Origin: Methanobrevibacter ruminantium M1
GTDB taxonomy: Archaea > Methanobacteriota > Methanobacteria > Methanobacteriales > Methanobacteriaceae
Assembly: GCF_000024185.1 (NCBI RefSeq)
Contig: NC_013790.1
Coordinates: 1,325,501 to 1,389,500 of the forward strand
Direction of reading: 5' to 3'
DNA: 64,000 bases
Shown: piece by piece, positions 1-64,000 of the stretch
Position numbering within the stretch: the first letter of the stretch is position 1
Layout: each line of letters starts with the position of its first letter
Notes under the pieces: generated by a model
What the model saw: only the letters and a program-made list of their open reading frames with translations
What the model was told of the DNA's origin: nothing
The model's database searches: none
Made by a program: the position numbers and the translations under genes

Positions 1-143
1 TATTTTAATAATTTTTAAAATTAGTATTTTAAATATTTTAAATCGTTCAAAATGTCTGATTTTTAAAATATTTTATAATTAAATTACAAATAAGGTAATT
101 TTTAATTATTCATTTATTTATGATTTTTATTAAGAGGATTAGC

Positions 144-860
144 ATGAAAAGATCAAAAAAATTAATTATAGCAATTCTTGTTGTAATCCTTTTGGGATTA
201 CTATTGGCAATTGCAGGATACTTCGTTGGTGGTCCTGACTTGTCACAAGAAAATAAAACCATTTTAGTCTTAGCTGCTGATAAATACGAGCAACCTAATG
301 GTGGTTGTGATATGGCATACCTAGTTCGTTTAGAAAATGGTAGTTTAGCTAATTACACTCCTGTTTATCCTGGTGGAATGTATCACCCTTCACAATCAGC
401 TCCTGGAAACCTTCAGGGCAATATGCTGCTTCACGATTGTCTGTGGAACGGAGTTGAAGACGGTATGCAATATGCTAAGGAGATTGTGGCATTCCATACC
501 GGCGTTGAAGCTGATGCTGTTGTAGTCCTTTATGACGAGGGAGTGGACAATGTATTGGATTCCATCAGACCTATTGAGATTGATGGAGAGCCAACCAACC
601 TAAGCGCAACTGACATCATTCGTGAAAACGATAATTATGCAGGTTATAAGGGTAACGAAGGTGTAACCGGAACCATGTCTAGGGCAGATGCTGTTATGGT
701 ATTGGTTAAAGCGGTTTCCAAACAAGCTAAAGATCCTGCTAAAAAGAGCGCCATGTTGCATGCAGCTTTAGATGAGTACACTAAAGGAAATATTGTAATG
801 ACTCCTAAAGGTTCTTTCACTCGTTTGCTTGCTACAAAAGGATTGGAAAGCTTTGCATAG
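144..860 (+). CDS. DUF4012 domain membrane-anchored protein
   Basis: An N-terminal membrane segment of about 20 hydrophobic residues (after MKRSKK) is followed by an extracytoplasmic domain with the pattern of methanobacterial DUF4012 proteins: 'ILVLAADK', 'GGCDMAYLVRLENG', 'TPVYPGGMYHP', 'LLHDCLWN', and a late 'MSRADAVMVLV' helix. DUF4012 is related to LytR-CpsA-Psr-like domains, so a role at the cell envelope is plausible, but the function is unknown. I place the start at the ATG at 144, not the in-frame ATG at 120, because AAGAGG lies 6 nt before 144. Strong hairpins follow the stop. Family fairly sure; function not. Confidence 0.75.
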   Translation: MKRSKKLIIAILVVILLGLLLAIAGYFVGGPDLSQENKTILVLAADKYEQPNGGCDMAYLVRLENGSLANYTPVYPGGMYHPSQSAPGNLQGNMLLHDCLWNGVEDGMQYAKEIVAFHTGVEADAVVVLYDEGVDNVLDSIRPIEIDGEPTNLSATDIIRENDNYAGYKGNEGVTGTMSRADAVMVLVKAVSKQAKDPAKKSAMLHAALDEYTKGNIVMTPKGSFTRLLATKGLESFA

Positions 861-865
861 TTATT

Positions 866-905
866 ATAATTCTTTAAAGAGTTTTTAATTCTTTAAAGAA
901 CCTTT
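866..905 (+). terminator. Possible terminator after the DUF4012 gene
   Basis: Two copies of the self-complementary TTCTTTAAAGA lie 10 nt apart and are followed by a T-rich run. They can pair with each other. The position is directly after the stop codon. Confidence 0.45.
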
Positions 906-1034
906 TTTATTTTTTATTATTTCTATTATTTAATTATCAACTTTTTTTATTAATTTTTATTATTTTTGATTTTCTGTTTTTCTTATTTTATTTAGTTTCT
1001 TATAATACGAACTAATTTATCCTTTAAAAAAATT

Positions 1035-1069
1035 AAGATACTATTTTTAAATGGTTTAAATAGTATCTT
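1035..1069. terminator. Perfect 12-bp hairpin between convergent genes
   Basis: AAGATACTATTT and its exact reverse complement flank an 11-nt loop. It sits between the ends of the converging DUF4012 and flavoprotein genes, with A-rich DNA on one side and T-rich DNA on the other, so it could end transcripts from both sides. Confidence 0.6.
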
Positions 1070-1126
1070 TAGGGGTTATTTAATTTATTTTTTGCTTAAA
1101 TGATGAATGTCTGTTTTTGATTATTT

Positions 1127-2455
1127 TTATTCGTTTTTTAAGCTATTAGCAGCCTCTTGACCTGCTAAGTATCCAGTTGAAAATGCTATCTGTAGGTTAT
1201 ATCCTCCAGTAGGTCCAGCTACTTCAAGAACTTCTCCTGCAAAGTATAATCCTTCCACATACTTGGATTCAAGTGTCTTTGCATCTATCTCCTTTGATTT
1301 GACTCCTCCAATGGTAACCTTTGCCAGGTCCATCTCAAGGGATTCTATCTCAAAGACATGCCTTTTAAGGTTTTCAGCCAATTTGTTCTTATCCTTTTTA
1401 GTAATGTTTGCCATAGTCTTCTTCGGATTGATGTCTATCTTCATTAGGAAATAATCAATAAAGTTATTTGGAAGGTATTTCTTCATATAGTTCTTTATTG
1501 CCATCTTTCCATTCTTCGGGCTGTCCTTTGTTATCTGGTTCTTTATATCTTCCTCTGTTAGATCTGGAGTAAAGTCGATTGTAATCCTGTTTGTAAAGAG
1601 TTCCAATTCCTCTATTTCATCTCTGCTCTTTAGGTTTAACTTGTCGTCAAGGACAGTTAAATCGGATTTTTCAAGCAATCTGTTGGACAAATCAATAATT
1701 GCAGGGCCTGTAAGGCCAAAGTGGCTAATCAAGATATCCCCTTTTACAGATATCTTTTTCTTCTTATCCTTAAATGAGACTTCAACATTCTCTAAAGTGA
1801 GTCCGGATAAGGTCTTAAGCAGAAAGTCATCAATATTGAATGAGACAAGTCCCGGCTTGATGTCTGTAATTGTATGATTCATGTGAGATGCTATTTTATA
1901 TCCATCTCCATCGGAACCTGTATTTGGATAGGTGATGCCTCCTGTAGATACTATAATCTTTGATGCATTTAATGATATCTTTTCATTTTCTATTTCAAAT
2001 ACCGGTTCCATCCTTTCATTTAATTCATGCTCTATGTCTTGAGCATTTATTGGAGTATTGTTATACACATCTACCCCTAACTCTTCAAGATATTCCTCTA
2101 AAATGTCCAGTATGTCATGGGCATCTTCGCTGTCTGGGAAGACCCTTTTATTGTCCTCTTGGTGAAATTCAAGGTCTTTCTCTTCAAAGATGGCAAGTAG
2201 CTTGTCTTGTGGAAGTGTGTATAATGAGTGCTTTAGGAAGTTTTTGTTTTTATTGTAATAGTTAAGCTGATCGTGGATTGGAGTGTTGTTTGTTATGTTG
2301 CAACGGCCTCCTCCTGTTAAAAGAAGCTTTTTTCCTAAGCTTTCATTCTTCTCTAGAATGCATACTGCATTTGGGCCTAATATTTCTGCGGCTCTTATTG
2401 CAGCTATCATTCCTGCTGGCCCTCCTCCTATAATTGCTATCTTGTATTCTTTCAT
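1127..2455 (-). CDS. HI0933-like NAD(P)/FAD-dependent oxidoreductase
   Basis: The protein opens with an FAD-binding Rossmann motif (IIGGGPAGMIAAIRAAE, residues 8-24) and has the family's 'LLLTGGGRCNITN' near residue 45, 'GGITYPNTGSDGDGY' in the middle, and a C-terminal 'GLYFAGEVLEVAGPTGGYN' that closes the FAD site. This is the HI0933/BaiN-type flavoprotein family, usually about 400-450 residues; here 442. Substrate unknown. The ATG has an AGGTAA element just upstream. It is transcribed away from aspS, with a hairpin-rich 318-bp spacer between them. Confidence 0.85.
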   Translation of the reverse strand: MKEYKIAIIGGGPAGMIAAIRAAEILGPNAVCILEKNESLGKKLLLTGGGRCNITNNTPIHDQLNYYNKNKNFLKHSLYTLPQDKLLAIFEEKDLEFHQEDNKRVFPDSEDAHDILDILEEYLEELGVDVYNNTPINAQDIEHELNERMEPVFEIENEKISLNASKIIVSTGGITYPNTGSDGDGYKIASHMNHTITDIKPGLVSFNIDDFLLKTLSGLTLENVEVSFKDKKKKISVKGDILISHFGLTGPAIIDLSNRLLEKSDLTVLDDKLNLKSRDEIEELELFTNRITIDFTPDLTEEDIKNQITKDSPKNGKMAIKNYMKKYLPNNFIDYFLMKIDINPKKTMANITKKDKNKLAENLKRHVFEIESLEMDLAKVTIGGVKSKEIDAKTLESKYVEGLYFAGEVLEVAGPTGGYNLQIAFSTGYLAGQEAANSLKNE

Positions 2456-2635
2456 GTTATTACCTTGAATTTAGTCTTAATTTTTTAATTTTAATTTTTT
2501 TGTTTTTATAATTGAATAAGTATGATTGATTTTTATTATTTCATTGAAAATAAGAAAAATAGAATTGTTTTAATATGTTTTTAGTTTTAAAAAAAGAAAA
2601 ATAATAAATAAAGAGTTTATCTTTATTTATTTAAT

Positions 2636-2758
2636 TTTAATTGCTTTTGCAATTGTTTTTAAATTGTTTTTTTTTTTCCGATTAATTTAATTTAATTGCT
2701 TTTGCAATTTTTTTTTGATTGTTTTTACAATTGTTTTGTTTTAATTGCTTTTACAATT
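2636..2758. repeat. Four tandem AATTGC/GCAATT mini-hairpins
   Basis: Four short inverted repeats follow one another: two of the form AATTGC-TTTT-GCAATT (about 2638 and 2693) and two variants (about 2717 and 2741), separated by T-runs. They fill the spacer downstream of aspS and upstream of the flavoprotein gene. They may act as stacked terminators; the rest of this 318-bp spacer is plain A/T-rich DNA. Confidence 0.5.
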
Positions 2759-2773
2759 ATTTGCTCAAATCAA

Positions 2774-4096
2774 CTAAGGAGTTAATCTGTGTCTGTCTCT
2801 TGGGAAGAGAACAGTTTCTCTAATGTTTTCAACACCGGTTAAAACCATAGCCAATCTGTCTGCACCTACACCCCAACCTGCGTGAGGGGCCATACCATAT
2901 TCAAATGCCTTGAGATAGCTTCCGAATCCATCTGGGTTTAAGTCCCTTTCAATCATCTGCTTTACTAAAAGGTCATATTGGTGAACCCTGATTGAACCTG
3001 AGGAGATCTCTAGGTTCTTATACATCAAGTCGAAAGCATGGCTGATTTCAGGTCTGTCTTCATAAGGCATTGCATAGAATGGCTTGATTGCTGATGGCCA
3101 ATCGGTTAAGAAGTAGAAACCTTCTTGAGTGTCTCCTAAAGCTTTTTCAGCTTCTCTGGATAAGTCTTCTCCCCATTCCATATCGATTCCTTTAGAGTTG
3201 ATGATGTCTACAGCATCGTCATATTTGACTTCTGGGAATGGTCCTTCAGGGATAGCGCTTAAGTCGTATTCTAAGGTTTCAAGCTCTTTTGCACAGTTTT
3301 CCTTAGTGGATTGGAGAACTCTGGTAATCATGCCGTCCAATACGTTCATGACATCCACATCATCTGCAAAGGAGATTTCACAGTCGATTGAGACTGCTTC
3401 ATTCAAGTGTCTAAGGGTGTCGTGCTCTTCTGCCCTAAATATTTGTCCGATTTCAAATACCTTGTCGAATCCAGCTCCCATCATCATTTGCTTGTATAAT
3501 TGAGGGGATTGGCCTAAGAAAGCTTCCTTTTCAAAGTATGTGATTGGGAAAAGCTCTGTTCCTCCTTCGGTTGCAGAAGCTACAAGCTTAGGGGTGTTGA
3601 TTTCAATCATGCCCTGTTCGTCGAAGTATTGGCGAACTGCCTTAAACATGTTTGCCTTTATCTTGAAGATTGAGCTTACGTTTGCTTTTCTTAAGTCAAG
3701 GAATCTTGAGTTTAGTCTGGTATCGATTTCAGCCTTGACCTTTTCGGTTGGATCCATTGGCAATGGCTGTTTTGCAGGGTTTAGGATAGTTGTCTTGATT
3801 GGAATGATTTCCACGCCGTTTGGTGCTTTTCCTGCCTCTTGAACAGTTCCTTTGATTGCAACTACAGACTCTTTTCTAAGTGCCCTTAGCTCTTCAAGGA
3901 TTTCTGCATCTACTTTCTTGCTTGGTGCGGTAATCTGTACCAATCCGTCTCTGTCTCTGATGATTACAAAGATGATTCCGCCTAAGTCTCTGATTTCATG
4001 TACCCAACCCATTATAATAACTTCTTCACCGCTGATGTCTGGGTTTACGTCTTTGGAATAATGAGTTCTTCTTAAATCGCGTAATAAGTAATCCAC
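2774..4096 (-). CDS. aspS: Aspartate--tRNA(Asp/Asn) ligase, archaeal type
   Basis: A class IIb aminoacyl-tRNA synthetase that charges tRNA with aspartate. An N-terminal OB-fold anticodon domain (to about residue 100, '[22 protein letters not shown]') is followed by the catalytic core: motif 2 in '[14 protein letters not shown]' and motif 3 in '[15 protein letters not shown]'. The length (440) and the missing bacterial insertion domain mark the archaeal form, which in methanogens lacking AsnRS is usually non-discriminating; that is family knowledge and not visible here. The start is GTG at 4096 with GAGGCGAT upstream; no better ATG is present. Confidence 0.95.
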
Positions 4097-4102
4097 TTTA
4101 TC

Positions 4103-4240
4103 GCCTCTAATTATTATAGTTTTTTAAATATCTTTTTAATTATAATCTTATTTTAAATAAGTATTTTAAAAAAGTTATTTTAAATAAATTTTAAATAAAT
4201 ATTTTAAATAAGTATTTCAAATAAGTATAATTGTAATTTT
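4103..4240. repeat. Degenerate TTTTAAATAAGTA repeats upstream of aspS
   Basis: Several imperfect copies of TTTTAAATAAGTA lie head to tail in the 215-bp spacer between hisD and the aspS start. They form the aspS promoter region (minus strand). They may be simple low-complexity DNA. Confidence 0.4.
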
Positions 4241-4311
4241 TATTAGTTTCTATTATTTTAATTATTATTTTAAAAAAATAATAATTTATTCTAGTTCGTT
4301 TTTGCTTATAA

Positions 4312-5592
4312 CTATTCGTTTTTATCTAATCTTACTTTCACTGAATTTGCATGAGCATAAAAGCCTTCATATTCTGCAATTGGAATGACTGTCTTGGATA
4401 GCTCTTCAATACCCTCTTTTGTTATGGTCTGAACGGTAGGCTTTTTGATGAATGATTCGGTTGAAAGGCCTGAATACATCTTAGCTCCACCGCTTGTGGG
4501 AAGAACATGGTTTGTTCCAGAGCCATAGTCACCTGCTGCCACTGGAGAGTATTTTCCTAAGAATATGGATCCTGCATTTTTGATTTTATCAAGGATTGCA
4601 TTGTCATCTTCAGTTGATATGATCAAATGCTCTGGAGCATAGGTATTTGTAAATTCAATGGCCTCTTCCATATCTTTGCAGAGAATTATATGTCCGTGCT
4701 TTTCCAAGGACTCTTGAATTATCTCTTTTCTTACAGCTTCCTTAGTGAATCTTTCTATAAGGTCGTTGGATTCTTCTGCTATTTTTTCATCATCAGTCAC
4801 TAAAAAGCATGATGCTTCAGGGTCATGCTCTGCCTGTGATAGGAAGTCATGGGCAAGATATTCTGGAATTGCAGTCTTATCTGCAAGAATCAATACCTCT
4901 GAAGGGCCTGCTGGAAACTCAATGTCCACATCACCATAGACAAGCTTTTTAGCTCCTGTAACAAAGACATTCCCTGGACCTACAATCTTTTCAACCTTTT
5001 GGATTGATTCTGTTCCAAATGCCATTGCAGCGATTGCCTGTGCGCCTCCGCACTTGTAGATTTCATCTGCTCCCGCCAAGTCTGCCGCTACAAGTATTGC
5101 ATCCAATATTCTTCCGTCGGCTCCTGGAGGGGTGCAGCATATGATTCTTTCCACTCCTGCAATCTTAGCCGGAATCACTTCCATTAATATGGATGATGGA
5201 TAGGCAGCTCTTCCTCCTGGAATATAGCAGCCGACGCTATTGATCGGTCTGATTATCTGCCCTGCTGTGATACCTTTTGCCACTTCCATAGACCATTCCT
5301 CTGGAATTTGGGCCTTATGGAACTTTTCAATGTTTTGGGAAGCCCTTTTAAGGGCATCTATAAGATCAGTATCTAGATTATCATAAGCATTCTTGATTTC
5401 TTCGTCGGAAACTTGCAAATCATCTAATTCGCATCTGTCAAACTTTGCAGTGTATCTTTTAACCGCTTCATCCTTGTTTTCCTTTACGTCGGATAGGATG
5501 TCTTGAACGATGTTTAATATTTCATTGATGTCTGCCTGTGACCTTTTGATTAGCTCATCTGCAGTTTCTCTCTCATATCTTAAAATTTCCAT
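4312..5592 (-). CDS. hisD: Histidinol dehydrogenase
   Basis: Catalyses the last two steps of histidine synthesis, L-histidinol to L-histidine with NAD and zinc. Diagnostic stretches are '[17 protein letters not shown]' (about residue 120), '[16 protein letters not shown]', '[17 protein letters not shown]', '[10 protein letters not shown]', the zinc/catalytic region 'SQAEHDPEA', and 'YAPEHLII'. The length of 426 is normal. It is not in a his operon; hisG lies far away at 47.1 kb. Its promoter region has a 45-bp tandem duplication. Confidence 0.96.
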
Positions 5593-5653
5593 CGAATCAC
5601 TCTTGGATAATAAGTACTGTCAAATAAAAATTATTTAATAAACAATTAAAATT

Positions 5654-5743
5654 ATATGCTGATTGCTTTTATCTTATCTTCTCTTAAGTTTTGATTTGAT
5701 ATGCTGATTGCTTTTATCTTATCTTTTCTTAAGTTTTGTTTTG
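5654..5743. repeat. Two-copy 45-bp tandem repeat upstream of hisD
   Basis: A 45-bp unit starting ATATGCTGATTGCTTTTATC occurs twice back to back with only a few differences, and a third partial copy begins GATATGAT. It lies 60-150 bp before the hisD start, so it may affect hisD transcription. Confidence 0.75.
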
Positions 5744-5917
5744 ATATGATAAAATTCCTTTTATTATAATATCTTATATTGTTTATTATGAATATTTTTA
5801 TACATTATTAATTTTAACATTCATATTTTATATAGATATTGTTCAAAATAGGGTTCATATTAGTTTTTATCTCTAAAAACTTTTTTAAGAATATTAAAAT
5901 TTTAACTAGTTTAACAA

Positions 5918-6140
5918 AAAGATTTATATTTAAATTCTTACAAAGAATAAAATATAAAAATTTATATAGTAAAGGGTAAATTTTAAATATAATTTTGATT
6001 AAAATAGTAATAGCAAAATCAAAAAGGCCAGGTATCTTAATTGGGATAAGTAGTATGGATTTTTAAAAGTTATTAAACTCAATTTGCACCATCCAATAAG
6101 TGAGAGGTAAAAGGATTATTGGATAGGCTGTTTGTTTTAG
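5918..6140 (+). ncRNA. Candidate structured RNA or long leader before the UPF0058 gene
   Basis: Two archaeal promoter-like boxes (GATTTATATTTAA near 5928 and AATTTATATAG near 5957) come before a segment (about 6005-6140) that is less A/T-rich than its surroundings. It contains a 9-bp perfect stem, ATCCAATAA (6092-6100) with TTATTGGAT (6116-6124), around a purine-rich loop with GTGAGAGG. No protein reads through it. It is either a small RNA or the 5' leader of the gene at 6319. I cannot match it to a known RNA family. Confidence 0.3.
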
Positions 6141-6318
6141 GGTATTTGGGTTTTGTTTTGTTGTATTGTTTTAAATTTTAATTTATCTGTTATTTTAATT
6201 CTAATTAAGCAGCATTTGTTTAATTTTTCATAATTAAGCTACATTTGTTTAATTTTTTAATTAAATAACTTATTATTTATTTTTATTAGAAATTTTAAAA
6301 TATAGGGTAAGGTATTAT

Positions 6319-6624
6319 ATGTATAAAGATGAAATGATTCAATTACATCAATTTTTAGTATATGTTTTAAAATATTTAGACACAGATAATAATGCTCATG
6401 AATATATTGAGGAGTATCTTGCGCTTAACATAAGCCCTCATCATATTCACAGAACAAAAGCGGAGCATAAACAGGCAATCTTCGTTCTTTCAAACACTAT
6501 TTCAGAAGTGATCTTGCATAAGGAAGAAGGTTCCATACCACCAAATGTATCAAATGCATTAAGGGATCTTGTTAGAAGATCTAAAAAGGAATTAAAGGCT
6601 GCTGAAGCAGCTCAATCAAAATAA
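6319..6624 (+). CDS. UPF0058 family protein
   Basis: A 101-residue, mostly helical protein starting MYKDEMIQLHQFLVYVLKYL, with 'LNISPHHIHRTKAEHKQAIFVLS' in the middle; this is the signature of the archaeal UPF0058 family, which has no assigned function. The charged C-terminus (KKELKAAEAAQSK) may be disordered. AGGT lies just before the ATG. It seems to be transcribed alone, with a 500-bp upstream region holding possible promoters and structured RNA. Confidence 0.85.
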   Translation: MYKDEMIQLHQFLVYVLKYLDTDNNAHEYIEEYLALNISPHHIHRTKAEHKQAIFVLSNTISEVILHKEEGSIPPNVSNALRDLVRRSKKELKAAEAAQSK

Positions 6625-6888
6625 TTCTTTCTTTTTTTTATTTAAACTATTTTTTCTTTTTTACTTAATTTTTATTTCTATTTTTAGTTTTTTAGTTATT
6701 CTGTATTATCCTCTTTTTTCAGTATTTTTTCTAGAATAATTAGTTTATGATTAATACATTAATTTTTTTATAAGGTCATGATTAATTCATAAAATTTTTT
6801 ATACGTTCATGATTAATTCATTAAATTTTTTTTATAAATCTTTACTTAGAATCATCTAAACTTAATTAAATTAATTATTATGGCTTCT

Positions 6889-6926
6889 TTCAATATCAAG
6901 TCAATTTAACACTTTCATATCAATTT
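6889..6926 (-). repeat. 19-bp repeat array A (2 units)
   Basis: Read on the minus strand, two adjacent 19-bp units begin AAATTGA: AAATTGATATGAAAGTGTT and AAATTGACTTGATATTGAA. They belong to the same family as the arrays near 21.4, 30.4 and 42.8 kb; the join of the units matches array D over about 26 bp with two differences. They lie about 200 bp before cpgS. Confidence 0.7.
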
Positions 6927-6964
6927 TGATGGGAGTTAAATTGGATTTTATCAAAAAAAGCAAA

Positions 6965-7119
6965 ATAATTTATATTAAAAAGTTTAACTAATATATATAA
7001 TTTGAGGAAGTTTGTTTTAAAAGTTTAATTTTGTAGTTTTTAAACGATATTTTGAATATTACCATAAATCTATTGAGATAATGTGATTTAAAAATAGTTA
7101 ATTAATAAGGAGAATAATT
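6965..7119 (+). promoter_or_regulatory. Probable cpgS promoter and ribosome binding site
   Basis: AATTTATATTAAAA (about 6967) and AATATATATAATT (about 6989) resemble archaeal TATA boxes, and TAAGGAG ends 7 nt before the cpgS ATG. The remaining part of the 495-bp spacer after 6624 is T-rich with repeated 'TTCATGATTAATTCAT'-like stretches near 6745-6830. Confidence 0.4.
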
Positions 7120-8508
7120 ATGTCTACTCGTAAAGTTGTTTGTTTAGTGGATGGAGAGCATTACCTTCCGGTGACCCGTTCTGCTGTAAATTCCATTAAT
7201 AGCATTGACCATATTGAAGTTGTGGCTCTTGTTTTTATAGGCGGAACTGAAAAGCTTAAATTAGGTGATGAGGAAGAGTATAGCGAACTTTTAGACACTC
7301 CCGTTTACTTTGGAAAGGATAAAAACCAGATTCCATATAAATTGATTGAAGATGTCATCAAAAAGCATAATGCAAATATTGTGATGGACTTAAGCGATGA
7401 GCCTGTTCTTGATTATGACAAGCGCTTTAAGATAGCTTCTGTTGTACTGTCCTGTGGAGTAATTTACAAGGGGGCTGATTTTGAATTTGAGCCTTTGACT
7501 CAATATGAAATAATGAAAAAGCCTTCCCTAAAGATTTTAGGAACTGGAAAGCGCATAGGAAAGACTGCAGTTTCAGGCTATGCTGCTCGATTGATTGACA
7601 AGAATAACTATAATCCATGCATTGTTGCTATGGGTCGCGGAGGTCCTGAAGAACCTGAAGTAGTTCATGGAAATGAGATTGAAATTAATCCGGAGTATTT
7701 GCTTGAGCAATCCAATAAGGGAATTCATGCAGCAAGCGATCACTGGGAAGATGCCCTTATGAGCCGTGTATTGACAATCGGCTCCAGACGCTGTGGAGGC
7801 GGAATGGCCGGCGATGTCTTTGTCACAAATATGGATAAGGCAGCTAAAAAGGCAAATAAGCAGGATGCTAAATTTGTTATCTTTGAAGGAAGCGGTGCAG
7901 CCATTCCTCCGATTAAGACAGACAAATCCATTGTTCTGGTAGGTGCAAACCAGCCAATAGGAAATATTCTCGGATACTTTGGTCCTTATCGCATAATGTT
8001 AGGGGATTTGGTTATCCTGACAATGTGTGAGGAACCGATGGCAAGCAAGGAAAAGATAAAGGAAATCGAAGACTTCATCCATAAGATCAAACCTGATGTT
8101 GATGTGATATCTACAGTCTTTAGGCCTAAGCCATTGTCAGATATTAATGGCAAAAAAGTTTTATTTGTTACCACAGCTCCTGAAGCGGTTAGGGATGTTT
8201 TATCAAGCTATCTTGAAGAGACTTATTCCTGTGAGATAGTTGGATTAAGCTCTCATCTTTCAAACAGGCCTCTTCTTCAGGAGGATATTGAAAAATACAA
8301 GGATGATGTCGATTGCATAGTGACTGAGCTTAAGGCAGCTGCAGTTGATATTGTCACTAAGGAGGCAATAGAATCTGGAATAGAGCTTGTATACTGTGAT
8401 AATATTCCGGTTCCTATAAGCGATGACTATCCTGACCTTTCAGAGTCTATTCTAAAGGTGGTTGATGGGGCAATTGAAGAGTTCTCCTTTAATATGCTTT
8501 TAGATTAA
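7120..8508 (+). CDS. cpgS: Cyclic 2,3-diphosphoglycerate synthetase
   Basis: Makes cyclic 2,3-diphosphoglycerate from 2,3-diphosphoglycerate and ATP. In Methanobacteriales this compound is a major solute and phosphate reserve. The sequence resembles the Methanothermus enzyme along its full length: '[17 protein letters not shown]' at the N-terminus, a nucleotide-binding loop GTGKRIGKT at residues 141-149, '[13 protein letters not shown]', '[13 protein letters not shown]', '[11 protein letters not shown]' and 'VGANQP'. The length of 462 is typical. It is alone on its strand with its own promoter and a good GGAG site. Confidence 0.92.
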
Positions 8509-8570
8509 TTAACTCTTTAATTTCTATTAAAGATGTTTAAATGTTAATCATAACTTTTCTATTTCAATTA

Positions 8571-8686
8571 TTTGGTGAAATGGGGTCTAAGATTCTTAAT
8601 TATTTGGTGAAATGGGGTCTAAGATTCTTAATTATTTGGTGAAATGGGGTCTAAGATTCTTAATTATTTGGTGAAATGATGTCTCA
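8571..8686 (+). repeat. Four-copy 32-bp tandem repeat of a translation start region
   Basis: A 32-bp unit (TTTGGTGAAATGGGGTCTAA plus 12 more bases) is repeated three times exactly. A fourth, diverged copy is the actual ribosome site and start (GGTGAAATG) of the TPR gene at 8676. Each copy therefore carries its own GGTGA and ATG. Since 32 is not a multiple of 3, the copies read in different frames and give mini-ORFs of about 20, 20 and 11 codons; the last two end at or just before the real start. Confidence 0.9.
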
Positions 8687-9737
8687 AGATTCAAACAAAA
8701 ATGATATAAATTCATACGATTTTCCATCAAGGGTGGAAAAGGCTTTAAAATTGATTCATACAGATTCTTTCAAAGCATTGGATTATTTTAATGAAATTCT
8801 GGATGATTTTTTCAAGTTCACACCTGATGAAATCAAGGAAAATAACTTATCTTCCCTTATAATAAATTCATTGAATGGAAAGGGTTCCATTTTAAATGCA
8901 TTTGATAAAATCGATGAGGCTGAAGAATGTTTTGATATGGTTTTAAATGATTTTGACAGCCAAGATTTCACTTCCCTAATTAATAAGGCATTGATTTTAA
9001 GAAAAAAGGGACATTTGGAAGAATCTTTGGATTATTACGATGAGATAGCCAAATACTATCCTGATAAGAAAGAGCTTATTTTAGCTATGAAAAGTGAAGT
9101 TTATGGTGAATTGAAAATTAAGCTCTCTGATACCGATTTGGATGATTATAGCATTGAAGCAAAGGACTTAATTGGGAGGGGTCTTGCATCCCATGAGAAT
9201 AAGATTGTTTTAGAAGCCTTGGATTATTATCAAAAAGCGATTAAAGCAGATTCAAGCTGTAAATATTTGGTCTTAAGCCTTATGGATGATGTTAAAAGGG
9301 AATTTTTTAAGCTCTTTCTCTATGAGGATATAGACATTGAAAAGGACGAGATTTCAAAGAAAAAAGGAGCTGTTTTGCATTACCTTTTCATTCAAAACAA
9401 TCTATTCTATGCTTATATGCTAAATGAAGAGATCCTTGAAGAAAATAAGAATGACTTGTTTGCATTGAATGCAATGGGAATGATATTCTTCTATTTGGAT
9501 GACTGTGACTTGTCTATTAGGTATTTCGACAGATGTAACACTATTGATGAGAAATATCTTTACCCATATCTTAATAAGGCCATTGCATTGGCTAGGGCTA
9601 AAAGATTTGATGAAGCTAAAGAGTCCTTTGGAAAAATTAAGGGATTGCCTAATCTGATTCGGGATCCAAATGAGGAAGAGTTGGACATTTTTAAAAGAAC
9701 AATCATTTCAAACAGCATCTATTCCTTAGGATTTTAG
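8676..9737 (+). CDS. Tetratricopeptide-repeat protein
   Basis: A 353-residue protein of repeated helix pairs with TPR spacing: 'GKGSILNAFDKIDEAEECFDMVLNDF', 'NKALILRKKGHLEESLDYYDEIAKYYPD', 'ALDYYQKAIKAD', 'ALNAMGMIFFYLDDCDLSIRYFDRCN' and 'LNKAIALARAKRFDEAKESFGKI'. There is no signal peptide or membrane segment, so it is probably a cytoplasmic protein-binding scaffold. Two ATGs are adjacent (8676, 8679), and GGTGA lies directly before the first. The partner is unknown. Its start region is the template of the upstream tandem repeat. Confidence 0.85.
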   Translation: MMSQDSNKNDINSYDFPSRVEKALKLIHTDSFKALDYFNEILDDFFKFTPDEIKENNLSSLIINSLNGKGSILNAFDKIDEAEECFDMVLNDFDSQDFTSLINKALILRKKGHLEESLDYYDEIAKYYPDKKELILAMKSEVYGELKIKLSDTDLDDYSIEAKDLIGRGLASHENKIVLEALDYYQKAIKADSSCKYLVLSLMDDVKREFFKLFLYEDIDIEKDEISKKKGAVLHYLFIQNNLFYAYMLNEEILEENKNDLFALNAMGMIFFYLDDCDLSIRYFDRCNTIDEKYLYPYLNKAIALARAKRFDEAKESFGKIKGLPNLIRDPNEEELDIFKRTIISNSIYSLGF

Positions 9738-9765
9738 TTTAAATCATTAATTCTTTTTATATGTC

Positions 9766-10206
9766 CTATTCTTCTTTTAATATTTTTTCAACTATCAATG
9801 TTGCAGATTCTACGAATTTTGGACAAAATTCGATAAAAAGATTATTCTCTTTAGCATAATTAACTCCTTTTTCAGTTCTTATATCACACCCTAATAATTC
9901 ATTGCAAATATAAGAACCATTTGCTCTTTCAAATTCCTCTAAAAAGTCAGTGCACTTCTTATCAGATTTCAGTTTGCTATCTCTATCTCCAAGTTCGCTC
10001 TGACCATATTTTAAACCTAAAACCATCAATGCTCCACTACAAGCTCCGCAGACTTCGCCTTTACGCATACCGCTACCAAAACAAGCGGCTATTTTTAATG
10101 CTTGTTTCTCATCAAGGCCAAATTCTTTTGAAAAACTGCAAAAAACTGATTGGGCACAATTAAATTTAGCTTCAAATAATTCTAATGACTTTTCAACATG
10201 TGACAT
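9766..10206 (-). CDS. C_GCAxxG_C_C family redox-type protein
   Basis: A 146-residue protein with the cysteine pattern of the C_GCAxxG_C_C family: 'FNCAQSVFCSFSKEFG' (residue 15 on), 'AACFGSGMRKGEVCGACSGAL' and later cysteines in 'CTDFLEEF', 'ICNELLGCDIR' and 'FCPKFV'. Such proteins are thought to be redox-active or metal-binding; the exact role is unknown. GAGGGA lies before the ATG. Monocistronic, convergent with the TPR gene. Confidence 0.85.
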   Translation of the reverse strand: MSHVEKSLELFEAKFNCAQSVFCSFSKEFGLDEKQALKIAACFGSGMRKGEVCGACSGALMVLGLKYGQSELGDRDSKLKSDKKCTDFLEEFERANGSYICNELLGCDIRTEKGVNYAKENNLFIEFCPKFVESATLIVEKILKEE

Positions 10207-10652
10207 AAAAATCCCTCGAATTTTATTTTTTTAATTATTTATTTAGATTTTATATTATTTAATTTTTAATAAATCTTATTTTATCAGTTATTTTGTTAAA
10301 AATTAATATTTGCTTAAAATTAAGAATTTTGCTTAAATTTTTTCAATATTTGAGATTTTATTCAATAGATTTAAATATAGTATTAACTCATATTATTATT
10401 ATAATATAATATAAACTAAGATTTTTAATATTTGCTCAAAAATGGGTCAAATATCTTATTAAAATAATGAATTAAATTCCAGAAGATTTTTTCAATGAAA
10501 TTTATGGAATTAATGCTTGCAAATTTTAATATAGTAAAATCAAATGAAAAAATATTTAATTTATAACCATAAATTATTAAAATGATAAAAATATTTAATT
10601 TATAAATAAATTATTAAACTGATAAAAAATACAAATATCTAAAGAACTTTTA
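10207..10652. other. Divergent spacer between the redox protein and the NYN protein
   Basis: A very A/T-rich spacer of 446 bp. It holds two partly repeated stretches of AAATATTTAATTTATAA (about 10550 and 10585) and TATA-like runs near 10375-10410. No coding signal was seen on either strand. Confidence 0.5.
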
Positions 10653-10664
10653 ATGGGTGATAGT

Positions 10665-11732
10665 TTGAAAGTTATTATAGATGCAGCTAATGTGGCTCAT
10701 TATCAAAAAGGGGAAAATTCAAAGGCTAAATTAAAGAACATTACCTTGGCTGTTAAGGCATTGGAACAGGGGCATCATGATTTTTTAATTATAGCAGATG
10801 CATCATTGCGTCATAATATTGATGATAAGGACACTTTTGTAAGGCTTGTTGAAGATGGAATCATCGATGAGGTTCCTATCGGAAATGTGGCAGATCACTA
10901 TATCCTTGACTTGGCTTATGATGAAAATGCAAAGATTCTATCCAACGATAAGTTTAGGGACTTCATGTCTGAATTTCCAGATATCAACAGCATGAGGATT
11001 CCTTTTTCAATAAAGGACAATGAGTTAATATTAGGTAAGACAAAGAAACCTAAGAAGGTTAAAAATCTCTTGCAGAACATCTGTGATGAAATCTTAAATG
11101 AGCTTGAGCGCAAGCGTTGGGTTGTTTATAAGGGAAAGGAGACAACTAAGTTCACACCTTTGAATGTTGCAAAACAAGCCATTTTGATTTTAGACCAATC
11201 TGAAAGGGATGATATGTCCTCTAAAATCGAAGGAATATTTTCAAAGCTTCCTATGTTTGACAAGGTCATGGAAATGGTTGATGACGTAGAGACCTCTGTC
11301 CCTTATGTTATTTTTGTTCTTGTCCATCCTAAGGATTATAAGGCTGCAGTAAAGGATGCAGGTAATATTTCAGTCACTGTGGCAGATAGGTTAAGATTGG
11401 TTCATAAGCCTTTGATTGCAGTTAGAAATGACCTCTTTATTAAGCCAGGATATTTCGGATTGAATATTGTCCTTACAGATGAGGTGGAAGATATTCCTCC
11501 ATTCAATATTGAGATTCAGACAAACACCTATGATGAGGTATTTATCAAGAAGAATTCCAGAAATATAGCAAGTACAATTGCTGGCAGATTAGGTTCCTGG
11601 AAGTTTCCATTTGTTTCAGTTAAGCCTAATATGATTTTGGAAAAACCTGGTGAGTTTGAAATCTATTTAGAGAAGAATTCTAAAAAGAAAAAGAAAGATA
11701 AATCTAAAGATAAGGATAAGAAGAAAAAATAG
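10665..11732 (+). CDS. NYN-domain (Zc3h12a/PIN-like) ribonuclease-like protein
   Basis: The N-terminus 'KVIIDAANVAHYQKG' with later 'DFLIIADASLRHNID' and 'ADHYILDLAYDENAKILSNDKF' shows the acidic residues and order of a NYN/PIN-fold nuclease. Residues 130-330 form a separate domain of unknown type, and the tail is a run of Lys/Asp that may touch nucleic acid. I favour the TTG at 10665, giving MKVIIDAANV, because GGTGATA lies just before it; the ATG at 10653 overlaps that site. RNA cleavage is inferred from the fold and not proven. Confidence 0.7.
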   Translation: MKVIIDAANVAHYQKGENSKAKLKNITLAVKALEQGHHDFLIIADASLRHNIDDKDTFVRLVEDGIIDEVPIGNVADHYILDLAYDENAKILSNDKFRDFMSEFPDINSMRIPFSIKDNELILGKTKKPKKVKNLLQNICDEILNELERKRWVVYKGKETTKFTPLNVAKQAILILDQSERDDMSSKIEGIFSKLPMFDKVMEMVDDVETSVPYVIFVLVHPKDYKAAVKDAGNISVTVADRLRLVHKPLIAVRNDLFIKPGYFGLNIVLTDEVEDIPPFNIEIQTNTYDEVFIKKNSRNIASTIAGRLGSWKFPFVSVKPNMILEKPGEFEIYLEKNSKKKKKDKSKDKDKKKK

Positions 11733-11990
11733 TTCCTTATTGGGAAGATAGTTAGAAAAGAATTCTTTAAAAATATCTTTTTAGGAAATAAATATTTTAA
11801 TTATTTTTTAATTAATCTATTTATTCTATATTTTATTAATTTTATTTTAAATCATATTTATAAACAAGGAATGTTAATTTATATCATTTAAATAAGACAT
11901 TTAAATAAGAAAAATTTGTTTAAATCATTTAATTTATCAGAAATTAATTTATATCTAATCATTTACTTATAACTGGAAGGAGGTTAGAAA

Positions 11991-13193
11991 ATGGCTAATA
12001 ATAGTGTATTAAGACGTATTGTTTCTCTAATTACCAAGCATAACATACTTAGTATAGGAACTAAGTATTTTCCTACTACAGAGCTTGAAACAGAGTATGT
12101 AGATATGTTCAATTATACTCAAACAATGCTTATGGAAATCGATAAAGCGAATATTACTACAGAAAGTATCTTCACTAATCTAGTTAGAGATGTTGGCCGT
12201 GAAAATATTCCAGAAAATCATAGCTTTTATGAATTGCTTCCCGCTCAAAACAAGATAGATGAATATGCCTTAGTAAGCAAGATCATCATGGGAAGTGACA
12301 GATACATGTATGTTGAGCTTTCAGAGCCTTCCTATATCATAGATTACTTCACAGACATTATCTTAAGGGAAAATGGGGAGATTATTGAAAGAAGCGAAAC
12401 AGAGATTGTTTCAAGATTGATGTCTAAAAACGATGCAATAAGAATAGCCATCAAGCTTGTAGGGATTGGATTGGATAATAACATTCGTGTAAGGGCAGCA
12501 GCAGGAATGACTGGCGCTGCAGCCATTGAAAGATCAATCAAGTTCAATAAGGAAGTTGGAGATGTTCCAGGTGTGGCATTCACCAAATTAGGAGGGGAAT
12601 ATGCCCTTGTTTTAGACACTCCATTTAAATTGGGACAATCTGAACATGCAGAATATCAGCATTATCTATTCATTGACATAGTGGATTCCACTAATTTCAT
12701 ATCAAAGCATGGTAAAAACAAGCTTGTAGAGCTTATGACCAGCGTCAAGGAGTTTATGGAAAACTGTGAAGGTCATATTGAAGGCTACCGTGAAGGTGGA
12801 GATGACCTTATTGCTCGTTTCCCAAGTAAGGGAGTGGCAATTCGTGCAGGCCTTGACTGTGCATGGTTCATTCTAAATAATGGCGCAAAGGTCAAGATAG
12901 GTATTGGAAGAAGCAGAAGAGAGGCAGGAGAACGTGCAAACATTGCAGAGGGTATTAAAGGATTTGGGGCATTGACTCTAATCGTATTTGATTTGGCAAA
13001 CGGATTGTATGCATATTATGTTCCATCAGACTTTTCAAGAACCTTGTGTGAGCTTTTCACTACCAAGAAAGGCAAGTTGGTAACTGCATTCCTGTTGGTA
13101 TTTATTTTATGCTATTTATTGGCTGTTTTAGGCTTTGGCCTTTATGGAATTTTGGTATTTATTATTGTAGTGGCTTATTATACTTTAAAGTAG
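11991..13193 (+). CDS. Class III cyclase-fold protein with C-terminal membrane hairpin
   Basis: Residues about 225-350 look like a class III nucleotidyl cyclase domain: 'LFIDIVDSTNF' carries the metal-binding Asp and the D-x-x-S/T pattern, and 'GGDDLIARFPS' matches the G-D-(D/E) turn before a late 'KVKIGIGRSRREAGERANIAEG' strand-helix. Residues 1-220 form an unassigned, Gly/Ala-containing domain, and about 360-398 form two membrane segments. It may make or bind a nucleotide signal, but the substrate-specifying residues cannot be judged by eye. GGAAGGAGG lies before the ATG. Confidence 0.55.
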   Translation: MANNSVLRRIVSLITKHNILSIGTKYFPTTELETEYVDMFNYTQTMLMEIDKANITTESIFTNLVRDVGRENIPENHSFYELLPAQNKIDEYALVSKIIMGSDRYMYVELSEPSYIIDYFTDIILRENGEIIERSETEIVSRLMSKNDAIRIAIKLVGIGLDNNIRVRAAAGMTGAAAIERSIKFNKEVGDVPGVAFTKLGGEYALVLDTPFKLGQSEHAEYQHYLFIDIVDSTNFISKHGKNKLVELMTSVKEFMENCEGHIEGYREGGDDLIARFPSKGVAIRAGLDCAWFILNNGAKVKIGIGRSRREAGERANIAEGIKGFGALTLIVFDLANGLYAYYVPSDFSRTLCELFTTKKGKLVTAFLLVFILCYLLAVLGFGLYGILVFIIVVAYYTLK

Positions 13194-13374
13194 TTTGATT
13201 TTTTTTAATAAATGATTTTAGATTATGCTTAATTTAAAATGGGGTTTTATTTAATTTAGAATGGCTTTTTAGTTTAATAAGATAAATTTTAGGGTTTATT
13301 TAATTTAGAATAGACTTTAGATAGATTTAGTGATTAATTTTATAATTAATTTAAGAAATTGGATTGGTGAATTT

Positions 13375-13680
13375 ATGGCAAATGAAGGTGGAGGACATTT
13401 AAAGACTATTTTGATGATTATAATCTTAATAGCTTTTATTTGTGGTCTTGCATTAGGAGTTTCAGTTATAATGGGAGGGGATGATAACTCTCAAACTGAA
13501 TCTGAAGGTGTGCACTATGTTAATGTGACAAAAAACATTACTGAATATAATGAAAGCGGGAATCTTATTGAAACCGAAGATGGCACACATATAGAATTTT
13601 CTTCTTACAGCGACAATGTAACTGAAGGAGAAAACGTTACAGCCTATAATTCTTCAACAGATGCAGGGAATTTGTTTTAA
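13375..13680 (+). CDS. Small membrane-anchored protein, unknown
   Basis: A 101-residue protein with one membrane segment (about residues 11-33, 'LMIIILIAFICGLALG') and an acidic, Asn/Thr-rich outer part with N-glycosylation-like sites (NVT, NIT, NES). It resembles secreted tails common in this genus, with no known family. The start is the ATG at 13375 with GGTGA 6 nt upstream; the upstream in-frame ATG at 13330 lacks a site. It follows the cyclase-fold gene by 180 bp. Confidence 0.55.
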   Translation: MANEGGGHLKTILMIIILIAFICGLALGVSVIMGGDDNSQTESEGVHYVNVTKNITEYNESGNLIETEDGTHIEFSSYSDNVTEGENVTAYNSSTDAGNLF

Positions 13681-13696
13681 ATCCTTGCGTTTATTT

Positions 13697-13823
13697 TATT
13701 TTAAATTTTAAACCTATTTAATATATTAAATGATTTGTTTTAAATTTTAAATCTATTTAATTTCTTAAATATCATTTATTTTAAATTTTAAATCTATTTT
13801 ATTTCTTAAATATCATTTGTTTT
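13697..13823. repeat. Three degenerate ~40-bp tandem repeats
   Basis: The string TTTTAAATTTTAAA(T/C)CTATTT begins three units about 40 bp apart (near 13699, 13738 and 13779), each ending around TTAAATATCATTT. It lies in the spacer before argJ. Confidence 0.65.
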
Positions 13824-13973
13824 AATTTTATTATTCATTCATTTGATTATTTATTTTTAATATATTTTTTAATTTGATTTTTAAGACTTTTTACTATTTT
13901 AAAAAATAATTTTTTAGCTCCTAGAGGGAAGATATCATGGTCTAATATTAAAGGTTATTTGAAGGGAGGAAAT

Positions 13974-15167
13974 ATGTGCCTGGTTAATGGAGTTAGGGCT
14001 GCAGGTAGCCGCCAAGGCAAATACGGCCTAGCAGTTATAGAATCTAAAGACAGCAATGCCTCTGCCGTATTTACATCAAATAAGGTAGTGGCAGCTCCAG
14101 TTATTCATACAAAGGAAATGATTAAAGGCGGTAAAATATCTTTAGTCGTTGCAAACAGTGGAAATGCAAACTGCTTTACTGGTGAGGATGGAATAGTTGA
14201 CTGTGATAAGACAATTGATTTTGCGTCAGGTATCACTGGAATCTCAAGATCTGAGATTGCAACAGCATCTACCGGTGTTATTGGTCGTAAGATGCCTATG
14301 GATATTATATTGCCATTGGTGGAAGAGTCCATTTCTAAATTAGAGCATTCAAATGAAGCATCTACAGATGCTGCAAAATCATTAATGACAACTGACACCT
14401 ATCATAAGCAATTTGCTGTAGAGACAAGTATTGATGGGAAAAAGGTCACAATTGGTGGTGTAACCAAAGGAGTGGGCATGATTGCACCTAATATGGGAAC
14501 CATGCTTTGTTTCTTGGCTACTGACGCTTCAATATCTGCTGAATATATCAATAAGGCCTTAAAAACAGCAGTTAATAAAAGCTTTAACATGATTGTAGTT
14601 GATGGTGATGAAAGTACCAACGACACAGCTATCCTGATGGCAAACGGCAAATCAGGTGTTGAAGTTGTAAATGATGGCGAGATTAACCCTGATTTCCAGG
14701 AAGCATTAGACTTCATCTGCATTAGCTTAGCTAAAATGATGGCTCGTGACGGCGAAGGAGCCACCAAGTTTATCGAATGTAAGGTGAATGGGGCTAAGGA
14801 TGAAAATGATGCCATTTTAGCTTCTAAATCAGTCATAAGTTCTTCTCTTGTTAAGTCAGCTATTTTTGGCGGAGACCCTAATTGGGGAAGGATAGTTGCA
14901 GCAGTGGGATATTCCGGCTGTGAAATGGACCAGAATATGATAACTGTGATTATAAGTGATGACAATGGAAAAGAAGCCATTTTGGTAGATAAAGGTAAAA
15001 TCCTTGCATTTGAAGGTACCCCTAACCTTGACTTGGCAGAAAAAATCATGCAGGAGAAAAATATAAACATACTTGTTGATTTATATCAAGGGGACGCATC
15101 TGCAACCGCTTGGGGCTGTGATCTTACCTATGATTATGTTAAAATAAATGCAGAGTACACTACTTAA
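13974..15167 (+). CDS. argJ: Glutamate N-acetyltransferase / ornithine acetyltransferase
   Basis: ArgJ moves the acetyl group from N-acetylornithine to glutamate in the cyclic arginine pathway. The protein has 'GVRAAGSRQGKYGLAVI', 'ANSGNANCFTG' and the self-cleavage site 'GVGMIAPNMGTMLCF', in which the Thr at about residue 176 is the expected nucleophile that splits the chain; here Gly precedes it, where many members have Ala. It ends with 'DWGRIVAAVGYSG'-like and 'ATAWGCDLTYDYVKINA' motifs. The ATG at 13974 has GGGAGGA upstream, so the in-frame TTG at 13959 is not used. argB is 7 kb away. Confidence 0.94.
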   Translation: MCLVNGVRAAGSRQGKYGLAVIESKDSNASAVFTSNKVVAAPVIHTKEMIKGGKISLVVANSGNANCFTGEDGIVDCDKTIDFASGITGISRSEIATASTGVIGRKMPMDIILPLVEESISKLEHSNEASTDAAKSLMTTDTYHKQFAVETSIDGKKVTIGGVTKGVGMIAPNMGTMLCFLATDASISAEYINKALKTAVNKSFNMIVVDGDESTNDTAILMANGKSGVEVVNDGEINPDFQEALDFICISLAKMMARDGEGATKFIECKVNGAKDENDAILASKSVISSSLVKSAIFGGDPNWGRIVAAVGYSGCEMDQNMITVIISDDNGKEAILVDKGKILAFEGTPNLDLAEKIMQEKNINILVDLYQGDASATAWGCDLTYDYVKINAEYTT

Positions 15168-15538
15168 TCTGATTTATTTTTTCTTTTTTTTTATTTTTTA
15201 ATCAATTTTGATTAATTTTTATTATATCCTTTTTTTATCAATTTTGACTAATTTTTATCATATCCTTTATCAAAAATATTGGCTTTTTATTGAAATTTCT
15301 TTTTCAAGTCCAAAAGATTGCTTAAATAGGGAAAAGATTTATAAAGGTTAAAAATAAATATATTATTAAGTTATTTTATTTAGTGTTGTTTATAAAAAAT
15401 TAATGGATTCTATTAATTTTTTTTATTAAAAACTAATAATAATTTAATTTGAGATTTAAATATTTTTAATCAGACGATTAAAAGTTTTAAGTTTAAATTT
15501 ATGCTTATTAATTAATACAACTAAAAAGGAGGATTATC
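15168..15538 (+). promoter_or_regulatory. Spacer with TATA-like boxes before the 34-residue gene
   Basis: After T-rich DNA, GAAAAGATTTATAAAGG (about 15331) is a good archaeal BRE/TATA match, and GAGATTTAAATATT (about 15451) is a second. The nearer box would give a leader of roughly 60 nt before the AAGGAGG of the small gene at 15539. Nothing else is seen in this 371-bp spacer. Confidence 0.45.
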
Positions 15539-15643
15539 ATGGCTAAAGTTAAAGGTACTAACAAAAGAACCAGACCTAAAAGATCTTACAAAAAACCTGG
15601 TAGTAAAAAAGGAAGAGGAGTTAGACAAACCTGGAAAAAATAA
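15539..15643 (+). CDS. Small highly basic protein, 34 residues
   Basis: Reads MAKVKGTNKRTRPKRSYKKP and then GSKKGRGVRQTWKK before TAA. AAAAAGGAGG lies 6 nt before the ATG, the strongest ribosome site in the window, and a TATA-like box lies upstream. Nearly half the residues are Lys or Arg and none is acidic, like a small ribosomal or other RNA-binding protein. I do not recognise the family. The strong initiation site and clean reading frame argue that it is real and highly expressed. Confidence 0.7.
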   Translation: MAKVKGTNKRTRPKRSYKKPGSKKGRGVRQTWKK

Positions 15644-15777
15644 TTTTCCAGTTTAACTGTTTTCCTTATTTTTATTTAAATCTATAAGATTTCATCTATT
15701 TTTATTCTATTTAGTAAATTATACTATATACTTTTTTTTAAAAATTTTTTTAATTAAATTAATTAGGAGGTTTTATT

Positions 15778-16592
15778 TTGACTGAAGATGATAAAAATCC
15801 AAAAGAAAAATCAAAAAACCTTCTAAAAAGTTACTTTATATTTTAATCATACTTATTGTTATTCTTGCTGAGTGCTTTATCATCTACTATGACTATACTA
15901 GGAATGCCGATGACAATCTAATCACTGATGTTGGCCAGCAGATTCCATTTGTGAATGATTACTTAAACAATTCCGATACTAATGACGCTCTTGTAAAATT
16001 GCCTGCAAAGCAAATAGGAAAGAATGAGATTGGAACTGTGTCAATAGAAGGTCCTTATGGAAATACAAGCTCTCCTGTTAAAGTGGCATATATTCTAGGG
16101 CAGCATCCAAGGGAATTCAGCGCTCATGATGCAATTTATTACGCTTTACAAAACAACTCAAATGAACTTAATTATTCATATTATGTTTATAGAATCAATG
16201 TAACCAATGAAACAGCCGACTTTGAGCAGAGCAGGATGAATGGTCAATTGTTGGCTCAGGAGTTTGTAGTAAACGATTCAATTAACAAGAGCTATGACCT
16301 GGTTATTGACATTCACTCTTCAAATGGAGGATATATACAGGACCCTTATATATTCGCTCCTGTCTCTAGCGATCTTTTAGCATATGATGCTGCAAATAAC
16401 ATTACAAAGGCATTGCCTTATGTTACTTATTATGAGCCTGCTAGCTATACAAGTCCACAGTATTCTACAATTCCTCTTGAAGAGGGTGGAATTGCCTCTA
16501 TCATATTTGAAATGAGAGGAAATCCGGACAATAGTTTAGAGCATCAGGCTGATGACTTTGTTAAGGCAGTGGATAAATTGGTTTTAAATTAG
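15778..16592 (+). CDS. Membrane-anchored M14-like metallopeptidase, frameshifted
   Basis: A TTG start with AGGAGG begins MTEDDKNPKEKSK, but the frame then stops. Adding one A to the six-A run at 15813-15818 restores one protein: a Lys-rich tip, a membrane segment (LIILIVILAECFIIYY) and an outer domain of about 215 residues. That domain has 'GQHPREF' (H-x-x-E), 'DLVIDIHSSNG' and 'IIFEMRGN', the order of zinc ligands and catalytic Glu in M14 carboxypeptidase/AstE-type enzymes. A role in trimming cell-wall peptides is only a guess. The intact downstream part is open from 15951. Confidence 0.6.
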
Positions 16593-16842
16593 TTTAATTG
16601 GTTTTATATAATTTTTAACCATTTTTTATGCTTTAATTTTTTTTTATTATTTTTGCTATTTTTAATTTATTTTACTTATTTTTATTTATTTTATCTTTTT
16701 TCACTTATTTTTAGTTATTTTTAGTATTTTTTAGTTATTTTTTCTTATTTAACTTATTTTATCCTCTTTTAACTTTTTTGATTATTCAGTTCTTTATTTA
16801 ATTTATTCGTTATTATGTGAATTATAATTTATTTTATAAAAA

Positions 16843-16866
16843 AAGCGGAGATTACTCTCCGCTGTT
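16843..16866. terminator. Perfect 8-bp GC-rich terminator hairpin
   Basis: AGCGGAGA-TTAC-TCTCCGCT is flanked by seven A residues on the left and a T-run on the right, so it can end transcription from either side. It lies between the peptidase gene and the RNA ligase gene, which converge. The rest of this 379-bp spacer is T-rich with repeated TTATTTTTAG-like stretches. Confidence 0.8.
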
Positions 16867-16971
16867 TTTATTATAAATTGATGTTTCTGCTTATTTAAAA
16901 GATATCTATTTTAATTAATGTTTTTTTTAGCTATTTTAAATAGTGTTTTTTACTTATCTAAATAAGCGTTT

Positions 16972-18156
16972 TTATTCACCAATCTTTAATAAGTACTTTC
17001 TAGACACGTTCTTGAAACTGAAGTTAGGATCAGTTGTCTTGTAGTAAACGAATCCTTCTCTTCTGCATTTCTTCTGTCCTTCACAAACCTCAGGGTCGTA
17101 GAACCCATCTGCAGTTAGCTTGAATTCTTCAAAGTCATCTGGAAGGATGTATTCTTCCTCATCAATAGGAACTGATTCTATTTCGTATTCGTCCCATAGC
17201 TCTTTAGCTTCACGGATGTCAAACATGCCCTTTTCGCTGTCAATCATATGGAAACAGAATAAATGGTTTTCGCTTAGCTTATGAGGGTTGTTTTGAATAC
17301 TTGGTCCGCAGACTTCTCCTTGCCATGCTACATAAGAGCAGTCCTTATGCTTTTCAAGATAATCCTTAAGCTTGTTTTCAATGTCGTATTTAACTGCAAC
17401 ATCCCAAAAGTCAGTGTTTTCATCCTCAAAGACTCTTAAGTTACGTGAGCATACGTAAAACTCGTATTCCCTTTTTCCAAGTCTGCTGTTTGTAAGCTCA
17501 AGAATGAATGTTCCAGATGATCCTTCACATTTTTGTGTACGGATGAATGGAGTCTTGTCCTTTAGGACATCAGGCATGTTTTCGCAACGTTCTTGGTCGG
17601 TTTTGTGAACGTATTCAAACTTCTTAGGGAAGCTTTTGGAACCGTCCTTCTCATTACCGAAGATGAAAAACATTAGTCTCTTACCCCATTCTCTTTTCAT
17701 AAGCCATTTGGCCCAAGGCTTTCTGAATAATGCCTTTCTGCGTCTAGCCATCTCTTCGTATTTGTTTGGACCATCGCTTTTACGCTTGATGTCCTTGGGG
17801 TTGGAGTAGGTAATCTCAAGAAGCTCTGTTACATCTGTTCCCACTTTTTTAGGGATTTCCACATCAAACTTGTCAAGAGGTAATGCAAGACCTTGAGAGA
17901 TAACCTTGAACTTTCCAAGTCTCATTGTCTTGATTTTGAATTTTTTAGCTCTAAGGAACTCGGACCATTCCTTTTCAGGTACCTTTGAATCGATTTCAAT
18001 GTATACGCAATGGTCACCTTCCTTAAATTCACCAATCTTTGCAATGCATGTCCATCCAAGGACTCCGATAAGCCCAATATTGTCTGCTCCTTCAATTGGC
18101 TTAATCCAAGCTACTTTCTCTACATGTGCTAAGGAACGTTTTCCATTGATAATCAT
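16972..18156 (-). CDS. RNA ligase, Deinococcus Rnl-type (OB fold plus nucleotidyltransferase)
   Basis: Joins RNA ends through an enzyme-AMP step. The N-terminal part (to about residue 120) looks like an OB domain. The ligase core follows: motif I 'QKCEGSSG' with the adenylated Lys near residue 209, 'FYVCSRN' (motif III), 'VAWQGEVCGPSIQ' (IIIa), 'REGFVYYK' (IV) and 'FSFKNVSRKYLLK' (V). This layout is that of the DraRnl/Rnl5 group and not T4 Rnl1. I chose the ATG at 18156, 6 nt after GGTGAG; the in-frame GTG at 18165 lies inside that site. Its cellular substrate is unknown. Confidence 0.8.
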   Translation of the reverse strand: MIINGKRSLAHVEKVAWIKPIEGADNIGLIGVLGWTCIAKIGEFKEGDHCVYIEIDSKVPEKEWSEFLRAKKFKIKTMRLGKFKVISQGLALPLDKFDVEIPKKVGTDVTELLEITYSNPKDIKRKSDGPNKYEEMARRRKALFRKPWAKWLMKREWGKRLMFFIFGNEKDGSKSFPKKFEYVHKTDQERCENMPDVLKDKTPFIRTQKCEGSSGTFILELTNSRLGKREYEFYVCSRNLRVFEDENTDFWDVAVKYDIENKLKDYLEKHKDCSYVAWQGEVCGPSIQNNPHKLSENHLFCFHMIDSEKGMFDIREAKELWDEYEIESVPIDEEEYILPDDFEEFKLTADGFYDPEVCEGQKKCRREGFVYYKTTDPNFSFKNVSRKYLLKIGE

Positions 18157-18255
18157 TTTTCTCACCTTCTACTTTTTTTTAATCTTAGTTTATTTTAAAA
18201 GCATATAAATGGTCTAAAGCTTTTCCTTTATGGAAGGCTTTTGCAAAATTTATAA

Positions 18256-18321
18256 TTAAATTGCTTTTATTGAATTATTAAATTGTTTGCTTTGAATTAT
18301 TGTATTGCTTGATTGAATTAT
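18256..18321. repeat. Three-copy 22-bp tandem repeat
   Basis: AAATTGCTTTTATTGAATTATT, about 22 bp per unit, is repeated three times with small changes upstream of the RNA ligase gene. This unit differs in period from the 19-bp family. The rest of the 349-bp divergent spacer contains TATA-like runs (about 18370-18400). Confidence 0.65.
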
Positions 18322-18505
18322 TTTTTGTCTTTTCCATTTTTGAATAATGATCATTTTTCGTTATGAAAACTATTATATATCAGTTAAAATAAATGTATAT
18401 TTGGTGATTTAATAATCTAAATTATATTTTGCTTATTAAATTTAATCGATGTTAAATTATTTTATAGTTTGGTAATTAAACTACTCATTTAATTGGAGGA
18501 ATATT

Positions 18506-19117
18506 ATGGGAAATAAAACTGGACTTTTACCTGCTAATGGACATCGCATTCAGGGTAGGTCAAGCGAGTCATTTTTAGACGCTCGTGAAATTATTATGGA
18601 ACTTGGACTTGAAGGAAATGAAGTTTTTATGGATGCAGGATGTGGAGACGGACATGCTGCAATAGAAGCTGTAGATATTTTGGATGATGATGCAACAATC
18701 TATGCAGTTGACATTTATGAACCGTCTATTGAAGACCTTCAGAAATTTGCAGTTGAAAAGGGTTATGATAATCTAATTCCTATATGTGCAGATATTCCTG
18801 ATTATATTGATATTGATGATGATACTGTGGATATGATATTGCTTATTAATGTATGGCATGGATTCAAGGCAACCAGGAGAATGGATGAGGCTATTGAAGA
18901 GCTTAAGAGAATCTTAAAGCCTGGAGGCAAGATTGCAATCATGGACTATAAGAAGCAGGAAGCTAAACATGGTCCTCCTATAACTGTAAGAAGCAGTCCA
19001 GAAGATCTTGAAGAGGTCTTTAAAGAACATGGCATGTGTTTGTTCTCTTTAAATCCAGATACTGGAGAGGACATTCCTCAAGGCAAGTCACATTATTTGA
19101 TTATATTTCAAAAATAG
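18506..19117 (+). CDS. Class I SAM-dependent methyltransferase
   Basis: A 203-residue UbiE-like methyltransferase: motif I 'VFMDAGCGDGHAA' (about residue 41), an acidic strand end 'AVDIYE', 'IPICADIPDY', 'LLINVWHGF' and 'LKPGGKIAIMDYKK'. The substrate cannot be told; such enzymes act on metals, small molecules or cofactors. AATTGGAGGAATATT precedes the ATG. It appears monocistronic. Confidence 0.8.
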   Translation: MGNKTGLLPANGHRIQGRSSESFLDAREIIMELGLEGNEVFMDAGCGDGHAAIEAVDILDDDATIYAVDIYEPSIEDLQKFAVEKGYDNLIPICADIPDYIDIDDDTVDMILLINVWHGFKATRRMDEAIEELKRILKPGGKIAIMDYKKQEAKHGPPITVRSSPEDLEEVFKEHGMCLFSLNPDTGEDIPQGKSHYLIIFQK

Positions 19118-19401
19118 TTATTTTAACTATTTTTGTCTTTTTTTACTAATTATTCTTTTTTTATCATTTTTTTTATCGAGTACTCATTTTTTATCACTTT
19201 TATCTAGTTATTCTTTTTTCATCACTTTTTATCCAGTTATTCTTTTTTGCTGCTGTTTTTCTCTAATCATTATTATTTTTAGTTTATTCTTCTTCTAAAA
19301 TTTCTTGTCCTTTTATATTATTTTTTAAATAAAAAAAAAGAAAAAAGAAAAAAATAGAGGAATAATAAGTTAAAATTTGAATAAAAAATTTCAACGATTT
19401 T
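19118..19401. other. Convergent spacer with degenerate repeats
   Basis: Imperfect copies of TTATTCTTTTTTATCA(C/T)TTTT recur four times between 19145 and 19250. No coding signal was seen. Confidence 0.45.
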
Positions 19402-19791
19402 TTATATTTCAGTAGCCTTTGTCACATTATAATAAAATTCATCAGGTTCTCCTTCGAGCCTTTGAGTGAATTTTAAATTGAATGAACCGTCTTTAGTGCT
19501 ATTTATAGTGCTGGTATGCTTATCTAAGGATTTTCCATCGTTATACATCAATATATCGATGGTGATGTCCTTATAGTCTTTACCGTTTGCACTGCTGATG
19601 TTCTGATTAAAGGAATATTCCTTTTTAGAATCATCCCAAGTTGTCATAGGTTCCATGGAATAGTCAAAACTTTCAGTAAGCGGAGACAGTTGATTTACAA
19701 CATTATTGCTTTCATTAATGAATGAAAAGCCAATGACAGCCACTAAAACGATTATTGCAAGTGCAATGCCTGCTTTGATTTTATTATCCAT
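19402..19791 (-). CDS. Small membrane-anchored protein, unknown
   Basis: One N-terminal membrane segment (residues 7-25, 'GIALAIIVLVAVIGF') is followed by about 100 residues with a beta-rich look ('KEYSFNQNISS', 'DITIDILMYNDGKSL', 'FNLKFTQRL'). It may be a secreted immunoglobulin-like or lipocalin-like domain; no family is recognised. GGGAGC precedes the ATG. It is the downstream neighbour of the C39 peptidase gene on the same strand, 160 bp away with a direct repeat between. Confidence 0.6.
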   Translation of the reverse strand: MDNKIKAGIALAIIVLVAVIGFSFINESNNVVNQLSPLTESFDYSMEPMTTWDDSKKEYSFNQNISSANGKDYKDITIDILMYNDGKSLDKHTSTINSTKDGSFNLKFTQRLEGEPDEFYYNVTKATEI

Positions 19792-19827
19792 ATATTTGCT
19801 CCCTTTTAGAAATTGTTTCAGTTAATC

Positions 19828-19908
19828 ATTAAGCAATTTGCATTGGTGAAATTACTTTATTTGCTTGTTTAGCTTCTTATTAAGCAATTTGCATTGGTGA
19901 AATTACTT
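19828..19908. repeat. Exact 30-bp direct repeat, 51 bp apart
   Basis: ATTAAGCAATTTGCATTGGT plus the next 10 bases occurs at 19828-19857 and again, identically, at 19879-19908. The repeats include the inverted halves AAGCAATTTGC. They separate the two secreted-protein genes on the minus strand. Confidence 0.8.
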
Positions 19909-19952
19909 AAATCATAACTGATTTTAAGGAAATATAGATTTTATTTAATCAA

Positions 19953-20981
19953 TTATTTCTTTCCTTTTACCTCATATTGGTTTTTGATGTACTTGTATTT
20001 GTAGATAGGTACTTTGACCTTATATTTTCCCCAACTAAGATGTTTTACCTTTACATATTCCCATGCAGAATAGGATACATGTCCATTGATGACTTTTGGT
20101 CTTAGCACCCATGAATAGGTGTTGATTAAGCCGTATCTCCATTCGGTCTTATAACCTACAAGCACTCTAACCCATCCTTTTCCTTTAACGTTTAAGCATT
20201 GGGATTGATCTAAAACCTTAATGTTTTTGTTGGATATCACATTTGAAACATTGGTTTTGTTCAATTCAGATAATAGGATTGCCTTTCCGCTAAAGAGGGA
20301 GTTGAATTCATCAATGCTCATATTGATGTTTCCCCTTGTTGAGTCAGCTAAAAAGACACTTTCTTCAGTTACTTTGCTTACTACAGTCCAGTGTTCTGCT
20401 CCATCAATATCCAAATGGACTATGGAGTTTTCAGCTAAGTCTTTAGATTGGATTTCAACTCCAACTGCAGAGAAATTGTAGTATCCTGCAGCATCGATTA
20501 AGGATTGCATATTGGTTCCATCCTTGCTGGTGTTGGTATGCTGGGATACTTCAGATAGGCTAAGGTTTAAGCCAAGCCTGTTTAATGCAGTTGCAAGGGA
20601 TGCGGGTCCGCAGCTGTAGCTGTCTCCAGCCATCACTACACCTTCGGTGTCTTTAGCTTCCTCTTCAATAATCTCGCTTTCTCCATCATTATTATCTAAA
20701 TCATTGTCTTTTAAGTTAGAGGAGGTTTGATTCTGACTTATTGAAGTCTTGTCATAGTTTGACTTATCATCTAAGCCATTAGAGTTTAGAGAGGAATCTG
20801 AATGCATGCCATTTGAATCTTGGAGGGAGTCAAGATAACTGGCATCAAGATTGTAGTTTTCATCAACTGAATTAATATCTCTTATGCTTAAGCCATTAGA
20901 GTCTGCAGCGCTAGCTTGTGAAACTAATAGGAAAAGGGATACTAAACAAACGATTAATATGCTTTTGCTTACTTTAAACAT
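19953..20981 (-). CDS. Secreted C39-like cysteine peptidase
   Basis: A clear signal peptide (positively charged start, hydrophobic run, then SQASA-ADS) is followed by an Asn/Ser/Asp-rich linker to about residue 115. A papain-like peptidase domain follows: Cys in 'DSYSCGPASLATALNRLG', His in 'GAEHWTVVSK' and Asp in 'FLADSTRGN', matching peptidase C39 and related double-glycine or wall-peptide peptidases. The last 90 residues are Tyr/Lys/Val-rich and may bind the wall. AAGGAGTG precedes the ATG. The target is unknown; the neighbours give no operon clue. Confidence 0.75.
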   Translation of the reverse strand: MFKVSKSILIVCLVSLFLLVSQASAADSNGLSIRDINSVDENYNLDASYLDSLQDSNGMHSDSSLNSNGLDDKSNYDKTSISQNQTSSNLKDNDLDNNDGESEIIEEEAKDTEGVVMAGDSYSCGPASLATALNRLGLNLSLSEVSQHTNTSKDGTNMQSLIDAAGYYNFSAVGVEIQSKDLAENSIVHLDIDGAEHWTVVSKVTEESVFLADSTRGNINMSIDEFNSLFSGKAILLSELNKTNVSNVISNKNIKVLDQSQCLNVKGKGWVRVLVGYKTEWRYGLINTYSWVLRPKVINGHVSYSAWEYVKVKHLSWGKYKVKVPIYKYKYIKNQYEVKGKK

Positions 20982-21928
20982 CTTTTCACTCCTTGTTTTT
21001 TTAACTCAAATCCATTCAATAGGGTCCTTAGAAAATAATGCTTTGATAGGATTTTTTTAATTTAAGTCTTGATTTAAGCCCCTTTAGAATTAAATCTTTT
21101 AGTCCAATCCTTTTTCGTGATTGTTCTTTTTAAGAATCAGATTTTTTTTATTGATCCTTTCGTGAATTTATTCTCTTAAAGAACCAAACTCTTAAGATTT
21201 AAGTTTCAAAAAGAATTTAAACTTTTAAGAATTAAATCTATTATTTTCTAATGAATAAAAATTCTTCAGGTCAAATATGATTATTTTATCAATAATCAAA
21301 TCTTATTTTAGGATTTTTTCAAATCAATTTTTTTTTAAGAAATTTTTCCTTTGAAATGAACCCAAGTCAATTTTTAATTTTTTCATTTTCATATTTAAAT
21401 TTAAGCATTTAGAGGCTTTATTTTAACAAGTCCATACAACTTTCACACTTTCGCACAATTTTACGAGATGACATCAATTTTTACTTCATTTAAGAATTAA
21501 TAAATAGTTTAAATATGTAAATTTTGGCCTATTTTTTAGGGTGATTTTTATGTATAGTTTATTATACATTAATTGTTCTTATTTTATAAAATGGTTTGTT
21601 TGATTTGAAACTAAAATTTTTAATTTTTTTAATTCCTGAGTGAAAAATTTGTTCCTATAATTTAAAACTAGTATTCTTAAGGAGTTTTGTTTTTCATAAT
21701 TGTAAAGATTTCATTATTTTTGCCTTGATTTTAAGTCATATATTTATACTATTATTAACAAATTTAGATAGTGATATTTGAATTGTGTAAAAATAGATAA
21801 ATATTTCCTATCATTGATTTATGATATTTTTAAAACGGTTAATGAATCATACTTTAAATCGTTTAATTCCAATTTAAATTATTCTAATTAATTAAAAACA
21901 ATCAAAAAAATTATAATTATGTGATAAA
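20982..21928. other. 947-bp divergent spacer before argB
   Basis: Contains repeated TTAAGAATTAAAT-like stretches (21060-21240), the 19-bp repeat array B, a small inverted repeat TGTATA-GTTTAT-TATACA (about 21549) and TATA-like DNA near 21740-21800. No protein-coding signal was seen on either strand. Confidence 0.5.
21424..21480 (-). repeat. 19-bp repeat array B (3 units)
   Basis: Read on the minus strand, three units are spaced exactly 19 bp apart: AAATTGATGTCATCTCGTA, AAATTGTGCGAAAGTGTGA and a third beginning AAAGTTGTATGG. The first unit matches one in array C (30.5 kb) with a single difference, and the AAAGTTGTAT variant also occurs in array D. Confidence 0.75.
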
Positions 21929-22807
21929 ATGGAAAGCATTAATCTTTTGGTAGAAGCGCTACCTTACATTAAGAAATTTTACAATAAAAAAGTTATGATT
22001 AAGTATGGAGGCCATGCAATGGTAGATGCTGATGCAATGGCTTCTACAGCTCGTGATACTGTGCTCTTAAAATATGTAGGCATGCAGCCTATTGTTGTTC
22101 ATGGAGGCGGTCCTGAAATTACCCGTTCCATGGAAAAATTAGGAAAAGAGCCTAAATTCATCAAAGGCCTTCGTGTAACTGATGAAGAGACAATAGACAT
22201 TGTAAAGATGGTTCTTGTAGGTAGCATCAATACAGATATCGTATCTCAGATATGTCATCATGACGGAAAAGGAGCAGGATTGTCCGGTAAAGACAATAAG
22301 CTTATTCAGGCCTCTAAGACCATGCATGAGATTAAGGATGACGATACCGGTGAAATCGAGCAGATTGATTTGGGATTAGTCGGTAAGGTGGATAAGATTA
22401 ACCCTGAAATCCTTGAGATGTATACTGAAAATGATTATATTCCTGTTATTGTCCCTATTGGAATTGCAGAAAATTCTAAAACTTTGAATCTCAATGCAGA
22501 TACTGTTGCAGGTGCAATTGCTAGTGAAGTTGATGCAGAAAAACTTATAATTTTAACAGATGTTCCAGGTGTCTTAAGGGACCCTAATGACCCATCAACT
22601 CTCATTCAAAAGATCCATATTGATGAGGTTCCTCAGCTTATTGAAGAGGGAATAATCAGTGGTGGAATGATTCCTAAGATTGAGACTTGTGTTGAAGCCT
22701 TGAATAATGGTGTAAAATCAGCGCATATTTTGGATGGAAGAATTAAGCACACTTTACTTATTGAAATCTTTACAAAGGATGGAATTGGAACTATGATTTA
22801 TAAGTAG
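21929..22807 (+). CDS. argB: Acetylglutamate kinase
   Basis: Phosphorylates N-acetyl-L-glutamate, the second step of arginine synthesis. Motifs: '[10 protein letters not shown]' (phosphate-binding Lys), '[13 protein letters not shown]', '[13 protein letters not shown]', '[10 protein letters not shown]', '[15 protein letters not shown]' and '[14 protein letters not shown]'. The length of 292 is standard. GTGATA lies just before the ATG. It stands alone; argJ is upstream at 14 kb. Confidence 0.95.
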
Positions 22808-23030
22808 AATTTTAAGCATTCTATTTATTATTATTTTATTTTTTTTATTATTCATTATCTTTTTTTAAGTTTTATTTTATTATTTATTTTTATTATATAG
22901 AGTTATATATGCTTATTTTAGCATATTATCTATATATTGTTCTTTTTTTTAATTTAAATTAATTTTCTATTTTATAAGTCAAAATTCATTATATTTCTCA
23001 TTCTCTTGAATTCCAATGCTTTTAATTTTA

Positions 23031-23765
23031 TTAGAATGCAAATTTTTCCAAATCTTCATCTGAAGATAAGATTCTTCTTAAATTTAATGAGATCAATCTT
23101 TTGGTGGACATTAGGGCTATTGGTGCCAAGAAGAATGCAATTATACATAAAACCAGCTCTATTGAAGTGAACATGCCCTTAACTAAATTGATGAATGTGG
23201 AAATTGTTAATGTTTGAGATATCATGGCACATATGACGATGGATATCATGTCCCAAAATCCAATCTTCTTAATGATTGCAATGATTTCCTTTAAATAGAA
23301 TGCCTTAATAAACTTTCCATGGTGGAAATACCTGTTCAAGAGACCTCCAACCATCAAGAGATAAGTTCCTCCCCCTAAAACAAATAGTATTATGGCTATT
23401 GGAATATTATTTGCGCTTAATTGGGTTTTTCCAACACTAATGAATATGACCATTATATGGACATAAATGATGATGATAATGATTTTTTTAAAACCTTCCC
23501 ATATCAGTTTTGGTATGGGCCTTAGTTTTGGAGGAATATTCTCTCCCTTCAATCCGCTATAAACGATTTTTGAACCGTATCCTGTTTGCAAAAAAAGTAT
23601 TAAGAGTGCACCTATAAAAACAACTGTCTGCTGTGGGTCCTCTGGAAAAGGCAATTTCCTTCCTAAAGAAGCAATTAATAGAAGAAAGCCAATTACAATA
23701 ATATTTTTCCAATCTCTGAATGGATACTTTAAAGCTTCTATGATGCTTTCAAATACTTTTCTCAT
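23031..23765 (-). CDS. DUF4013 multipass membrane protein
   Basis: Five or six membrane segments across 244 residues. The N-terminus 'IIEALKYPFRDWKNIIVIGFLLL' and the C-terminal 'APIALMSTKRLISLNLRRIL' are typical of the archaeal DUF4013 family. Function unknown. AGGAAA precedes the ATG. Confidence 0.75.
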   Translation of the reverse strand: MRKVFESIIEALKYPFRDWKNIIVIGFLLLIASLGRKLPFPEDPQQTVVFIGALLILFLQTGYGSKIVYSGLKGENIPPKLRPIPKLIWEGFKKIIIIIIYVHIMVIFISVGKTQLSANNIPIAIILFVLGGGTYLLMVGGLLNRYFHHGKFIKAFYLKEIIAIIKKIGFWDMISIVICAMISQTLTISTFINLVKGMFTSIELVLCIIAFFLAPIALMSTKRLISLNLRRILSSDEDLEKFAF

Positions 23766-24023
23766 TTTATTTTCCTATTAATTAGTTTCAATTTAAAAAA
23801 TAGATTTTGCTTATTTTATTATTTAATTTAAATATTTATAAAATTTACTCAATTAGACTTATTTAATAATTTTAATTGGCGAAATAAAAATTAAAATTTT
23901 TAAAATTAGTTTTTGGAATTTTCAGTAGGTTGTTTTTTTTTGTAAGGTGTTTTTGTAAGGTGTTGATTAACTAAATAATCTTTAAAAAAAAGTAAAAAAA
24001 ATAAAAAAGAGGTGAAATTAAGA

Positions 24024-24767
24024 TTATATCTCGAATCCACCGTCACATTTAATAATTTGACCATCTAGGAAAGTACATTCGTCACTTGCAAGGAATAATG
24101 CAAGCTCTGCAATGTCTTGACCTTCACCGCATCTTTTGACTGGGCATTGGTCAATCATGTTTTGCAATGCTCCAGGGCCTCCAATGCTGTCTACCATTGC
24201 AGTGTGGATAAGACCTGGTGCAATACCGTTACATCTGATTTCAGGACCTAATTCCCATGCCATTGATCTGGTAAGTCCCATCATGGCGTGTTTGCTGTCT
24301 ACGTATGCTGCGAATCCATGGTGAGCTCCAAAGGATGCTACTGAACAGGTGTTTACAATTGTTCCTTTTCCTTTTTCCTTCATTACAGGTACGCAAAGTT
24401 GAGTGAGGACCAATGCAGAGGTTACGTTAACATTGAATACCTTGTTCCATTCCTCAAGGGTAAGGTCCATCAATGGGGACATGCTTAATACACCTGCATT
24501 GTTGAATAGAATGTCAATGGTGCCGTATTCATCCATGGTTGCCTCATAGATTTTTGGTACCTCGTCAAGGTTTGCCATGTCGACGATTACATATATTGCT
24601 TCTCCGCCAGCTGCCTTGATGTCATCTACAACAGCTGCTGCTCTTTCTTCGTTTCTTCCGCAGACAACTACTTTAGCTCCTTCCTTAGCGAATAGTTTTG
24701 CAGATTCTCTACCCATACCGGAGGTTGCTCCGGTAATGATTGCTACTTTACCATCTAGTTTTCCCAT
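24024..24767 (-). CDS. SDR family oxidoreductase (FabG-like)
   Basis: A classical short-chain dehydrogenase of 247 residues: nucleotide-binding 'TGATSGMGRES' (residues 13-23), 'NNAGVL', catalytic Ser in 'NTCSVASFG' and Y-V-D-S-K as the Tyr/Lys pair, with C-terminal 'FLDGQIIKCDGG'. The group contains 3-oxoacyl reductases and sugar or alcohol dehydrogenases; the substrate is unclear. GGTGAG precedes the ATG. The neighbouring ligase gene lies 400 bp upstream on the same strand. Confidence 0.85.
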   Translation of the reverse strand: MGKLDGKVAIITGATSGMGRESAKLFAKEGAKVVVCGRNEERAAAVVDDIKAAGGEAIYVIVDMANLDEVPKIYEATMDEYGTIDILFNNAGVLSMSPLMDLTLEEWNKVFNVNVTSALVLTQLCVPVMKEKGKGTIVNTCSVASFGAHHGFAAYVDSKHAMMGLTRSMAWELGPEIRCNGIAPGLIHTAMVDSIGGPGALQNMIDQCPVKRCGEGQDIAELALFLASDECTFLDGQIIKCDGGFEI

Positions 24768-25084
24768 TTTTTCTCACCTTTTAAATTAAACCAGATTCTT
24801 ATAAAAGAATGTGATTTCTATTTAATAGTTTGTTTTATAAAATATTTAAATATTTTTAAATTTTCTTGGTGTTTATTCAGTATATTTTGTTTTTAAAGGT
24901 TTATTATACTTAAAATGGTTAAATAATTTATATTTTTGTTCAAAATATTTAAAAAAAGATAAAAAATATGGCATTAATTTATTAAAATAATGTTCAGTGT
25001 TTAATGGATGGTGATATCTGGTATAATTTATATGGTTTCTAAATGCTAATTTGGGGTTTTATGGTGTTTGATTATAAAAAAAGT

Positions 25085-25114
25085 AAAAAAGAAGAATTAT
25101 TATTCTTCTTTTTT
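25085..25114. terminator. Perfect 13-bp hairpin after the AMP-forming ligase gene
   Basis: AAAAAAGAAGAAT-TATT-ATTCTTCTTTTTT lies about 50 bp past the stop of the minus-strand ligase gene, a good terminator for it. The remainder of the 397-bp spacer (24768-25164) is the SDR gene's promoter side and shows nothing else. Confidence 0.7.
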
Positions 25115-25164
25115 GAATTCTATAAGTTTTTTCTTCTTTTTGTGAATTCTTTATTTTATTCTTC

Positions 25165-26649
25165 TTATTGTGAAAACATCTCTCTAAGTTCCCTTCTTAA
25201 AAGCTTCCAACCATTTACTCTTGGAAGCTCATCCATAGTGAATATCTTTCTTGGAACCTTATATCTTGCAAGATATTCCCTTGAATATTCAAGCAGTCCC
25301 TCTGGATCTTCATCTTCTTTCCATACAACTGCAGCCACTGGAAGCTCTCCCCTATGAATATCATTTATGCTGAATATGGCAATCTCATCTACCTTAGGAT
25401 ATTTTATAAGGGTTTCCTCAACTTCTGTAGGATAGATTTTCCATCCGCTCATTACAATCATGTCTTTCTTTCTGTCTGTAATGAAAAGACGATTGTCCTC
25501 ATCGATATAACCTATATCCCCTGTGAGGAACCATCCGTCTTCAAGGAATGATTCCTTTGTTTCCTTTTCCATTCCCCAATAGCCCTTGGCTATTGCAGGT
25601 CCTCTAAGCGCTATCTCTCCATGCTCATATTTATCTAATGTTTTGTTTGGATCATCCTCATCCACTATCTTTAGCTCTGAAAAGCAAACAGGATGTCCTA
25701 CGCTTTCGTATCTGTCTGCTGTAGCATAGTCCTCAGGTCTTATTACAGTGCCTGTTCCTATGACTATTGATTCGGAAAGCCCATAAGCATTTATGATTGG
25801 GATATTATATTGTCCCATGAACTTTTTCCAGATCTTTCTATGAAGTGGGCCTCCTCCGCTTATTATCTCTCTGACTGTGGATAGGTTTTCTCTTTTTTCC
25901 TCTTCAAGGTTTGTCAAGGTGTGAATTACAGGAGGCATTCCAGAGAGAACGCTTACCTTCTCCTCTTCACATAATCTTAAGTATTCGTTTATCTCAAAGA
26001 AGTCCATTGTTATGCATAATGCTCCGGCTCTCAGTGCAGCTATTGCCCAAAGAATACCTACATGAGCCATAGGATAGATGCATAGGAATGTGTCATCTTC
26101 CTTATATGTCAATACGTCACAGGCATTGTGGATTGCTGTAAACCAGTTTCCATGGGTTAGCATTGAGCCTTTAGGCTTGCCTGTTGTTCCGGAGGTATAT
26201 TGGAGTTGGCATAGGTCGTCCCATTCTGTTTCCTCTGCAGGTAAGACCTCGCTATCTTTAAAGCTCTCACAGTCCTCTATGATGTATGAGTTGATTTTTA
26301 GGTCTTTTATGGTTTCTCTTGCTTCATCATCTGTTATAATCAGCTTTGCATCGGAATCACTAATCATATAGTCTAATTCGGCAGAGGTAAGTATTCTGTT
26401 GGTAGGGATTGCAATTGCACCTATTCTCCATATTGCAAGAAGTGAGAATAAGTATTCTGGAGAGTTGTTTAAATAGATGAGCACTCTGTCTCCTTTTTCT
26501 ATATTTTTATCCTTTAATGATTGTCCTATTCCTGATACTATTGTTAAAAGTTCTTTTGAATTGTATCTTAGCTCTCTATTTGGATAATAAAAGACTTCCT
26601 TCTCTAGTCTGCATGCATTAGCATCTAAAAATGTGGTTATATTTAACAT
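25165..26649 (-). CDS. AMP-forming acyl-CoA synthetase / ligase
   Basis: An ANL-superfamily enzyme of 494 residues: 'LQYTSGTTGKPKGSMLTHG' (P-loop), 'NAYGLSES', 'GEIALRGPAIAKGYW', 'DGWFLTGDIGYIDEDNRL', the hinge 'ITDRKKDMIVMSGWKIYP' and a C-terminal catalytic Lys in 'VNGWKLLRREL'. It activates a carboxylic acid through an acyl-AMP, usually to the CoA ester; the acid cannot be named from sequence. AGAGGC precedes the ATG. Confidence 0.87.
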   Translation of the reverse strand: MLNITTFLDANACRLEKEVFYYPNRELRYNSKELLTIVSGIGQSLKDKNIEKGDRVLIYLNNSPEYLFSLLAIWRIGAIAIPTNRILTSAELDYMISDSDAKLIITDDEARETIKDLKINSYIIEDCESFKDSEVLPAEETEWDDLCQLQYTSGTTGKPKGSMLTHGNWFTAIHNACDVLTYKEDDTFLCIYPMAHVGILWAIAALRAGALCITMDFFEINEYLRLCEEEKVSVLSGMPPVIHTLTNLEEEKRENLSTVREIISGGGPLHRKIWKKFMGQYNIPIINAYGLSESIVIGTGTVIRPEDYATADRYESVGHPVCFSELKIVDEDDPNKTLDKYEHGEIALRGPAIAKGYWGMEKETKESFLEDGWFLTGDIGYIDEDNRLFITDRKKDMIVMSGWKIYPTEVEETLIKYPKVDEIAIFSINDIHRGELPVAAVVWKEDEDPEGLLEYSREYLARYKVPRKIFTMDELPRVNGWKLLRRELREMFSQ

Positions 26650-26866
26650 ATTTAGCCTCTATCTTTATTTTTAATTATTTTTTTGGGTTTTTTTTACTTA
26701 TTAAGAATAATTTTAATTTTCATTATTTTTTGGTTTTTTTTTTTTTTTTTACTTATGAAGAATTATTTTTAATGTCTTTTAGCTTTCCTCATTAATTTTA
26801 ATAGTATTTTATAATATCTGCGAGTATTTTTATTATTGATTTTATGTGTTTTCATAATCTTTTACC

Positions 26867-27865
26867 TTAGTCTAATTTCTCTATTTCTTTTATGACTTCA
26901 TTTGCCACATCCATTGTCTTAGCATTTCCACCTAGGTCTGGTGTCAAGACTTTTCCCTTTTCTAGGACATTTTCACAGGCTGTTTTTACTTTACTTGCCA
27001 AATAATCCTCATTCAGGTATTCAAGCATCATTGAAACTGACAGAATCATAGCAATAGGGTTTGATATATTATTTCCTGCAATGTCTGGAGCAGATCCGTG
27101 CACCGGCTCAAAGAGCCCATGCTTGTCTCCAATGTTTCCTGATGGGGCAAGTCCCAATCCTCCTACAAGACCTGCTGAAGCGTCAGATAGGATGTCTCCA
27201 AAGAGATTGCTTGTTACAATCACATCAAACTCCTGTGGCTTTGTTAAAAGATACATTGCAGTTGCATCCACGTAATAGTCGATTGTTTTTATTTGTGGAT
27301 AGTCCTTTGCCACATTGTAGAATGAGTCTTTAAATACGCCGTCTGTTTTCTTTAGCACATTTGACTTATGCACGCAAGTTACTGATTCCTTATTCAGTTT
27401 GATTGCCTCTTGAAATGCAAGCCTTGAGATTCTTTCGCTCGCCTTTCTTGTAATCACCCTATGGGCTATTGCCTTATCCTCTTCCAATCTTTCCTTTCCA
27501 GAGTATAATCCTTCAGTATTTTCCCTAACAATGAGAAAGTCCAAATCATCAAAGAGGCAGTCCACTCCCTTGAATGATTTTATTGGTCTTAAGTTGGCAT
27601 ATGTATCCAATTCCTGCCTTAAGGTGATAATCGGGCTTTTCTCTCCAGGTGTTGAAGTGATTGCTCCAAATAGGGTTGCCTTTGCATTTCTTGCAATCCT
27701 TATGGTCTCCTCAGGTATGGTTGTTCCGTTCTTATCAAAACATTCTCGACCTGCTTCAGCTTCTACGAAGTCGATGTTTAGGTCTAATGATTCGAGAACA
27801 GCCACTCCTGCCTCTGTCACTTCCTTGCCTATGCCGTCTCCATCAATTCTTGCAATTTTTATCAT
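26867..27865 (-). CDS. aksF: Isopropylmalate/homoisocitrate dehydrogenase family
   Basis: An NAD-dependent beta-decarboxylating dehydrogenase: 'IDGDGIGKEV', substrate loop 'SPIITLRQELDTYANLRP', 'IVRENTEGLY', 'VTSNLFGDILSDASAGLVGGLG' and 'EPVHGSAPDIAGNNISNP'. The insertion 'GAITSTPGEKSPIITLR' resembles methanogen AksF (homoisocitrate dehydrogenase, which makes the 2-oxosuberate chain for coenzyme B) more than LeuB, but both paralogues are similar. The symbol is therefore tentative. The ATG follows AGGGATTAT. Confidence 0.75.
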   Translation of the reverse strand: MIKIARIDGDGIGKEVTEAGVAVLESLDLNIDFVEAEAGRECFDKNGTTIPEETIRIARNAKATLFGAITSTPGEKSPIITLRQELDTYANLRPIKSFKGVDCLFDDLDFLIVRENTEGLYSGKERLEEDKAIAHRVITRKASERISRLAFQEAIKLNKESVTCVHKSNVLKKTDGVFKDSFYNVAKDYPQIKTIDYYVDATAMYLLTKPQEFDVIVTSNLFGDILSDASAGLVGGLGLAPSGNIGDKHGLFEPVHGSAPDIAGNNISNPIAMILSVSMMLEYLNEDYLASKVKTACENVLEKGKVLTPDLGGNAKTMDVANEVIKEIEKLD

Positions 27866-28113
27866 AAATCATAATCCCTAATTTTTTTAATATATTATAT
27901 TATGATTTTATAAGTTTTAATCTTTTTTAATTTTAATCATCAATGTATATTTTTGTACATTTTTTTTTCATTTTGTAAACATTGCTTGGTTTTATTCTAA
28001 AGGAATCTTTTTATTTTGAATTTTTAACTTAAAAATATTCTTGTTCCTCTTATAAAGATTTCTGTTTAAATTTTATTAATTGGATATCTTCACTTGACAT
28101 AAGTTGATTTTGT

Positions 28114-28355
28114 ATGATTATTGAGTATATATTGTTCATTTTTTTATTCTTGCAGCAGTTTTATCATTCTTAGTTCCAGGATTAGGTCAAGCATATGCTG
28201 GTGATATTAAGAAAGGTATAATATTTTTCATAGTATTCTTAGTAATCATTGGATTATACGTGTACTTCTTGAATAAATACTTGCCTTTCAATATTATTGA
28301 ATTGATTTTCGGTATTTACGCTGCTTACGATGGATATCAAATGGCAAAAGCTTAG
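28114..28355 (+). pseudogene. TM2-like small membrane protein, N-terminally broken
   Basis: From about 28146 the frame reads 'AAVLSFLVPGLGQAYAGDIK' and then a second hydrophobic stretch with the ending 'YAAYDGYQMAKA' before TAG at 28353. The G-x-G-Q-x-Y-x-G pattern is typical of TM2-like/DUF5683 proteins. In this frame there is no ATG, GTG or TTG after the stop at 28122. The ATG at 28114 would join if the seven-T run at 28139-28145 had one more T. It is either a remnant or a base-call error. Confidence 0.55.
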
Positions 28356-28544
28356 AAATCTTTTTTCGAATGCTTTTATTATTATAAACTAATTTTTATT
28401 AATTTCTTTTTAATTTATTTTTACTATATTTTAATATTTTTTTTAAAGGATATTTTCATTTATTTCTTTTAGAAGATTTCATTTTTTCTTGAATCATTTT
28501 TTTACTATTCTTAATTACTTTTTTAGTTTAATTAAGTTCATTAA

Positions 28545-28770
28545 ACCGAAGTTTTACGAAACCCATATGCAGTGAGCAAGAATTTAAGAGTTCTCCGTGA
28601 GCATGATTAGGCCTACGTCATAAATCCAACTTATTCCATGCCTAGACTGATAGGCTCAGTGAAAAGGGTCGGATATATGCTTCAGCTATTGTAGAAAACA
28701 AGAGTTTTTCAACAAAACACTGTTTCTTATGGCTATATGTAGATTTCATGGTTTTACTAGGATTTTCAAG
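28545..28770. ncRNA. Unidentified G+C-richer, structured-looking segment
   Basis: Inside A/T-rich spacer DNA this stretch is visibly richer in G and C and contains several pairing elements: GTTT-TACG-AAAC near 28572, CTC-CGT-GAG near 28598, the palindrome TAGGCCTA near 28611, and GCCTA-GACTGA-TAGGC near 28639. No frame on either strand stays open. It looks like a non-coding RNA gene or the remnant of an insertion. No known RNA family was recognised. Confidence 0.4.
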
Positions 28771-28984
28771 TTTTTAAAAAAACATAATTTTAAATATTAG
28801 TTCGCATATATTAAAATTAACGATTATATTATTTTGACAATTGCAAAAATTTTAAAATTTTTGTTATGTTGACTCAGAATAAGAATAATAATAAAATATA
28901 TCCAAATATGGATTAGATATATAGAATATCTAATAAAATATTTGAAAGATTCTTTTTAATAGTTATTATTAGGAGGGTAATAGT

Positions 28985-29452
28985 ATGGAAAAATCTATTG
29001 ATGAATTGATTTTGGATTTAAAGGATGAGGATGACTTTGTTCGTGAAGAGGCAATTGGCTCACTTGAACTTAAAGGGGAAGAGGCAGTATGCCCTCTCAT
29101 TGAAGCTTTAGGCCAAAGAAATAAGGATATTAAAATAGGTGCCGCTCAGGTATTGGCAGCTATCGGGGATAAAAGAGCCATTCCAGCACTTGTGGCCACT
29201 TTGGGTGACAGAAACAAGTTGGTAAGAAGAGAAGCATCTACTGCACTTACCACCATGGGTGATGAAGCTATCGAACCTGTAATTGCAGAGCTTGACAATC
29301 CTAAATGGAGAGTAAGAGGTGCTGCATGCTGGGTCCTTGGTGCATTGGATGCTAAGGAAGCTCTTCCAAAGCTTGAAGAGCTATTGAATGATGAAAGCTC
29401 TTTTGTGCAATACGGTGCAAAGGATGCTATTAATAGAATAAATAATGGATAA
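28985..29452 (+). CDS. HEAT-repeat (PBS lyase-type) protein
   Basis: A 155-residue protein built from four or five helical repeats of about 31 residues: 'DLKDEDDFVREEAIGSLELKG', 'ALGQRNKDIKIGAAQVLAAIGD', 'TLGDRNKLVRREASTALTTMGD', 'ELDNPKWRVRGAACWVLGAL' and 'LLNDESSFVQYGAKDAINRI'. Such repeats bind proteins. AGGAGGG precedes the ATG. No partner is visible in the neighbourhood. Confidence 0.85.
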   Translation: MEKSIDELILDLKDEDDFVREEAIGSLELKGEEAVCPLIEALGQRNKDIKIGAAQVLAAIGDKRAIPALVATLGDRNKLVRREASTALTTMGDEAIEPVIAELDNPKWRVRGAACWVLGALDAKEALPKLEELLNDESSFVQYGAKDAINRINNG

Positions 29453-29684
29453 TTTTATTTATTCTTCTTTTTTATTATATTTTTCTTCTTTTTTTTTAAA
29501 TAAATAATTATTCTTTTTTTTTAACGCTTTTTAGACTTTTTTCGAGATTCTTTTTGTGCTGTTTTTAAGATTTGGTGATAGTTTTCTTTTTAATGATGGG
29601 GCTATGCTTTTCTATAGACCGGTCTTTAGATGGTAATATAAAAAAAATAATATCTGATTATAGTAAGAAACTTGTTTAATTGTA
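29453..29684. other. Spacer with a 10-bp palindrome
   Basis: T-rich DNA after the HEAT gene, then the exact palindrome AGACCGGTCT (29616-29625), which stands out in this A/T-rich context and could bind a protein. A 28-codon frame from 29593 overlaps it but has no convincing ribosome site, so I do not call it a gene. Confidence 0.4.
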
Positions 29685-30120
29685 TTAAAAGGGTTTCAAA
29701 ATAAAATATTTGATGATAAAAAAAAAGGGTTTAATCATTATGTTAATTTTTATAAAAAAAGAGATTTAAAATAATTTTAAAACTTAAAGTAAGGATTCAA
29801 AAAGAACTCTTAACTTTAAATTTTCCAACATCCTAGGAGCTAATGAAATAACTCTAAGTAATGTTATATTTTTAGACTATATAATATTAACTGATTTAAT
29901 AAATAATTTTTCATTTATGAAAGGGGTTCAAAGATTATTATTTGGCTTTAAAAAGAGTTTAATACATTTTTATTAAAAAAGAGATTTAAAATAAGTTTAA
30001 AACTTAAAGTAAGGATTCAAAATGAATCCTTGGCTTTAAATTTTCTATCATCCTAGGAGTTAATGAAATAACTCTATGTAATATTATATGTTTAAAGTAT
30101 ATAATATTAACTGTTGAAGA
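29685..30120. repeat. Direct duplication of a ~220-bp hairpin-bearing element
   Basis: Two tandem copies (about 29685-29900 and 29915-30120, 220 bp apart) share most bases. Each has an AAAG...CTTT stem: copy 2 has the perfect inner stem AAGGATTCA-AAA-TGAATCCTT, and copy 1 has a G-T/A-C variant of it. A CATCCTAGGAG box and GAG(T/C)TA-ATGAAA-TAACTC follow, and both copies end in ATATAATATTAACTG. No frame is open. The retention of stems suggests an RNA or DNA-hairpin function. Confidence 0.7.
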
Positions 30121-30183
30121 AAAAACTACCCTATAAAAAATATAAAAACAATTATTTTTTTTAGTTCAACAACTGAATACATT

Positions 30184-30303
30184 TTATTTCATTAATAAAA
30201 TGAAGATTTTGAGGATTTCTAAAGAGTATTTTAGAATCTTTTCAGAGTTGTCTTTCAAGAATTCTAATGAATCTTTTAGAAGATCATTGTTTATATTTTT
30301 CAT
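30184..30303 (-). CDS. Possible 39-residue small protein
   Basis: ATG at 30303, preceded by GGAGG at exactly 6 nt, opens a frame that reads MKNINNDLLKDSLEFLKDNS and then EKILKYSLEILKIFILLMK. The first half is a charged amphipathic helix and the end is hydrophobic, so it may attach to a membrane. A/T-rich promoter-like DNA lies upstream and the duplicated hairpin element lies just downstream. No family is recognised. Small hydrophobic peptides beside structured RNA occur in type I toxin-antitoxin loci, but nothing here proves that. Confidence 0.5.
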   Translation of the reverse strand: MKNINNDLLKDSLEFLKDNSEKILKYSLEILKIFILLMK

Positions 30304-30428
30304 TTTTTTCCTCCATTTTCGGATGATAGATATTTTTTTGTAGCAGGAAAAAACTTCAATTAATAATTTATTTTTATCATTAATAAATATAATGGTTTTT
30401 TTGAGATAAATATTGATTTAAAAGTGTT

Positions 30429-30561
30429 AAATTGATTTAATAATGTTAAATTGATATCATTTCGTAAAATTGACTTCATTTGGTAAATTTTACTTGAAAG
30501 TGTAAAATTGATGTCATATCGTAAAATTGGTATTAAGATATGAAATTGATTTTAGGGTGAA
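30429..30561 (+). repeat. 19-bp repeat array C (7 units)
   Basis: AAATTGA-type units start at 30429, 30448, 30467, 30485, 30505, 30524 and 30543, i.e. 17-20 bp apart with 19 as the rule. Typical units are AAATTGATATCATTTCGTA and AAATTGATGTCATATCGTA. There are no spacers, so this is a tandem array and not CRISPR. It lies in the divergent spacer between the 39-residue ORF and the winged-helix gene. Confidence 0.85.
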
Positions 30562-30857
30562 ATCTTTAATGTCCGTTGAGGAATCATTAAAAGAAATGTA
30601 AAATGGGGTTTATTTTTATCCTATAAAAAAGTGGCAAATATTCTCACTTTTAAAAAAAATATTACTTTATGTTATGGCTAAATCGTATGGTATTGTAAAA
30701 TGAGGGTCTTGATTTAAATGTGTGAAAAATCTATAAGTTTATAAAATATCATGTACAAAATATTAGTAAAATCAAAATCAAAATCAAAAATCGAAAGAAT
30801 AGAAAAATTTTTTAAATCCATTATTTTTGTTTTAATTAATTAATAAGGTTTATATTT

Positions 30858-31315
30858 ATGATAACAATTACAGTAAAAGAAGAGGAAGTCTTAAAATCAA
30901 AATAAAACAGCATGGCCAAGAGAGAATAGATGCCTCAGTCATTAAGGATGAGTTGGGCCTTTATGAGCACGACTTGAATGATCTCTTAAAAAGCCTTGAG
31001 GATAAGGGTCTTGTCCATTATGAAGGTTCCTATGTTCAGTTAAGGGATTTTGAAGGGGTAATAAATACTGTGGATTCAAAAGAGGATGTTCTTACAGCTG
31101 AACTGAATCAGAAGGAGAAAAAGTCCTTTGAAATAATCAAGTCCTTGGCAGATGAGAACAATTTGGTTTCAAGGTATGAGATAGAGGGCAATCTATTGTA
31201 TGGTGATTTGAAGCTTACAGACTTTAGGATGTATCATATTATTCTGTCTTTGGAAAATAAGGGACTTATTGAAGCTGTCTATAAGCATAATGGGGACTAT
31301 TATAAGATTTTATAG
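30858..31315 (+). CDS. Tandem winged-helix protein, frameshifted near the start
   Basis: ATG at 30858 reads MITITVKEEEVLKSK and stops. One extra A in the four-A run at 30893-30896 would continue as 'KIKIKQHGQERIDASVIKDE' into the long open frame (from 30953 on). The whole would be about 150 residues with two winged-helix-like halves, each having helix-turn 'LLKSLEDKGLVHYEG' and 'ILSLENKGLIEAVYKHNG'. It is probably a DNA-binding regulator; its target is unknown. Array C lies 300 bp upstream. Confidence 0.55.
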
Positions 31316-31426
31316 TCCAATATCTTATTTTTTTATTTTCTTTTATTATTTTATTTTTCTTTATTTTTTTATAACTAATTTCTTCTATCTATTTATAGAT
31401 TTATTATTTTTTTTATTCAAAACTAT

Positions 31427-32227
31427 TTATTCTATTTTTAACATAAATTCATTAATTATATCCAAGATTCTGCTTATATTTTTCCCAATAAGGACATTAT
31501 GCTTGGTGTCTTCAAGAATTATCATTTCAGAATTATCAATATTATCATATATTTTCCTTTGAAGCTCCAGATCTGTCAGCTCATCATCAGCACCTGCAAT
31601 CACAATTGTCGGAGCATCTATTGTATTTAGTTTGTCAGTTATGGAAAAGCTATATCCTGCCTTGATTCCTGCTTTTATTCCTTCAATGTTTGCAGTCTTT
31701 GCTCCTTCCTTTTTAACGTATTCCAATTCTACCTCATGCTTTTTTAGGACATCTTCAGGTAGCGTGTAAGGTAGAATTACATCAAAGAACTCTTCAAATC
31801 CCTGCTCTATTGCTTCTTCAAAGCTGTCAAATATCTCATTCAAATGGTCTGAAAACTCAGAGAAGCTTGACATTATTATAAGTCCATCAACCATCTTCGG
31901 ATGATTTATTGCAAAGTCCAATGCCACATTTCCTCCTAATGATAGGCCAATCAGTACTGCTTTTTCTATATTCAAATAATTCAATAAATAATAAAGGTCC
32001 TTTTGGTATAAGTCGATGGTTATCTCTTTCCTATCATCACCAGACTCTCCGTGAGCCCTCAAGTCAAATGACAATGTTTGGTAATCTCCCTTTAGGCTCT
32101 CCTGGAGGGGCCTCCAATAGTTCAGGCTGTCTGAGAGTCCATGGATGAACACTATTGTTCGGCCTTCTCCTTCAAGATTATAGTTTAAAATTATGTTATT
32201 AACTTTTGCCTTATCCATAAAAATCAT
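31427..32227 (-). CDS. Alpha/beta hydrolase
   Basis: A 266-residue alpha/beta-hydrolase fold protein: oxyanion 'FIHGLSDSLNYW', nucleophile elbow 'LIGLSLGGNVALD' (Ser), acid in 'VIAGADDELTDLE' and catalytic His in 'LEDTKHNVLIG'. Esterase, lipase or ring-cleaving roles are all possible. The start is ATG at 32227 or, equally plausible, the ATG three codons later (32218); neither has a clear ribosome site. Convergent with the winged-helix gene. Confidence 0.85.
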   Translation of the reverse strand: MIFMDKAKVNNIILNYNLEGEGRTIVFIHGLSDSLNYWRPLQESLKGDYQTLSFDLRAHGESGDDRKEITIDLYQKDLYYLLNYLNIEKAVLIGLSLGGNVALDFAINHPKMVDGLIIMSSFSEFSDHLNEIFDSFEEAIEQGFEEFFDVILPYTLPEDVLKKHEVELEYVKKEGAKTANIEGIKAGIKAGYSFSITDKLNTIDAPTIVIAGADDELTDLELQRKIYDNIDNSEMIILEDTKHNVLIGKNISRILDIINEFMLKIE

Positions 32228-32510
32228 TTATTTTTCTTTTTTCAATTAACTTTATAATCTTCCTTGTTTTTATAATTAATTATTTTTTCATTGTCCTTAT
32301 CTCTTTTTATTATAAAAGCAATTGAAAATTAATGAAATATTTTATCATCTAAATTTTTCAAAAAAATATCTTATTACTCATTCAATTTAACTTGGAAATT
32401 TAGTAATATTTATATTGTATAAAGTAATAATATAAACATAAGAATAATAATTTTTATGTAACGATTATTAAAATTTTAAATATTTTGATTTGTAGTTTTA
32501 GGTGTTTATT

Positions 32511-33008
32511 ATGATGAGAATTAGTATGTCTTTACCAAAAAAGCTATTGGCTGAGTTTGATGAAGTTTTAAAGGATAGAGGTTATCAATCCCGTTCAAAA
32601 GGTATTCGTGACGCTTTAAGCGATTATATTTTAAGGTATCCATGGATGAATGAAATGGAAGGTAACAGGGTAGGAGTTATTACTGTTATCTATGATCATC
32701 ATTTTACAGGAGTCATGGAAAACCTTGCAGACATTCAACATGACTGCATGGAAGAGATCAATGCAAGCATGCATATTCACATGACCCATAAGTACTGTAT
32801 GGAAGTAATTGTCGTAAACGGTAATGTGACTCATATCAGAGAATTGGCAGAGAGAATGATGAGGCTTAAAGGGGTAGAGCATGTAAAGCTTACAAGTACT
32901 GCAAATGGTGAGTCTCTAGACCGTGAGCCAGGTCTTGAACACTCTCACTCACATTCACATTCTCATTTAATTTTTTTTTTAAAGAATTTCTTTTTTTTAT
33001 TTTCTTAA
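32511..33008 (+). CDS. nikR: Nickel-responsive regulator NikR
   Basis: A ribbon-helix-helix DNA-binding domain ('MRISMSLPKKLLAEFDEVL', 'SRSKGIRDALSDYI') is joined to an ACT-like nickel domain with ligands in 'IYDHHFTGVM', 'MHIHMTHKYCMEVIVV' (His, His, Cys). It represses nickel uptake when nickel is plentiful, which matters for F430 and hydrogenases. The normal core ends near residue 140; here an HSHSHSHSH stretch follows and then a Phe-rich tail, which may be an artefact of read-through past the true stop. The start is ATG at 32511 with GGTG upstream; the ATG at 32514 is also possible. Confidence 0.92.
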   Translation: MMRISMSLPKKLLAEFDEVLKDRGYQSRSKGIRDALSDYILRYPWMNEMEGNRVGVITVIYDHHFTGVMENLADIQHDCMEEINASMHIHMTHKYCMEVIVVNGNVTHIRELAERMMRLKGVEHVKLTSTANGESLDREPGLEHSHSHSHSHLIFFLKNFFFLFS

Positions 33009-33184
33009 ATTAAATTTTATTTAGCTTTAAAATTTAATTTAAATTCTTTTTTTATTATTTTATTATATTATTATTTTTATTAGTTCTGTATAGTTAGTTA
33101 TTTTTTCTAAGATTGATAGATTGATTGTTTTTTTTTAATTTGGAATTTATTTTTGGATTTTTAGGTTTTTTAATATGAAATTTA

Positions 33185-34124
33185 ATGGTTGATTCTTATC
33201 ACTTTAAGCTTTTTAAGAGATTATGAGCGTCTTGCCGTATTTAAGGAAGCAATTGATGAATTTGCTATTTCTAATTTAGATAAGGATTTGGATTGTTCAA
33301 ATTCAAATGGCGATATAAATTCAGATGACGATAAAAAGTTAGATTGCTCTCTTGCATACGATTTAGGATGTGGAAGCGGAGTTTTAAGCTATTTAGCATC
33401 TGATTATTTTGATAAGATAATATCAATTGAGCAAAACAGGTCCATTTTCAAATGTGCAAATAAAAATTTAAAGTCATTTGACAATATTGAGGCTATAAAT
33501 CAAAATGTTTTGGATTTTGACTTTGAAAACTATCCCAAGGCAGACTTAATCATCTGTGAGATGCTGGACACTGCCCTAATCGATGAAGAGGAAGTTCCTA
33601 TCCTAAACCATTCAAAGAAATATCTAAAGGAAAATGGAAAAATAATTCCTCAAGGGATAATAAACTCAGCAGAACCTGTTTTCATGAATATTGATTATCT
33701 CCAGTATGAGGATGATGAATATCAGCCAATCTATGAGATTTTAGGAAAATCAGTTATTTATAGTGAGTTTGAATTCCTGGATGACATTGATGAGGACTTC
33801 TCTTGTATAATCGAATTTGAAATAGATGATAAATATTCAGATAAAAAAACAGATGCATCATTTGAAGTAGATGATAGATGTTCAGATAAAACCGATTATT
33901 TTAATAAGAGTAATGATAAAATAAAAGTAAATGGAATTAAACTGACAAGCTTTACCAAACTGAATGAAAATATCATCTGTGGACCTACTCCTATGTTAAA
34001 TCCAGCTATGCTTGTTCCATTTGAAGAGATAGAGGTAAATAATGGGGATAAAATTAGAATAAGGCTATCCTATGTGATGGGTGGCGGAGTAGAGACCATA
34101 AAAACAGAAGTTTTAGATGTTTAA
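33185..34124 (+). CDS. SAM-dependent methyltransferase, frameshifted at codon ~9
   Basis: ATG at 33185 reads MVDSYHFKLFKRL and stops. With one T fewer in the five-T run at 33210-33214 it continues as MVDSYHFKLLRDYERLAVFK into the long frame. The domain has motif I 'YDLGCGSGVLSYLA', 'SIEQNRSIFKCA' and 'ADLIICEMLDTALIDEEEVP' with the E-x-L-D-T-x-x-x-x-E pattern of arginine N-methyltransferase-like enzymes. Residues 190-245 hold an acidic insert with two repeats of 'D-D-(K/R)-(Y/C)-S-D-K'. Substrate unknown. Confidence 0.65.
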
Positions 34125-34183
34125 TTTAAAGTTAGGATAAAAAGATCGTTGTTAATGGATTCTAAATTATTTTATGTGATATT

Positions 34184-34708
34184 ATGTTAAATCTTGATGA
34201 AATCAGTGAGAATATTGATTTGTTTTTAGAGGACTGCAGCTCTCTTATTGTATTGGGGATAGGCAATGACATAAGGGGAGATGACGGTTTAGGCCCTTAT
34301 ATAATCAACCAACTGACTGATTTGAAAGAGAATCTATCTTTAAAGGAACCACAATCCTTAGAAAATGTCCATTTGCTTAATGGAGGCTCTGTTCCTGAAA
34401 ACTTTACAGGGCTTATCAAAAGGATTGATCCATCTCATATCATAATAATTGATGCCACTTTAATGAATGAAGAGCCAGGATTTATTAAAATTGTTAATAA
34501 AGAAGACATTTCCAATGTAAGCATATCAACCCATTCCATGTCCCTTTCCTATCTTGTAAAGTACCTTGAAATTGAAATCGACTTTAAGCTAATTTTTATA
34601 GGAATTCAGCCTAAGGATATGGATTTGACCTTTGAATTGACTGATACAATTAAGAATTCTTCAGATACCCTTGTTGATTTGCTATTTTCCAAGTTTTTAA
34701 AGATTTAA
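34184..34708 (+). CDS. Hydrogenase maturation protease (HycI/FrcD-like)
   Basis: A nickel-dependent endopeptidase that trims the C-terminus of a hydrogenase large subunit after the metal is inserted. It shows 'VLGIGNDIRGDDGLGPYI' (first metal Asp), 'HIIIIDATLM' (second Asp) and 'STHSMSLSYLVKYL' (His). The length of 174 is normal. GTGAT precedes the ATG. It lies 60 bp after the methyltransferase gene and close to nikR, which suits a nickel-enzyme neighbourhood. Confidence 0.88.
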   Translation: MLNLDEISENIDLFLEDCSSLIVLGIGNDIRGDDGLGPYIINQLTDLKENLSLKEPQSLENVHLLNGGSVPENFTGLIKRIDPSHIIIIDATLMNEEPGFIKIVNKEDISNVSISTHSMSLSYLVKYLEIEIDFKLIFIGIQPKDMDLTFELTDTIKNSSDTLVDLLFSKFLKI

Positions 34709-34960
34709 TATAAATTTTTATCTATTTTTATAATTAGTTTCTTAAAAGGATTATTTAAATTACTTTTTTTTAAGGATGAAAACTATATTCCATGTGATGA
34801 TTTATAACTAATCATTGATAGTGACTTTAAGAAAAATGATGAAGTTGAAATTATAGATTAAAAAAAGTTTAAATCATAGATTAAAAATATATTAAATTGT
34901 AAATATTATTTAATCAATGAATTGCTTTTTAAAAAATTAATTTATAAATGGTCGTATTTT
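34709..34960. other. Spacer with a possible decayed coding fragment
   Basis: A frame near 34775-34860 reads 'KDENYIPCDDL', a stop, then 'LIIDSDFKKNDEVEIID' and a stop. It has a protein-like composition but no start codon signal, so it could be a remnant. The rest is A/T-rich promoter DNA for the ATP-grasp gene. Confidence 0.25.
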
Positions 34961-36100
34961 ATGAAAGTTTTATTTATCGGATCAAGATTATATGATGACT
35001 TGGCTTATCATGTGGATGAGCTGGGCATAGAAAGCATAATAACAGAATCAAATGAAGAGGCTCCTCATTTGGACCTTGCAAGCAAATACTATATAGTCCC
35101 AAGAGGAATGGATAAGCCAATGGAAGTGGCTATTGAAGAGAAGGTCGATGCAATAATACCTCTTATTGGCATAGACCCTCCATTAAAGGACTTGGCTATT
35201 ATGAAGGAAAAAATAGAAAAGGAAAATAATATTCCAGTGATTTCATCTAATTTCAATGCTGTGGACATCGCTTCCGATAAGATAAAGACCAAGGAGTTCT
35301 TTAAGTCAATCGGATTGAATGTGCCAGAGGCAAAGGTTCTAAATAAGGATGACTTCTCCAATGAGGGGGAGTTCTTGGAAAAATTAGGATTCCAATTCCC
35401 AATAGTCCTAAAGCAGGGAGAAGGACAAGGCGGAAAGGACATTTGCATAACAAGCCAGTTTGAAGATGTTTTACAATACTTTGAAAGCTTCAATCAGGCT
35501 TTGGTGGAAAACTTCATTGAAGGGGCTGAGGTCTCCATTGAAGTAATCGGATGGAATGGTGAATATTTGCCTTTGGTTCCGGTATATAAGGGAGATACTA
35601 GTTTAGAAGGCATACATCCGATAAAGAGGTTAAGATATGGTCCTTGTGACTTTGAGGCAATTGACAATGAAGAGTTCAGGCAATTGGCTAAAAAGATAGC
35701 AGTCAATTTAGGCTCTGAAGGAACAATCGATATGGATTTAATCTATTCAAGGGAAGAGAACAAGGTCTATGCAATTGAAATAAACACACGTCCAAGCGGC
35801 ACAAGGTATTTATCCTATGCAACTACTGGACTTAGCCCATTAGGTCTTCTTGTTGACATTGCAGCTGGAAACTTTGATGTTAAAGATTTGGAAAATAAAA
35901 TAAAGCATTATTATTCATTGGAAATACCTATAGGTGATTATGAAGGTCCTGCACCTAATGAACCTGTTAAGGAGTATGTAAATGGCAATTTCATTGTTCA
36001 CGGCCCAAAAGGGTATCAAAGAATTACTATAAGAGGAAATACTCGTGAAGAAACCTATGAAATTGCTAAAGAGTTAACTGGCAATGATTACAGGTCTTAA
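34961..36100 (+). CDS. ATP-grasp ligase (CarB-like), likely pseudomurein synthesis
   Basis: A carbamoyl-phosphate-synthase-type ATP-grasp protein: N-terminal 'KVLFIGSRLYDDLAYH', nucleotide loop 'FPIVLKQGEGQGGKDI', 'LVENFIEGAEVSIEVIGWNG', 'GTIDMDLIYS' and the metal-binding 'AIEINTRPSGTRYLSYATTG'. It forms an amide or acyl-phosphate bond. Just downstream are an MraY homologue and a Mur ligase; in Methanobacteriales an ATP-grasp gene grouped with these is taken as a pseudomurein gene, so I infer that role. I start at the ATG at 34961 because the 13 residues upstream do not fit the family. Confidence 0.75.
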   Translation: MKVLFIGSRLYDDLAYHVDELGIESIITESNEEAPHLDLASKYYIVPRGMDKPMEVAIEEKVDAIIPLIGIDPPLKDLAIMKEKIEKENNIPVISSNFNAVDIASDKIKTKEFFKSIGLNVPEAKVLNKDDFSNEGEFLEKLGFQFPIVLKQGEGQGGKDICITSQFEDVLQYFESFNQALVENFIEGAEVSIEVIGWNGEYLPLVPVYKGDTSLEGIHPIKRLRYGPCDFEAIDNEEFRQLAKKIAVNLGSEGTIDMDLIYSREENKVYAIEINTRPSGTRYLSYATTGLSPLGLLVDIAAGNFDVKDLENKIKHYYSLEIPIGDYEGPAPNEPVKEYVNGNFIVHGPKGYQRITIRGNTREETYEIAKELTGNDYRS

Positions 36101-36576
36101 TCATTGCTTCTTTTATATTTTTTAATCTTTTCATTCATTTCTTTCATGATTTGTTCCATTTTTTTTTAATGAATAATTTAAATTTTCATATTTCTCTTTT
36201 TTTCACTAAATTTTTCATTTTATTTCTTAATAAACTAAAAAAATTTTTATTCTTCTTTTTTTTAGAAAATAAGCAAAAATTCTATCTATTTTTATCATGA
36301 TATTATAATGTTAATATCATTTTTTCCATGATAATATCATTGTAATGTCAAATTATAAATAATATAAAAGTTATATCTTATAATAATATAAGAATATATA
36401 ATCGATATTTAATAATTAATTATTCTTATGAAAAGTCCTTAAAAAACAATTAAAGGATGAATTATTTGATTTTTTTAAAATAATCTTTTTAAAATTACTT
36501 AATTTTGTTGTCGATTTATTGAAGTGGATTATTCATTTAAATGGATTATTTGCTCATTACTCTAAAGTGTGATAAA
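36101..36576. promoter_or_regulatory. Spacer with hairpin and ATATCAT repeats before mraY-like gene
   Basis: ATGATATTA-TAATGT-TAATATCAT (36297-36320) is a perfect 9-bp stem followed by six T, and ATGATAATATCAT follows at 36329-36341. This gives a terminator-like hairpin or three half-sites for a regulator. TATA-like DNA (about 36355-36400) follows. The remainder is T-rich. Confidence 0.5.
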
Positions 36577-37650
36577 ATGGATTTGAATTATATAATTGTA
36601 TTGTTTGTTCTAACATTTCTTGCTACCGTAGCCTTCACTTACTTTGTAAGACATACTCTACGTGATGCAGATGTTTCAGATAGCCCTATTGTCAGTGAAC
36701 ATAGACATAAAGCAGGAACTCCCACCATGGGAGGAATAGCTTTCCTATTTGCCATTCTATTCATAGTGTCTATCTATTACAGAAATACAAATATTCTCAT
36801 AGCCTCATTTATCATGCTCACAGGAGGTGTAATGGGTCTTCTTGATGATCTATTAGGTCTTAAGATAAAGGAATATCAAAAGGTCGTAAAGAATGTAAGC
36901 GATTCAGTTGTTCCTATAGGATTATTGGACCTTGGCCCTGGAGAAGAGGCAAGGGTAACCACCGACAAGGCTAAAAAACAGGTATATGGATATGTTGATG
37001 AAGGAAAATTGGAAATTGTTGCTGAAATTCCAATCAAGTATGAGCCAAGCGAAAAGACCAAGATCATCGTTCAGCTATTGCCTGGACTGTTTTTGGCATT
37101 GACTGGGGTTGTAACAACCCTTGGGGGATTCACTTTAGGCATTTTGGCTTATCCTATTTGCATAATCGCTATTCTTGGTTCAATCAATTCAATAAATCTC
37201 ATTGATGGAATGGATGGATTGGCTGCCGGCATCGTTGCAATTGCATCATTCTCATGCTGCATTTATGCTTATATCTGTGGAAATATGGATATGATTCCTG
37301 CATTTGCAATTTTAACTGGAATATGTCTTGGATTTTTGGTCTTCAACAGATACCCTGCAAGCATATTCATGGGAGACACAGGCTCCTTTGTATTAGGTAC
37401 AGGATATGCAGTTGCTGTCATCTTAGGGGACATTCCTTACTTTGGAGTATTGGCTTTGGCTGTTCCGATTGTATCAGTAATAATAAGCCTGATGCATAGG
37501 GCACATATAATAAATCTCCCTGTAGAGCCTTTGCATCACACCTTGAACTATAAGGGAATCTCTGAAGTCAAGATAGTCTTAAGCTATTGGCTATTGACCG
37601 TCCTTGTCTGTGCAATCGGCATACTTGCAAAGCTTTATATCTTTGCATAA
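36577..37650 (+). CDS. MraY-like phospho-sugar transferase (glycosyltransferase family 4)
   Basis: A polytopic membrane enzyme that attaches an activated amino-sugar phosphate to a polyprenyl phosphate. Motifs: 'HRHKAGTPTMGGIAFL', 'GVMGLLDDLLGL', 'NSINLIDGMDGLAAG', 'FNRYPASIFMGDTGSF' and 'PVEPLHHTLNYKGISE', all typical of MraY/WecA. About 55 residues (roughly 105-160) form an extra soluble loop with 'KKQVYGYVDEGKLEIVAEIP'. I start at the ATG at 36577 with GTGTGATA upstream, since the in-frame ATG at 36541 has none. Its place between ATP-grasp and Mur ligase genes fits the pseudomurein lipid step. Confidence 0.85.
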   Translation: MDLNYIIVLFVLTFLATVAFTYFVRHTLRDADVSDSPIVSEHRHKAGTPTMGGIAFLFAILFIVSIYYRNTNILIASFIMLTGGVMGLLDDLLGLKIKEYQKVVKNVSDSVVPIGLLDLGPGEEARVTTDKAKKQVYGYVDEGKLEIVAEIPIKYEPSEKTKIIVQLLPGLFLALTGVVTTLGGFTLGILAYPICIIAILGSINSINLIDGMDGLAAGIVAIASFSCCIYAYICGNMDMIPAFAILTGICLGFLVFNRYPASIFMGDTGSFVLGTGYAVAVILGDIPYFGVLALAVPIVSVIISLMHRAHIINLPVEPLHHTLNYKGISEVKIVLSYWLLTVLVCAIGILAKLYIFA

Positions 37651-37651
37651 T

Positions 37652-37810
37652 TCTTTAATTTCTTTATTTTAAAAATTTAAATTAAGTTTTTTCTTTAATT
37701 TATTTATATTAAAAAATTTACTTAGTTTTTTTTAATTTATTTATTTTAAAAAATTAATTTAGTTTTATTTCTTTAATTTGTTTATTTTAAAAATTTAAAT
37801 AATTTTTATT
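37652..37810. repeat. Degenerate ~45-bp tandem repeats
   Basis: Four imperfect copies of TTAATTTNTTTATTTTAAAAA lie head to tail between the MraY-like gene and the Mur ligase gene. They are low complexity, and I see no further signal. Confidence 0.5.
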
Positions 37811-37911
37811 TATTTGTCGTTATTTTTCATTTTCATTAATTTAAGAACTTTATATTTAAAAATTAATTTATTTCTATCTATTTTCTATCAAAATCAGTTT
37901 CCGTGATTAAT

Positions 37912-39590
37912 ATGTCAAAAACATACTTTTTAAATGAATTAGCAGATTCAATATCCTCTCAAAAGACCTTTTCAATCGCTCAACTTGCAGATGCCATTGG
38001 AGGCAAGATTTATGGAGCAGATGACTACAAGTCTCCAAATGGATTTACAGGCATCTTTGAAACCTTAAACGAAGCTGTAGAAGGAGATATTGTAATTAGG
38101 CATTGGATAAACGGAAAAGGTGTTGAAATAGCTAATGATAAAAACGTTGCATGCATTATAACCCTAACTCCAAAGGAAGATGCCTTGGAAATGGCTTCAA
38201 AGCTCGCCTTTCCAGTTATTGTAGTGGATAGGATTGAATTTGCAAATGCATTTGCATTGAAATGGACAATTGATAACCTTTCCCCTAATACTCAAAGGGT
38301 AGTTATAAGTGGGACAAATGGAAAATCAACCAGTTCCCATTTGATTTATCACATTTTAAACCATTGCGGATATAATGTATTTACAAATACTGATGCAAAA
38401 TCAGAATTCAATACACTAATCGACCCAATGGTTGCAAAGCTAATCTCAGAGCAGGTGATATCAAAGCAGGACTTTGATGTTCGCAAGTTGGACTCTGTAG
38501 CAGACCTAAAGAACCTGGATAGCGAAGGAAAGCCAATAAATAAAGGCGCCTTTGACTATATTGTTGTTGAAGTCTCAGAGGTTCAGGGCTGGGGAAGCGA
38601 CCTTATGAAAGATCATGCCCAAATAATGTCTTCAGCAATCAATCCGGATGTAGGGGTTGTCACAAATGTTGCAATGGACCATATCGGCCTTGTAAACAAT
38701 ATAGAAGAGGTGTTCCATGAAACTTCAGGGCTTGTAAAGGCTATAAACAAAGGAGGAGTGGTCTTAAACTACGACGATGAGAATGTCCTGGCAATGAAGG
38801 ATCTTGCAAATGATGGAGTAGACATATTCTTCACTTCAATGGAAAAGGATTCAATCCTAAATAATGATTATGACAATGATAAGAAGGTTTATTTTGATAG
38901 AAAAAGCAATGCAATAGTTTATGATAATAAAAATATCCTTAGATATGATGAGTTGCCCTTTACAGGAGAGCATTTTATCAGAAATATTCTATCTGCAATT
39001 TCAGCTTGTATATCTCTTGAGATTCCAATTGAAGACATCTGCGAAGGGGTAAAAACATATAATCCTTTAAGCAGAAGGTTTACACGTCTTTATGATGAGC
39101 CAATTGTTATTGATGACTTTGCACATAACCCCGACGGAATAAAAAATACCGTAAGGGCAGCATATGACTTGGCAGAGCAATTTGACAAGGGAGATTTATA
39201 CATTGCATGTGCAATCAGAGGCTCTAGGGGTGAAACCTTAAATGGCCTTAATTCAGAGGCATTGGCTTTAGTCATTAAGGAATTGCGCCATAGAAATGAT
39301 GATGATATAGAAAAAGACGAAAATGTCAAGAAAAGGGAAATATACCTAATCCTTTCTTCAAGCTGTGACTTGGTAGACCATCTAAACTATGTTGAAGACT
39401 TTGAGAGGGGATATATTTCCTTCTCTAATTTGGATAAGGAGCACATAAAATACATTCATTTCAATAAGCTCTACGGCGCTTTAGGATATATTATGAAAAA
39501 ATGCATATGGAAGATGATGTTGTATTGCTGATTGGAGCACAGGGAATGGACCCTGCAGAAGATGTATTAAAGGATATTTTAGGTTATTAA
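37912..39590 (+). CDS. Mur ligase family (pseudomurein peptide ligase), frameshifted at the end
   Basis: An ATP-dependent amide ligase with the Mur layout: an N-terminal domain, P-loop 'VISGTNGKSTSSH' (about residues 134-140), 'VVEVSEVQGWG', 'NVAMDHIGLVNN', 'FTGEHFIRNILSAIS', 'NPLSRRFTRLYDEPIVIDDFAHNPDGI' and 'YIACAIRGSRGETLNGL'. The frame ends early with a foreign tail. One extra A in the six-A run at 39496-39501 gives 'KKMHMEDDVVLLIGAQGMDP' and a natural end, so the full gene runs to 39590. ATG at 37912 is preceded by CCGTGATT. It should add an amino acid to a UDP-linked pseudomurein peptide; which residue is unknown. Confidence 0.8.
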
Positions 39591-39652
39591 AAAGTATTAT
39601 AGAGTTTAAAGTTAAATTTTAATCTTCTTTCATTTAAAAAAGAGTTGATTCT

Positions 39653-41506
39653 ATGGGTGAGTTTGTATTTAGTTTTTTAGAAGATCAATTTAGAGACATC
39701 TATCTTGACTGTGCAAGGATGGATAAGAATCTCATTGAAGGAGATGGTGTTGAATCAATTCTTATTGCAGGAAGAATCGCTGAAAAGATAACAAAAGCCA
39801 TCTTTGTCTTTGAAGGCATAAAAGATAATGAAGATAATCAATATTTGAGGATAGAAAAGCTTTCCAATGCAAATATTCTTCCAAACAACATTAAAAATGA
39901 CCTCTCCCAAATTAGAATACTAAGAAACAATGTCTACCACAATACCTTAAACAGTGACGGAAGCGGCGGATTTGCTTCATACAATGCTCCAAAATATGTT
40001 CAAAGCGGAGGATTGAGAGACTATAAGACAGGCTTTAATGAAATCAAGGAATATTCTAAAATATCTAAACAAAATTCTAACTCTAATTCTAACTCTAGTT
40101 CAAATTCAAGCCCTAATAACGAGTTCGGCAGTGAATTGACTGCAGCTCGTGAAGCCCATAAGCTTGTATTTAATGTCTGTGTCTGGTTTTATGTAAACTA
40201 CTCTGGCGATAAGGACTTCATCAGACCAAAATATAAGCTAAGCAGAAGAACCCAAGATGCTGACTTCCTAATCAGACTAAAGTCAGCAATAAACGATGGA
40301 AACGACTTTATTAAATTGCGCCAAAACAATCCAAACAATGAGATCATTCAGATACTCAATGAGATTTACGTCAAAAAGGCTCCTCAAGAGCCAAAAGAGG
40401 AGCAGGTCTATGGCATAAACAATAAGGATATTAAAATCAGACAGCCTGATGTTCCTTATTCAAAGTGTTTAGGCATCTCTTATGATGATGAACTATTCAT
40501 GTGGCATGCAGAGCATGGGGGAAAGGACTTAGGTCTTTTCGAGTCTTCCAAGGAAGCTTATGAGGCAAGGGAGATTTATATAAATTCCATCCCAATGCCA
40601 AGAAAGGTAAATGGAGCATATTCAAAGGCAAGAGGCATTTCATTCAGCAGAATTCAAAAGCTATGGTCTGCAAGCGTAAAGGGACAGATTATATCATATC
40701 ATGGAAGCGAAGCTGAAGCAATCATGGCTCGAAAGAAATACTTAAAGTCTCATAACCTAGTTGACATTAAGGTAAAAGACGGATATAAGACAATCACCCT
40801 TGAAGAGAAGGCTAAATTGGAAGAGAAGATTAGACAAAAGAAGGAAAGTTCAAAATCTGATATTAAGACAATCCCTTCAAATTCAAATACAAAGGACGAG
40901 ATGGAAAAGGAGAATATTCAAAAGATAATGGATGGCGTAAAGAAGCTTAAGGATGATTTGAATGAATCTAGTGCTTCTACTTATATTAAATCCAGTTCAT
41001 TAAGCTCACAGTCCAGTTCTTCTGATTCTGTTTCAAGTTATTCCGGTTCTAAATCCAGTTCTTTAGGTTCCACTTCTTCTAGTTCTAAGTCTGGTTCTTT
41101 AAACTCTAAATCCACTTCAAATGAAAATTCCTCTTTTTATGACATTCATAACATAGGTTCAGGAGATAAAACTAAAAAGAAAGTTAAAATTGTAAATGGC
41201 TCAAAAGTCCAAGCAAGTCAAACAACTAAAAAAGTAAAGGTTTCAGCTGGAAATAGAGTTTCTAAAAAACATAAATCCAGTTCTAAGAATTCAACTGTTT
41301 CTAATAATGCAAATAGTTCTAAAAAGTCTAAATCTGTTGCCATTAATAAGAAAAAATCCTCTAAATATGAAGGTGTGTTCTATGAGGATGGATTGTTCAT
41401 GTGGAGTGCAGAGGTGGACGGCAAGCATTTAGGTCTATTCTCCTCTGAAAAGGAAGCTTATGAAAAAAGGGAAGAGTATATTAAGAATAAGTCAAATAAT
41501 AACTAA
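39653..41506 (+). CDS. DUF4145-like protein with three AP2-like modules
   Basis: A 617-residue protein. Residues 1-180 look like a DUF4145/HEPN-type helical domain ('EKITKAIFVFEGI', 'LSQIRILRNNVYHNTL', 'AREAHKLVFNVCVWFYVNY'). Three copies of an AP2-like module follow at about 269-312, 323-366 and 572-612, each 'G(I/V)-x-(Y/F)-...-W-x-A-...-G-...-A' with 'EAYE-x-REEYI'. The part between modules 2 and 3 is a Ser/Lys-rich, poorly ordered stretch. AP2-like modules usually bind DNA. It follows the Mur ligase gene by only 60 bp, which may be chance. Function unknown. Confidence 0.55.
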   Translation: MGEFVFSFLEDQFRDIYLDCARMDKNLIEGDGVESILIAGRIAEKITKAIFVFEGIKDNEDNQYLRIEKLSNANILPNNIKNDLSQIRILRNNVYHNTLNSDGSGGFASYNAPKYVQSGGLRDYKTGFNEIKEYSKISKQNSNSNSNSSSNSSPNNEFGSELTAAREAHKLVFNVCVWFYVNYSGDKDFIRPKYKLSRRTQDADFLIRLKSAINDGNDFIKLRQNNPNNEIIQILNEIYVKKAPQEPKEEQVYGINNKDIKIRQPDVPYSKCLGISYDDELFMWHAEHGGKDLGLFESSKEAYEAREIYINSIPMPRKVNGAYSKARGISFSRIQKLWSASVKGQIISYHGSEAEAIMARKKYLKSHNLVDIKVKDGYKTITLEEKAKLEEKIRQKKESSKSDIKTIPSNSNTKDEMEKENIQKIMDGVKKLKDDLNESSASTYIKSSSLSSQSSSSDSVSSYSGSKSSSLGSTSSSSKSGSLNSKSTSNENSSFYDIHNIGSGDKTKKKVKIVNGSKVQASQTTKKVKVSAGNRVSKKHKSSSKNSTVSNNANSSKKSKSVAINKKKSSKYEGVFYEDGLFMWSAEVDGKHLGLFSSEKEAYEKREEYIKNKSNNN

Positions 41507-41576
41507 TTTTTAACTTTATTATAAATATCTAAAAATATTCAAAAAATTAATACTTTTTTAAACTGCAGTGATTGAA

Positions 41577-42173
41577 ATGATGTCTAAATTTAAATACTGT
41601 CCAATGTGCGCAGAGCCAAGAGCAGATAATTCAAAGTACTGCTCCAAATGCAATTTTGAATTTTTAACTGGAAAATATGTAAAAGTCCAAGAGGAAGAGA
41701 TAAAAATCACTGAAAAGGTCTCCCAAGAGGAGTTTGTAGAATCTAATCAGCTAATACAAGATACAAGTCTTAAAATCAATGTATTGATAAGCAGGTATTT
41801 GAATTATTCACTAAGCAATAAGTTTAATGAAAACTTACCATTAAGTATAATAAGGGAATACATATCCAGCTGTTTAAACAGTAAAGTCCCATCTGACTTT
41901 GATGACAATTATCTCCAATCCTTAGATGCTCTTTTAAATGATGAGGGCTATAAAAATTCTATTAATCTTTTTCTTCAATGGATCGATGAGAACAGATCCC
42001 ATCTGCCAGGGCTTGTATTGAATCAATACATGATTCCACATCAGAACAATGTCAATAGGATTGAAGAGATCCTTGATTTGGAGTTAGAGAAAAATGAGGA
42101 TAATGATTTGTTCTTTGATTTATTGAATAAGTTTTTAATCAGTGAAAAAGAGTTTATAGAACGTTTAATTTAG
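41577..42173 (+). CDS. Zinc-ribbon protein, unknown
   Basis: Starts MMSKFKYCPMCAEPRADNSK and has a second pair C-S-K-C, giving a C-x2-C...C-x2-C zinc ribbon in the first 35 residues. About 165 acidic, helical residues with no family signal follow. GTGATT lies before the ATG at 41577; the GTG at 41568 is in frame but acts as part of the ribosome site. It follows the AP2-like gene by 70 bp and is probably co-transcribed. Confidence 0.6.
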   Translation: MMSKFKYCPMCAEPRADNSKYCSKCNFEFLTGKYVKVQEEEIKITEKVSQEEFVESNQLIQDTSLKINVLISRYLNYSLSNKFNENLPLSIIREYISSCLNSKVPSDFDDNYLQSLDALLNDEGYKNSINLFLQWIDENRSHLPGLVLNQYMIPHQNNVNRIEEILDLELEKNEDNDLFFDLLNKFLISEKEFIERLI

Positions 42174-42251
42174 ATTTAATTTGAAAAAAAGAACAATATT
42201 AACTTTATCTTAAATTTTAAAAAAAGAATAAATAGCTAAATGATTAGCTAT

Positions 42252-42318
42252 TATTTTAATTTATTTATTTTAATTTATTTATTTTAATTTATTTATTTTA
42301 ATTTATTTATTTTAATTT
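42252..42318. repeat. Tandem 14-bp repeats
   Basis: TTTAATTTATTTAT is repeated about five times exactly in the spacer downstream of the zinc-ribbon and tautomerase genes. This is simple-sequence DNA, prone to slippage. Confidence 0.8.
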
Positions 42319-42334
42319 AATTTTTTGTTTTTAT

Positions 42335-42523
42335 TTAATCTCTATCTATCAATAATTTTCCACCTGCACCTATGTCCTCTCTTTCAAAGGCTTCTATAAG
42401 CACAGTAATTGTTTCAATAGGTAAATTGTAGGATTCTGCTACAATTTCACTAACTTTCTTTACCATTTCTCTTTTTGTCTCTACACTTATATTTGGATTT
42501 CCGGAAATTCTTACAACAGGCAT
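42335..42523 (-). CDS. 4-oxalocrotonate tautomerase family protein
   Basis: A 62-residue protein starting M-P-V-V-R-I-S-G, so Pro1 is exposed after Met removal as the catalytic base, with 'KREMVKKVSEIVAES' and 'ITVLIEAFEREDIGAGGKL' as in the tautomerase superfamily. It probably isomerises a 2-hydroxy-dienoate or acts on a related compound; the natural substrate is unknown. AAAGGAGATG lies before the ATG. Confidence 0.85.
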   Translation of the reverse strand: MPVVRISGNPNISVETKREMVKKVSEIVAESYNLPIETITVLIEAFEREDIGAGGKLLIDRD

Positions 42524-42578
42524 TTTAACATCTCCTTTATATATTTATTTTTACCATCATAAATCTATTTTTCCTTTT

Positions 42579-42881
42579 TCATATCAATTTTGATTTGATT
42601 TAGTTAAAAAATATTGCCTTTTTCCAAATTTCTTTTTATTTTTTTAAAAATTTCATTTTGATGATTTGTTTAAAAAAATTTGCTCTTTATTTTAAACTTT
42701 TTATAGAAACTATTTTTTTATAAAAATCATTCATTTTTTTTTAAGTCAAAATTGATGTGAAAGTGTGAAATTGATTTCATATGGTGAAATTGTTTTCATT
42801 TTAATAAATTGATTTCACCTAATAAAAGTTGTATGAGATTGTTAAATTGATTTGAGAGTGTAAAAGTTGTATAAAGTAATA
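42579..42881 (+). repeat. 19-bp repeat array D (7 units) and one outlying unit
   Basis: Units start at 42749, 42768, 42787, 42806, 42825, 42844 and 42863, exactly 19 bp apart. Five begin AAATTG (for example AAATTGATTTCATATGGTG) and two begin AAAGTTGTAT. One further unit lies on the opposite strand at 42579-42597. The array occupies the divergent spacer between the tautomerase and the Rpn-type gene, ending about 50 bp before the latter's start. Confidence 0.85.
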
Positions 42882-42934
42882 TAAAAAGATTTAAATATGT
42901 TAAAGTCAAAAATAAAATCACTCCACTAAAAAAG

Positions 42935-43771
42935 GTGATTGAAATTTCAGACAAATTTTATGATAAGACATTCAAGTTATTCAGATACAAAAATTTTGAG
43001 AACTTATGCTCAAATTGCGGTATCTTCATTGAATTTGACGGTTTCAATGACAAGGAATTAGTGGATGATGGCGGCATAACTTATATTATGGATATTTCAA
43101 TTAATGATAAAAGGGGATATTCAGTAATTATTGAATTTCAAAGTTCTGTTGTAGATGAAGCGGATATTGAACGCTTTATGAAATATGCCACTTTAACTTA
43201 TATTCAATACAAAAAACCAGTTGAAATTTATGTTCTCAGTACCGTTGAAGAAAAGAATAGAGTTATTCGCCGAAGATGGAATTTCTTCAATGAGTTTACT
43301 ATATGTGTCAAATCGTTAAAGTCTATTGATGGAGATAAAGTTTTAAATAGTTTAAAAAAGAAAAGCAGATTTGATGAGGATTTTACTGGAGATGACATTG
43401 TAGATTTGCTGACCATTATTTTTATGAAATCCGTAAAAACGACGGTTGAGCTATTGAAGGAAATCTGTCTATTGGTTAATGAAATTAACGCATTGGATGA
43501 AAAGGAATTGTATGATATCAAGACCTTTTTATTGATGTATGTTAAAAAATTCGTGGAAGATAAGCAAGAGGCAAGAATTTTGGAAGAGTTGATAGGAATG
43601 AGAAATGATTTGTTTGGTAGGACTTGGGCTTCCGTTAGAAATAGGGCATTTTTAGAAGGGGAAGCTAGAGTGGTTAGGTGTATGTTTAATGAAGGTATTA
43701 AAATTGAAGAGATTTCTAAAATTGTTGGCTTGGAGGAGTCCCAGATTTTGAAAATGATTGGGTCAAGTTAG
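42935..43771 (+). CDS. Rpn/PD-(D/E)XK nuclease family protein
   Basis: A 278-residue protein with an N-terminal nuclease-like core: 'YDKTFKLFRYKNFENLCSNCG', 'ELVDDGGITYIMDISIND' and 'YSVIIEFQSSVVD', giving the D...E-x-Q pattern of the PD-(D/E)XK fold, then 'IERFMKYATLTYIQYKKPVEIYVLST'. The C-terminal 'IRRRAFLEGEARVVRCMFNEG'-like and 'ISKIVGLEESQILKMI' resemble the end of Rpn/PDDEXK transposase-like proteins. GTG is the only start codon at the N-terminus; it sits inside AAAGGTGATT, so initiation is unclear. It may be of mobile-element origin. Confidence 0.7.
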   Translation: MIEISDKFYDKTFKLFRYKNFENLCSNCGIFIEFDGFNDKELVDDGGITYIMDISINDKRGYSVIIEFQSSVVDEADIERFMKYATLTYIQYKKPVEIYVLSTVEEKNRVIRRRWNFFNEFTICVKSLKSIDGDKVLNSLKKKSRFDEDFTGDDIVDLLTIIFMKSVKTTVELLKEICLLVNEINALDEKELYDIKTFLLMYVKKFVEDKQEARILEELIGMRNDLFGRTWASVRNRAFLEGEARVVRCMFNEGIKIEEISKIVGLEESQILKMIGSS

Positions 43772-43889
43772 GATTATATTATTTAAAATTTTTTTCTTCG
43801 CTTATGGATATTGTTTTGAATTATTTAGAATAATATTTATCTATTAAAATTCATAAATATACATACAACGAATATTTATGTGGTATGAT

Positions 43890-45008
43890 ATGAAAAGAAG
43901 AAGGTTTTATTTAATATTATTTATAATTCTATTGATTTTAGCAGCTATAGCAATCATAGGAACATTTTCAAGCTTCAGTGATGTTTCCGGATATGATTTG
44001 GGAAGTGATGACCTATCCATTGCCGTTACAGGGGATGTGATGTTCGGTCGTAAGATGCCGGGAGTCCTAGATTCCGGAGCAAGCCCATTCAGGAATGTTG
44101 AAAATGTTACAAAGTCTGCAGACATTTTGCTTGTAAACTTTGAAAACCCGGCTACATATTCCACCAATCCAGTGAAAGGGGACGTTCCTTTAAAGGCAGA
44201 CCCTAAATATGTGCATCTGCTTGCTGAGGCCAATGAGATTGTCATTGCATCTCAGGACAATAACCATGCATTGGATTATGGGGATGAAGGATTGAACGAC
44301 AGCATCAAAAACCTTAAGGATGCAGGAATCTATGTGATAGGAGCTGGAAACAATCTCTCTGAGGCATCTAAACCTGTAGTCATAGAAAAGGGAGATAGAA
44401 AGGTAACTGTTTTAAACTATATGGATGCGGATAACTTTGCAGAATATGCAAGCATCATGCCTCCGGCAACTGCAAACTCATCAGGATTCTGCGCATATGA
44501 CAGCGAGCTTGCAAGAAAACAAGTGGCTGAGGCTCGCGAGAACGAATCCAGCATAGTCATTGCCTATATGCATTATGGAAACGAGTATAGCAGAAGCCCT
44601 AATGAGTATCAGATAAACATGTCCCATGAGCTGATTGACAGCGGTGCGGATATTGTGATAGGTTCCCATGCCCATGTGACTCAGGGAGTGGAGATGTATC
44701 ATGGCAAGCCTATTTTCTATAATTTAGGTAATTTCATATTCGATCAGTCCAATCCAGCAACCCATAGGTCTTATTTCCTTAACTTGGATCTTCATGGTGA
44801 CAATTGTACAGTGACTCTCTATCCGACTGTGATAGTTGGCTACTTGCCTCAATTCATGGATGCTGATTCAGCTAAGGCATTATTGGCAGAGTTGTATCCT
44901 CAATGTGACCAGCTAAAGGTAAATGATGATGGAACTGCTCAATTGACCTTTAAGTTAGGTAATATTACTGATAATTCCACTCAATCAAATGATGTAAGGC
45001 TGTATTAA
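43890..45008 (+). CDS. CapA family protein (poly-gamma-glutamate type)
   Basis: A membrane anchor (residues about 7-27) and a CapA domain of the calcineurin-like fold: 'IAVTGDVMFGRKMPGVL', 'LLVNFENPATY', 'IASQDNNHALDYGDEGL', 'IVIAYMHYGNEYSRSPN', 'DIVIGSHAHVTQGVEMYHGK' and 'IFYNLGNFIFDQ'. The Asp/His ligands of the family are present. CapA proteins are tied to anionic polymer capsules; in this genus several copies exist and the product is unproven. ATG at 43890 has GGTATGAT upstream, while 43878 does not. Confidence 0.85.
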   Translation: MKRRRFYLILFIILLILAAIAIIGTFSSFSDVSGYDLGSDDLSIAVTGDVMFGRKMPGVLDSGASPFRNVENVTKSADILLVNFENPATYSTNPVKGDVPLKADPKYVHLLAEANEIVIASQDNNHALDYGDEGLNDSIKNLKDAGIYVIGAGNNLSEASKPVVIEKGDRKVTVLNYMDADNFAEYASIMPPATANSSGFCAYDSELARKQVAEARENESSIVIAYMHYGNEYSRSPNEYQINMSHELIDSGADIVIGSHAHVTQGVEMYHGKPIFYNLGNFIFDQSNPATHRSYFLNLDLHGDNCTVTLYPTVIVGYLPQFMDADSAKALLAELYPQCDQLKVNDDGTAQLTFKLGNITDNSTQSNDVRLY

Positions 45009-45136
45009 ACTAATATTTAATTTTAATATTTTTTTAATTTTTAATTTTAATTATTAATTTTTCAATCTTTTAATTTTTTTAATTTTTAATTATCTTTGAT
45101 TTTTATATTTTTATTTTAATTTTTATTCGATGTGAT

Positions 45137-45598
45137 ATGATGCTTGGTGAAATAGAACTTAAAAAACTCTTTCCAGACTTTGAAGATTTAGTTCAACCAT
45201 CTGGAATCGATTTAGAGCTTGATGAAATATTTATTCAAAAATCAGAGGGCTCCCTAATAGACAATGAGAAGAATCTTCCAGATATTGAAGCTATGGAAGG
45301 GCCAATCTATACCCTAAAGCCACATACTGCCTATTTGGCAAGCATTAGGAGGAAGGTTAAGATTCCTAAAGGATACACTATGTTATATCTGCCACGTTCT
45401 ACCTTGCTTAGGTCATTCATTTCCGTTCAGACTGCTGTAGGGGACCCGGGGTTCTATGGGACCCTTATGTTTATGATCTATAATCATGGCGACTTCGAAT
45501 ACAAAATCAAGTCTGGAGATAGAATAGCTCAAGCCGTTGTATTTCCAGTGGAAGGCTCTGGAGAGTATAATGGCTCTTATCAGGAAGAGGAAATCTAA
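45137..45598 (+). CDS. dut: dUTP diphosphatase / dCTP deaminase family
   Basis: A trimeric nucleotidohydrolase of 153 residues: 'LVQPSGIDLELDEIF', 'KIPKGYTMLYLPRSTLLRS', 'TAVGDPGFYGTLMFMIYNHG' and 'SGDRIAQAVVFPVE'. Length and motifs suit archaeal Dut, which removes dUTP and supplies dUMP; the close relative dCTP deaminase cannot be fully excluded. Two ATGs are adjacent at 45137 and 45140. Confidence 0.88.
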   Translation: MMLGEIELKKLFPDFEDLVQPSGIDLELDEIFIQKSEGSLIDNEKNLPDIEAMEGPIYTLKPHTAYLASIRRKVKIPKGYTMLYLPRSTLLRSFISVQTAVGDPGFYGTLMFMIYNHGDFEYKIKSGDRIAQAVVFPVEGSGEYNGSYQEEEI

Positions 45599-45678
45599 TT
45601 ATTTAAAAAATCATTATAAAGTTTTTTCAAGAAATTTTCATTATTCTAAAAGAAACTGCCCTATTGGGAGGATTTATC

Positions 45679-46824
45679 TTGGTTGAAATATCAATTGTAA
45701 TTCCAGTCTATAATGTTGAAAAGTACTTAAGGGAATGCTTGGATAGCGCTGTCAATCAAACATTCAAGGATATTGAAATAATATGCATAAATGATGGCTC
45801 TACAGACAGTTCCTTAGATATTTTAAAGGAATATCAAGAGTCTGATGATAGAATTATCATATTCAATCAGGAAAATCAAGGTCCTGGCGCTGCCCGTAAT
45901 CTTGGAATTAATAAATCTAAAGGCAAATACGTATATTTCTTGGATTCTGACGATTATTTGGAACTGAATGCATTGGAAAAGCTTTACAATATCTGTGAGG
46001 AAAAGTCATTGGACTTTGTACTTTTCAAGCTGCTTAACTTCAATGACAAAACTGGAAAAACCTTCCAAACAAAGTATTATAATATGGCTTTCCTAAATGA
46101 TAGGATAGGAGATAATGTATTTTCATATAAGGATTTATATGATTGCGTTTTTAATTTGGCAGTGTCTCCACCAGCTAAGCTATATAAGAGAGAGCTTATT
46201 ACAGATATCGATTATCCGGAAGGCATCATCTTTGAGGATAATGTATTCTTTTTAAAGACCCTTCTAAAGGCAAAAAGAATCTATTTCCTTGATGAGTTTC
46301 TATACAATCGCCGCAGGAGGGATGACTCCCTTACAAGCTCAGGATCTGATGATTATTATGATATAATTCCTTCAATGAATTATCTATTTGACATTTGTCG
46401 AGACCTAGATGATTTCGAACTCCTGAAGGAAGGATTGTATTATAAAAAGTTCAAGGAGCTTTATATAAGATTCTCCAAGGTCAATGATGTCCATAAAGAG
46501 GAGTTTTTCAATCTAATCAGAGAGGATTGCCTAAAGCATAAGGAAGAAATCGATGAGGATATAGCAAATGATAAGCTAAGGAAGAGATCTAAGTTCATAT
46601 ATGAATCTGTGCTTTCTTCAGATGACTATAAGGAGTTTCATTATAGAATCAGACTTTATGATAAGAATAAAGAGATAAATGACTTGAAAAAGGAAAATAA
46701 GTCTCTTAAAAATGAGAATAAAAAGCTTAAAAGTTCTAATAAAAAGTTAAAAAAGGAAAATAAGCATTTCAAGTCAACTAAGGCATATAAGGTCTGGAAA
46801 AAATATTCTAAAATTAAAGATTAA
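45679..46824 (+). CDS. Glycosyltransferase family 2 with C-terminal coiled coil
   Basis: A GT-A enzyme: 'SIVIPVYNVEKYLRECLDS', 'EIICINDGSTDSSLDIL', 'GAARNLGINKSKGKYVYFLD' with a D-S-D-D metal motif, and 'FEDNVFFLKTLLKAKRIYFL'. The last 60 residues are Lys/Asn-rich heptads ('LKKENKSLKNENKKLKS'), a coiled coil. The chain ends in a short 'STKAYKVWKKYSKI' segment. The start is TTG at 45679, 5 nt after GGGAGGA; the TTG at 45664 is part of that site. Sugar unknown. Confidence 0.85.
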   Translation: MVEISIVIPVYNVEKYLRECLDSAVNQTFKDIEIICINDGSTDSSLDILKEYQESDDRIIIFNQENQGPGAARNLGINKSKGKYVYFLDSDDYLELNALEKLYNICEEKSLDFVLFKLLNFNDKTGKTFQTKYYNMAFLNDRIGDNVFSYKDLYDCVFNLAVSPPAKLYKRELITDIDYPEGIIFEDNVFFLKTLLKAKRIYFLDEFLYNRRRRDDSLTSSGSDDYYDIIPSMNYLFDICRDLDDFELLKEGLYYKKFKELYIRFSKVNDVHKEEFFNLIREDCLKHKEEIDEDIANDKLRKRSKFIYESVLSSDDYKEFHYRIRLYDKNKEINDLKKENKSLKNENKKLKSSNKKLKKENKHFKSTKAYKVWKKYSKIKD

Positions 46825-47140
46825 TCTTTTTTTATACTATATTTTTTATTTATTTTCTACTATTTCTTTTTTTTCTTTTTTTTTTTTTTTAATTGTTTTA
46901 GCTAATTTCTCTTTTAAATTTAATTTGGATTGTTTTTTTTACTCATTATCCTTTTTAAATTATTTTAAGTCTTTTTTTAACTTTTAATATTAATTGAAGT
47001 CTTATTTTTTTATTAACCAAGTTAATCTTTTACTAATTATTAATTAATTTTATATATATTTAAAAATATATTTATTGATGTATGAATTATATGAATAATT
47101 ATATGAAGTAATTATAAAAATTATAAATTAAGGTGTATAT
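46825..47140. other. 316-bp T-rich spacer before hisG
   Basis: Mostly T-runs. TATA-like TTTTATATATATTT (about 47049) and AAGGTG just before the hisG start form the probable promoter and ribosome site. Nothing else was seen. Confidence 0.45.
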
Positions 47141-48127
47141 ATGGTAGAAATTACTCTTGGTCTTCCAAAGGGAAGCTTAAATAATGTAAACAGAGGAAAC
47201 ACTTATCAATTGTTTGTAGATGCAGGTTATGAGGTAAGAGGATACGAACCTGGAAATGAATCTTATGAAATAAACATTTTAAATGACAGTGAAATCAAAG
47301 CATTCTTAACACGTCCACAAAGTACTCCTGTTGAGCTTAACAGGGGCATGGTGGATATTTCCATCGTTGGAGAGGACTGGGTTAAGGAGGAATCCGTCTT
47401 AAGCGATAACGACATAGTTAAAATAGGTGACTTGAATTATGGCGAAACTCGTTTGATTGTAGCGATTCCTAAGGAATCTCCTTATGACAGTCTGTCTGAA
47501 TTCTTTAGGGCAAATGCAGATAGGGAAAGACCTATTCTTGTTTTCACAGAATATCCAAATCTCACAAGAAAGCATATCATGGAAAATGAGGCATATCAAG
47601 AGATTTATGGAGATGCAGTTCCTTTCGTCCAGGTAAGGGGATTAAGGGACGGAGACAATAAGAAGGTTCAAGTAATTAACTCTGACGGAGCCACTGAAGT
47701 CTACATTGCAAAAGGGGCAGACCTTATTGTGGACAATACCCAAACAGGAAGCAGCTTGAGAAAGGCAGGGCTAAAGGAGCTTGAAACCATATTGCATTCC
47801 TCTGCAGGACTCTATGCAGGAGTCTCATGCACCGAAGAGAAGATGGTAAAGGCTAAAATGATTTATGAACAGCTTTTAGGTGCAGTGACTGCAAGAAAAT
47901 ACTTTGACGTCAAGTTCAATATAGCAAATGAGGATATTGAAAAGGTGTCTAATTATCTAATTGAAAACAAGTTCTGCAGTCATGAGCCAACTGTAAATCA
48001 TGGCTCAAGCTTTTCCCAGATCAATGTATTGATTCCTAAAAACATCTTCCCTGAAATGCTAGATGGTATCAAGGAATTGGGAGCAAGCTCAATTATAAGA
48101 AGCGATGTCAAGCAGTATGTTATTTAA
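47141..48127 (+). CDS. hisG: ATP phosphoribosyltransferase
   Basis: First step of histidine synthesis: ATP plus PRPP to phosphoribosyl-ATP. Motifs include '[10 protein letters not shown]', '[15 protein letters not shown]', '[11 protein letters not shown]', '[31 protein letters not shown]' (P-loop-like) and a C-terminal ACT-like domain ending '[15 protein letters not shown]'. The length of 328 with the extra domain marks the long, feedback-regulated form. AAGGTG precedes the ATG. Confidence 0.87.
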
Positions 48128-48167
48128 ATAACTAATGAGTGATATTGCTTATTTTTAATTTTAAATG

Positions 48168-48303
48168 ATTAATATAAGAAATAAAGAGTTAATGGATATT
48201 TGATTCCATTTTTAATTTTTAACAATTAATACATGAAATAAATAGTTAATGGATATTTGATTCCATTTTTAATTTTTAACAATTAATATAAGAAATAAAG
48301 AAT
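48168..48303. repeat. Two-copy 57-bp tandem repeat between hisG and ugd
   Basis: A unit containing GTTAATGGATATTTGATTCC and TTTTTAACAATTAATA occurs at 48188 and 48245 (57 bp apart), with a partial third copy. Each includes a small inverted repeat AATGGA-TATTTGA-TTCCATT. Confidence 0.75.
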
Positions 48304-48326
48304 TACAATACAGGAGATATTCATAT

Positions 48327-49550
48327 ATGAAAATTACAGTTGCGGGTGTAGGATATGTAGGGCTTTCACTTGCTGTTCTGCTCGCTCAAAAACATGATGT
48401 TACAGCTATTACAACAACCGAATCAAAGGCAGAAATGCTAAATCAGTTCATAAGTCCCATTCAGGACGATGAGATAGAAAGATTCTTTAAGGAGGTTCGT
48501 GAAGGAGAGAGAACCCTTAATCTCCATACAACAACTGATAAGGCTGCCGCTTATGGGGATGCGGATCTTGTTATCATAGCCACTCCTACAAACTATGACG
48601 ATGTAGGCAATTTCTTTGACACCTCTGCTGTTGAGGACGCTATCGAATGGACCCTTAAGGTAAATCCTGATGTCCTTATGGTCATAAAGTCAACAATACC
48701 TGTAGGATATACAGAATCTGTCCGTGAGAAGTATGGAATTAGAAACATCATCTTCAGCCCGGAATTCCTTCGTGAGTCAAAGGCTCTCTATGACAACCTC
48801 CATCCAAGCAGAATTGTTGTAGGCTGTGATGACGACCAGATGGAAGAGGGTCAGATGTTTGCAGATCTACTTCTTGAAGGCGCTAGAGAAGAGGAGAAAA
48901 GAGCAAACTCTCTTGAACAGGACATTCCAATATTGCTTACACACCTAACAGAATCTGAAGCTATCAAGCTGTTTGCAAACACTTACCTTGCTGTAAGGGT
49001 TAGCTACTTCAATGAGCTTGACACATATGCCCAGACCAAAGGCCTTGACACACAGATGATTATTGACGGAGTGTGCATGGACCCTCGTATCGGAGGCCAT
49101 TACAACAACCCATCCTTCGGATATGGAGGATACTGCTTGCCTAAGGATACAAAACAGCTCTTGGCAAATTATAAGGATGTTCCTCAAACCATGATTGAAG
49201 CAGTTGTTCATTCTAATTCAGTTAGAAAGGAATTTATTGCAAATCAGATTATTTCAAGGAATCCAAAGACAGTTGGGGTCTATAGACTTACAATGAAGAG
49301 TAACAGTGACAATTTCCGTGCATCTGCAATACAAGATGTGATGAAAAGTATAAAGGCAGAGGGAATTCCAATAATTATCTATGAGCCAACATTAGATGAT
49401 GGAAGTGAATTCTCTAGGTCCGAAGTAGTAAATGATATTGAACGATTTAAACGAGAAAGTGATATAATCCTTGCAAATCGTCTTGACTGTGATGTCCTTG
49501 GAGATGTTGCTGAAAAGGTTTATACAAGAGACCTCTTTAGAAGAGACTAA
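48327..49550 (+). CDS. ugd: UDP-glucose 6-dehydrogenase family
   Basis: A nucleotide-sugar dehydrogenase that oxidises C6 twice to the uronate: Rossmann '[17 protein letters not shown]', 'IIATPTNYD', '[18 protein letters not shown]', '[15 protein letters not shown]', '[18 protein letters not shown]' and the catalytic Cys in '[15 protein letters not shown]'. UDP-glucose is the usual substrate; UDP-N-acetylhexosamine relatives look similar. GGAGAT precedes the ATG. It supplies sugars for the envelope genes nearby. Confidence 0.88.
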
Positions 49551-49925
49551 TTAAGAATTAATAGGGGATTTAATCATTTAAATTCCTTAATATTATTTTT
49601 TTAACTATATTTTCAAATTATCCCTATTTTCATTTCTTTTTTTTTAAATTTCATTTTTGACTCACCACACCAAAAACCACAATCTCCAGAATCAAAACAA
49701 TATCTTTTTATATAATAATTGATATAATAATTATAAATAGTTATAAATTAATGATAAATCATTATAAATTATTTAAATTTATCATTTAAAATTTTAATTA
49801 ATCATTATAATTTATTAAAAATTTAAAAAAAATTATTAAATGCATTTAATAACTGTTCCAATGGATTTAAGTTGTTATTAACTGAGTAAATTAATGCTAT
49901 AAGCTATTTGTTTTTTGGTGTCTAT
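49551..49925. other. Spacer before the CBS regulator
   Basis: An A/T-rich 375-bp spacer with TTTATATAATAATT-like TATA boxes (about 49707) and repeated ATCATTATAAATTAT stretches around 49740-49810. No coding signal. Confidence 0.4.
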
Positions 49926-50852
49926 ATGTTAACATCTGTTCAAAAGGAAATATTGCAAACTTTAATAAACCTGTATCAGAATTCTGATGGCAAGTCAATC
50001 AAGGGAGAAGACATTGCTGAGGTGATGAATAGAAACCCTGGAACCATCAGGAATCAGATGCAGTCTCTTAGAAGCTTAAGTTTGGTTAAAGGGGTCCCTG
50101 GACCTCGCGGTGGCTATAAGCCTACCATTGAAGCATATCATAATCTAAACATTTCTGTAAGCGACAGCAATGCCAAGGTTCCGGTATATAAGGAAAATAA
50201 AAAAATGGATGATGTTTCTGTTGCAAAGATTGAATTTACAAGCGTTCCTCACCCTGGGGAATGTGAAGCTGTAATAAAGGTATTGGGAAGCATTAAGGAT
50301 CTCCATTTGGGAGACGTGATCCGTGTCGGACCGACCCCTGTAAACAATCTTGGATTAATCGGCGAAATCGTAGGAAGGGACGATATGGACAATATCCTCC
50401 TTCTTGATATCAGCACAATAAGGAGCATCCCTAAAAATACTGTATTTGACATTGCATCACTGGACCTTATTTATCTAAAGCCAGGAGATTCAATCAAGGA
50501 CGCTGCATACCTCTTGTCCCACAATCAAATCGATGGAGCTCCTGTAATAACCGAAGGGGTAGCCATAGGCATGGTTTCATTGATTGATATCGTCAACGCA
50601 TTGGCGGAAGGAAAGGAAAATGAGGACGTAAGGGACATTATGTCTAAAAGGCTTTTCTTTATTAATAAGGACACTTTGATAGCCAATGCAGTCTATAAGA
50701 TGTATAAGTTCGGAATCAGCAGGCTGATAGTGGTTGATGACGAGCATGCTCCTATCGGCGTTGTAACTCGTACAGATCTTATTGAAACCATTACAAACTT
50801 TAAGAATTTCCCTCTTCTTTATAATATGGAGATGGATGAGGAAATGGAATGA
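49926..50852 (+). CDS. HTH and CBS-domain transcriptional regulator
   Basis: Residues 1-65 form a winged helix-turn-helix ('EILQTLINLYQN', 'EDIAEVMNRNPGTIRNQMQSL'). A middle domain (about 85-180) follows, then two CBS motifs: 'SIKDAAYLLSHNQIDGAPVI' and 'TLIANAVYKMYKFGISRLIVVD'. CBS pairs bind adenine nucleotides, so this is likely an energy- or nucleotide-sensing regulator; its target is unknown. ATG at 49926 has GGTG upstream, so the TTG at 49908 is not used. Confidence 0.82.
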   Translation: MLTSVQKEILQTLINLYQNSDGKSIKGEDIAEVMNRNPGTIRNQMQSLRSLSLVKGVPGPRGGYKPTIEAYHNLNISVSDSNAKVPVYKENKKMDDVSVAKIEFTSVPHPGECEAVIKVLGSIKDLHLGDVIRVGPTPVNNLGLIGEIVGRDDMDNILLLDISTIRSIPKNTVFDIASLDLIYLKPGDSIKDAAYLLSHNQIDGAPVITEGVAIGMVSLIDIVNALAEGKENEDVRDIMSKRLFFINKDTLIANAVYKMYKFGISRLIVVDDEHAPIGVVTRTDLIETITNFKNFPLLYNMEMDEEME

Positions 50853-51023
50853 TTTTCTTTAAAGTTTGAATTTAATTAAAAAATTAATTTTGTTCCTATT
50901 TTTTAATTTTTTTATAGTATTTTTTAAAGATTTTTCTTTTTTTTTACTTTATTTTTATTCGTTTTCAGTGATTTTATATAATTTGAGTTATATTTGTTAA
51001 ATTAGCTATTTAAATTTCTTATA

Positions 51024-51096
51024 TTGTTAAAAAAGTGTTTGTTAGAAAAGGTTTAAATTTTATATTGTTAAAAAGTGTTTGTTAAATAAATTGTTG
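51024..51096. repeat. Two-copy direct repeat before the dys gene
   Basis: TTATATTGTTAAAAAAGTGTTTGTTAG and a close copy (one A fewer) occur about 40 bp apart in the promoter region of the deoxyhypusine synthase gene. The run difference suggests slippage. Confidence 0.65.
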
Positions 51097-51112
51097 TAAT
51101 TTTGGGGATTAA

Positions 51113-52048
51113 ATGAAAGTTAATCAAATAAGCATAAAAAAAGATATGAAGGTAAGCGAACTCATGGAGGAGTTTAAGGGTTCTGGCGTATTGGGGGCTG
51201 GACGAGTGGCTAGAGCATCCAATCTGCTTGTAAACATGATAAACGACCCTGATATGGACATCTTCATGAGCATGGCAGGTCCTTTGGTTCCAGGAGGACT
51301 TAGATACATCGTAGGCGACCTTATTCGAAACAAAAGAATCAAGGTGCTGATAACCAGCGGAGCTAACATAACCCATGACCTTTTGGAGTCCTTTGGAGGA
51401 AGGCATTATCGTGACTTGGGATTTAATGATGAGGAACTGAATGATGCTGGAATTGGCAGAATATCTGATGTATACACCCAATCAGAGGACTTTGAAGTAT
51501 TCGAGAGCGAAATAATAAAGATATTCGAAACAATATCCAAAAAGATCGATAACGATAAGGATAATGGAATAATATCAATTCAAAGGCTTTTAAAAGAAGT
51601 GGGTTCATTAATAGAAGACGAAAACTCCATACTAAGACTTGCTTATGAAAATGACGTTTCCATATTTGCTCCAGGGCTTATCGACAGCATGTTCGGTCTT
51701 CAATTATGGATGTTTACCCAAGACCACAAGCTTGTTGTGGACGCTGTGGGAGACATGCATTACCTATCAGACCTTGTATTCGAATCAGATAAGATCGGTG
51801 CAATAATGTTGGGAGGAGGCCTTCCTAAGCATTATACCCTTGCATCAAACCTATTAAAGGGAGGAATCGATTCAGGACTCCAGATAACTATGGACCGACC
51901 TGAAACCGGAAGCTTAAGTGGCGCCCCTTTAGAGGAAGCTAAATCATGGTCAAAGGCAAAGCACGGTTCTAATCTGGTGACAGTGGTTGGTGATGCAACT
52001 GCATTGTTCCCATTGATCTATGCAGCTGCTTTGGATAAAATCGACTGA
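51113..52048 (+). CDS. dys: Deoxyhypusine synthase
   Basis: Moves an aminobutyl group from spermidine to a lysine of archaeal aIF5A, the first step of hypusine formation. Motifs are 'LGAGRVARASNLLVNMI', 'SMAGPLVPGGLRYIVGDLI', 'TSGANITHDLLESFGG', 'IFAPGLIDSMFGLQLWMF' and the catalytic Lys in 'MLGGGLPKHYTLASNLL'. The length of 311 is normal. GGGGATT precedes the ATG. Confidence 0.93.
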   Translation: MKVNQISIKKDMKVSELMEEFKGSGVLGAGRVARASNLLVNMINDPDMDIFMSMAGPLVPGGLRYIVGDLIRNKRIKVLITSGANITHDLLESFGGRHYRDLGFNDEELNDAGIGRISDVYTQSEDFEVFESEIIKIFETISKKIDNDKDNGIISIQRLLKEVGSLIEDENSILRLAYENDVSIFAPGLIDSMFGLQLWMFTQDHKLVVDAVGDMHYLSDLVFESDKIGAIMLGGGLPKHYTLASNLLKGGIDSGLQITMDRPETGSLSGAPLEEAKSWSKAKHGSNLVTVVGDATALFPLIYAAALDKID

Positions 52049-52184
52049 TTTTATCCTTTTTTTAAATTTTGATATTATATTTATTTTATTTTGAGATATA
52101 TCTCTTTTTTTTCAATAATTTTAGTTATTAATGTCTGTTATATTGTAAATCTTGTTTTTATCTTATTCTTATCTTATTTTTTAA

Positions 52185-52724
52185 TTATAAAATAAACTTC
52201 TCAAAAAGCACTCTTGCTATCTCATATGCTATCTCAAAGCATAAGAAGTAAACAAATGTCCAAATGTCCACAAGCCCAAATAAAGCAAGGGCTAAAATAA
52301 CCACTTTAAGTGCAAACCTGTAATCAAAGAAATACATCAGAAACTTGCTTTTTTCATAGAGTATCTCATTGTCATTTCCCTTCTCATCGATTAGGGCTCC
52401 AGCCACACAAATCATTACGACAAGAATGGATGGACGACTGAATGCAGGAAGTCCAAGAAAAACAAGCACAATCAAAAATGAAAGCATTGTAACGACATGA
52501 TGGATTCCATCCACCTTCTGTGCTAATATGTTTCCAATGAGTATTGCAATGAATATGCATGCTGCATCTGTGCTCATTGATGATGCAAGAGCTGTAAATG
52601 CTCCGCACACTATTCCAAATATGATTGCAAGTATCTTGTTGTTCTTCTCATCATACTCATCGTCTGAAATCTTCATAAAGAAACCGGAAGAGATGTATGA
52701 TAATGCTATTATTGGGTTAAACAA
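52185..52724 (-). CDS. Multipass membrane protein, unknown
   Basis: A 179-residue protein with four or five hydrophobic segments ('ILAIIFGIVCGAFTALASS', 'DAACIFIAILIGNILA', 'VVTMLSFLIVLVFLGLPAF', 'ILVVMICVAGALID', 'VVILALALFGLVDIWTFVYF') and an acidic loop near the start ('ISDDEYDEKNNK'). No family is recognised. The start is TTG at 52724 with AGGAG 8 nt upstream. It seems to be an archaeal envelope or transporter-like protein. Confidence 0.7.
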   Translation of the reverse strand: MFNPIIALSYISSGFFMKISDDEYDEKNNKILAIIFGIVCGAFTALASSMSTDAACIFIAILIGNILAQKVDGIHHVVTMLSFLIVLVFLGLPAFSRPSILVVMICVAGALIDEKGNDNEILYEKSKFLMYFFDYRFALKVVILALALFGLVDIWTFVYFLCFEIAYEIARVLFEKFIL

Positions 52725-52904
52725 ATTATATCTCCTTTTATTTTTAGTTTTTGTTTAATTAAATTATGGGTTTATCTCATAACTATCATTAATTTTAATG
52801 GATATTTTAATTAAATTATATTAAAATTATTTCTTATAAATTTCAATAGATTGTGTATTTGAATCAATGCTATTTTTTTATATTTTAAAATTTTTTTAGT
52901 ACAC

Positions 52905-53894
<990 letters not shown>

Positions 53895-54665
53895 ATGATT
53901 TTTGCAGCTATCCTGGCTGGTGGGGTAGGAAACAGAATGGGCGAAGTGGATAAGCCAAAGCAGTTTCTAACCCTTGGAGACAAGCCTATCCTCATACAGA
54001 CCGTTGAGAAGTTTTATCTCAACAGCAGAATCGATGAAGTTATTGTTCTATGCCATAAGTATTGGCTAAACCATACAAAGGACTTGATTGAAGATTATAT
54101 TCCAAATGCAGAAAACATTGTGGTTGTAGAAGGGGGAGAGCTCCGTAACGACACAATCATGAATGCAGTTAAATATATAGAGGACAATCATGAGCTTAGC
54201 GAAGATGACATAATAATAACCCATGACTCTGTAAGGCCATTTGTAACCCATAGGATCATTATGGAAAACATAGAGAAGACCCAGGAAGTGGGGGCATGCG
54301 ATACAGTGATTCCAGCTACAGATACAATAGTTGTCTGCCATGACGGCAATATCATAAGCGACATTCCTAACAGGAATTATATGTATCAAGGCCAGACTCC
54401 ACAGTCATTCAAGATATTGAAGCTTAAGGAATGCTTCAATAAGCTCTCAGATGAGGATAAAAGGTCATTATCAGATGCAGCTAAGATATTCGTCCTCAAT
54501 GGAGAGGAGGTTGCGATAGTCAAGGGAGAGGTATTCAACATAAAGATCACCTATCCATATGACCTAAAGGTGGCAAATACAATAATTGACGATGCAAAGC
54601 TCAATATCTCAGATGCAGAGACTGGTGAGTATAAGGTCAATCTATATGACTTCGGTGAGGAATAG
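53895..54665 (+). CDS. tarI: CDP-ribitol pyrophosphorylase-like (TarI/IspD family)
   Basis: A CTP-dependent cytidylyltransferase of 256 residues: 'FAAILAGGVGNRMGEVDKPKQ', 'EVIVLCHKYW', 'VVEGGELRNDTIMNAV', 'IITHDSVRPFVTHRII' and 'MYQGQTPQSFK', like TarI and IspD. The next gene is TarJ-like, so ribitol-5-phosphate is the likely substrate rather than the isoprenoid intermediate. AAGGAGAATAAAG precedes the ATG. Together the pair would make CDP-ribitol for a surface polymer. Confidence 0.82.
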   Translation: MIFAAILAGGVGNRMGEVDKPKQFLTLGDKPILIQTVEKFYLNSRIDEVIVLCHKYWLNHTKDLIEDYIPNAENIVVVEGGELRNDTIMNAVKYIEDNHELSEDDIIITHDSVRPFVTHRIIMENIEKTQEVGACDTVIPATDTIVVCHDGNIISDIPNRNYMYQGQTPQSFKILKLKECFNKLSDEDKRSLSDAAKIFVLNGEEVAIVKGEVFNIKITYPYDLKVANTIIDDAKLNISDAETGEYKVNLYDFGEE

Positions 54666-54797
54666 TTTGAATTGTTTTGCTAATTAAATTATCGAGATTA
54701 TTTATTTGAATAGATTTTTTTTTATTTATTTGTATAGAAGAGTTTAAATTTGTTATTTATTCTTATATGATTATTAAATGCATTTCGGGGTGAATAT

Positions 54798-55820
54798 GTG
54801 ATTAATATAGTATATAGGCTGGTGGCTCCTAAGCTCTTGGAGGAAGTTTATACAGAGCTTAATCTGGATGTTGGAGTTATAGTAAGGCCTAAATATCTAT
54901 CAATATGCAAGGCGGATCAAAGGTACTATTACGGTAAGAGAGTCCCAGAGATCATTGAAAGCAAGTTGCCTATGGCTCTTATCCATGAGGCGGTGGGCAC
55001 TGTTGTAAAGGACAATACAGGCAAATTCAATGTGGGGGACAATGTTGTAATGATTCCAAACATTCCTCGTGCAAGAGACAATATAATAAGCGAGAACTAT
55101 ATTCCGTCAAGCAAGTTCAGATCCAGCGGATATGATGGCTTTATGGAAGAGTATGTGTCTCTCACTGAAGACAGGCTTGTAAAGCTTCCAGATGATTTAA
55201 ACATGGAAGTTGCTTCTTTTATTGAGCTTATTTCAGTGGCTACACATTCAATCAAGCGTTTCAAGCAGTTTTCCCACCAAAAGAAAGACGTGCTAGGAGT
55301 ATGGGGGGACGGAAGTTTTGGATACATTACTTCCCTTGTTCTTAAGGTGATGTTTCCAGAGAGCAAGGTCTATGTCTTTGGAATGCATAGGGAAAAGCTT
55401 CATATGTTTACCTTTGTGGATGAAACCTTTTTGGTGGATGAGATTCCAGATAATGTTAGTGTGGATCATGCCTTTGAATGTGTTGGAAAGGCTAGCGCAA
55501 ACAATGCAATCAATCAGATAATTGACATAATCAATCCAGAGGGCACCATTGCTCTACTTGGCGTTAGTGAGTTTAATGTATCAATTGATACTAGGACCAT
55601 ATTGGAAAAGGGAATTAGGGTATTCGGTACCAACAGAAGCGCTAGGGAAGACTTTGTTTCTGTAGTCAATCTCCTCGAGGAAAATCCTAATATGATTCAC
55701 TATCTTGAGAGTCTTATTACTGAGATAGTTGAAGTGAATACCTTAAATGATATTAAAAGGGCTTTTGAGTCAGATAAAAACCTTAGATTTGGAAAAACTG
55801 TAATAAAATGGGAGATTTAA
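54798..55820 (+). CDS. tarJ: Ribulose-5-phosphate reductase-like (TarJ, zinc dehydrogenase)
   Basis: A medium-chain dehydrogenase of 340 residues: 'VGVIVRPKYLSICKADQRYY' with a catalytic-zinc Cys, 'LIHEAVGTVV' (His-Glu), 'NVVMIPNIP' and Rossmann 'VLGVWGDGSFGYITSLVLK'. The N-terminal order and the lack of the structural-zinc lobe match TarJ, which reduces ribulose-5-phosphate to ribitol-5-phosphate. It follows tarI by 132 bp on the same strand. Start GTG at 54798 after GGGGTGA; no ATG fits. Confidence 0.8.
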   Translation: MINIVYRLVAPKLLEEVYTELNLDVGVIVRPKYLSICKADQRYYYGKRVPEIIESKLPMALIHEAVGTVVKDNTGKFNVGDNVVMIPNIPRARDNIISENYIPSSKFRSSGYDGFMEEYVSLTEDRLVKLPDDLNMEVASFIELISVATHSIKRFKQFSHQKKDVLGVWGDGSFGYITSLVLKVMFPESKVYVFGMHREKLHMFTFVDETFLVDEIPDNVSVDHAFECVGKASANNAINQIIDIINPEGTIALLGVSEFNVSIDTRTILEKGIRVFGTNRSAREDFVSVVNLLEENPNMIHYLESLITEIVEVNTLNDIKRAFESDKNLRFGKTVIKWEI

Positions 55821-56047
55821 TCTTTCATTCTCTTTTAATTAACTATTTAGAATATTTTTTCTTTTTAGGAGTGTTTTTTGCTTTTTTTCTGCTTTTTTTG
55901 TCACTCTTGCATTTTAACTGATTTTTGTTTTTTTTTATTTATTTATAGTAAACTTAATAAATTTTAAAAGACTATTTTTAATTAATAGAAAAAATTATTT
56001 TACTGAATTTTTTTTAAATAACTTTTTAAACCTGTTAAGTGATTAAA

Positions 56048-57058
56048 ATGCATGAATATGAAATTAGTATTATAATACCAACATATAATTCTTCAAAAAC
56101 AATTGAAAGAACAATTCATTCAATTTTAACACAGGATTTTAAAAATTATGAGATGGTTTTTGTAGATGATGCATCAAATGATGATACAGTAAGTTGTATA
56201 CAAGAAACTTTAGCAGATAAAAAGGTAAATTATCAGCTTATTGTAAATAAAAACAATAAAGGTCCTGCCTATTGCAGAAATAGGGGAGTATTTGCTTCTA
56301 GAGGAAAGTATATTGTCTTTGTTGATAGCGATGATCTAATTCAATTTAACCATATTTCCTCATTGCATAATTATGTTAAATCAGACAATTTTGATTCCGC
56401 CTTTACAAAAGGAATAAAAATAAATAATCAGGATGAGCTTATAGATTTTAAAGTGGATAAATATGATGGCTTGATTCATTTGGCTCGTAAAAATAAGGGA
56501 ATTGTTAGAGCCAAAGATTTGATAAATCTTGAATTGCTTATGAAAATTCCATTTTCCTTTGTATTGTTGATTTATGATAAGGAAATCATCTTAAATAATT
56601 CCCTAGAATTCAATGAAGATTATAGATATGGTGAGGACACTGATTTTGCACTTAGGTACTTGGCAAATTGTGGCAATGTTCGTGTAATTGATAAATATAC
56701 TTATTTTTATTATCAAGAGGAAGATTCTATTTCAAGACAGGTCTCTTTGGATAGGTTTGAATCTGTAAAACTTTTTGAAAGTCTGGATTCCTATTTTAAA
56801 GAAGATGATTTGAGAGAAAAGTTGGTTCATTCAAGAATCCCTAGATTTATTTTTGGCAATATGAATTACTTCTTCTACAATGGATACAATAGTGAAGATG
56901 TTTTTAAAAAGATGGATGTTCTTGATTTATTTAACAAGTTAAGGCAGTTTAAGGTGTTTGAAAAAAGAGATTGGAAGTTTTATCTTAAGGTTAGATTGTT
57001 TTTATTGAATCATAGATTGTATTATAAATTGTGGTTAAGGTTTAAAAATAATCTATAA
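56048..57058 (+). CDS. Glycosyltransferase family 2
   Basis: A GT-A transferase of 336 residues: 'ISIIIPTYNSSKTIERTIH', 'MVFVDDASNDDTVSC', 'GPAYCRNRGVFASRGKYIVFVD' with D-S-D-D, and 'YGEDTDFALRYLANCGNVRVID'. The C-terminal part is rich in Phe, Tyr and Leu, possibly for partner or membrane contact. The ATG at 56048 has GTGATT upstream; the GTG at 56039 is inside that element. It lies downstream of the tarI-tarJ pair, so it may build the same polymer. Confidence 0.85.
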   Translation: MHEYEISIIIPTYNSSKTIERTIHSILTQDFKNYEMVFVDDASNDDTVSCIQETLADKKVNYQLIVNKNNKGPAYCRNRGVFASRGKYIVFVDSDDLIQFNHISSLHNYVKSDNFDSAFTKGIKINNQDELIDFKVDKYDGLIHLARKNKGIVRAKDLINLELLMKIPFSFVLLIYDKEIILNNSLEFNEDYRYGEDTDFALRYLANCGNVRVIDKYTYFYYQEEDSISRQVSLDRFESVKLFESLDSYFKEDDLREKLVHSRIPRFIFGNMNYFFYNGYNSEDVFKKMDVLDLFNKLRQFKVFEKRDWKFYLKVRLFLLNHRLYYKLWLRFKNNL

Positions 57059-57093
57059 TTTTTCTTAAAATTTTAAATAACTTGTTAAATTTA

Positions 57094-57242
57094 TTATTTT
57101 TGTTTATTTAATATATCGCAGGTATTGTCTGTACTTCCATTGTCTAGTAAAATCATTTCATCATCAACATTTAAATTGTATCTACGAAGGATTCTATGAT
57201 GTTGGATTCATTTTTCACTAGACTAATGGACACTATTTTCAT
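57094..57242 (-). pseudogene. Glycosyltransferase family 2, N-terminal remnant
   Basis: ATG at 57242, with AAGGAG upstream, reads MKIVSISLVKNESNIIESF. One base later the next frame continues 'RYNLNVDDEMILLDNGSTDN' up to TAA at 57094. This is the start of a GT2 domain (strand 1, then D-N-G-S-T-D) that has lost one base and the rest of the enzyme. Only about 48 codons remain. Confidence 0.65.
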
Positions 57243-57314
57243 TAAGTTTCTCCTTTTTTATGGTTTGCTTTTTTTTGAAAAATCGTTTAAAAGTTATTTA
57301 TAAAAGATATAATT

Positions 57315-57884
57315 TTAAAATCTATTATAATTTATATTTCCATTTGACTGCATGGAATTAATAATCTCTTTAGAATTATTAATAAAGTAGTCACTCTTAT
57401 TATAAGATACATTACTTGCGCTAATGTAATAATTCTTATGATTTTTCATAAAGTTAATATCTGCACTATATGATTCAGGAGTTTCTTTATATAAGAAGTA
57501 TGCAGTAATTCCATTTTGACTAATGGTTTGATTAGAAGTGATATTTTTATCAGTTTCCAGTAAATCTTTTACTTTATTTTTTAAATTTCTAGAATCAGGA
57601 AGTTCACAAACTTTAATGGATATTTGATTTTTGCTATCCACTAATCTTACTTCTTTTTCGTTAATTCCTATTTACCAGGTAAAAATTTTGCTTAATTTGG
57701 TAAATGAACTACTGCCGATTTTAATATGATTTGCATCGTTAGCATTGTCCATGCTTGGACCTAAATCTAAATTAACATGAGTTAAAGTATTAATGGTGTC
57801 TAAACCATTATATGAAAAGTTAATACCTACATAAATAACAATTAAAATTGCAAGCAAAACATATAACTTTTTTAAATCATTCAC
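57315..57884 (-). pseudogene. Membrane-anchored secreted protein with an in-frame stop
   Basis: From ATG at 57884 (membrane segment 'LYVLLAILIVIYVGINFSY') the frame runs 70 codons to TAA at 57674-57672. In the same frame, with no shift, it continues with 'IGINEKEVRLVDSKNQISIK' for another 118 codons to 57315. So one ancestral protein of about 189 residues is interrupted by a single stop codon after 'KIFTW'. The stop is TAA, not the TAG used for pyrrolysine. No family is known. It lies directly downstream of rfbB on the same strand. Confidence 0.65.
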
Positions 57885-57990
57885 TTAATTCACCTAATCA
57901 TTTTTTCAATTCTGAAATTAATTTTGTTTTTTATTACTTTTTAATATATGCTTTTAAATATATATTGTTATGTTTATTGGTTTGAAAGAA

Positions 57991-58998
57991 TTATTTTTTA
58001 GAGTACATCTTTTCATAATATTCTTGATATTCGCCGGATTTTACCTTTTCCATCCAGTCTTGATTGTCTAGATACCAGTGGATTGTTTCCACTATTCCTG
58101 TTTCAAATGTGTATTTTGGTTTCCAGCCTAATTCTTCTGTTATCTTGCTTGAGTCTATTGCATAACGTCTGTCATGTCCTAGTCTGTCTTTTACAAATTT
58201 TATTAGGCTTTCTGGTTTGTTAAGTTCCTTGAGAATGAGTTTTACTATTTCTATGTTTTGCTTTTCGTTGTGGCCACCTATATTGTATACTTCTCCTATC
58301 TTTCCTTTGTGGAGGACTAGGTCGATTGCTGAGCAGTGGTCGTAGACATGTAGCCAGTCCCTTATGTTTTTTCCGTCACCGTATATAGGAAGCTCCTTGT
58401 CTTCCAATGCGTTAGAAATCATTAGAGGGATGAGTTTTTCTGGGAATTGGTATGGGCCATAGTTGTTTGAGCATCTTGTTATGTTGATTGGAAGGTCGAA
58501 TGTTTCTCCATATGCTCTTACCATGAGGTCTGCACCTGCCTTTGAAGCTGAATATGGACTGTTAGCCTGGAGAGGAGTTGTTTCGGTGAAATATCCTTCA
58601 GGGCCTAGGCTTCCATATACCTCGTCGGTGGATACTTGTAGGAATTTTTTGATTTGGTATTTATAGGCTGCATCAAGCAATACCTGTGTTCCGATTATAT
58701 TGGATTTGATGAATATCTGCGGATCTTCTATGCTGCGGTCCACATGGCTTTCAGCTGCAAAATTGACTATGTAGTCTACGCTGCTTACAACAACATCAAC
58801 AAGACCTTCATCCATGATATTTCCCTTAACAAAGGAATAATTCGGATTATCTTCAATATCTTCAAGATTTTCAAGGTTTCCACAGTAAGTCAAAGCATCT
58901 AAATTAACTATTTCATAATCAGGATACTTATCAAGCATATATTTTATAAAGTTACTACCTATAAAACCTGCACCGCCAGTAACTAAAATTTTTGTCAT
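57991..58998 (-). CDS. rfbB: dTDP-glucose 4,6-dehydratase
   Basis: Turns dTDP-glucose into dTDP-4-keto-6-deoxyglucose. An extended SDR enzyme: 'ILVTGGAGFIGSNFIKYML', 'NFAAESHVDRSIEDP', 'VSTDEVYGSLG' (active-site Thr-Asp-Glu), Y-S-A-S-K as the Tyr/Lys pair and 'TRCSNNYGPYQFPEKLIP'. The length of 335 is typical. AAGGTG precedes the ATG. Last of the rfbA-rfbC-rfbB run on the minus strand. Confidence 0.95.
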   Translation of the reverse strand: MTKILVTGGAGFIGSNFIKYMLDKYPDYEIVNLDALTYCGNLENLEDIEDNPNYSFVKGNIMDEGLVDVVVSSVDYIVNFAAESHVDRSIEDPQIFIKSNIIGTQVLLDAAYKYQIKKFLQVSTDEVYGSLGPEGYFTETTPLQANSPYSASKAGADLMVRAYGETFDLPINITRCSNNYGPYQFPEKLIPLMISNALEDKELPIYGDGKNIRDWLHVYDHCSAIDLVLHKGKIGEVYNIGGHNEKQNIEIVKLILKELNKPESLIKFVKDRLGHDRRYAIDSSKITEELGWKPKYTFETGIVETIHWYLDNQDWMEKVKSGEYQEYYEKMYSKK

Positions 58999-59023
58999 AA
59001 AAACACCTTAAATAAAATTAAAT

Positions 59024-59587
59024 TCAAAAATCAGTTGGAGTCTCTTTCATCGGCTTCCATAATTTGTCCTTTTCAGATAAAATTATATCTTCTTCCTTAA
59101 GATTTCCCAATGGCCATTTTATTCCTATTTCTGGATCGTTCCATTGGATTCCTCCCTCATCATCTCCTTTGTAGAAGTCTGTGCATTTGTATACAAATTC
59201 TGCTTCATCTGATAATACTAAAAAGCCATGGGCAAATCCTTTTGGTATAAATAGTTGTTTTTTGTTTTCTTCAGAGAGTATTTCCCCTACCCATTTTCCA
59301 TATGTGGGTGAGTCTTTTCTAAGATCCACTCCCACATCGAAGACTTCTCCTTTTATTACACGAACCAGCTTTCCTTGTGGCTGTGTGTATTGGAAATGGA
59401 GACCTCTAAGGACACCTTTAGATGACTTTGATTGATTGTCTTGAACAAAGGTTAAATCAATCCCCTCTGCCTTAAAGTCATTCTCATTGTAGGTTTCCAT
59501 AAAGTAGCCCCTTTCATCTTCAAAAACGGTAGGTTCAACTGTAAATACACCTTCAATTTCACTTTTAACAATCTTAAACTTGCCCAT
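59024..59587 (-). CDS. rfbC: dTDP-4-dehydrorhamnose 3,5-epimerase
   Basis: Epimerises the keto-sugar at C3 and C5. A cupin of 187 residues with 'VEPTVFEDERGYFMETYNE', 'VQDNQSKSSKGVLRGLHFQ' (catalytic His), 'VRVIKGEVFDVGVDLRKDSP', 'FIPKGFAHGFLVLSD' and 'EGGIQWNDPEIGIKWP'. AAGGTG precedes the ATG, and it is 25 bp from rfbB, so the two are co-transcribed. Confidence 0.95.
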   Translation of the reverse strand: MGKFKIVKSEIEGVFTVEPTVFEDERGYFMETYNENDFKAEGIDLTFVQDNQSKSSKGVLRGLHFQYTQPQGKLVRVIKGEVFDVGVDLRKDSPTYGKWVGEILSEENKKQLFIPKGFAHGFLVLSDEAEFVYKCTDFYKGDDEGGIQWNDPEIGIKWPLGNLKEEDIILSEKDKLWKPMKETPTDF

Positions 59588-59618
59588 TTTAACACCTTAA
59601 TCTATTCTAATATTGCAT

Positions 59619-59740
59619 GATATTTATGAATTAGTTATTTGAAATTTCTATGATAATTATGATTTTTGTACAATATGATTTTTGTACAATTATGTTTTTT
59701 TATAATTATGATTTTGTGACATTTATGAATTAGTTATTTT
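59619..59740. repeat. Flanking direct repeats in the rfbA-rfbC gap
   Basis: GA(T/C)ATTTATGAATTAGTTATTT occurs at both ends of the 146-bp gap, and ATGATTTTTGTACAAT-like units are repeated inside it. The spacing suggests a small local expansion between co-transcribed genes. Confidence 0.65.
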
Positions 59741-60606
59741 TTCATTTTTGCCAGTTTGATTAGATATTGCCCGTAATTAGTTTTTTTTAAAGGTTCGGCT
59801 AATTCGAGAAGTTTCTCTTTAGGAATATAACCATTTATAAATGCTATCTCTTCGAGACATGCTACATAAACGCTTTGTCTTTTTTGGATAGTTTCTATAA
59901 AATTTGCGGCTTCAAGCAAGCCGTCATGAGTTCCGGTATCTAACCAAGCCATGCCTCTACCAAGAAGTTCTACTTTAAGTTTTCCTCTTTTAAGATACTC
60001 GTCATTAACAGAGGTAATTTCTTTTTCACCTCTAAATGAGGGCTTAACATTTTTAGCTATTTCAATCACGTCATTATCATAAAAATATAGTCCTGGGATA
60101 ATATAATTTGATTTTGGATTTTTAGGTTTTTCTTCAACGGATAAAACATTCCATTCATCATCAAATTCAACTACGCCAAAACTTTCTGGATTTTGAGTGT
60201 AATAACCAAAAATAACTGCACCTTCTTCAAGGTTCATAGCTCTTTTCAGTATTTCACTAAATCTATGTCCGTGAAATACATTATCTCCTAAAATAAGAGC
60301 AACATTATCATCACCAATAAATTTTTCGCCTATTATAAAAGCTTCAGCTAAACCATTGGGATTTTCTTGAGCTTCATATGAAAAGCTTATTCCTAAATTC
60401 TCTCCATCACCTAAAAGTTCTTTATACATAGGCAAATCCCTTGGAGTAGAAATTATTAATATTTCTTTAATTCCGGCAAGCATTAAAACAGAAATTGGAT
60501 AATAAATCATTGGCTTATCATACAAAGGCAATAACTGTTTTGATACAGCTTTTGTAATTGGATACAGTCTTGTTCCAGAACCTCCAGCTAATACTATTCC
60601 TTTCAT
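59734..60606 (-). CDS. rfbA: Glucose-1-phosphate thymidylyltransferase
   Basis: Makes dTDP-glucose from dTTP and glucose-1-phosphate. Motifs: '[20 protein letters not shown]', '[19 protein letters not shown]', '[11 protein letters not shown]', '[20 protein letters not shown]' and '[17 protein letters not shown]'. The length of 290 is standard. AAGGA precedes the ATG. It is the first sugar-nucleotide gene in the minus-strand run, 20 bp downstream of the methyltransferase gene. The fourth pathway enzyme (RfbD) is not in this window. Confidence 0.95.
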
Positions 60607-60625
60607 AAAATCTAATCCTTAAAAA

Positions 60626-62107
60626 TTAATTTTTATTAAATATATTGCTTATTTTCCTAAAAGGAGCACCGAATTTCCAAGTTTTGGAAGATAAAATAGA
60701 GTTTTTTTCTTCTTCTAAATTCAATATTTTTTGCTCCAAATCATAATTAAGATTATTTAAATTTTTAATATCTTCTAGAAAATCTTTATTTGTTTTAGTC
60801 AGTAGCAAATTATCTTCTTTTAAACTGTCATTTTCATATGTCTTTGAGTAAATATCTCCATTCAAATTTTCAATAGTTTTTAAAGTCCTTTGATTTGCAT
60901 ATTCGAGATCATTAATTTTATTTTTTAAAGAAGATTTCTCATTGCATAAGTCATCTACTATTTTTTCTAATTCTATATTTGTATTGTTTATATTGTTTAA
61001 TTCTATTTTTAAGTTTGTTTTATCGTTTGTAACCTTGTTTAGTTCTTTTTCTATTTCTGTTTTGGTATTGTTTAAATCCTTCAGTTCGTTCTCTAGGTAG
61101 GTTTTGTCATCTTTTAGATTATCTAATAGCTTTTCTAATTCCTTTTGGTTATTGGTTGAAATGATTAGTTTTTCTTTTAAGTCTATATTGGTGTTGTTTA
61201 GTTTGTCTAGTTCTTTTTCTATTTCTGTTTTGGTGTTGTTTAGTTTGTCTAGTTCTTTTTCTAAATTAGAATTAATGCCAGTTAAATCAATATTTTTTTT
61301 ATTTAAAGAGTTATTCATATCTTTTAAGTTATTTATTTCAATATTCTTATTTTTAATAATGTGTTCCTGTGTAAATCTTAATTTTAAATAAGTTTTCTCT
61401 AAAAGCCCTATAACATCACTATCATAAAAAATTTGCAATATTGTTTTTTCATCACATGATTGACTAGGAAACAAAACACCAAATCCATAGAATGCATTTA
61501 AACAGAAGAATGATAAATTTAAATTAGTTTCATCTAAAAAATCTTCTATGGCTGTTAAGACTCCATTTTTAGGAGTATTCTCAAAAACTGCATTATTAAA
61601 AGTTGGATTTAAACCAATATCTCCCAATTCATTTTTATCTGGAAACATAGCCAAATTTTTATAAGGATGGCGAAATTCCTCAGGAATAAGTTCTGGATTA
61701 TAATAAAGGTCTCTTCTAGCATATGGCCATGAAACATCATGAAAGATTATTAGCGGAAAATTATTTTGATCGAATCTTTTTTCAATTAATTTAAGCTCAT
61801 TATAAACTGTATACCAGTTATGATCTCCATCAATAAGGACAGCGTCATAATCCTCTATTAAATTAAGCCCATTTAAACTTAATTCCTTTAAAAATTCGAA
61901 TTTATCTCCATATTTATTTTTTAAAGATATGGGGTCAAAAGAAGAATCAGGATTTGGATCGATAACTTTTAACTTTGAATTAGTATAATAGCAATATTCT
62001 AAAATGTTTTTTGTATTTTCTCCTTTAAAACAACCGATTTCAACAATTACTTCTGGTTTAAATTCATAAAATAAAGGTAAAATTAAATCATTCCAAAATC
62101 TGTTCAT
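60626..62107 (-). CDS. Methyltransferase with a long coiled-coil tail
   Basis: Residues 1-220 are a class I SAM methyltransferase of the Methyltransf_24/CmcI type: 'EVIVEIGCFKGENTKNIL' (motif I), 'LKVIDPNP', 'YDAVLIDGDHNWYTVYNEL' and 'LIIFHDVSWPYARRDLYYNP'. Residues 230-465 are a coiled coil of Asn/Leu/Lys/Glu heptads with internal copies of 'LDKLNNT'. The end is 'SSKTWKFGAPFRKISNIF'. Such tails are common in surface-glycan enzymes. It heads the rfb run, so it probably methylates a surface sugar. AGGTG precedes the ATG. Confidence 0.75.
   Translation of the reverse strand: MNRFWNDLILPLFYEFKPEVIVEIGCFKGENTKNILEYCYYTNSKLKVIDPNPDSSFDPISLKNKYGDKFEFLKELSLNGLNLIEDYDAVLIDGDHNWYTVYNELKLIEKRFDQNNFPLIIFHDVSWPYARRDLYYNPELIPEEFRHPYKNLAMFPDKNELGDIGLNPTFNNAVFENTPKNGVLTAIEDFLDETNLNLSFFCLNAFYGFGVLFPSQSCDEKTILQIFYDSDVIGLLEKTYLKLRFTQEHIIKNKNIEINNLKDMNNSLNKKNIDLTGINSNLEKELDKLNNTKTEIEKELDKLNNTNIDLKEKLIISTNNQKELEKLLDNLKDDKTYLENELKDLNNTKTEIEKELNKVTNDKTNLKIELNNINNTNIELEKIVDDLCNEKSSLKNKINDLEYANQRTLKTIENLNGDIYSKTYENDSLKEDNLLLTKTNKDFLEDIKNLNNLNYDLEQKILNLEEEKNSILSSKTWKFGAPFRKISNIFNKN
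61030..61270. repeat. Repeated coding units in the coiled-coil tail
   Basis: TTTAGTTTGTCTAGTTCTTT occurs twice nearly back to back (about 61197 and 61239), with a more distant relative near 61035. These produce the repeated L-D-K-L-N-N-T peptide and show the coil grew by local duplication. Confidence 0.7.
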
Positions 62108-62242
62108 GATAACACCTGATATTTATATAATAAGTAAATATATTTATTATAATATATATACATAATATGTAATCATAAGCATTTTGTATAAATTTTTAAT
62201 TTTTATTATTTTTATTATTTTTATTTCAGATTCGGTGGTTTA

Positions 62243-63763
62243 ATGACATATAAAGTAAGTATAATTATTCCAGTATATAATGCAGCAGAGTTTATTATTA
62301 GGGATACTTTAAAATCTATAGAAAATCAAACAATGGATTTTGAGGATATTGAAGTTATTTTAGTTAATGATTGTTCAACAGATAATACAGCGAAAGTAAT
62401 TAATGAATATGCTAAAGAACATGAGAATATTGTTCCAATAAATCTTAAAGAAAATAACGGTCAACCAGGCATTCCAAGAAACATTGGAATTACCTATGCA
62501 AGCGCAGACTATCTTATGTTTTTAGATCAGGACGATACCTTTAAAAAGAATGCATGTGAAACATTATACAATAAAATATCAACGGAAAATGTTGATATGG
62601 TATGTGGTAACCACAATATCGTAAGCAATGGAAGATCTAACATTTGCTTTAACTTCGATTGGGCCGAAGAGGATGAAATTAAAATCAATAAGATTGACGA
62701 AAACCCAAATTTCCTAACAATGGGAGTTGCAGCATGGTCTAAAATATTAAGAAGGGAATTTGTCTTGGATAATAATTTGAAATTTACCGAAGGAGTTGGG
62801 GAAGATATATTCTTCTCAATCAGGGCATTGTTACTGGCAGAAGGAATAATTCTGCTTAAAAATTTCATCGTTGTGGATTACCTAGTTAGGGGGGAATCCC
62901 TTTCACACCAAGTCAATGCAGAATATCTTGATGAATTCTGTGAGTTTTACTTAAATTTCTTTAATTACTGTGAAAAAAACATAAAAAACGACAATTTATA
63001 CCATCCTTTATTCAATGGCAGGCTGAACCATGTCCTATCCATGCTTTTCTTCGCTGATTTGTACTTTGATGACCTCTCTTGGGTATTAATCAAGATTCAT
63101 GAATTGTTTAAGAAAGTGGCTGAGAAACCATTCGTTTTTGAAGATACTTCTTATAGAATCTTTTTTGATACATTGATAAAAGATGAATATCCTTTCGAAA
63201 ATAGCATTAATATATACAGCGCCATTAAAAGTAATAGGGAAAGAAAATTTGACAAAGGAGTAAAATATCTAGAACAAGAAGCAAAACTCTACATTGACAA
63301 TGGAAACGGATTTAATGAAAAGGATAGTATCATAGCAAACTATAAAATTTATGAATTCAATGAAGTTGAATTTAACCTAGAAAACTTTAAAAACATTAAA
63401 AGAATACGCTTTGATCCCATTACTTGGAATTTTATTAATTGTGTCATACATGAGATAAAAACAAACAATGGCGATTTGCTCTATGAAGCTATAAATTCCA
63501 TCAATAGAAGAGAATTATATGGATTAAATAAAGAAGAACAATCATCAAATAGAAATTCAAAAGAAAATATAAGATATAAATCATCTGATGATTCTTCGGC
63601 TGAAGGAATAGCGGACATATTCTTAACAACTGATTCACAGTATTTATTATACGGCGATTTTAATAATCTCAAATCTATAAAAATAAATTTTGAAGTAAAT
63701 CTCATTGATAATAATGAAGTAAGCAAAATAGTTGAAAATTTGATAGAAAACTATGACCATTAA
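62243..63763 (+). CDS. Glycosyltransferase family 2, large form
   Basis: A GT-A domain in the first 250 residues: 'VSIIIPVYNAAEFIIRDTLKS', 'VILVNDCSTDNTAKV', 'GQPGIPRNIGITYASADYLMF' with D-Q-D-D (a change from the usual D-x-D-D), and 'GVGEDIFFSIRALLLAEG'. About 250 extra residues follow that I cannot assign, as in TagF/teichoic-acid-like two-part transferases. GGTGG lies before the ATG. It faces the next partial gene, which also appears to be envelope related. Confidence 0.82.
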   Translation: MTYKVSIIIPVYNAAEFIIRDTLKSIENQTMDFEDIEVILVNDCSTDNTAKVINEYAKEHENIVPINLKENNGQPGIPRNIGITYASADYLMFLDQDDTFKKNACETLYNKISTENVDMVCGNHNIVSNGRSNICFNFDWAEEDEIKINKIDENPNFLTMGVAAWSKILRREFVLDNNLKFTEGVGEDIFFSIRALLLAEGIILLKNFIVVDYLVRGESLSHQVNAEYLDEFCEFYLNFFNYCEKNIKNDNLYHPLFNGRLNHVLSMLFFADLYFDDLSWVLIKIHELFKKVAEKPFVFEDTSYRIFFDTLIKDEYPFENSINIYSAIKSNRERKFDKGVKYLEQEAKLYIDNGNGFNEKDSIIANYKIYEFNEVEFNLENFKNIKRIRFDPITWNFINCVIHEIKTNNGDLLYEAINSINRRELYGLNKEEQSSNRNSKENIRYKSSDDSSAEGIADIFLTTDSQYLLYGDFNNLKSIKINFEVNLIDNNEVSKIVENLIENYDH

Positions 63764-63938
63764 AAAAGTAAAGGGCTTTCAGATGCCAATTTAATAGAAA
63801 ATGACTAAAATTTAAAAAAGAAGGTAATGGATGGTGATTAATTAAAAGGAATTTCTAAATTAACTAATCTAAATAAATAAAATAATTAAAATAATCAAGA
63901 TAATTAAAAAAGAAAAGTTATTCTAGAAGTTTATTTAA

Positions 63939-64000
63939 TTAAGTTAACTCATTTTTAATATAGTCAAAAATTACTTTTGATGCACTGCCTAAATTGACAT
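63939..64000 (-). CDS. Partial C-terminal end of a gene cut by the window edge
   Basis: On the minus strand the window edge enters a frame reading 'VNLGSASKVIFDYIKNELT' and then TAA at 63941-63939. The G-x-A-S-K...D-Y-I ending resembles the C-termini of CDP-glycerol/ribitol phosphotransferases (TagF/TarL) or nucleotide-sugar glycosyltransferases. Only about 20 codons are visible, so this is a weak suggestion. Confidence 0.35.
   Translation of the reverse strand, partial: VNLGSASKVIFDYIKNELT

Follow-up and report, generated by a model that had tools for sequence, protein, structure and literature searches.

Arrays of a 19-bp motif as candidate shared switches of dispersed pilus, nuclease and probable DNA uptake genes in Methanobrevibacter ruminantium M1

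In bacteria, REP/RAYT repeats form a dispersed intergenic family which lies beside nuclease-family genes and has palindromic REP sequences. Bacterial Rpn proteins are toxic and anti-phage (PMC10327210). Among archaea, M. ruminantium belongs to the most satellite-rich species, with 83 satellites counted (PMC6749651). Repressors are usually located on or downstream of the promoter, while the four sites used by EarA directly precede the BRE (PMC5512572). Natural transformation of archaea is poorly understood; an OB-fold protein and a TctA-like protein are essential for it in Methanococcus, and competent archaea lack ComEC (PMC10133366). Here we analyzed arrays of a 19-bp motif in the genome of M. 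ruminantium M1, which are most likely upstream regulatory sites and not a recently spreading repeat.

The window, a stretch of 64,000 bp of the M1 chromosome, contains all four arrays (A to D) that an earlier note had located in it. Nine same-strand AAATTG pairs exactly 19 bp apart were found in the window, while in 300 local dinucleotide shuffles such pairs averaged 0.18 and never exceeded 3, a limit that held at every other distance too. The matches between loci described in that note were recovered as well, with 2 differences over 26 bp between A and D, 1 difference between B and C, and the AAAGTTGTAT unit common to B and D. Exact 19-bp spacing, which it had assigned to A, B and D, holds for A and D and fails once in B, where the step at the AAAGTTG unit is 18 bp, while the irregular 17–20 bp spacing assigned to C was wrong, every step of its eight units being 19 bp. 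Three of the four loci were said to lie between divergent starts; B and D do so, C does so only when a 39-aa minus-strand ORF is counted, and A lies between two plus-strand ORFs in tandem according to the gene calls.

Array A (6889..6926, minus strand) consists of the two 19-bp units AAATTGATATGAAAGTGTT and AAATTGACTTGATATTGAA. Downstream of it, a candidate TATA box TTTATATT was identified by eye (6969..6976, plus strand) towards a called gene (7120..8508, plus strand) that starts 193 bp from the array edge and encodes 462 aa; this protein had no Pfam match, and we take it to be cyclic 2,3-diphosphoglycerate synthetase-like. Array B (21424..21480, minus strand) has units at 21480 and 21461 and the AAAGTTGTAT unit at 21443. 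Beside it are a candidate TATA box TTTAAATA read from the sequence (21508..21515, plus strand), a 17-aa ORF with GGGTGAT starting at 21550, and an argB-like gene of the amino acid kinase family at about 21929. Array C (30410..30561, plus strand) is faced by the 39-aa ORF with GGAGG (30184..30303, minus strand, MKNINNDLLKDSLEFLKDNSEKILKYSLEILKIFILLMK), and a candidate TATA box (30380..30387, minus strand, TTTATTAA in minus-strand letters) lies 22 bp from the array edge; members of the same ORF family face arrays at three further loci, L071, L075 and L073 (25 aa in the last). Array D (42749..42881, plus strand) has seven 19-bp units, those at 42825 and 42863 being of the AAAGTTGTAT type, and is directly followed by a candidate TATA box TTTAAATA (42890..42897, plus strand) and a gene for an Rpn-like PD-(D/E)XK nuclease of 278 aa (42935..43771, plus strand). 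Its divergent neighbour is a 62-aa ORF, 4-oxalocrotonate tautomerase-like by eye (42335..42523, minus strand).

The whole M1 genome (2,937,203 bp) carries about 40 intergenic arrays of this motif with 313 units in all, and the genome scan that the note had proposed gave 131 strict dimer matches versus 1 with the reversed control. The step between units was exactly 19 bp in 216 of about 250 cases, and the longest lattice had 17 units. No array overlapped a called gene, which ruled out a coding repeat, and the units abut, so that a CRISPR array with unique spacers was also ruled out. Two strong units were present within 300 bp upstream of 31 of the 36 genes with a listed array, and of none of the 249 remaining genes of these stretches. 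A separate scan of viral contigs gave 40 single motif matches, which were taken as probable chance. Direct repeats that are A/T-rich, orientation-independent and widespread in spacers could serve an architectural or nucleoid protein that bends or insulates A/T-rich promoters and does not regulate particular genes; this is very unlikely, given that no more than about 40 spacers of the genome carry an array, that the gene set is strongly non-random, and that none of the 249 neighbouring genes has one.

To place the arrays relative to promoters, TATA boxes were predicted with a fixed TATA matrix, a free EM search having been discarded after it drifted into A/T-rich sequence. The repeated sites lie immediately upstream of the predicted BRE/TATA. 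The distance from array edge to predicted TATA-like box had a median of 24 bp (quartiles 22–36), mostly about 20–45 bp. The phase of array to predicted TATA box modulo 19 was non-uniform at 33 promoters (Rayleigh p 8e-6), and this preference persisted when homologous promoters were collapsed (n = 25, Rayleigh p 1.8e-4). The direction of the units relative to the gene is mixed.

Comparison with related species showed that at eight M1 loci an array is also present in the orthologous spacer of one to three other species, and about 15 of the 33 fetched array loci of relatives coincide with M1 array positions. Orthologous promoters keep their proximal units in up to four species, and the TctA, DUF192, MoaC, helicase and pilin-like loci, for example, retain these units together with the TATA region; the distal units are the part expanded in M1. 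The earlier note had left two readings side by side, binding arrays for a DNA-binding protein and a repeat family spreading between promoters. The first fits the position outside genes, the array end just upstream of the promoter, the TATA phase and the orthologous conservation, while the second finds no support as the leading explanation, given that array positions are shared between species. A REP-like mobile element had been considered after the link to Rpn-like genes emerged, and was rejected on the orthologous array positions. In its full form, a mobile REP/RAYT-like repeat would be mobilised by the Rpn-like nuclease ('putative transposase') and use promoters as permissive landing sites. 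The arrays beside 8 of 9 Rpn-like genes, the two orientations, the duplicated modules of about 450 bp with array plus flank at several loci and the strong expansion in one species would all agree with this, and we still regard it as very unlikely: orthologous spacers are occupied, largely as seen between species, positions were not found to differ between close relatives as expected of a mobile repeat, there is a phase preference to the TATA box, no terminal structure of the arrays was seen, and local duplication accounts for array growth. Some modules of array, promoter and small ORF do look duplicated, in partial agreement with spreading. The arrays enlarge through a local 57-bp duplication, a higher-order repeat, and vary in unit number, as would neutral minisatellites expanding in the A/T-rich intergenic DNA of such a satellite-rich species (PMC6749651); a single motif at about 40 separate places, and at the same promoters across species, makes this extremely unlikely.

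The genes led by arrays include those for type IV pili. The genome has one strong match to T2SSE (the pilus ATPase), located in the array-led TctA unit, and two to T2SSF, both array-led. Arrays lead the class-III signal (pilin) matches at 875, 1255 and 1640 kb, and a weak array precedes a further pair at 1078 kb. Genes for a prepilin peptidase, a TctA-like protein (locus L069, E 1.4e-62) and a membrane OB-fold protein (locus L068, E 1.8e-8, a hydrophobic helix being seen by eye at the N-terminus) are array-led too, the search for these three having covered genes that adjoin arrays. By family and architecture, the OB-fold and TctA proteins appear to be of the same kinds as those of Methanococcus. 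A DinG-like helicase gene, a Cas4-like nuclease gene and families of 25–39-aa peptides are likewise array-led, and ComEC (PF03772) was absent when the M1 genome was searched. About one third of the arrays face genes without an obvious link to DNA uptake (MoaC, DUF192, argB region, RraA-like, adhesins). No report of natural transformation in Methanobrevibacter was found in the literature searched.

Arrays adjoin 8 of the 9 full-length genes of the Rpn-like (Rpn/YhgA-like) family in M1, including that at array D. The family has a PD-(D/E)XK core with D...ExQ, in which D53 and E67 are invariant in 19 sequences, and an E-F/H-Q/H-S motif. The top fold matches of the array D product were McrC, EndoMS/NucS, R.BspD6I and Cas4-like nucleases, all with E-values above 0.001. 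We use the label Rpn-like instead of Rpn because the best score with the curated model TIGR01784 was 23.3 bits, under the cut-off of 52.1. One alternative is that the arrays serve a repressor or a defence/stress regulon, in which toxic Rpn nucleases, small membrane peptides and expensive surface structures would be kept down until needed. It would suit the toxicity and anti-phage action of bacterial Rpn proteins (PMC10327210), the small hydrophobic ORFs opposite several arrays, and the Rpn-like, Mrr, Panacea and DUF4258 genes adjoining arrays in other Methanobrevibacter genomes. We consider it unlikely, since the array edge is on the usual activator side of most predicted TATA boxes, repressors usually sit elsewhere (PMC5512572), and defence alone hardly explains the genes for pilus, TctA and OB-fold proteins. 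Short arrays elsewhere in Methanobrevibacter also lie opposite toxin, restriction and Bro-type genes, and the regulon could therefore be wider.

Pilus, probable uptake and nuclease genes are among those whose promoters, about 40 in all, follow an array, so the arrays resemble common switches for genes that take up and cut DNA. They are probably tandem upstream activating sites of a regulon for DNA uptake and processing. We infer binding, activation rather than repression, and a competence function from where the arrays occur, how they are conserved and which genes they lead. A single DNA-binding protein with sequence specificity, or a few related ones, would recognise about 15 bp (GTNAAATTGATNTNA) in each 19-bp repeat, assemble into a multimer along the array, directly upstream of BRE/TATA, and help TBP/TFB loading. 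MsvR, considered as the regulator, was set aside because the TTCGTA-like end of some units is missing in most. The common element would join into one dispersed regulon the type IV pilus genes, the membrane OB-fold and TctA-like proteins, the helicase, eight Rpn-like and one Cas4-like nuclease, and the small peptides. There is about an even chance that this is a cis-regulatory code for archaeal natural competence, by which rumen Methanobrevibacter would control a dispersed uptake regulon with one regulator on 19-bp-spaced arrays upstream of TATA; its members would be the type IV pilus, a TctA-like channel, an OB-fold DNA receptor, the helicase, the Cas4-like and Rpn-like nucleases and small membrane peptides. 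If so, rumen Methanobrevibacter would be naturally transformable under an inducing condition. Arrays marking a competence regulon would point to candidate uptake genes, some of them of unknown function, serve as bait for the regulator, and open a path to genetic tools for a major rumen methanogen relevant to livestock methane. They would also set the little-understood Rpn-like nucleases in a context of DNA uptake or defence.

Compared with known systems, the M1 arrays resemble REP/RAYT in being dispersed, intergenic and beside nuclease-family genes, but their positions are conserved between species, and they form a tandem 19-bp lattice without palindromic REP structure. Like the prokaryotic satellites of M. 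ruminantium, they are scattered, non-coding and repeated in tandem; however, the long-repeat satellites of this species are mutually unrelated (PMC6749651), whereas the arrays are one motif family fixed to promoters. Ptr2 of Methanocaldococcus jannaschii, an activator at multiple sites upstream of the BRE that recruits TBP, resembles the putative role of the arrays, but was described for single targets (PMC5512572), without genome-wide 19-bp arrays. The EarA sites of the Methanococcus maripaludis fla (archaellum) promoter are similar in that several short direct sites lie immediately upstream of BRE/TATA, at a type-IV-filament operon in a methanogen (PMC5512572). The motif looks different, and EarA has four 6-bp sites at one operon, while in M1 up to 17 units follow one another in a strict 19-bp lattice, and about 40 dispersed promoters, among them those of pilus and probable DNA uptake genes, have such arrays. 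With the transformation set of M. maripaludis (PMC10133366), M1 shares type IV-like pili, an OB-fold protein with one TM helix, a TctA-like protein and the lack of ComEC. In M1 this putative transformation set is dispersed and joined by a common promoter element, and it additionally comprises the helicase, the Cas4-like and Rpn-like nucleases and the small peptides.

All four arrays proposed by the earlier note were present in the window, at 6889-6926 (array A), 21424-21480 (B), 30410-30561 (C) and 42749-42881 (D). Their 19-bp periodicity exceeded the shuffled background, with nine same-strand AAATTG pairs exactly 19 bp apart compared with a mean of 0.18 and a maximum of 3 in 300 local dinucleotide shuffles. 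The near-identity between loci was also recovered (26-mers differing at two positions between A and D, and at one between B and C). Array C, for which steps of 17-20 bp had been claimed, is in fact fully regular, and a period of 19 bp was called independently at 30412-30533 by Tandem Repeats Finder. Three of the four loci had been regarded as divergent; by our gene calls the spacer of array A is tandem rather than divergent. Adjoining array C is a 148-bp direct repeat (29746-29893 and 29966-30113, 90% identical), the copies of which correspond to the module with small ORFs found at other array loci. Unrelated tandem repeats with units of 32 bp (8566-8692), 57 bp (48151-48321) and 45 bp (5654-5764) occur elsewhere in the window.

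The genome-wide scan covered the single contig of strain M1 (2,937,203 bp, including the window at 1,325,501-1,389,500). AAATTGN{12,14}AAATTG was found at 183 places versus 42 for the reversed pattern, and the stricter dimer pattern AAATTGNNNTNANNNNGTNAAATTG at 131 versus 1 for its reversed control. A 38-bp dimer model using sequence only gave 138 matches grouped into about 39 clusters, which the unit matrix resolved into 40 arrays holding 313 counted units. Of about 250 steps between successive units, 216 were 19 bp, 11 were 22 bp and 9 were 41 bp, and the conserved block of the unit is GTNAAATTGATNTNA (positions 17-19 plus 1-12), with four variable positions between. Since units 57 bp apart were more alike than neighbouring units (similarity 0.69 versus 0.57), the arrays grew by duplication of three-unit blocks. 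Overlap between an array and a called gene never exceeded 15 bp. At least two strong units within 300 bp upstream were detected for 31 of 36 genes with a listed array and 0 of 249 without one in the same stretches, a contrast that is partly circular because part of the arrays served to train the matrix and the same matrix was used to define the arrays.

Most arrays were faced by a start codon, typically about 40-130 bp away. A predicted TATA-like box lies in the intervening stretch, at a median of 24 bp from the array edge, and units are oriented both ways relative to the gene. Taken modulo 19, the spacing between the proximal AATT core and the predicted box was non-uniform (p = 7.6e-6, 33 promoters), also when one promoter per homologous group was used (n = 25, p = 1.8e-4). 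Because the boxes are predictions, a few of them ambiguous, and strong boxes alone gave p of only 9e-4 to 0.014, this phase preference is supporting and not decisive. Outside the array, the promoters of L078 (a 143-aa gene without known function) and the L069 TctA unit have the sequence TTACTTATCATACTAAG in common (L handles denote genomic stretches).

The strict dimer was present in 9 of 18 further Methanobrevibacter genomes, at no more than 10 places each (control 0), and among 84,980 prokaryote species genomes scanned, three perfect consecutive units matched 16 stretches, every one in Methanobrevibacter. When M1 array-flank proteins were compared with 33 array loci of relatives, arrays were found in the same intergenic places: at the DUF192 locus, pilin-like L067 and helicase L066 in three other species each, at Rpn L090 in two, and at TadC L071, TctA L069, MoaC L086 and L091 in one each. 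In six aligned orthologous promoters the TATA region and proximal units were conserved, while many distal units occurred in M1 only. Such conservation is phylogenetic footprinting evidence of a function and counts against a recent, random spread of the units. At what seems to be one shared array locus of two relatives (L138 and L149), one species carries 2 units and the other 6, which suggests that unit number changes quickly.

Array-led genes were identified by Pfam searches and reading of the proteins. They encode T2SSF and a class-III pilin (L071), prepilin peptidase A24 and a pilin (L081), pilins (L076a), pilin-like proteins read by eye (L067, L093), TctA followed by T2SSE and a second T2SSF (L069), an OB-fold protein with a hydrophobic helix at the N terminus (L068), a DinG/XPD-like helicase (L066) and a Cas4/PDDEXK_1 protein (L088), and further DUF3800, PrmA-like methylase, MoaC, DUF192 and TPR proteins. 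Searches independent of the arrays supported the link to pilus genes: the one strong T2SSE match in the genome lies in the L069 unit, and arrays precede both strong T2SSF matches (2/2) and the plausible loci with class-III signals (875, 1255 and 1640 kb). A short array with 22-bp spacing, missed by the first model, lies upstream of a pair of pilins at 1078 kb. Neither pili nor competence is mentioned in the main text of the M1 genome paper. Since roughly a third of the arrays face genes without evident link to DNA uptake, and short arrays in other species adjoin defence or toxin-type genes, the regulon is possibly broader than DNA uptake.

Array D lies upstream of a member (42935..43771, plus strand) of a paralogue family without Pfam match, here called Rpn-like. 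Eight of the nine full-length members in M1 adjoin arrays, a fraction possibly inflated by a family profile built from array neighbours; related genes adjoin arrays in the Methanobrevibacter genomes G013 and G018 and, by eye, in others of the genus. The only full-length member without a recognised array, L103 (G000:C1:1169564-1170427), is the most divergent of the family. Its members share an invariant D and E, set in a D...E-F-Q-S type motif, and the predicted protein model is confident (mean pLDDT 84.7), its best fold matches being PD-(D/E)XK nucleases with modest E-values; Rpn models match the family weakly, under the curated cut-off. Beside three members, a short neighbouring ORF repeats only the C-terminal part of the nuclease (L076:9620-9913 minus, L092:3636-3851 minus and L090:6244-6765). 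Small ORFs with good Shine-Dalgarno-like sequences also face arrays, namely a 39/25-aa group (array C, L071, L075, L073a/b) and a 33-aa hydrophobic family (L061, L072, L083), possibly membrane-active or type I toxin-like peptides. These unannotated ORFs are carried by homologous stretches of about 450 bp adjoining several arrays (left flanks of L061, L072 and L083; window 29983-30418; L071, L075, L073).

The arrangement fits a candidate activator that would bind cooperatively on the 19-bp lattice upstream of BRE. A gene for an ArsR-type HTH plus V4R regulator (L066:3940-4734) adjoins the helicase array, stands beside that array in two relatives as well, and is a candidate regulator of the arrays. 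The known activators EarA and Ptr2 likewise act by binding upstream of BRE, at fewer sites than in the M1 arrays (PMC5512572). The C-terminal-repeat ORFs resemble the RpnS antitoxins of E. coli (PMC10327210), but occur in an archaeal host. In Methanococcus maripaludis, natural transformation requires type IV-like pili together with two proteins, MMJJ_13020 (OB-fold, a single TM helix) and the TctA-like MMJJ_13030, a TctA homologue is also essential in Methanoculleus, and identified ComEC homologues are absent from competent archaea (PMC10133366). ComEC was not found in the M1 genome either, and M1 is alike in its TctA-like, OB-fold and pilus genes; the location of the TctA-like and OB-fold genes, about 77 kb apart, both behind arrays is the strongest hint at function.

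Follow-up and report, generated by a model that had tools for sequence, protein, structure and literature searches.

A type I toxin-antitoxin system consists of a peptide mRNA that is held down by an antisense RNA, and in the passages of PMC4147584 on the hok/sok system the hok mRNA is described as structured, so that it stays out of reach of both Sok and the ribosome until its 3' end is cut. The operational rule for type I loci in TADB 3.0 and TAfinder 2.0, as given in the relevant part of PMC10767807, places the two genes on opposite strands. According to the pertinent text of PMC12390103, a 2025 paper, type I systems were until then known from three bacterial phyla only, and the paper itself adds Cyanobacteria. 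We found no archaeal type I system, methanogens and Methanobrevibacter included, in the open-licence full-text literature on toxin-antitoxin, and none in the open-licence full-text literature on small or antisense RNAs in Methanobrevibacter.

The window, by which we mean the whole 64,000-nucleotide stretch of DNA analysed, carries on its minus strand a pair of genes that appears to work like a type I toxin-antitoxin system of the hok/sok kind, a likeness of working and not a claim of membership. As in the account of hok/sok in PMC4147584, a small peptide mRNA would be repressed by an antisense RNA, and whereas the long 5' UTR of hok carries a leader frame (mok) on which Sok acts, the archaeal segment covers the ribosome-binding site (RBS) itself. 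The archaeal locus further differs in that its RNA sits downstream of the peptide gene and on the strand of that gene, and in that we identified no counterpart of mok; we make no claim of a sequence relationship. The lock on the hok mRNA is a pairing between its 5' and 3' ends, and the hok-like feature of the archaeal locus is that its own 5'-3' mRNA pairing covaries. In the par locus of Enterococcus (Fst-RNA II) a stem-loop in the leader hides the fst RBS, repeats supply the RNA-RNA contacts and the two RNAs are convergent, whereas the archaeal peptide gene and RNA run in the same direction. As portrayed in parts of PMC4147584, tisB/IstR-1 and similar type I loci encode their RNA elsewhere than opposite the toxin gene, so that it has to reach an mRNA separate from it, as would be the case here; tisB and istR-1 are divergent, however, and IstR-1 binds far from the RBS, whereas the archaeal genes are in tandem and the pairing is at the RBS. 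A further comparison is with sRNA162 of Methanosarcina mazei, a methanogen small RNA whose single-stranded linker masks a predicted RBS; its target is a bicistronic mRNA with a transcription-factor gene, and the sections of PMC3510493 on this RNA describe neither a toxin-like peptide nor a cassette.

The explanation that we favour, and hold to be probably correct as a whole (peptide mRNA and antisense RNA, two locks, a type I-like role), is of a minus-strand cassette of two genes transcribed, we infer, separately. The first would be transcribed into a short mRNA encoding an amphipathic peptide of 39 aa. The second, directly downstream on the same strand, would yield a small RNA of ~100 nt that opens with a 5' hairpin, continues with an unpaired antisense segment and then a long hairpin, and closes with a T-rich end. 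By pairing with the mRNA just upstream of and over its Shine-Dalgarno (SD) sequence, this antisense segment would block translation of the peptide. As a second lock the mRNA would pair its 5' end with its 3' UTR, and the leader could also sequester the SD in the 39-aa class. The most likely role is that of a type I-like toxin-antitoxin pair, with a peptide that would be membrane-active and harmful unless repressed, a toxicity suggested by the likeness to known systems and by the distribution of the units.

The small RNA belongs to a tandem repeat described in an earlier note on this DNA. Its two copies, 148 nt each and 90% identical, lie at 29746-29893 (copy 1) and 29966-30113 (copy 2) with the start-to-start spacing of 220 bp that the note had given, though the left edge it proposed, 29685, has to be moved to the right. 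Of the features that it listed, the outer stem (AAAG/CTTT), the CATCCTAGGAG box and the inner stem are all present, the inner stem being perfect in copy 2 and holding one G-U pair and one A-C mismatch in copy 1, and a GAGTTA..TAACTC hairpin claimed for both copies exists in copy 2 only, copy 1 reading GAGCTA..TAACTC on the plus strand. That small hairpin has 6 bp in both copies when folded as minus-strand RNA, the altered position of copy 1 being kept as a G-U pair; on the plus strand it becomes a C-A mismatch. Minus-strand fold energies are -27.1 kcal/mol for copy 2 (z -5.6) and -23.1 kcal/mol for copy 1 (z -3.4), and none of 200 dinucleotide shuffles folds as well as copy 2, nor any of 200 as well as copy 1. 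A plus-strand reading of the element was rejected, as the near-palindromic hairpins align either way and the opposite-strand pairing control (below) fixes the strand as minus. An identity with a known RNA family was likewise rejected: the window holds no Rfam match at gathering score and no tRNA or tmRNA, and the only matches in the region at E<=1, to two families of bacterial sRNAs, score far below the gathering thresholds of these families.

On the minus strand, copy 2 contains a putative small RNA with predicted ends at 29970..30080, supported by alignment, fold and pairing. It comprises the 5' hairpin (30057-30074), an anti-SD CTCC (30056-30059), the antisense segment GGATGATAGA (30044-30053), the long hairpin (29999-30043) and, after it, a T-rich stretch (29965-29990), and is preceded by a TATA-like element at 30097..30106 that may serve as its promoter; over 33 units the best match to TTTATATA averages 6.94/8 against 6.34/8 in shuffles, a signal that is weak alone. 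Copy 1 follows the same plan, as repeat search and fold agree, with a tandem, distal small RNA at 29750..29860 (minus), a hairpin at 29837-29854, a diverged antisense segment GGATGTTGGA at 29824-29833, a long hairpin at 29779-29823 and a TATA-like element at 29877-29886; it would have arisen by duplication of the RNA gene, its antisense segment having since drifted into mismatch with the neighbouring mRNA. To the left of copy 1 lies a short palindrome, TCTATAGACCGGTCTTTAGA, at 29611-29630.

The earlier note had stated that no frame is open here, which is right within the repeat, where no ORF of >=50 aa is listed, and wrong immediately beside it. What the note overlooked is a 39-aa ORF directly adjoining copy 2 on the same minus strand, with an RBS region complementary to the unpaired box between the hairpins. 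When relatives are aligned in a single orientation, conservation runs on to the right of copy 2 into these 39 codons, past a GGAGG before them and on into a 5' UTR and a TATA-like promoter. The ORF, MKNINNDLLKDSLEFLKDNSEKILKYSLEILKIFILLMK (30184..30303, minus; alignment and protein search), encodes an amphipathic peptide, a candidate either for a type I-like toxin or for a small membrane peptide under regulation. Upstream of it on the minus strand follow the SD GGAGG at 30310..30314, which can also pair with the leader segment TTTTTTCC; the putative antisense target TCTATCATCC at 30321..30330, which lies directly ahead of the SD within the 5' UTR and also stands out as part of an inverted-repeat pair in the window; the leader segment TTGAAG at 30354..30359, partner of a 3' UTR segment CTTCAA at 30114..30119; and a TATA-like element, TATATTTATTAAT, at 30379..30391, the presumed promoter of the peptide mRNA, its function and start site being predicted. 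The 33 aligned promoters of the family share an A-rich stretch and then TTtattaat ~25-30 nt ahead of a leader motif TTG(A/T)AGG.

A search of the genome's own DNA gave a third full-length relative (77%) and one shorter, and convincing DNA matches occurred in 8 same-genus genomes (own included) of 60 relatives searched, many of the weaker rows being AT-rich noise. A covariance model built from 11 RNAs was run against 138 genomes of the family and matched at E<=1 in 13, of which G001 and G079 were taken as chance; upstream of its matches a second peptide class of 25 aa came to light. Later profiles were made for these peptides, for a diverged 24-aa set from another genus and, jointly, for a search of 150 genomes of the order. 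At related loci, protein searches placed the ORF next to the RNA, and one ORF in the window's own genome (G000:C1:1115896) was first met by protein search alone, the RNA beside it being found afterwards. Altogether we count 33 units of peptide and RNA in 23 of the 138 family genomes, 10 from the genus of the window and 13 from one other, a count that rests on the rows inspected individually, among them a minority of the weak search rows; absence from other genera holds at the sensitivity of these searches, which may miss diverged members. Contigs with related units include ones of Methanobrevibacter sp. (goat jejunum) and M. olleyae, and a single genome can hold as many as five intact units, each with a code of its own. 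Two profiles were also run against viral contigs; no relative was confirmed and viral carriage was set aside.

Units were chosen by eye, and as their peptide, leader, 3' UTR and complementarity could all be seen during the choice, the sample is not blind; one set (g1) came from the RNA model and another (g5) from the peptide profiles, neither of which scores complementarity. Left out of the counts, again by eye, were two apparent chance matches in or next to coding sequence (L105, L106); a match at E 0.037 with no ORF seen (L112); reverse-strand or partial matches (L114, L115, L117, L119, L122, L123); RNAs without an intact adjacent ORF (copy 1/L094, L099, L101, L108, L111, L121); and loci where no leader or 3' UTR was seen (L162, L166, L168, L172, L185-L188).

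The peptides are of 24 (18 units), 25 (7), 39 (7) or 40 (1) residues and start with ATG (23), TTG (8) or GTG (2). Pairwise comparisons within three length classes, covering 27 of the then 30 ORFs, gave more synonymous than non-synonymous change (pS > pN) in 21/21, 21/21 and 74/78 pairs, the pattern of purifying selection and hence of constraint at the level of the protein. The 33 peptides have GRAVY values of 0.00 to 1.67 and a hydrophobic moment over the last 18 residues of 0.27-0.61, in keeping with the small hydrophobic or amphipathic peptides of type I systems; the window peptide, at 0.00, is the least hydrophobic, the 39-aa forms being less hydrophobic generally. For the five of the 33 peptides searched, neither Pfam nor NCBIfam returned a family at E<=1.

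RBS sequences differ from unit to unit, and each has a complement of its own that lies downstream of the unit's stop codon. RNAduplex energies were computed for all combinations of mRNA segments (45 nt plus the start codon) and downstream segments (nt 90-260 past the stop codon). Over the 33 units the mean is -24.85 kcal/mol for cognate against -13.78 kcal/mol (sd 3.20) for non-cognate pairs, and none of 100,000 permutations is as good, nor any when exchanges are made within genus groups only. The cognate RNA ranks first for 29/33 mRNAs and the cognate mRNA first for 25/33 RNAs; by rank the exceptions are L118 (11/33, with its own RNA at -16.8 and a sibling's at -17.5), L110 (2), L160 (2) and L182 (3). 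In the 7 genomes with several units, 16/17 mRNAs pair best with their own RNA, L118 again being the exception. The longest perfect complementary run averages 11.3 nt (7-17) for cognate pairs against 7.7 (maximum 14) for the others, and lies on the same strand 115-184 nt past the stop codon in 32/33 units. Along the mRNA, only the 30-nt windows that start at -40, -30 and -20 relative to the start codon show the pairing excess. Reversing the downstream strand abolishes the signal (-12.08 against -11.87, 30 units), and it is because this opposite-strand control is flat that we assign the small RNA to the minus strand. In the window unit the mRNA segment TCTATCATCC (30330-30321) faces the RNA segment GGATGATAGA (30053-30044), with the SD facing CTCC. 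The RNA complementary to toxin mRNA that characterises type I systems thus has its counterpart in these tests, and control by base pairing is strongly supported by the comparison of the units.

These results bear on what else the earlier note had proposed. Its RNA gene is borne out by relatives in the same genome and genus and by the pairing evidence, which fixes the strand as minus, whereas its other suggestion, a hairpin DNA site, found no support. Its CATCC box is the antisense segment, whose variation between units is our main evidence. The further copies with compensatory changes that it had called for do exist, the decisive changes being between RNA and mRNA and not inside the hairpins: in the consensus fold of the 11 RNAs just 1/19 pairs shows a change on both sides, and for that reason hairpin covariation was not used as evidence.

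The second pairing, between the 5' leader and the 3' UTR of the mRNA, is likewise specific to the unit, with means over 33 units of -18.13 (cognate) and -13.99 kcal/mol (non-cognate) and 0/100,000 permutations as good, also 0 within genus groups; in an earlier set of 30 units the values were -17.68 and -13.95, and 5/100,000 within-genus permutations were as good. Individual ranks are less clean (8/30 first, L175 last, the window unit 3/30), as is expected where units have the motif in common. The exchanges on the two sides covary: GAAGG/CCUUC gives way to GGAGG/CCUCC in L104 and to GUAGG/CCUAC in the second genus, and further pairs are UUAUC/GAUAA (L098), CUUGCC/GGCAAG (L100 and L102), GCCACCU/AGGUGGC (L163) and CCUCUUG/CAAGAGG (L174). 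The 5' end of the mRNA can thus pair with its 3' end in the manner of hok. The ORF with its conservation, both pairings with their covariation and the strand are properties that can be read in the DNA of the units. Sequestration of the SD by the leader is a third possible contact, for which permutations as good number 179/100,000 over all units, 25/20,000 in the 39-aa class and 11,931/20,000 in the 25-aa class; because the test gives the last class no support, we propose it for the 39-aa class only. In the window unit the local fold of SD and leader has -8.5 kcal/mol (z -1.1; 26/200 shuffles as good).

At three loci (the window, L130 and L155) the duplication covers the RNA gene only, the tandem RNA genes being spaced by 162 bp in L130 and 170 bp in L155 and the distal copy carrying a different antisense segment. 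Against the neighbouring mRNA the ORF-proximal RNAs of the window, L130 and L155 score -24.1, -26.0 and -22.5 kcal/mol and the distal ones -15.9, -9.9 and -16.0, so that by calculated pairing the distal copies, copy 1 of the window included, have lost their complementarity to it. A second target for copy 1 was sought in its own genome with a strict pattern and rejected, the three sites found being copy 1 itself, one in an open frame and one without a peptide unit. RNAs also occur where no intact ORF adjoins them: beside a decayed ORF at L099, at L101 and L111, and at L108 (G016:C60:11137-11273), where the RNA gene and 5' leader motif are kept and the ORF between them is missing, as after a deletion. 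The orphan L121 (G000:C1:988502-988634) is nearly identical to the RNA of L120, 2.4 kb off, and has the specificity of L120 (-29.5). L121 adjoins a 106-aa ORF of no assigned kind.

The window unit is flanked by what we read as a HEAT-repeat gene on one side and a winged-helix-like gene on the other. These two genes are adjacent in relatives, and in the window ~1.4 kb separates the stop of the HEAT gene from the start region of the next gene. Among 14 matched loci (own included), 10 have a spacer of 292-452 nt between the protein matches with no unit inside; the spacer of G011 (1214 nt) holds another gene and no unit, and that of G017 (929 nt) other short frames and no visible unit. No relative that can be read there has the cassette at this site, our own locus and G010 being unreadable in that cut. 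Upstream of the peptide-mRNA promoter runs a 19-bp-period array, TCAATTTWAC-N9 (30426..30473, minus). The pattern TCAATTTWAC-N9-TCAATTTWAC has 33 exact matches at 19 loci in G000, 3 of these loci being at our units, and none when read backward as a control. We rejected the array as a private operator of the units, since it also stands upstream of unrelated genes (prepilin-peptidase-like, nuclease-like and others, again by our own reading), and these arrays are perhaps the sites of a wider regulator. Below one of them, at L219 (G000:C1:1752400-1754100, minus strand), are two short ORFs (37 and 33 aa) that have SD-like sequences; the 33-aa product is strongly hydrophobic.

The alternative that deserves most weight accepts the same base-pairing control and takes the peptide to be no toxin but a harmless or useful small membrane peptide, for instance a stress or membrane regulator. 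Archaeal small RNAs that mask the RBS of ordinary genes are known, as the sRNA162 passages of PMC3510493 illustrate, and the ORF is conserved as a protein, which such a role would accommodate; but the patchy distribution, the several orthogonal copies per genome, the varied intergenic sites, the tandem and orphan RNAs and the lost ORFs are more readily explained by an addiction-type element than by a housekeeping regulator, and we consider the non-toxic peptide rather unlikely, if by no means negligible. Less probable again, and in our judgement doubtful, is an arrangement in cis with no separate small RNA, the antisense segment being the 3' part of the peptide mRNA folding back on its own RBS. 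The segment does lie on the same strand past the stop codon (115-184 nt from it in 32/33 units), the mRNA already has a 5'-3' fold-back, and the RNA gene has a weak TATA-like signal; yet the window, L130 and L155 have duplicated the RNA part only, and L121, L099, L101, L108 and L111 hold RNAs that no intact ORF adjoins. Such stand-alone RNAs favour an RNA gene in its own right.

Two further readings would deny the pairing any function. The unit could be a miniature mobile DNA element whose hairpins serve transposition, with the ORF and the pairings as by-products, and its presence in different intergenic regions and absence from the window's site in relatives would suit such an element; as the complementarity is found nowhere but in the RBS window and differs between units, and the ORF is under protein-level constraint, we regard this as very improbable. 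That the element is AT-rich chance or a decayed repeat without function is barely credible: the region is very AT-rich and the antisense segment of copy 1 has diverged, but 0/100,000 permutations, a z of -5.6 for the fold of copy 2 and units in 23 genomes speak against it.

Taken as a peptide mRNA with its antisense RNA, the cassette seems reasonably likely to represent an unrecognised archaeal family of type I toxin-antitoxin systems, with its genes in same-strand tandem, two covarying locks, orthogonal specificities within a genome, a spread by gain and loss in Methanobrevibacter and a second genus, and tandem or orphan antitoxins that keep or change their specificity. With both genes on one strand and a flat opposite-strand control, it falls outside the rule of TADB 3.0, and such cassettes would escape the corresponding searches because those demand opposite strands; a signature that can be searched for instead is a short ORF whose RBS is complementary to a sequence 115-184 nt past its stop codon. 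If the explanation is true, an archaeal family with two independently covarying RNA-RNA contacts would mean that control by peptide plus antisense RNA exists in archaea too, and genomes holding several units, each with its own code, would offer ready-made natural experiments on specificity. The host of this locus, M. ruminantium, is a main methane producer of the rumen.
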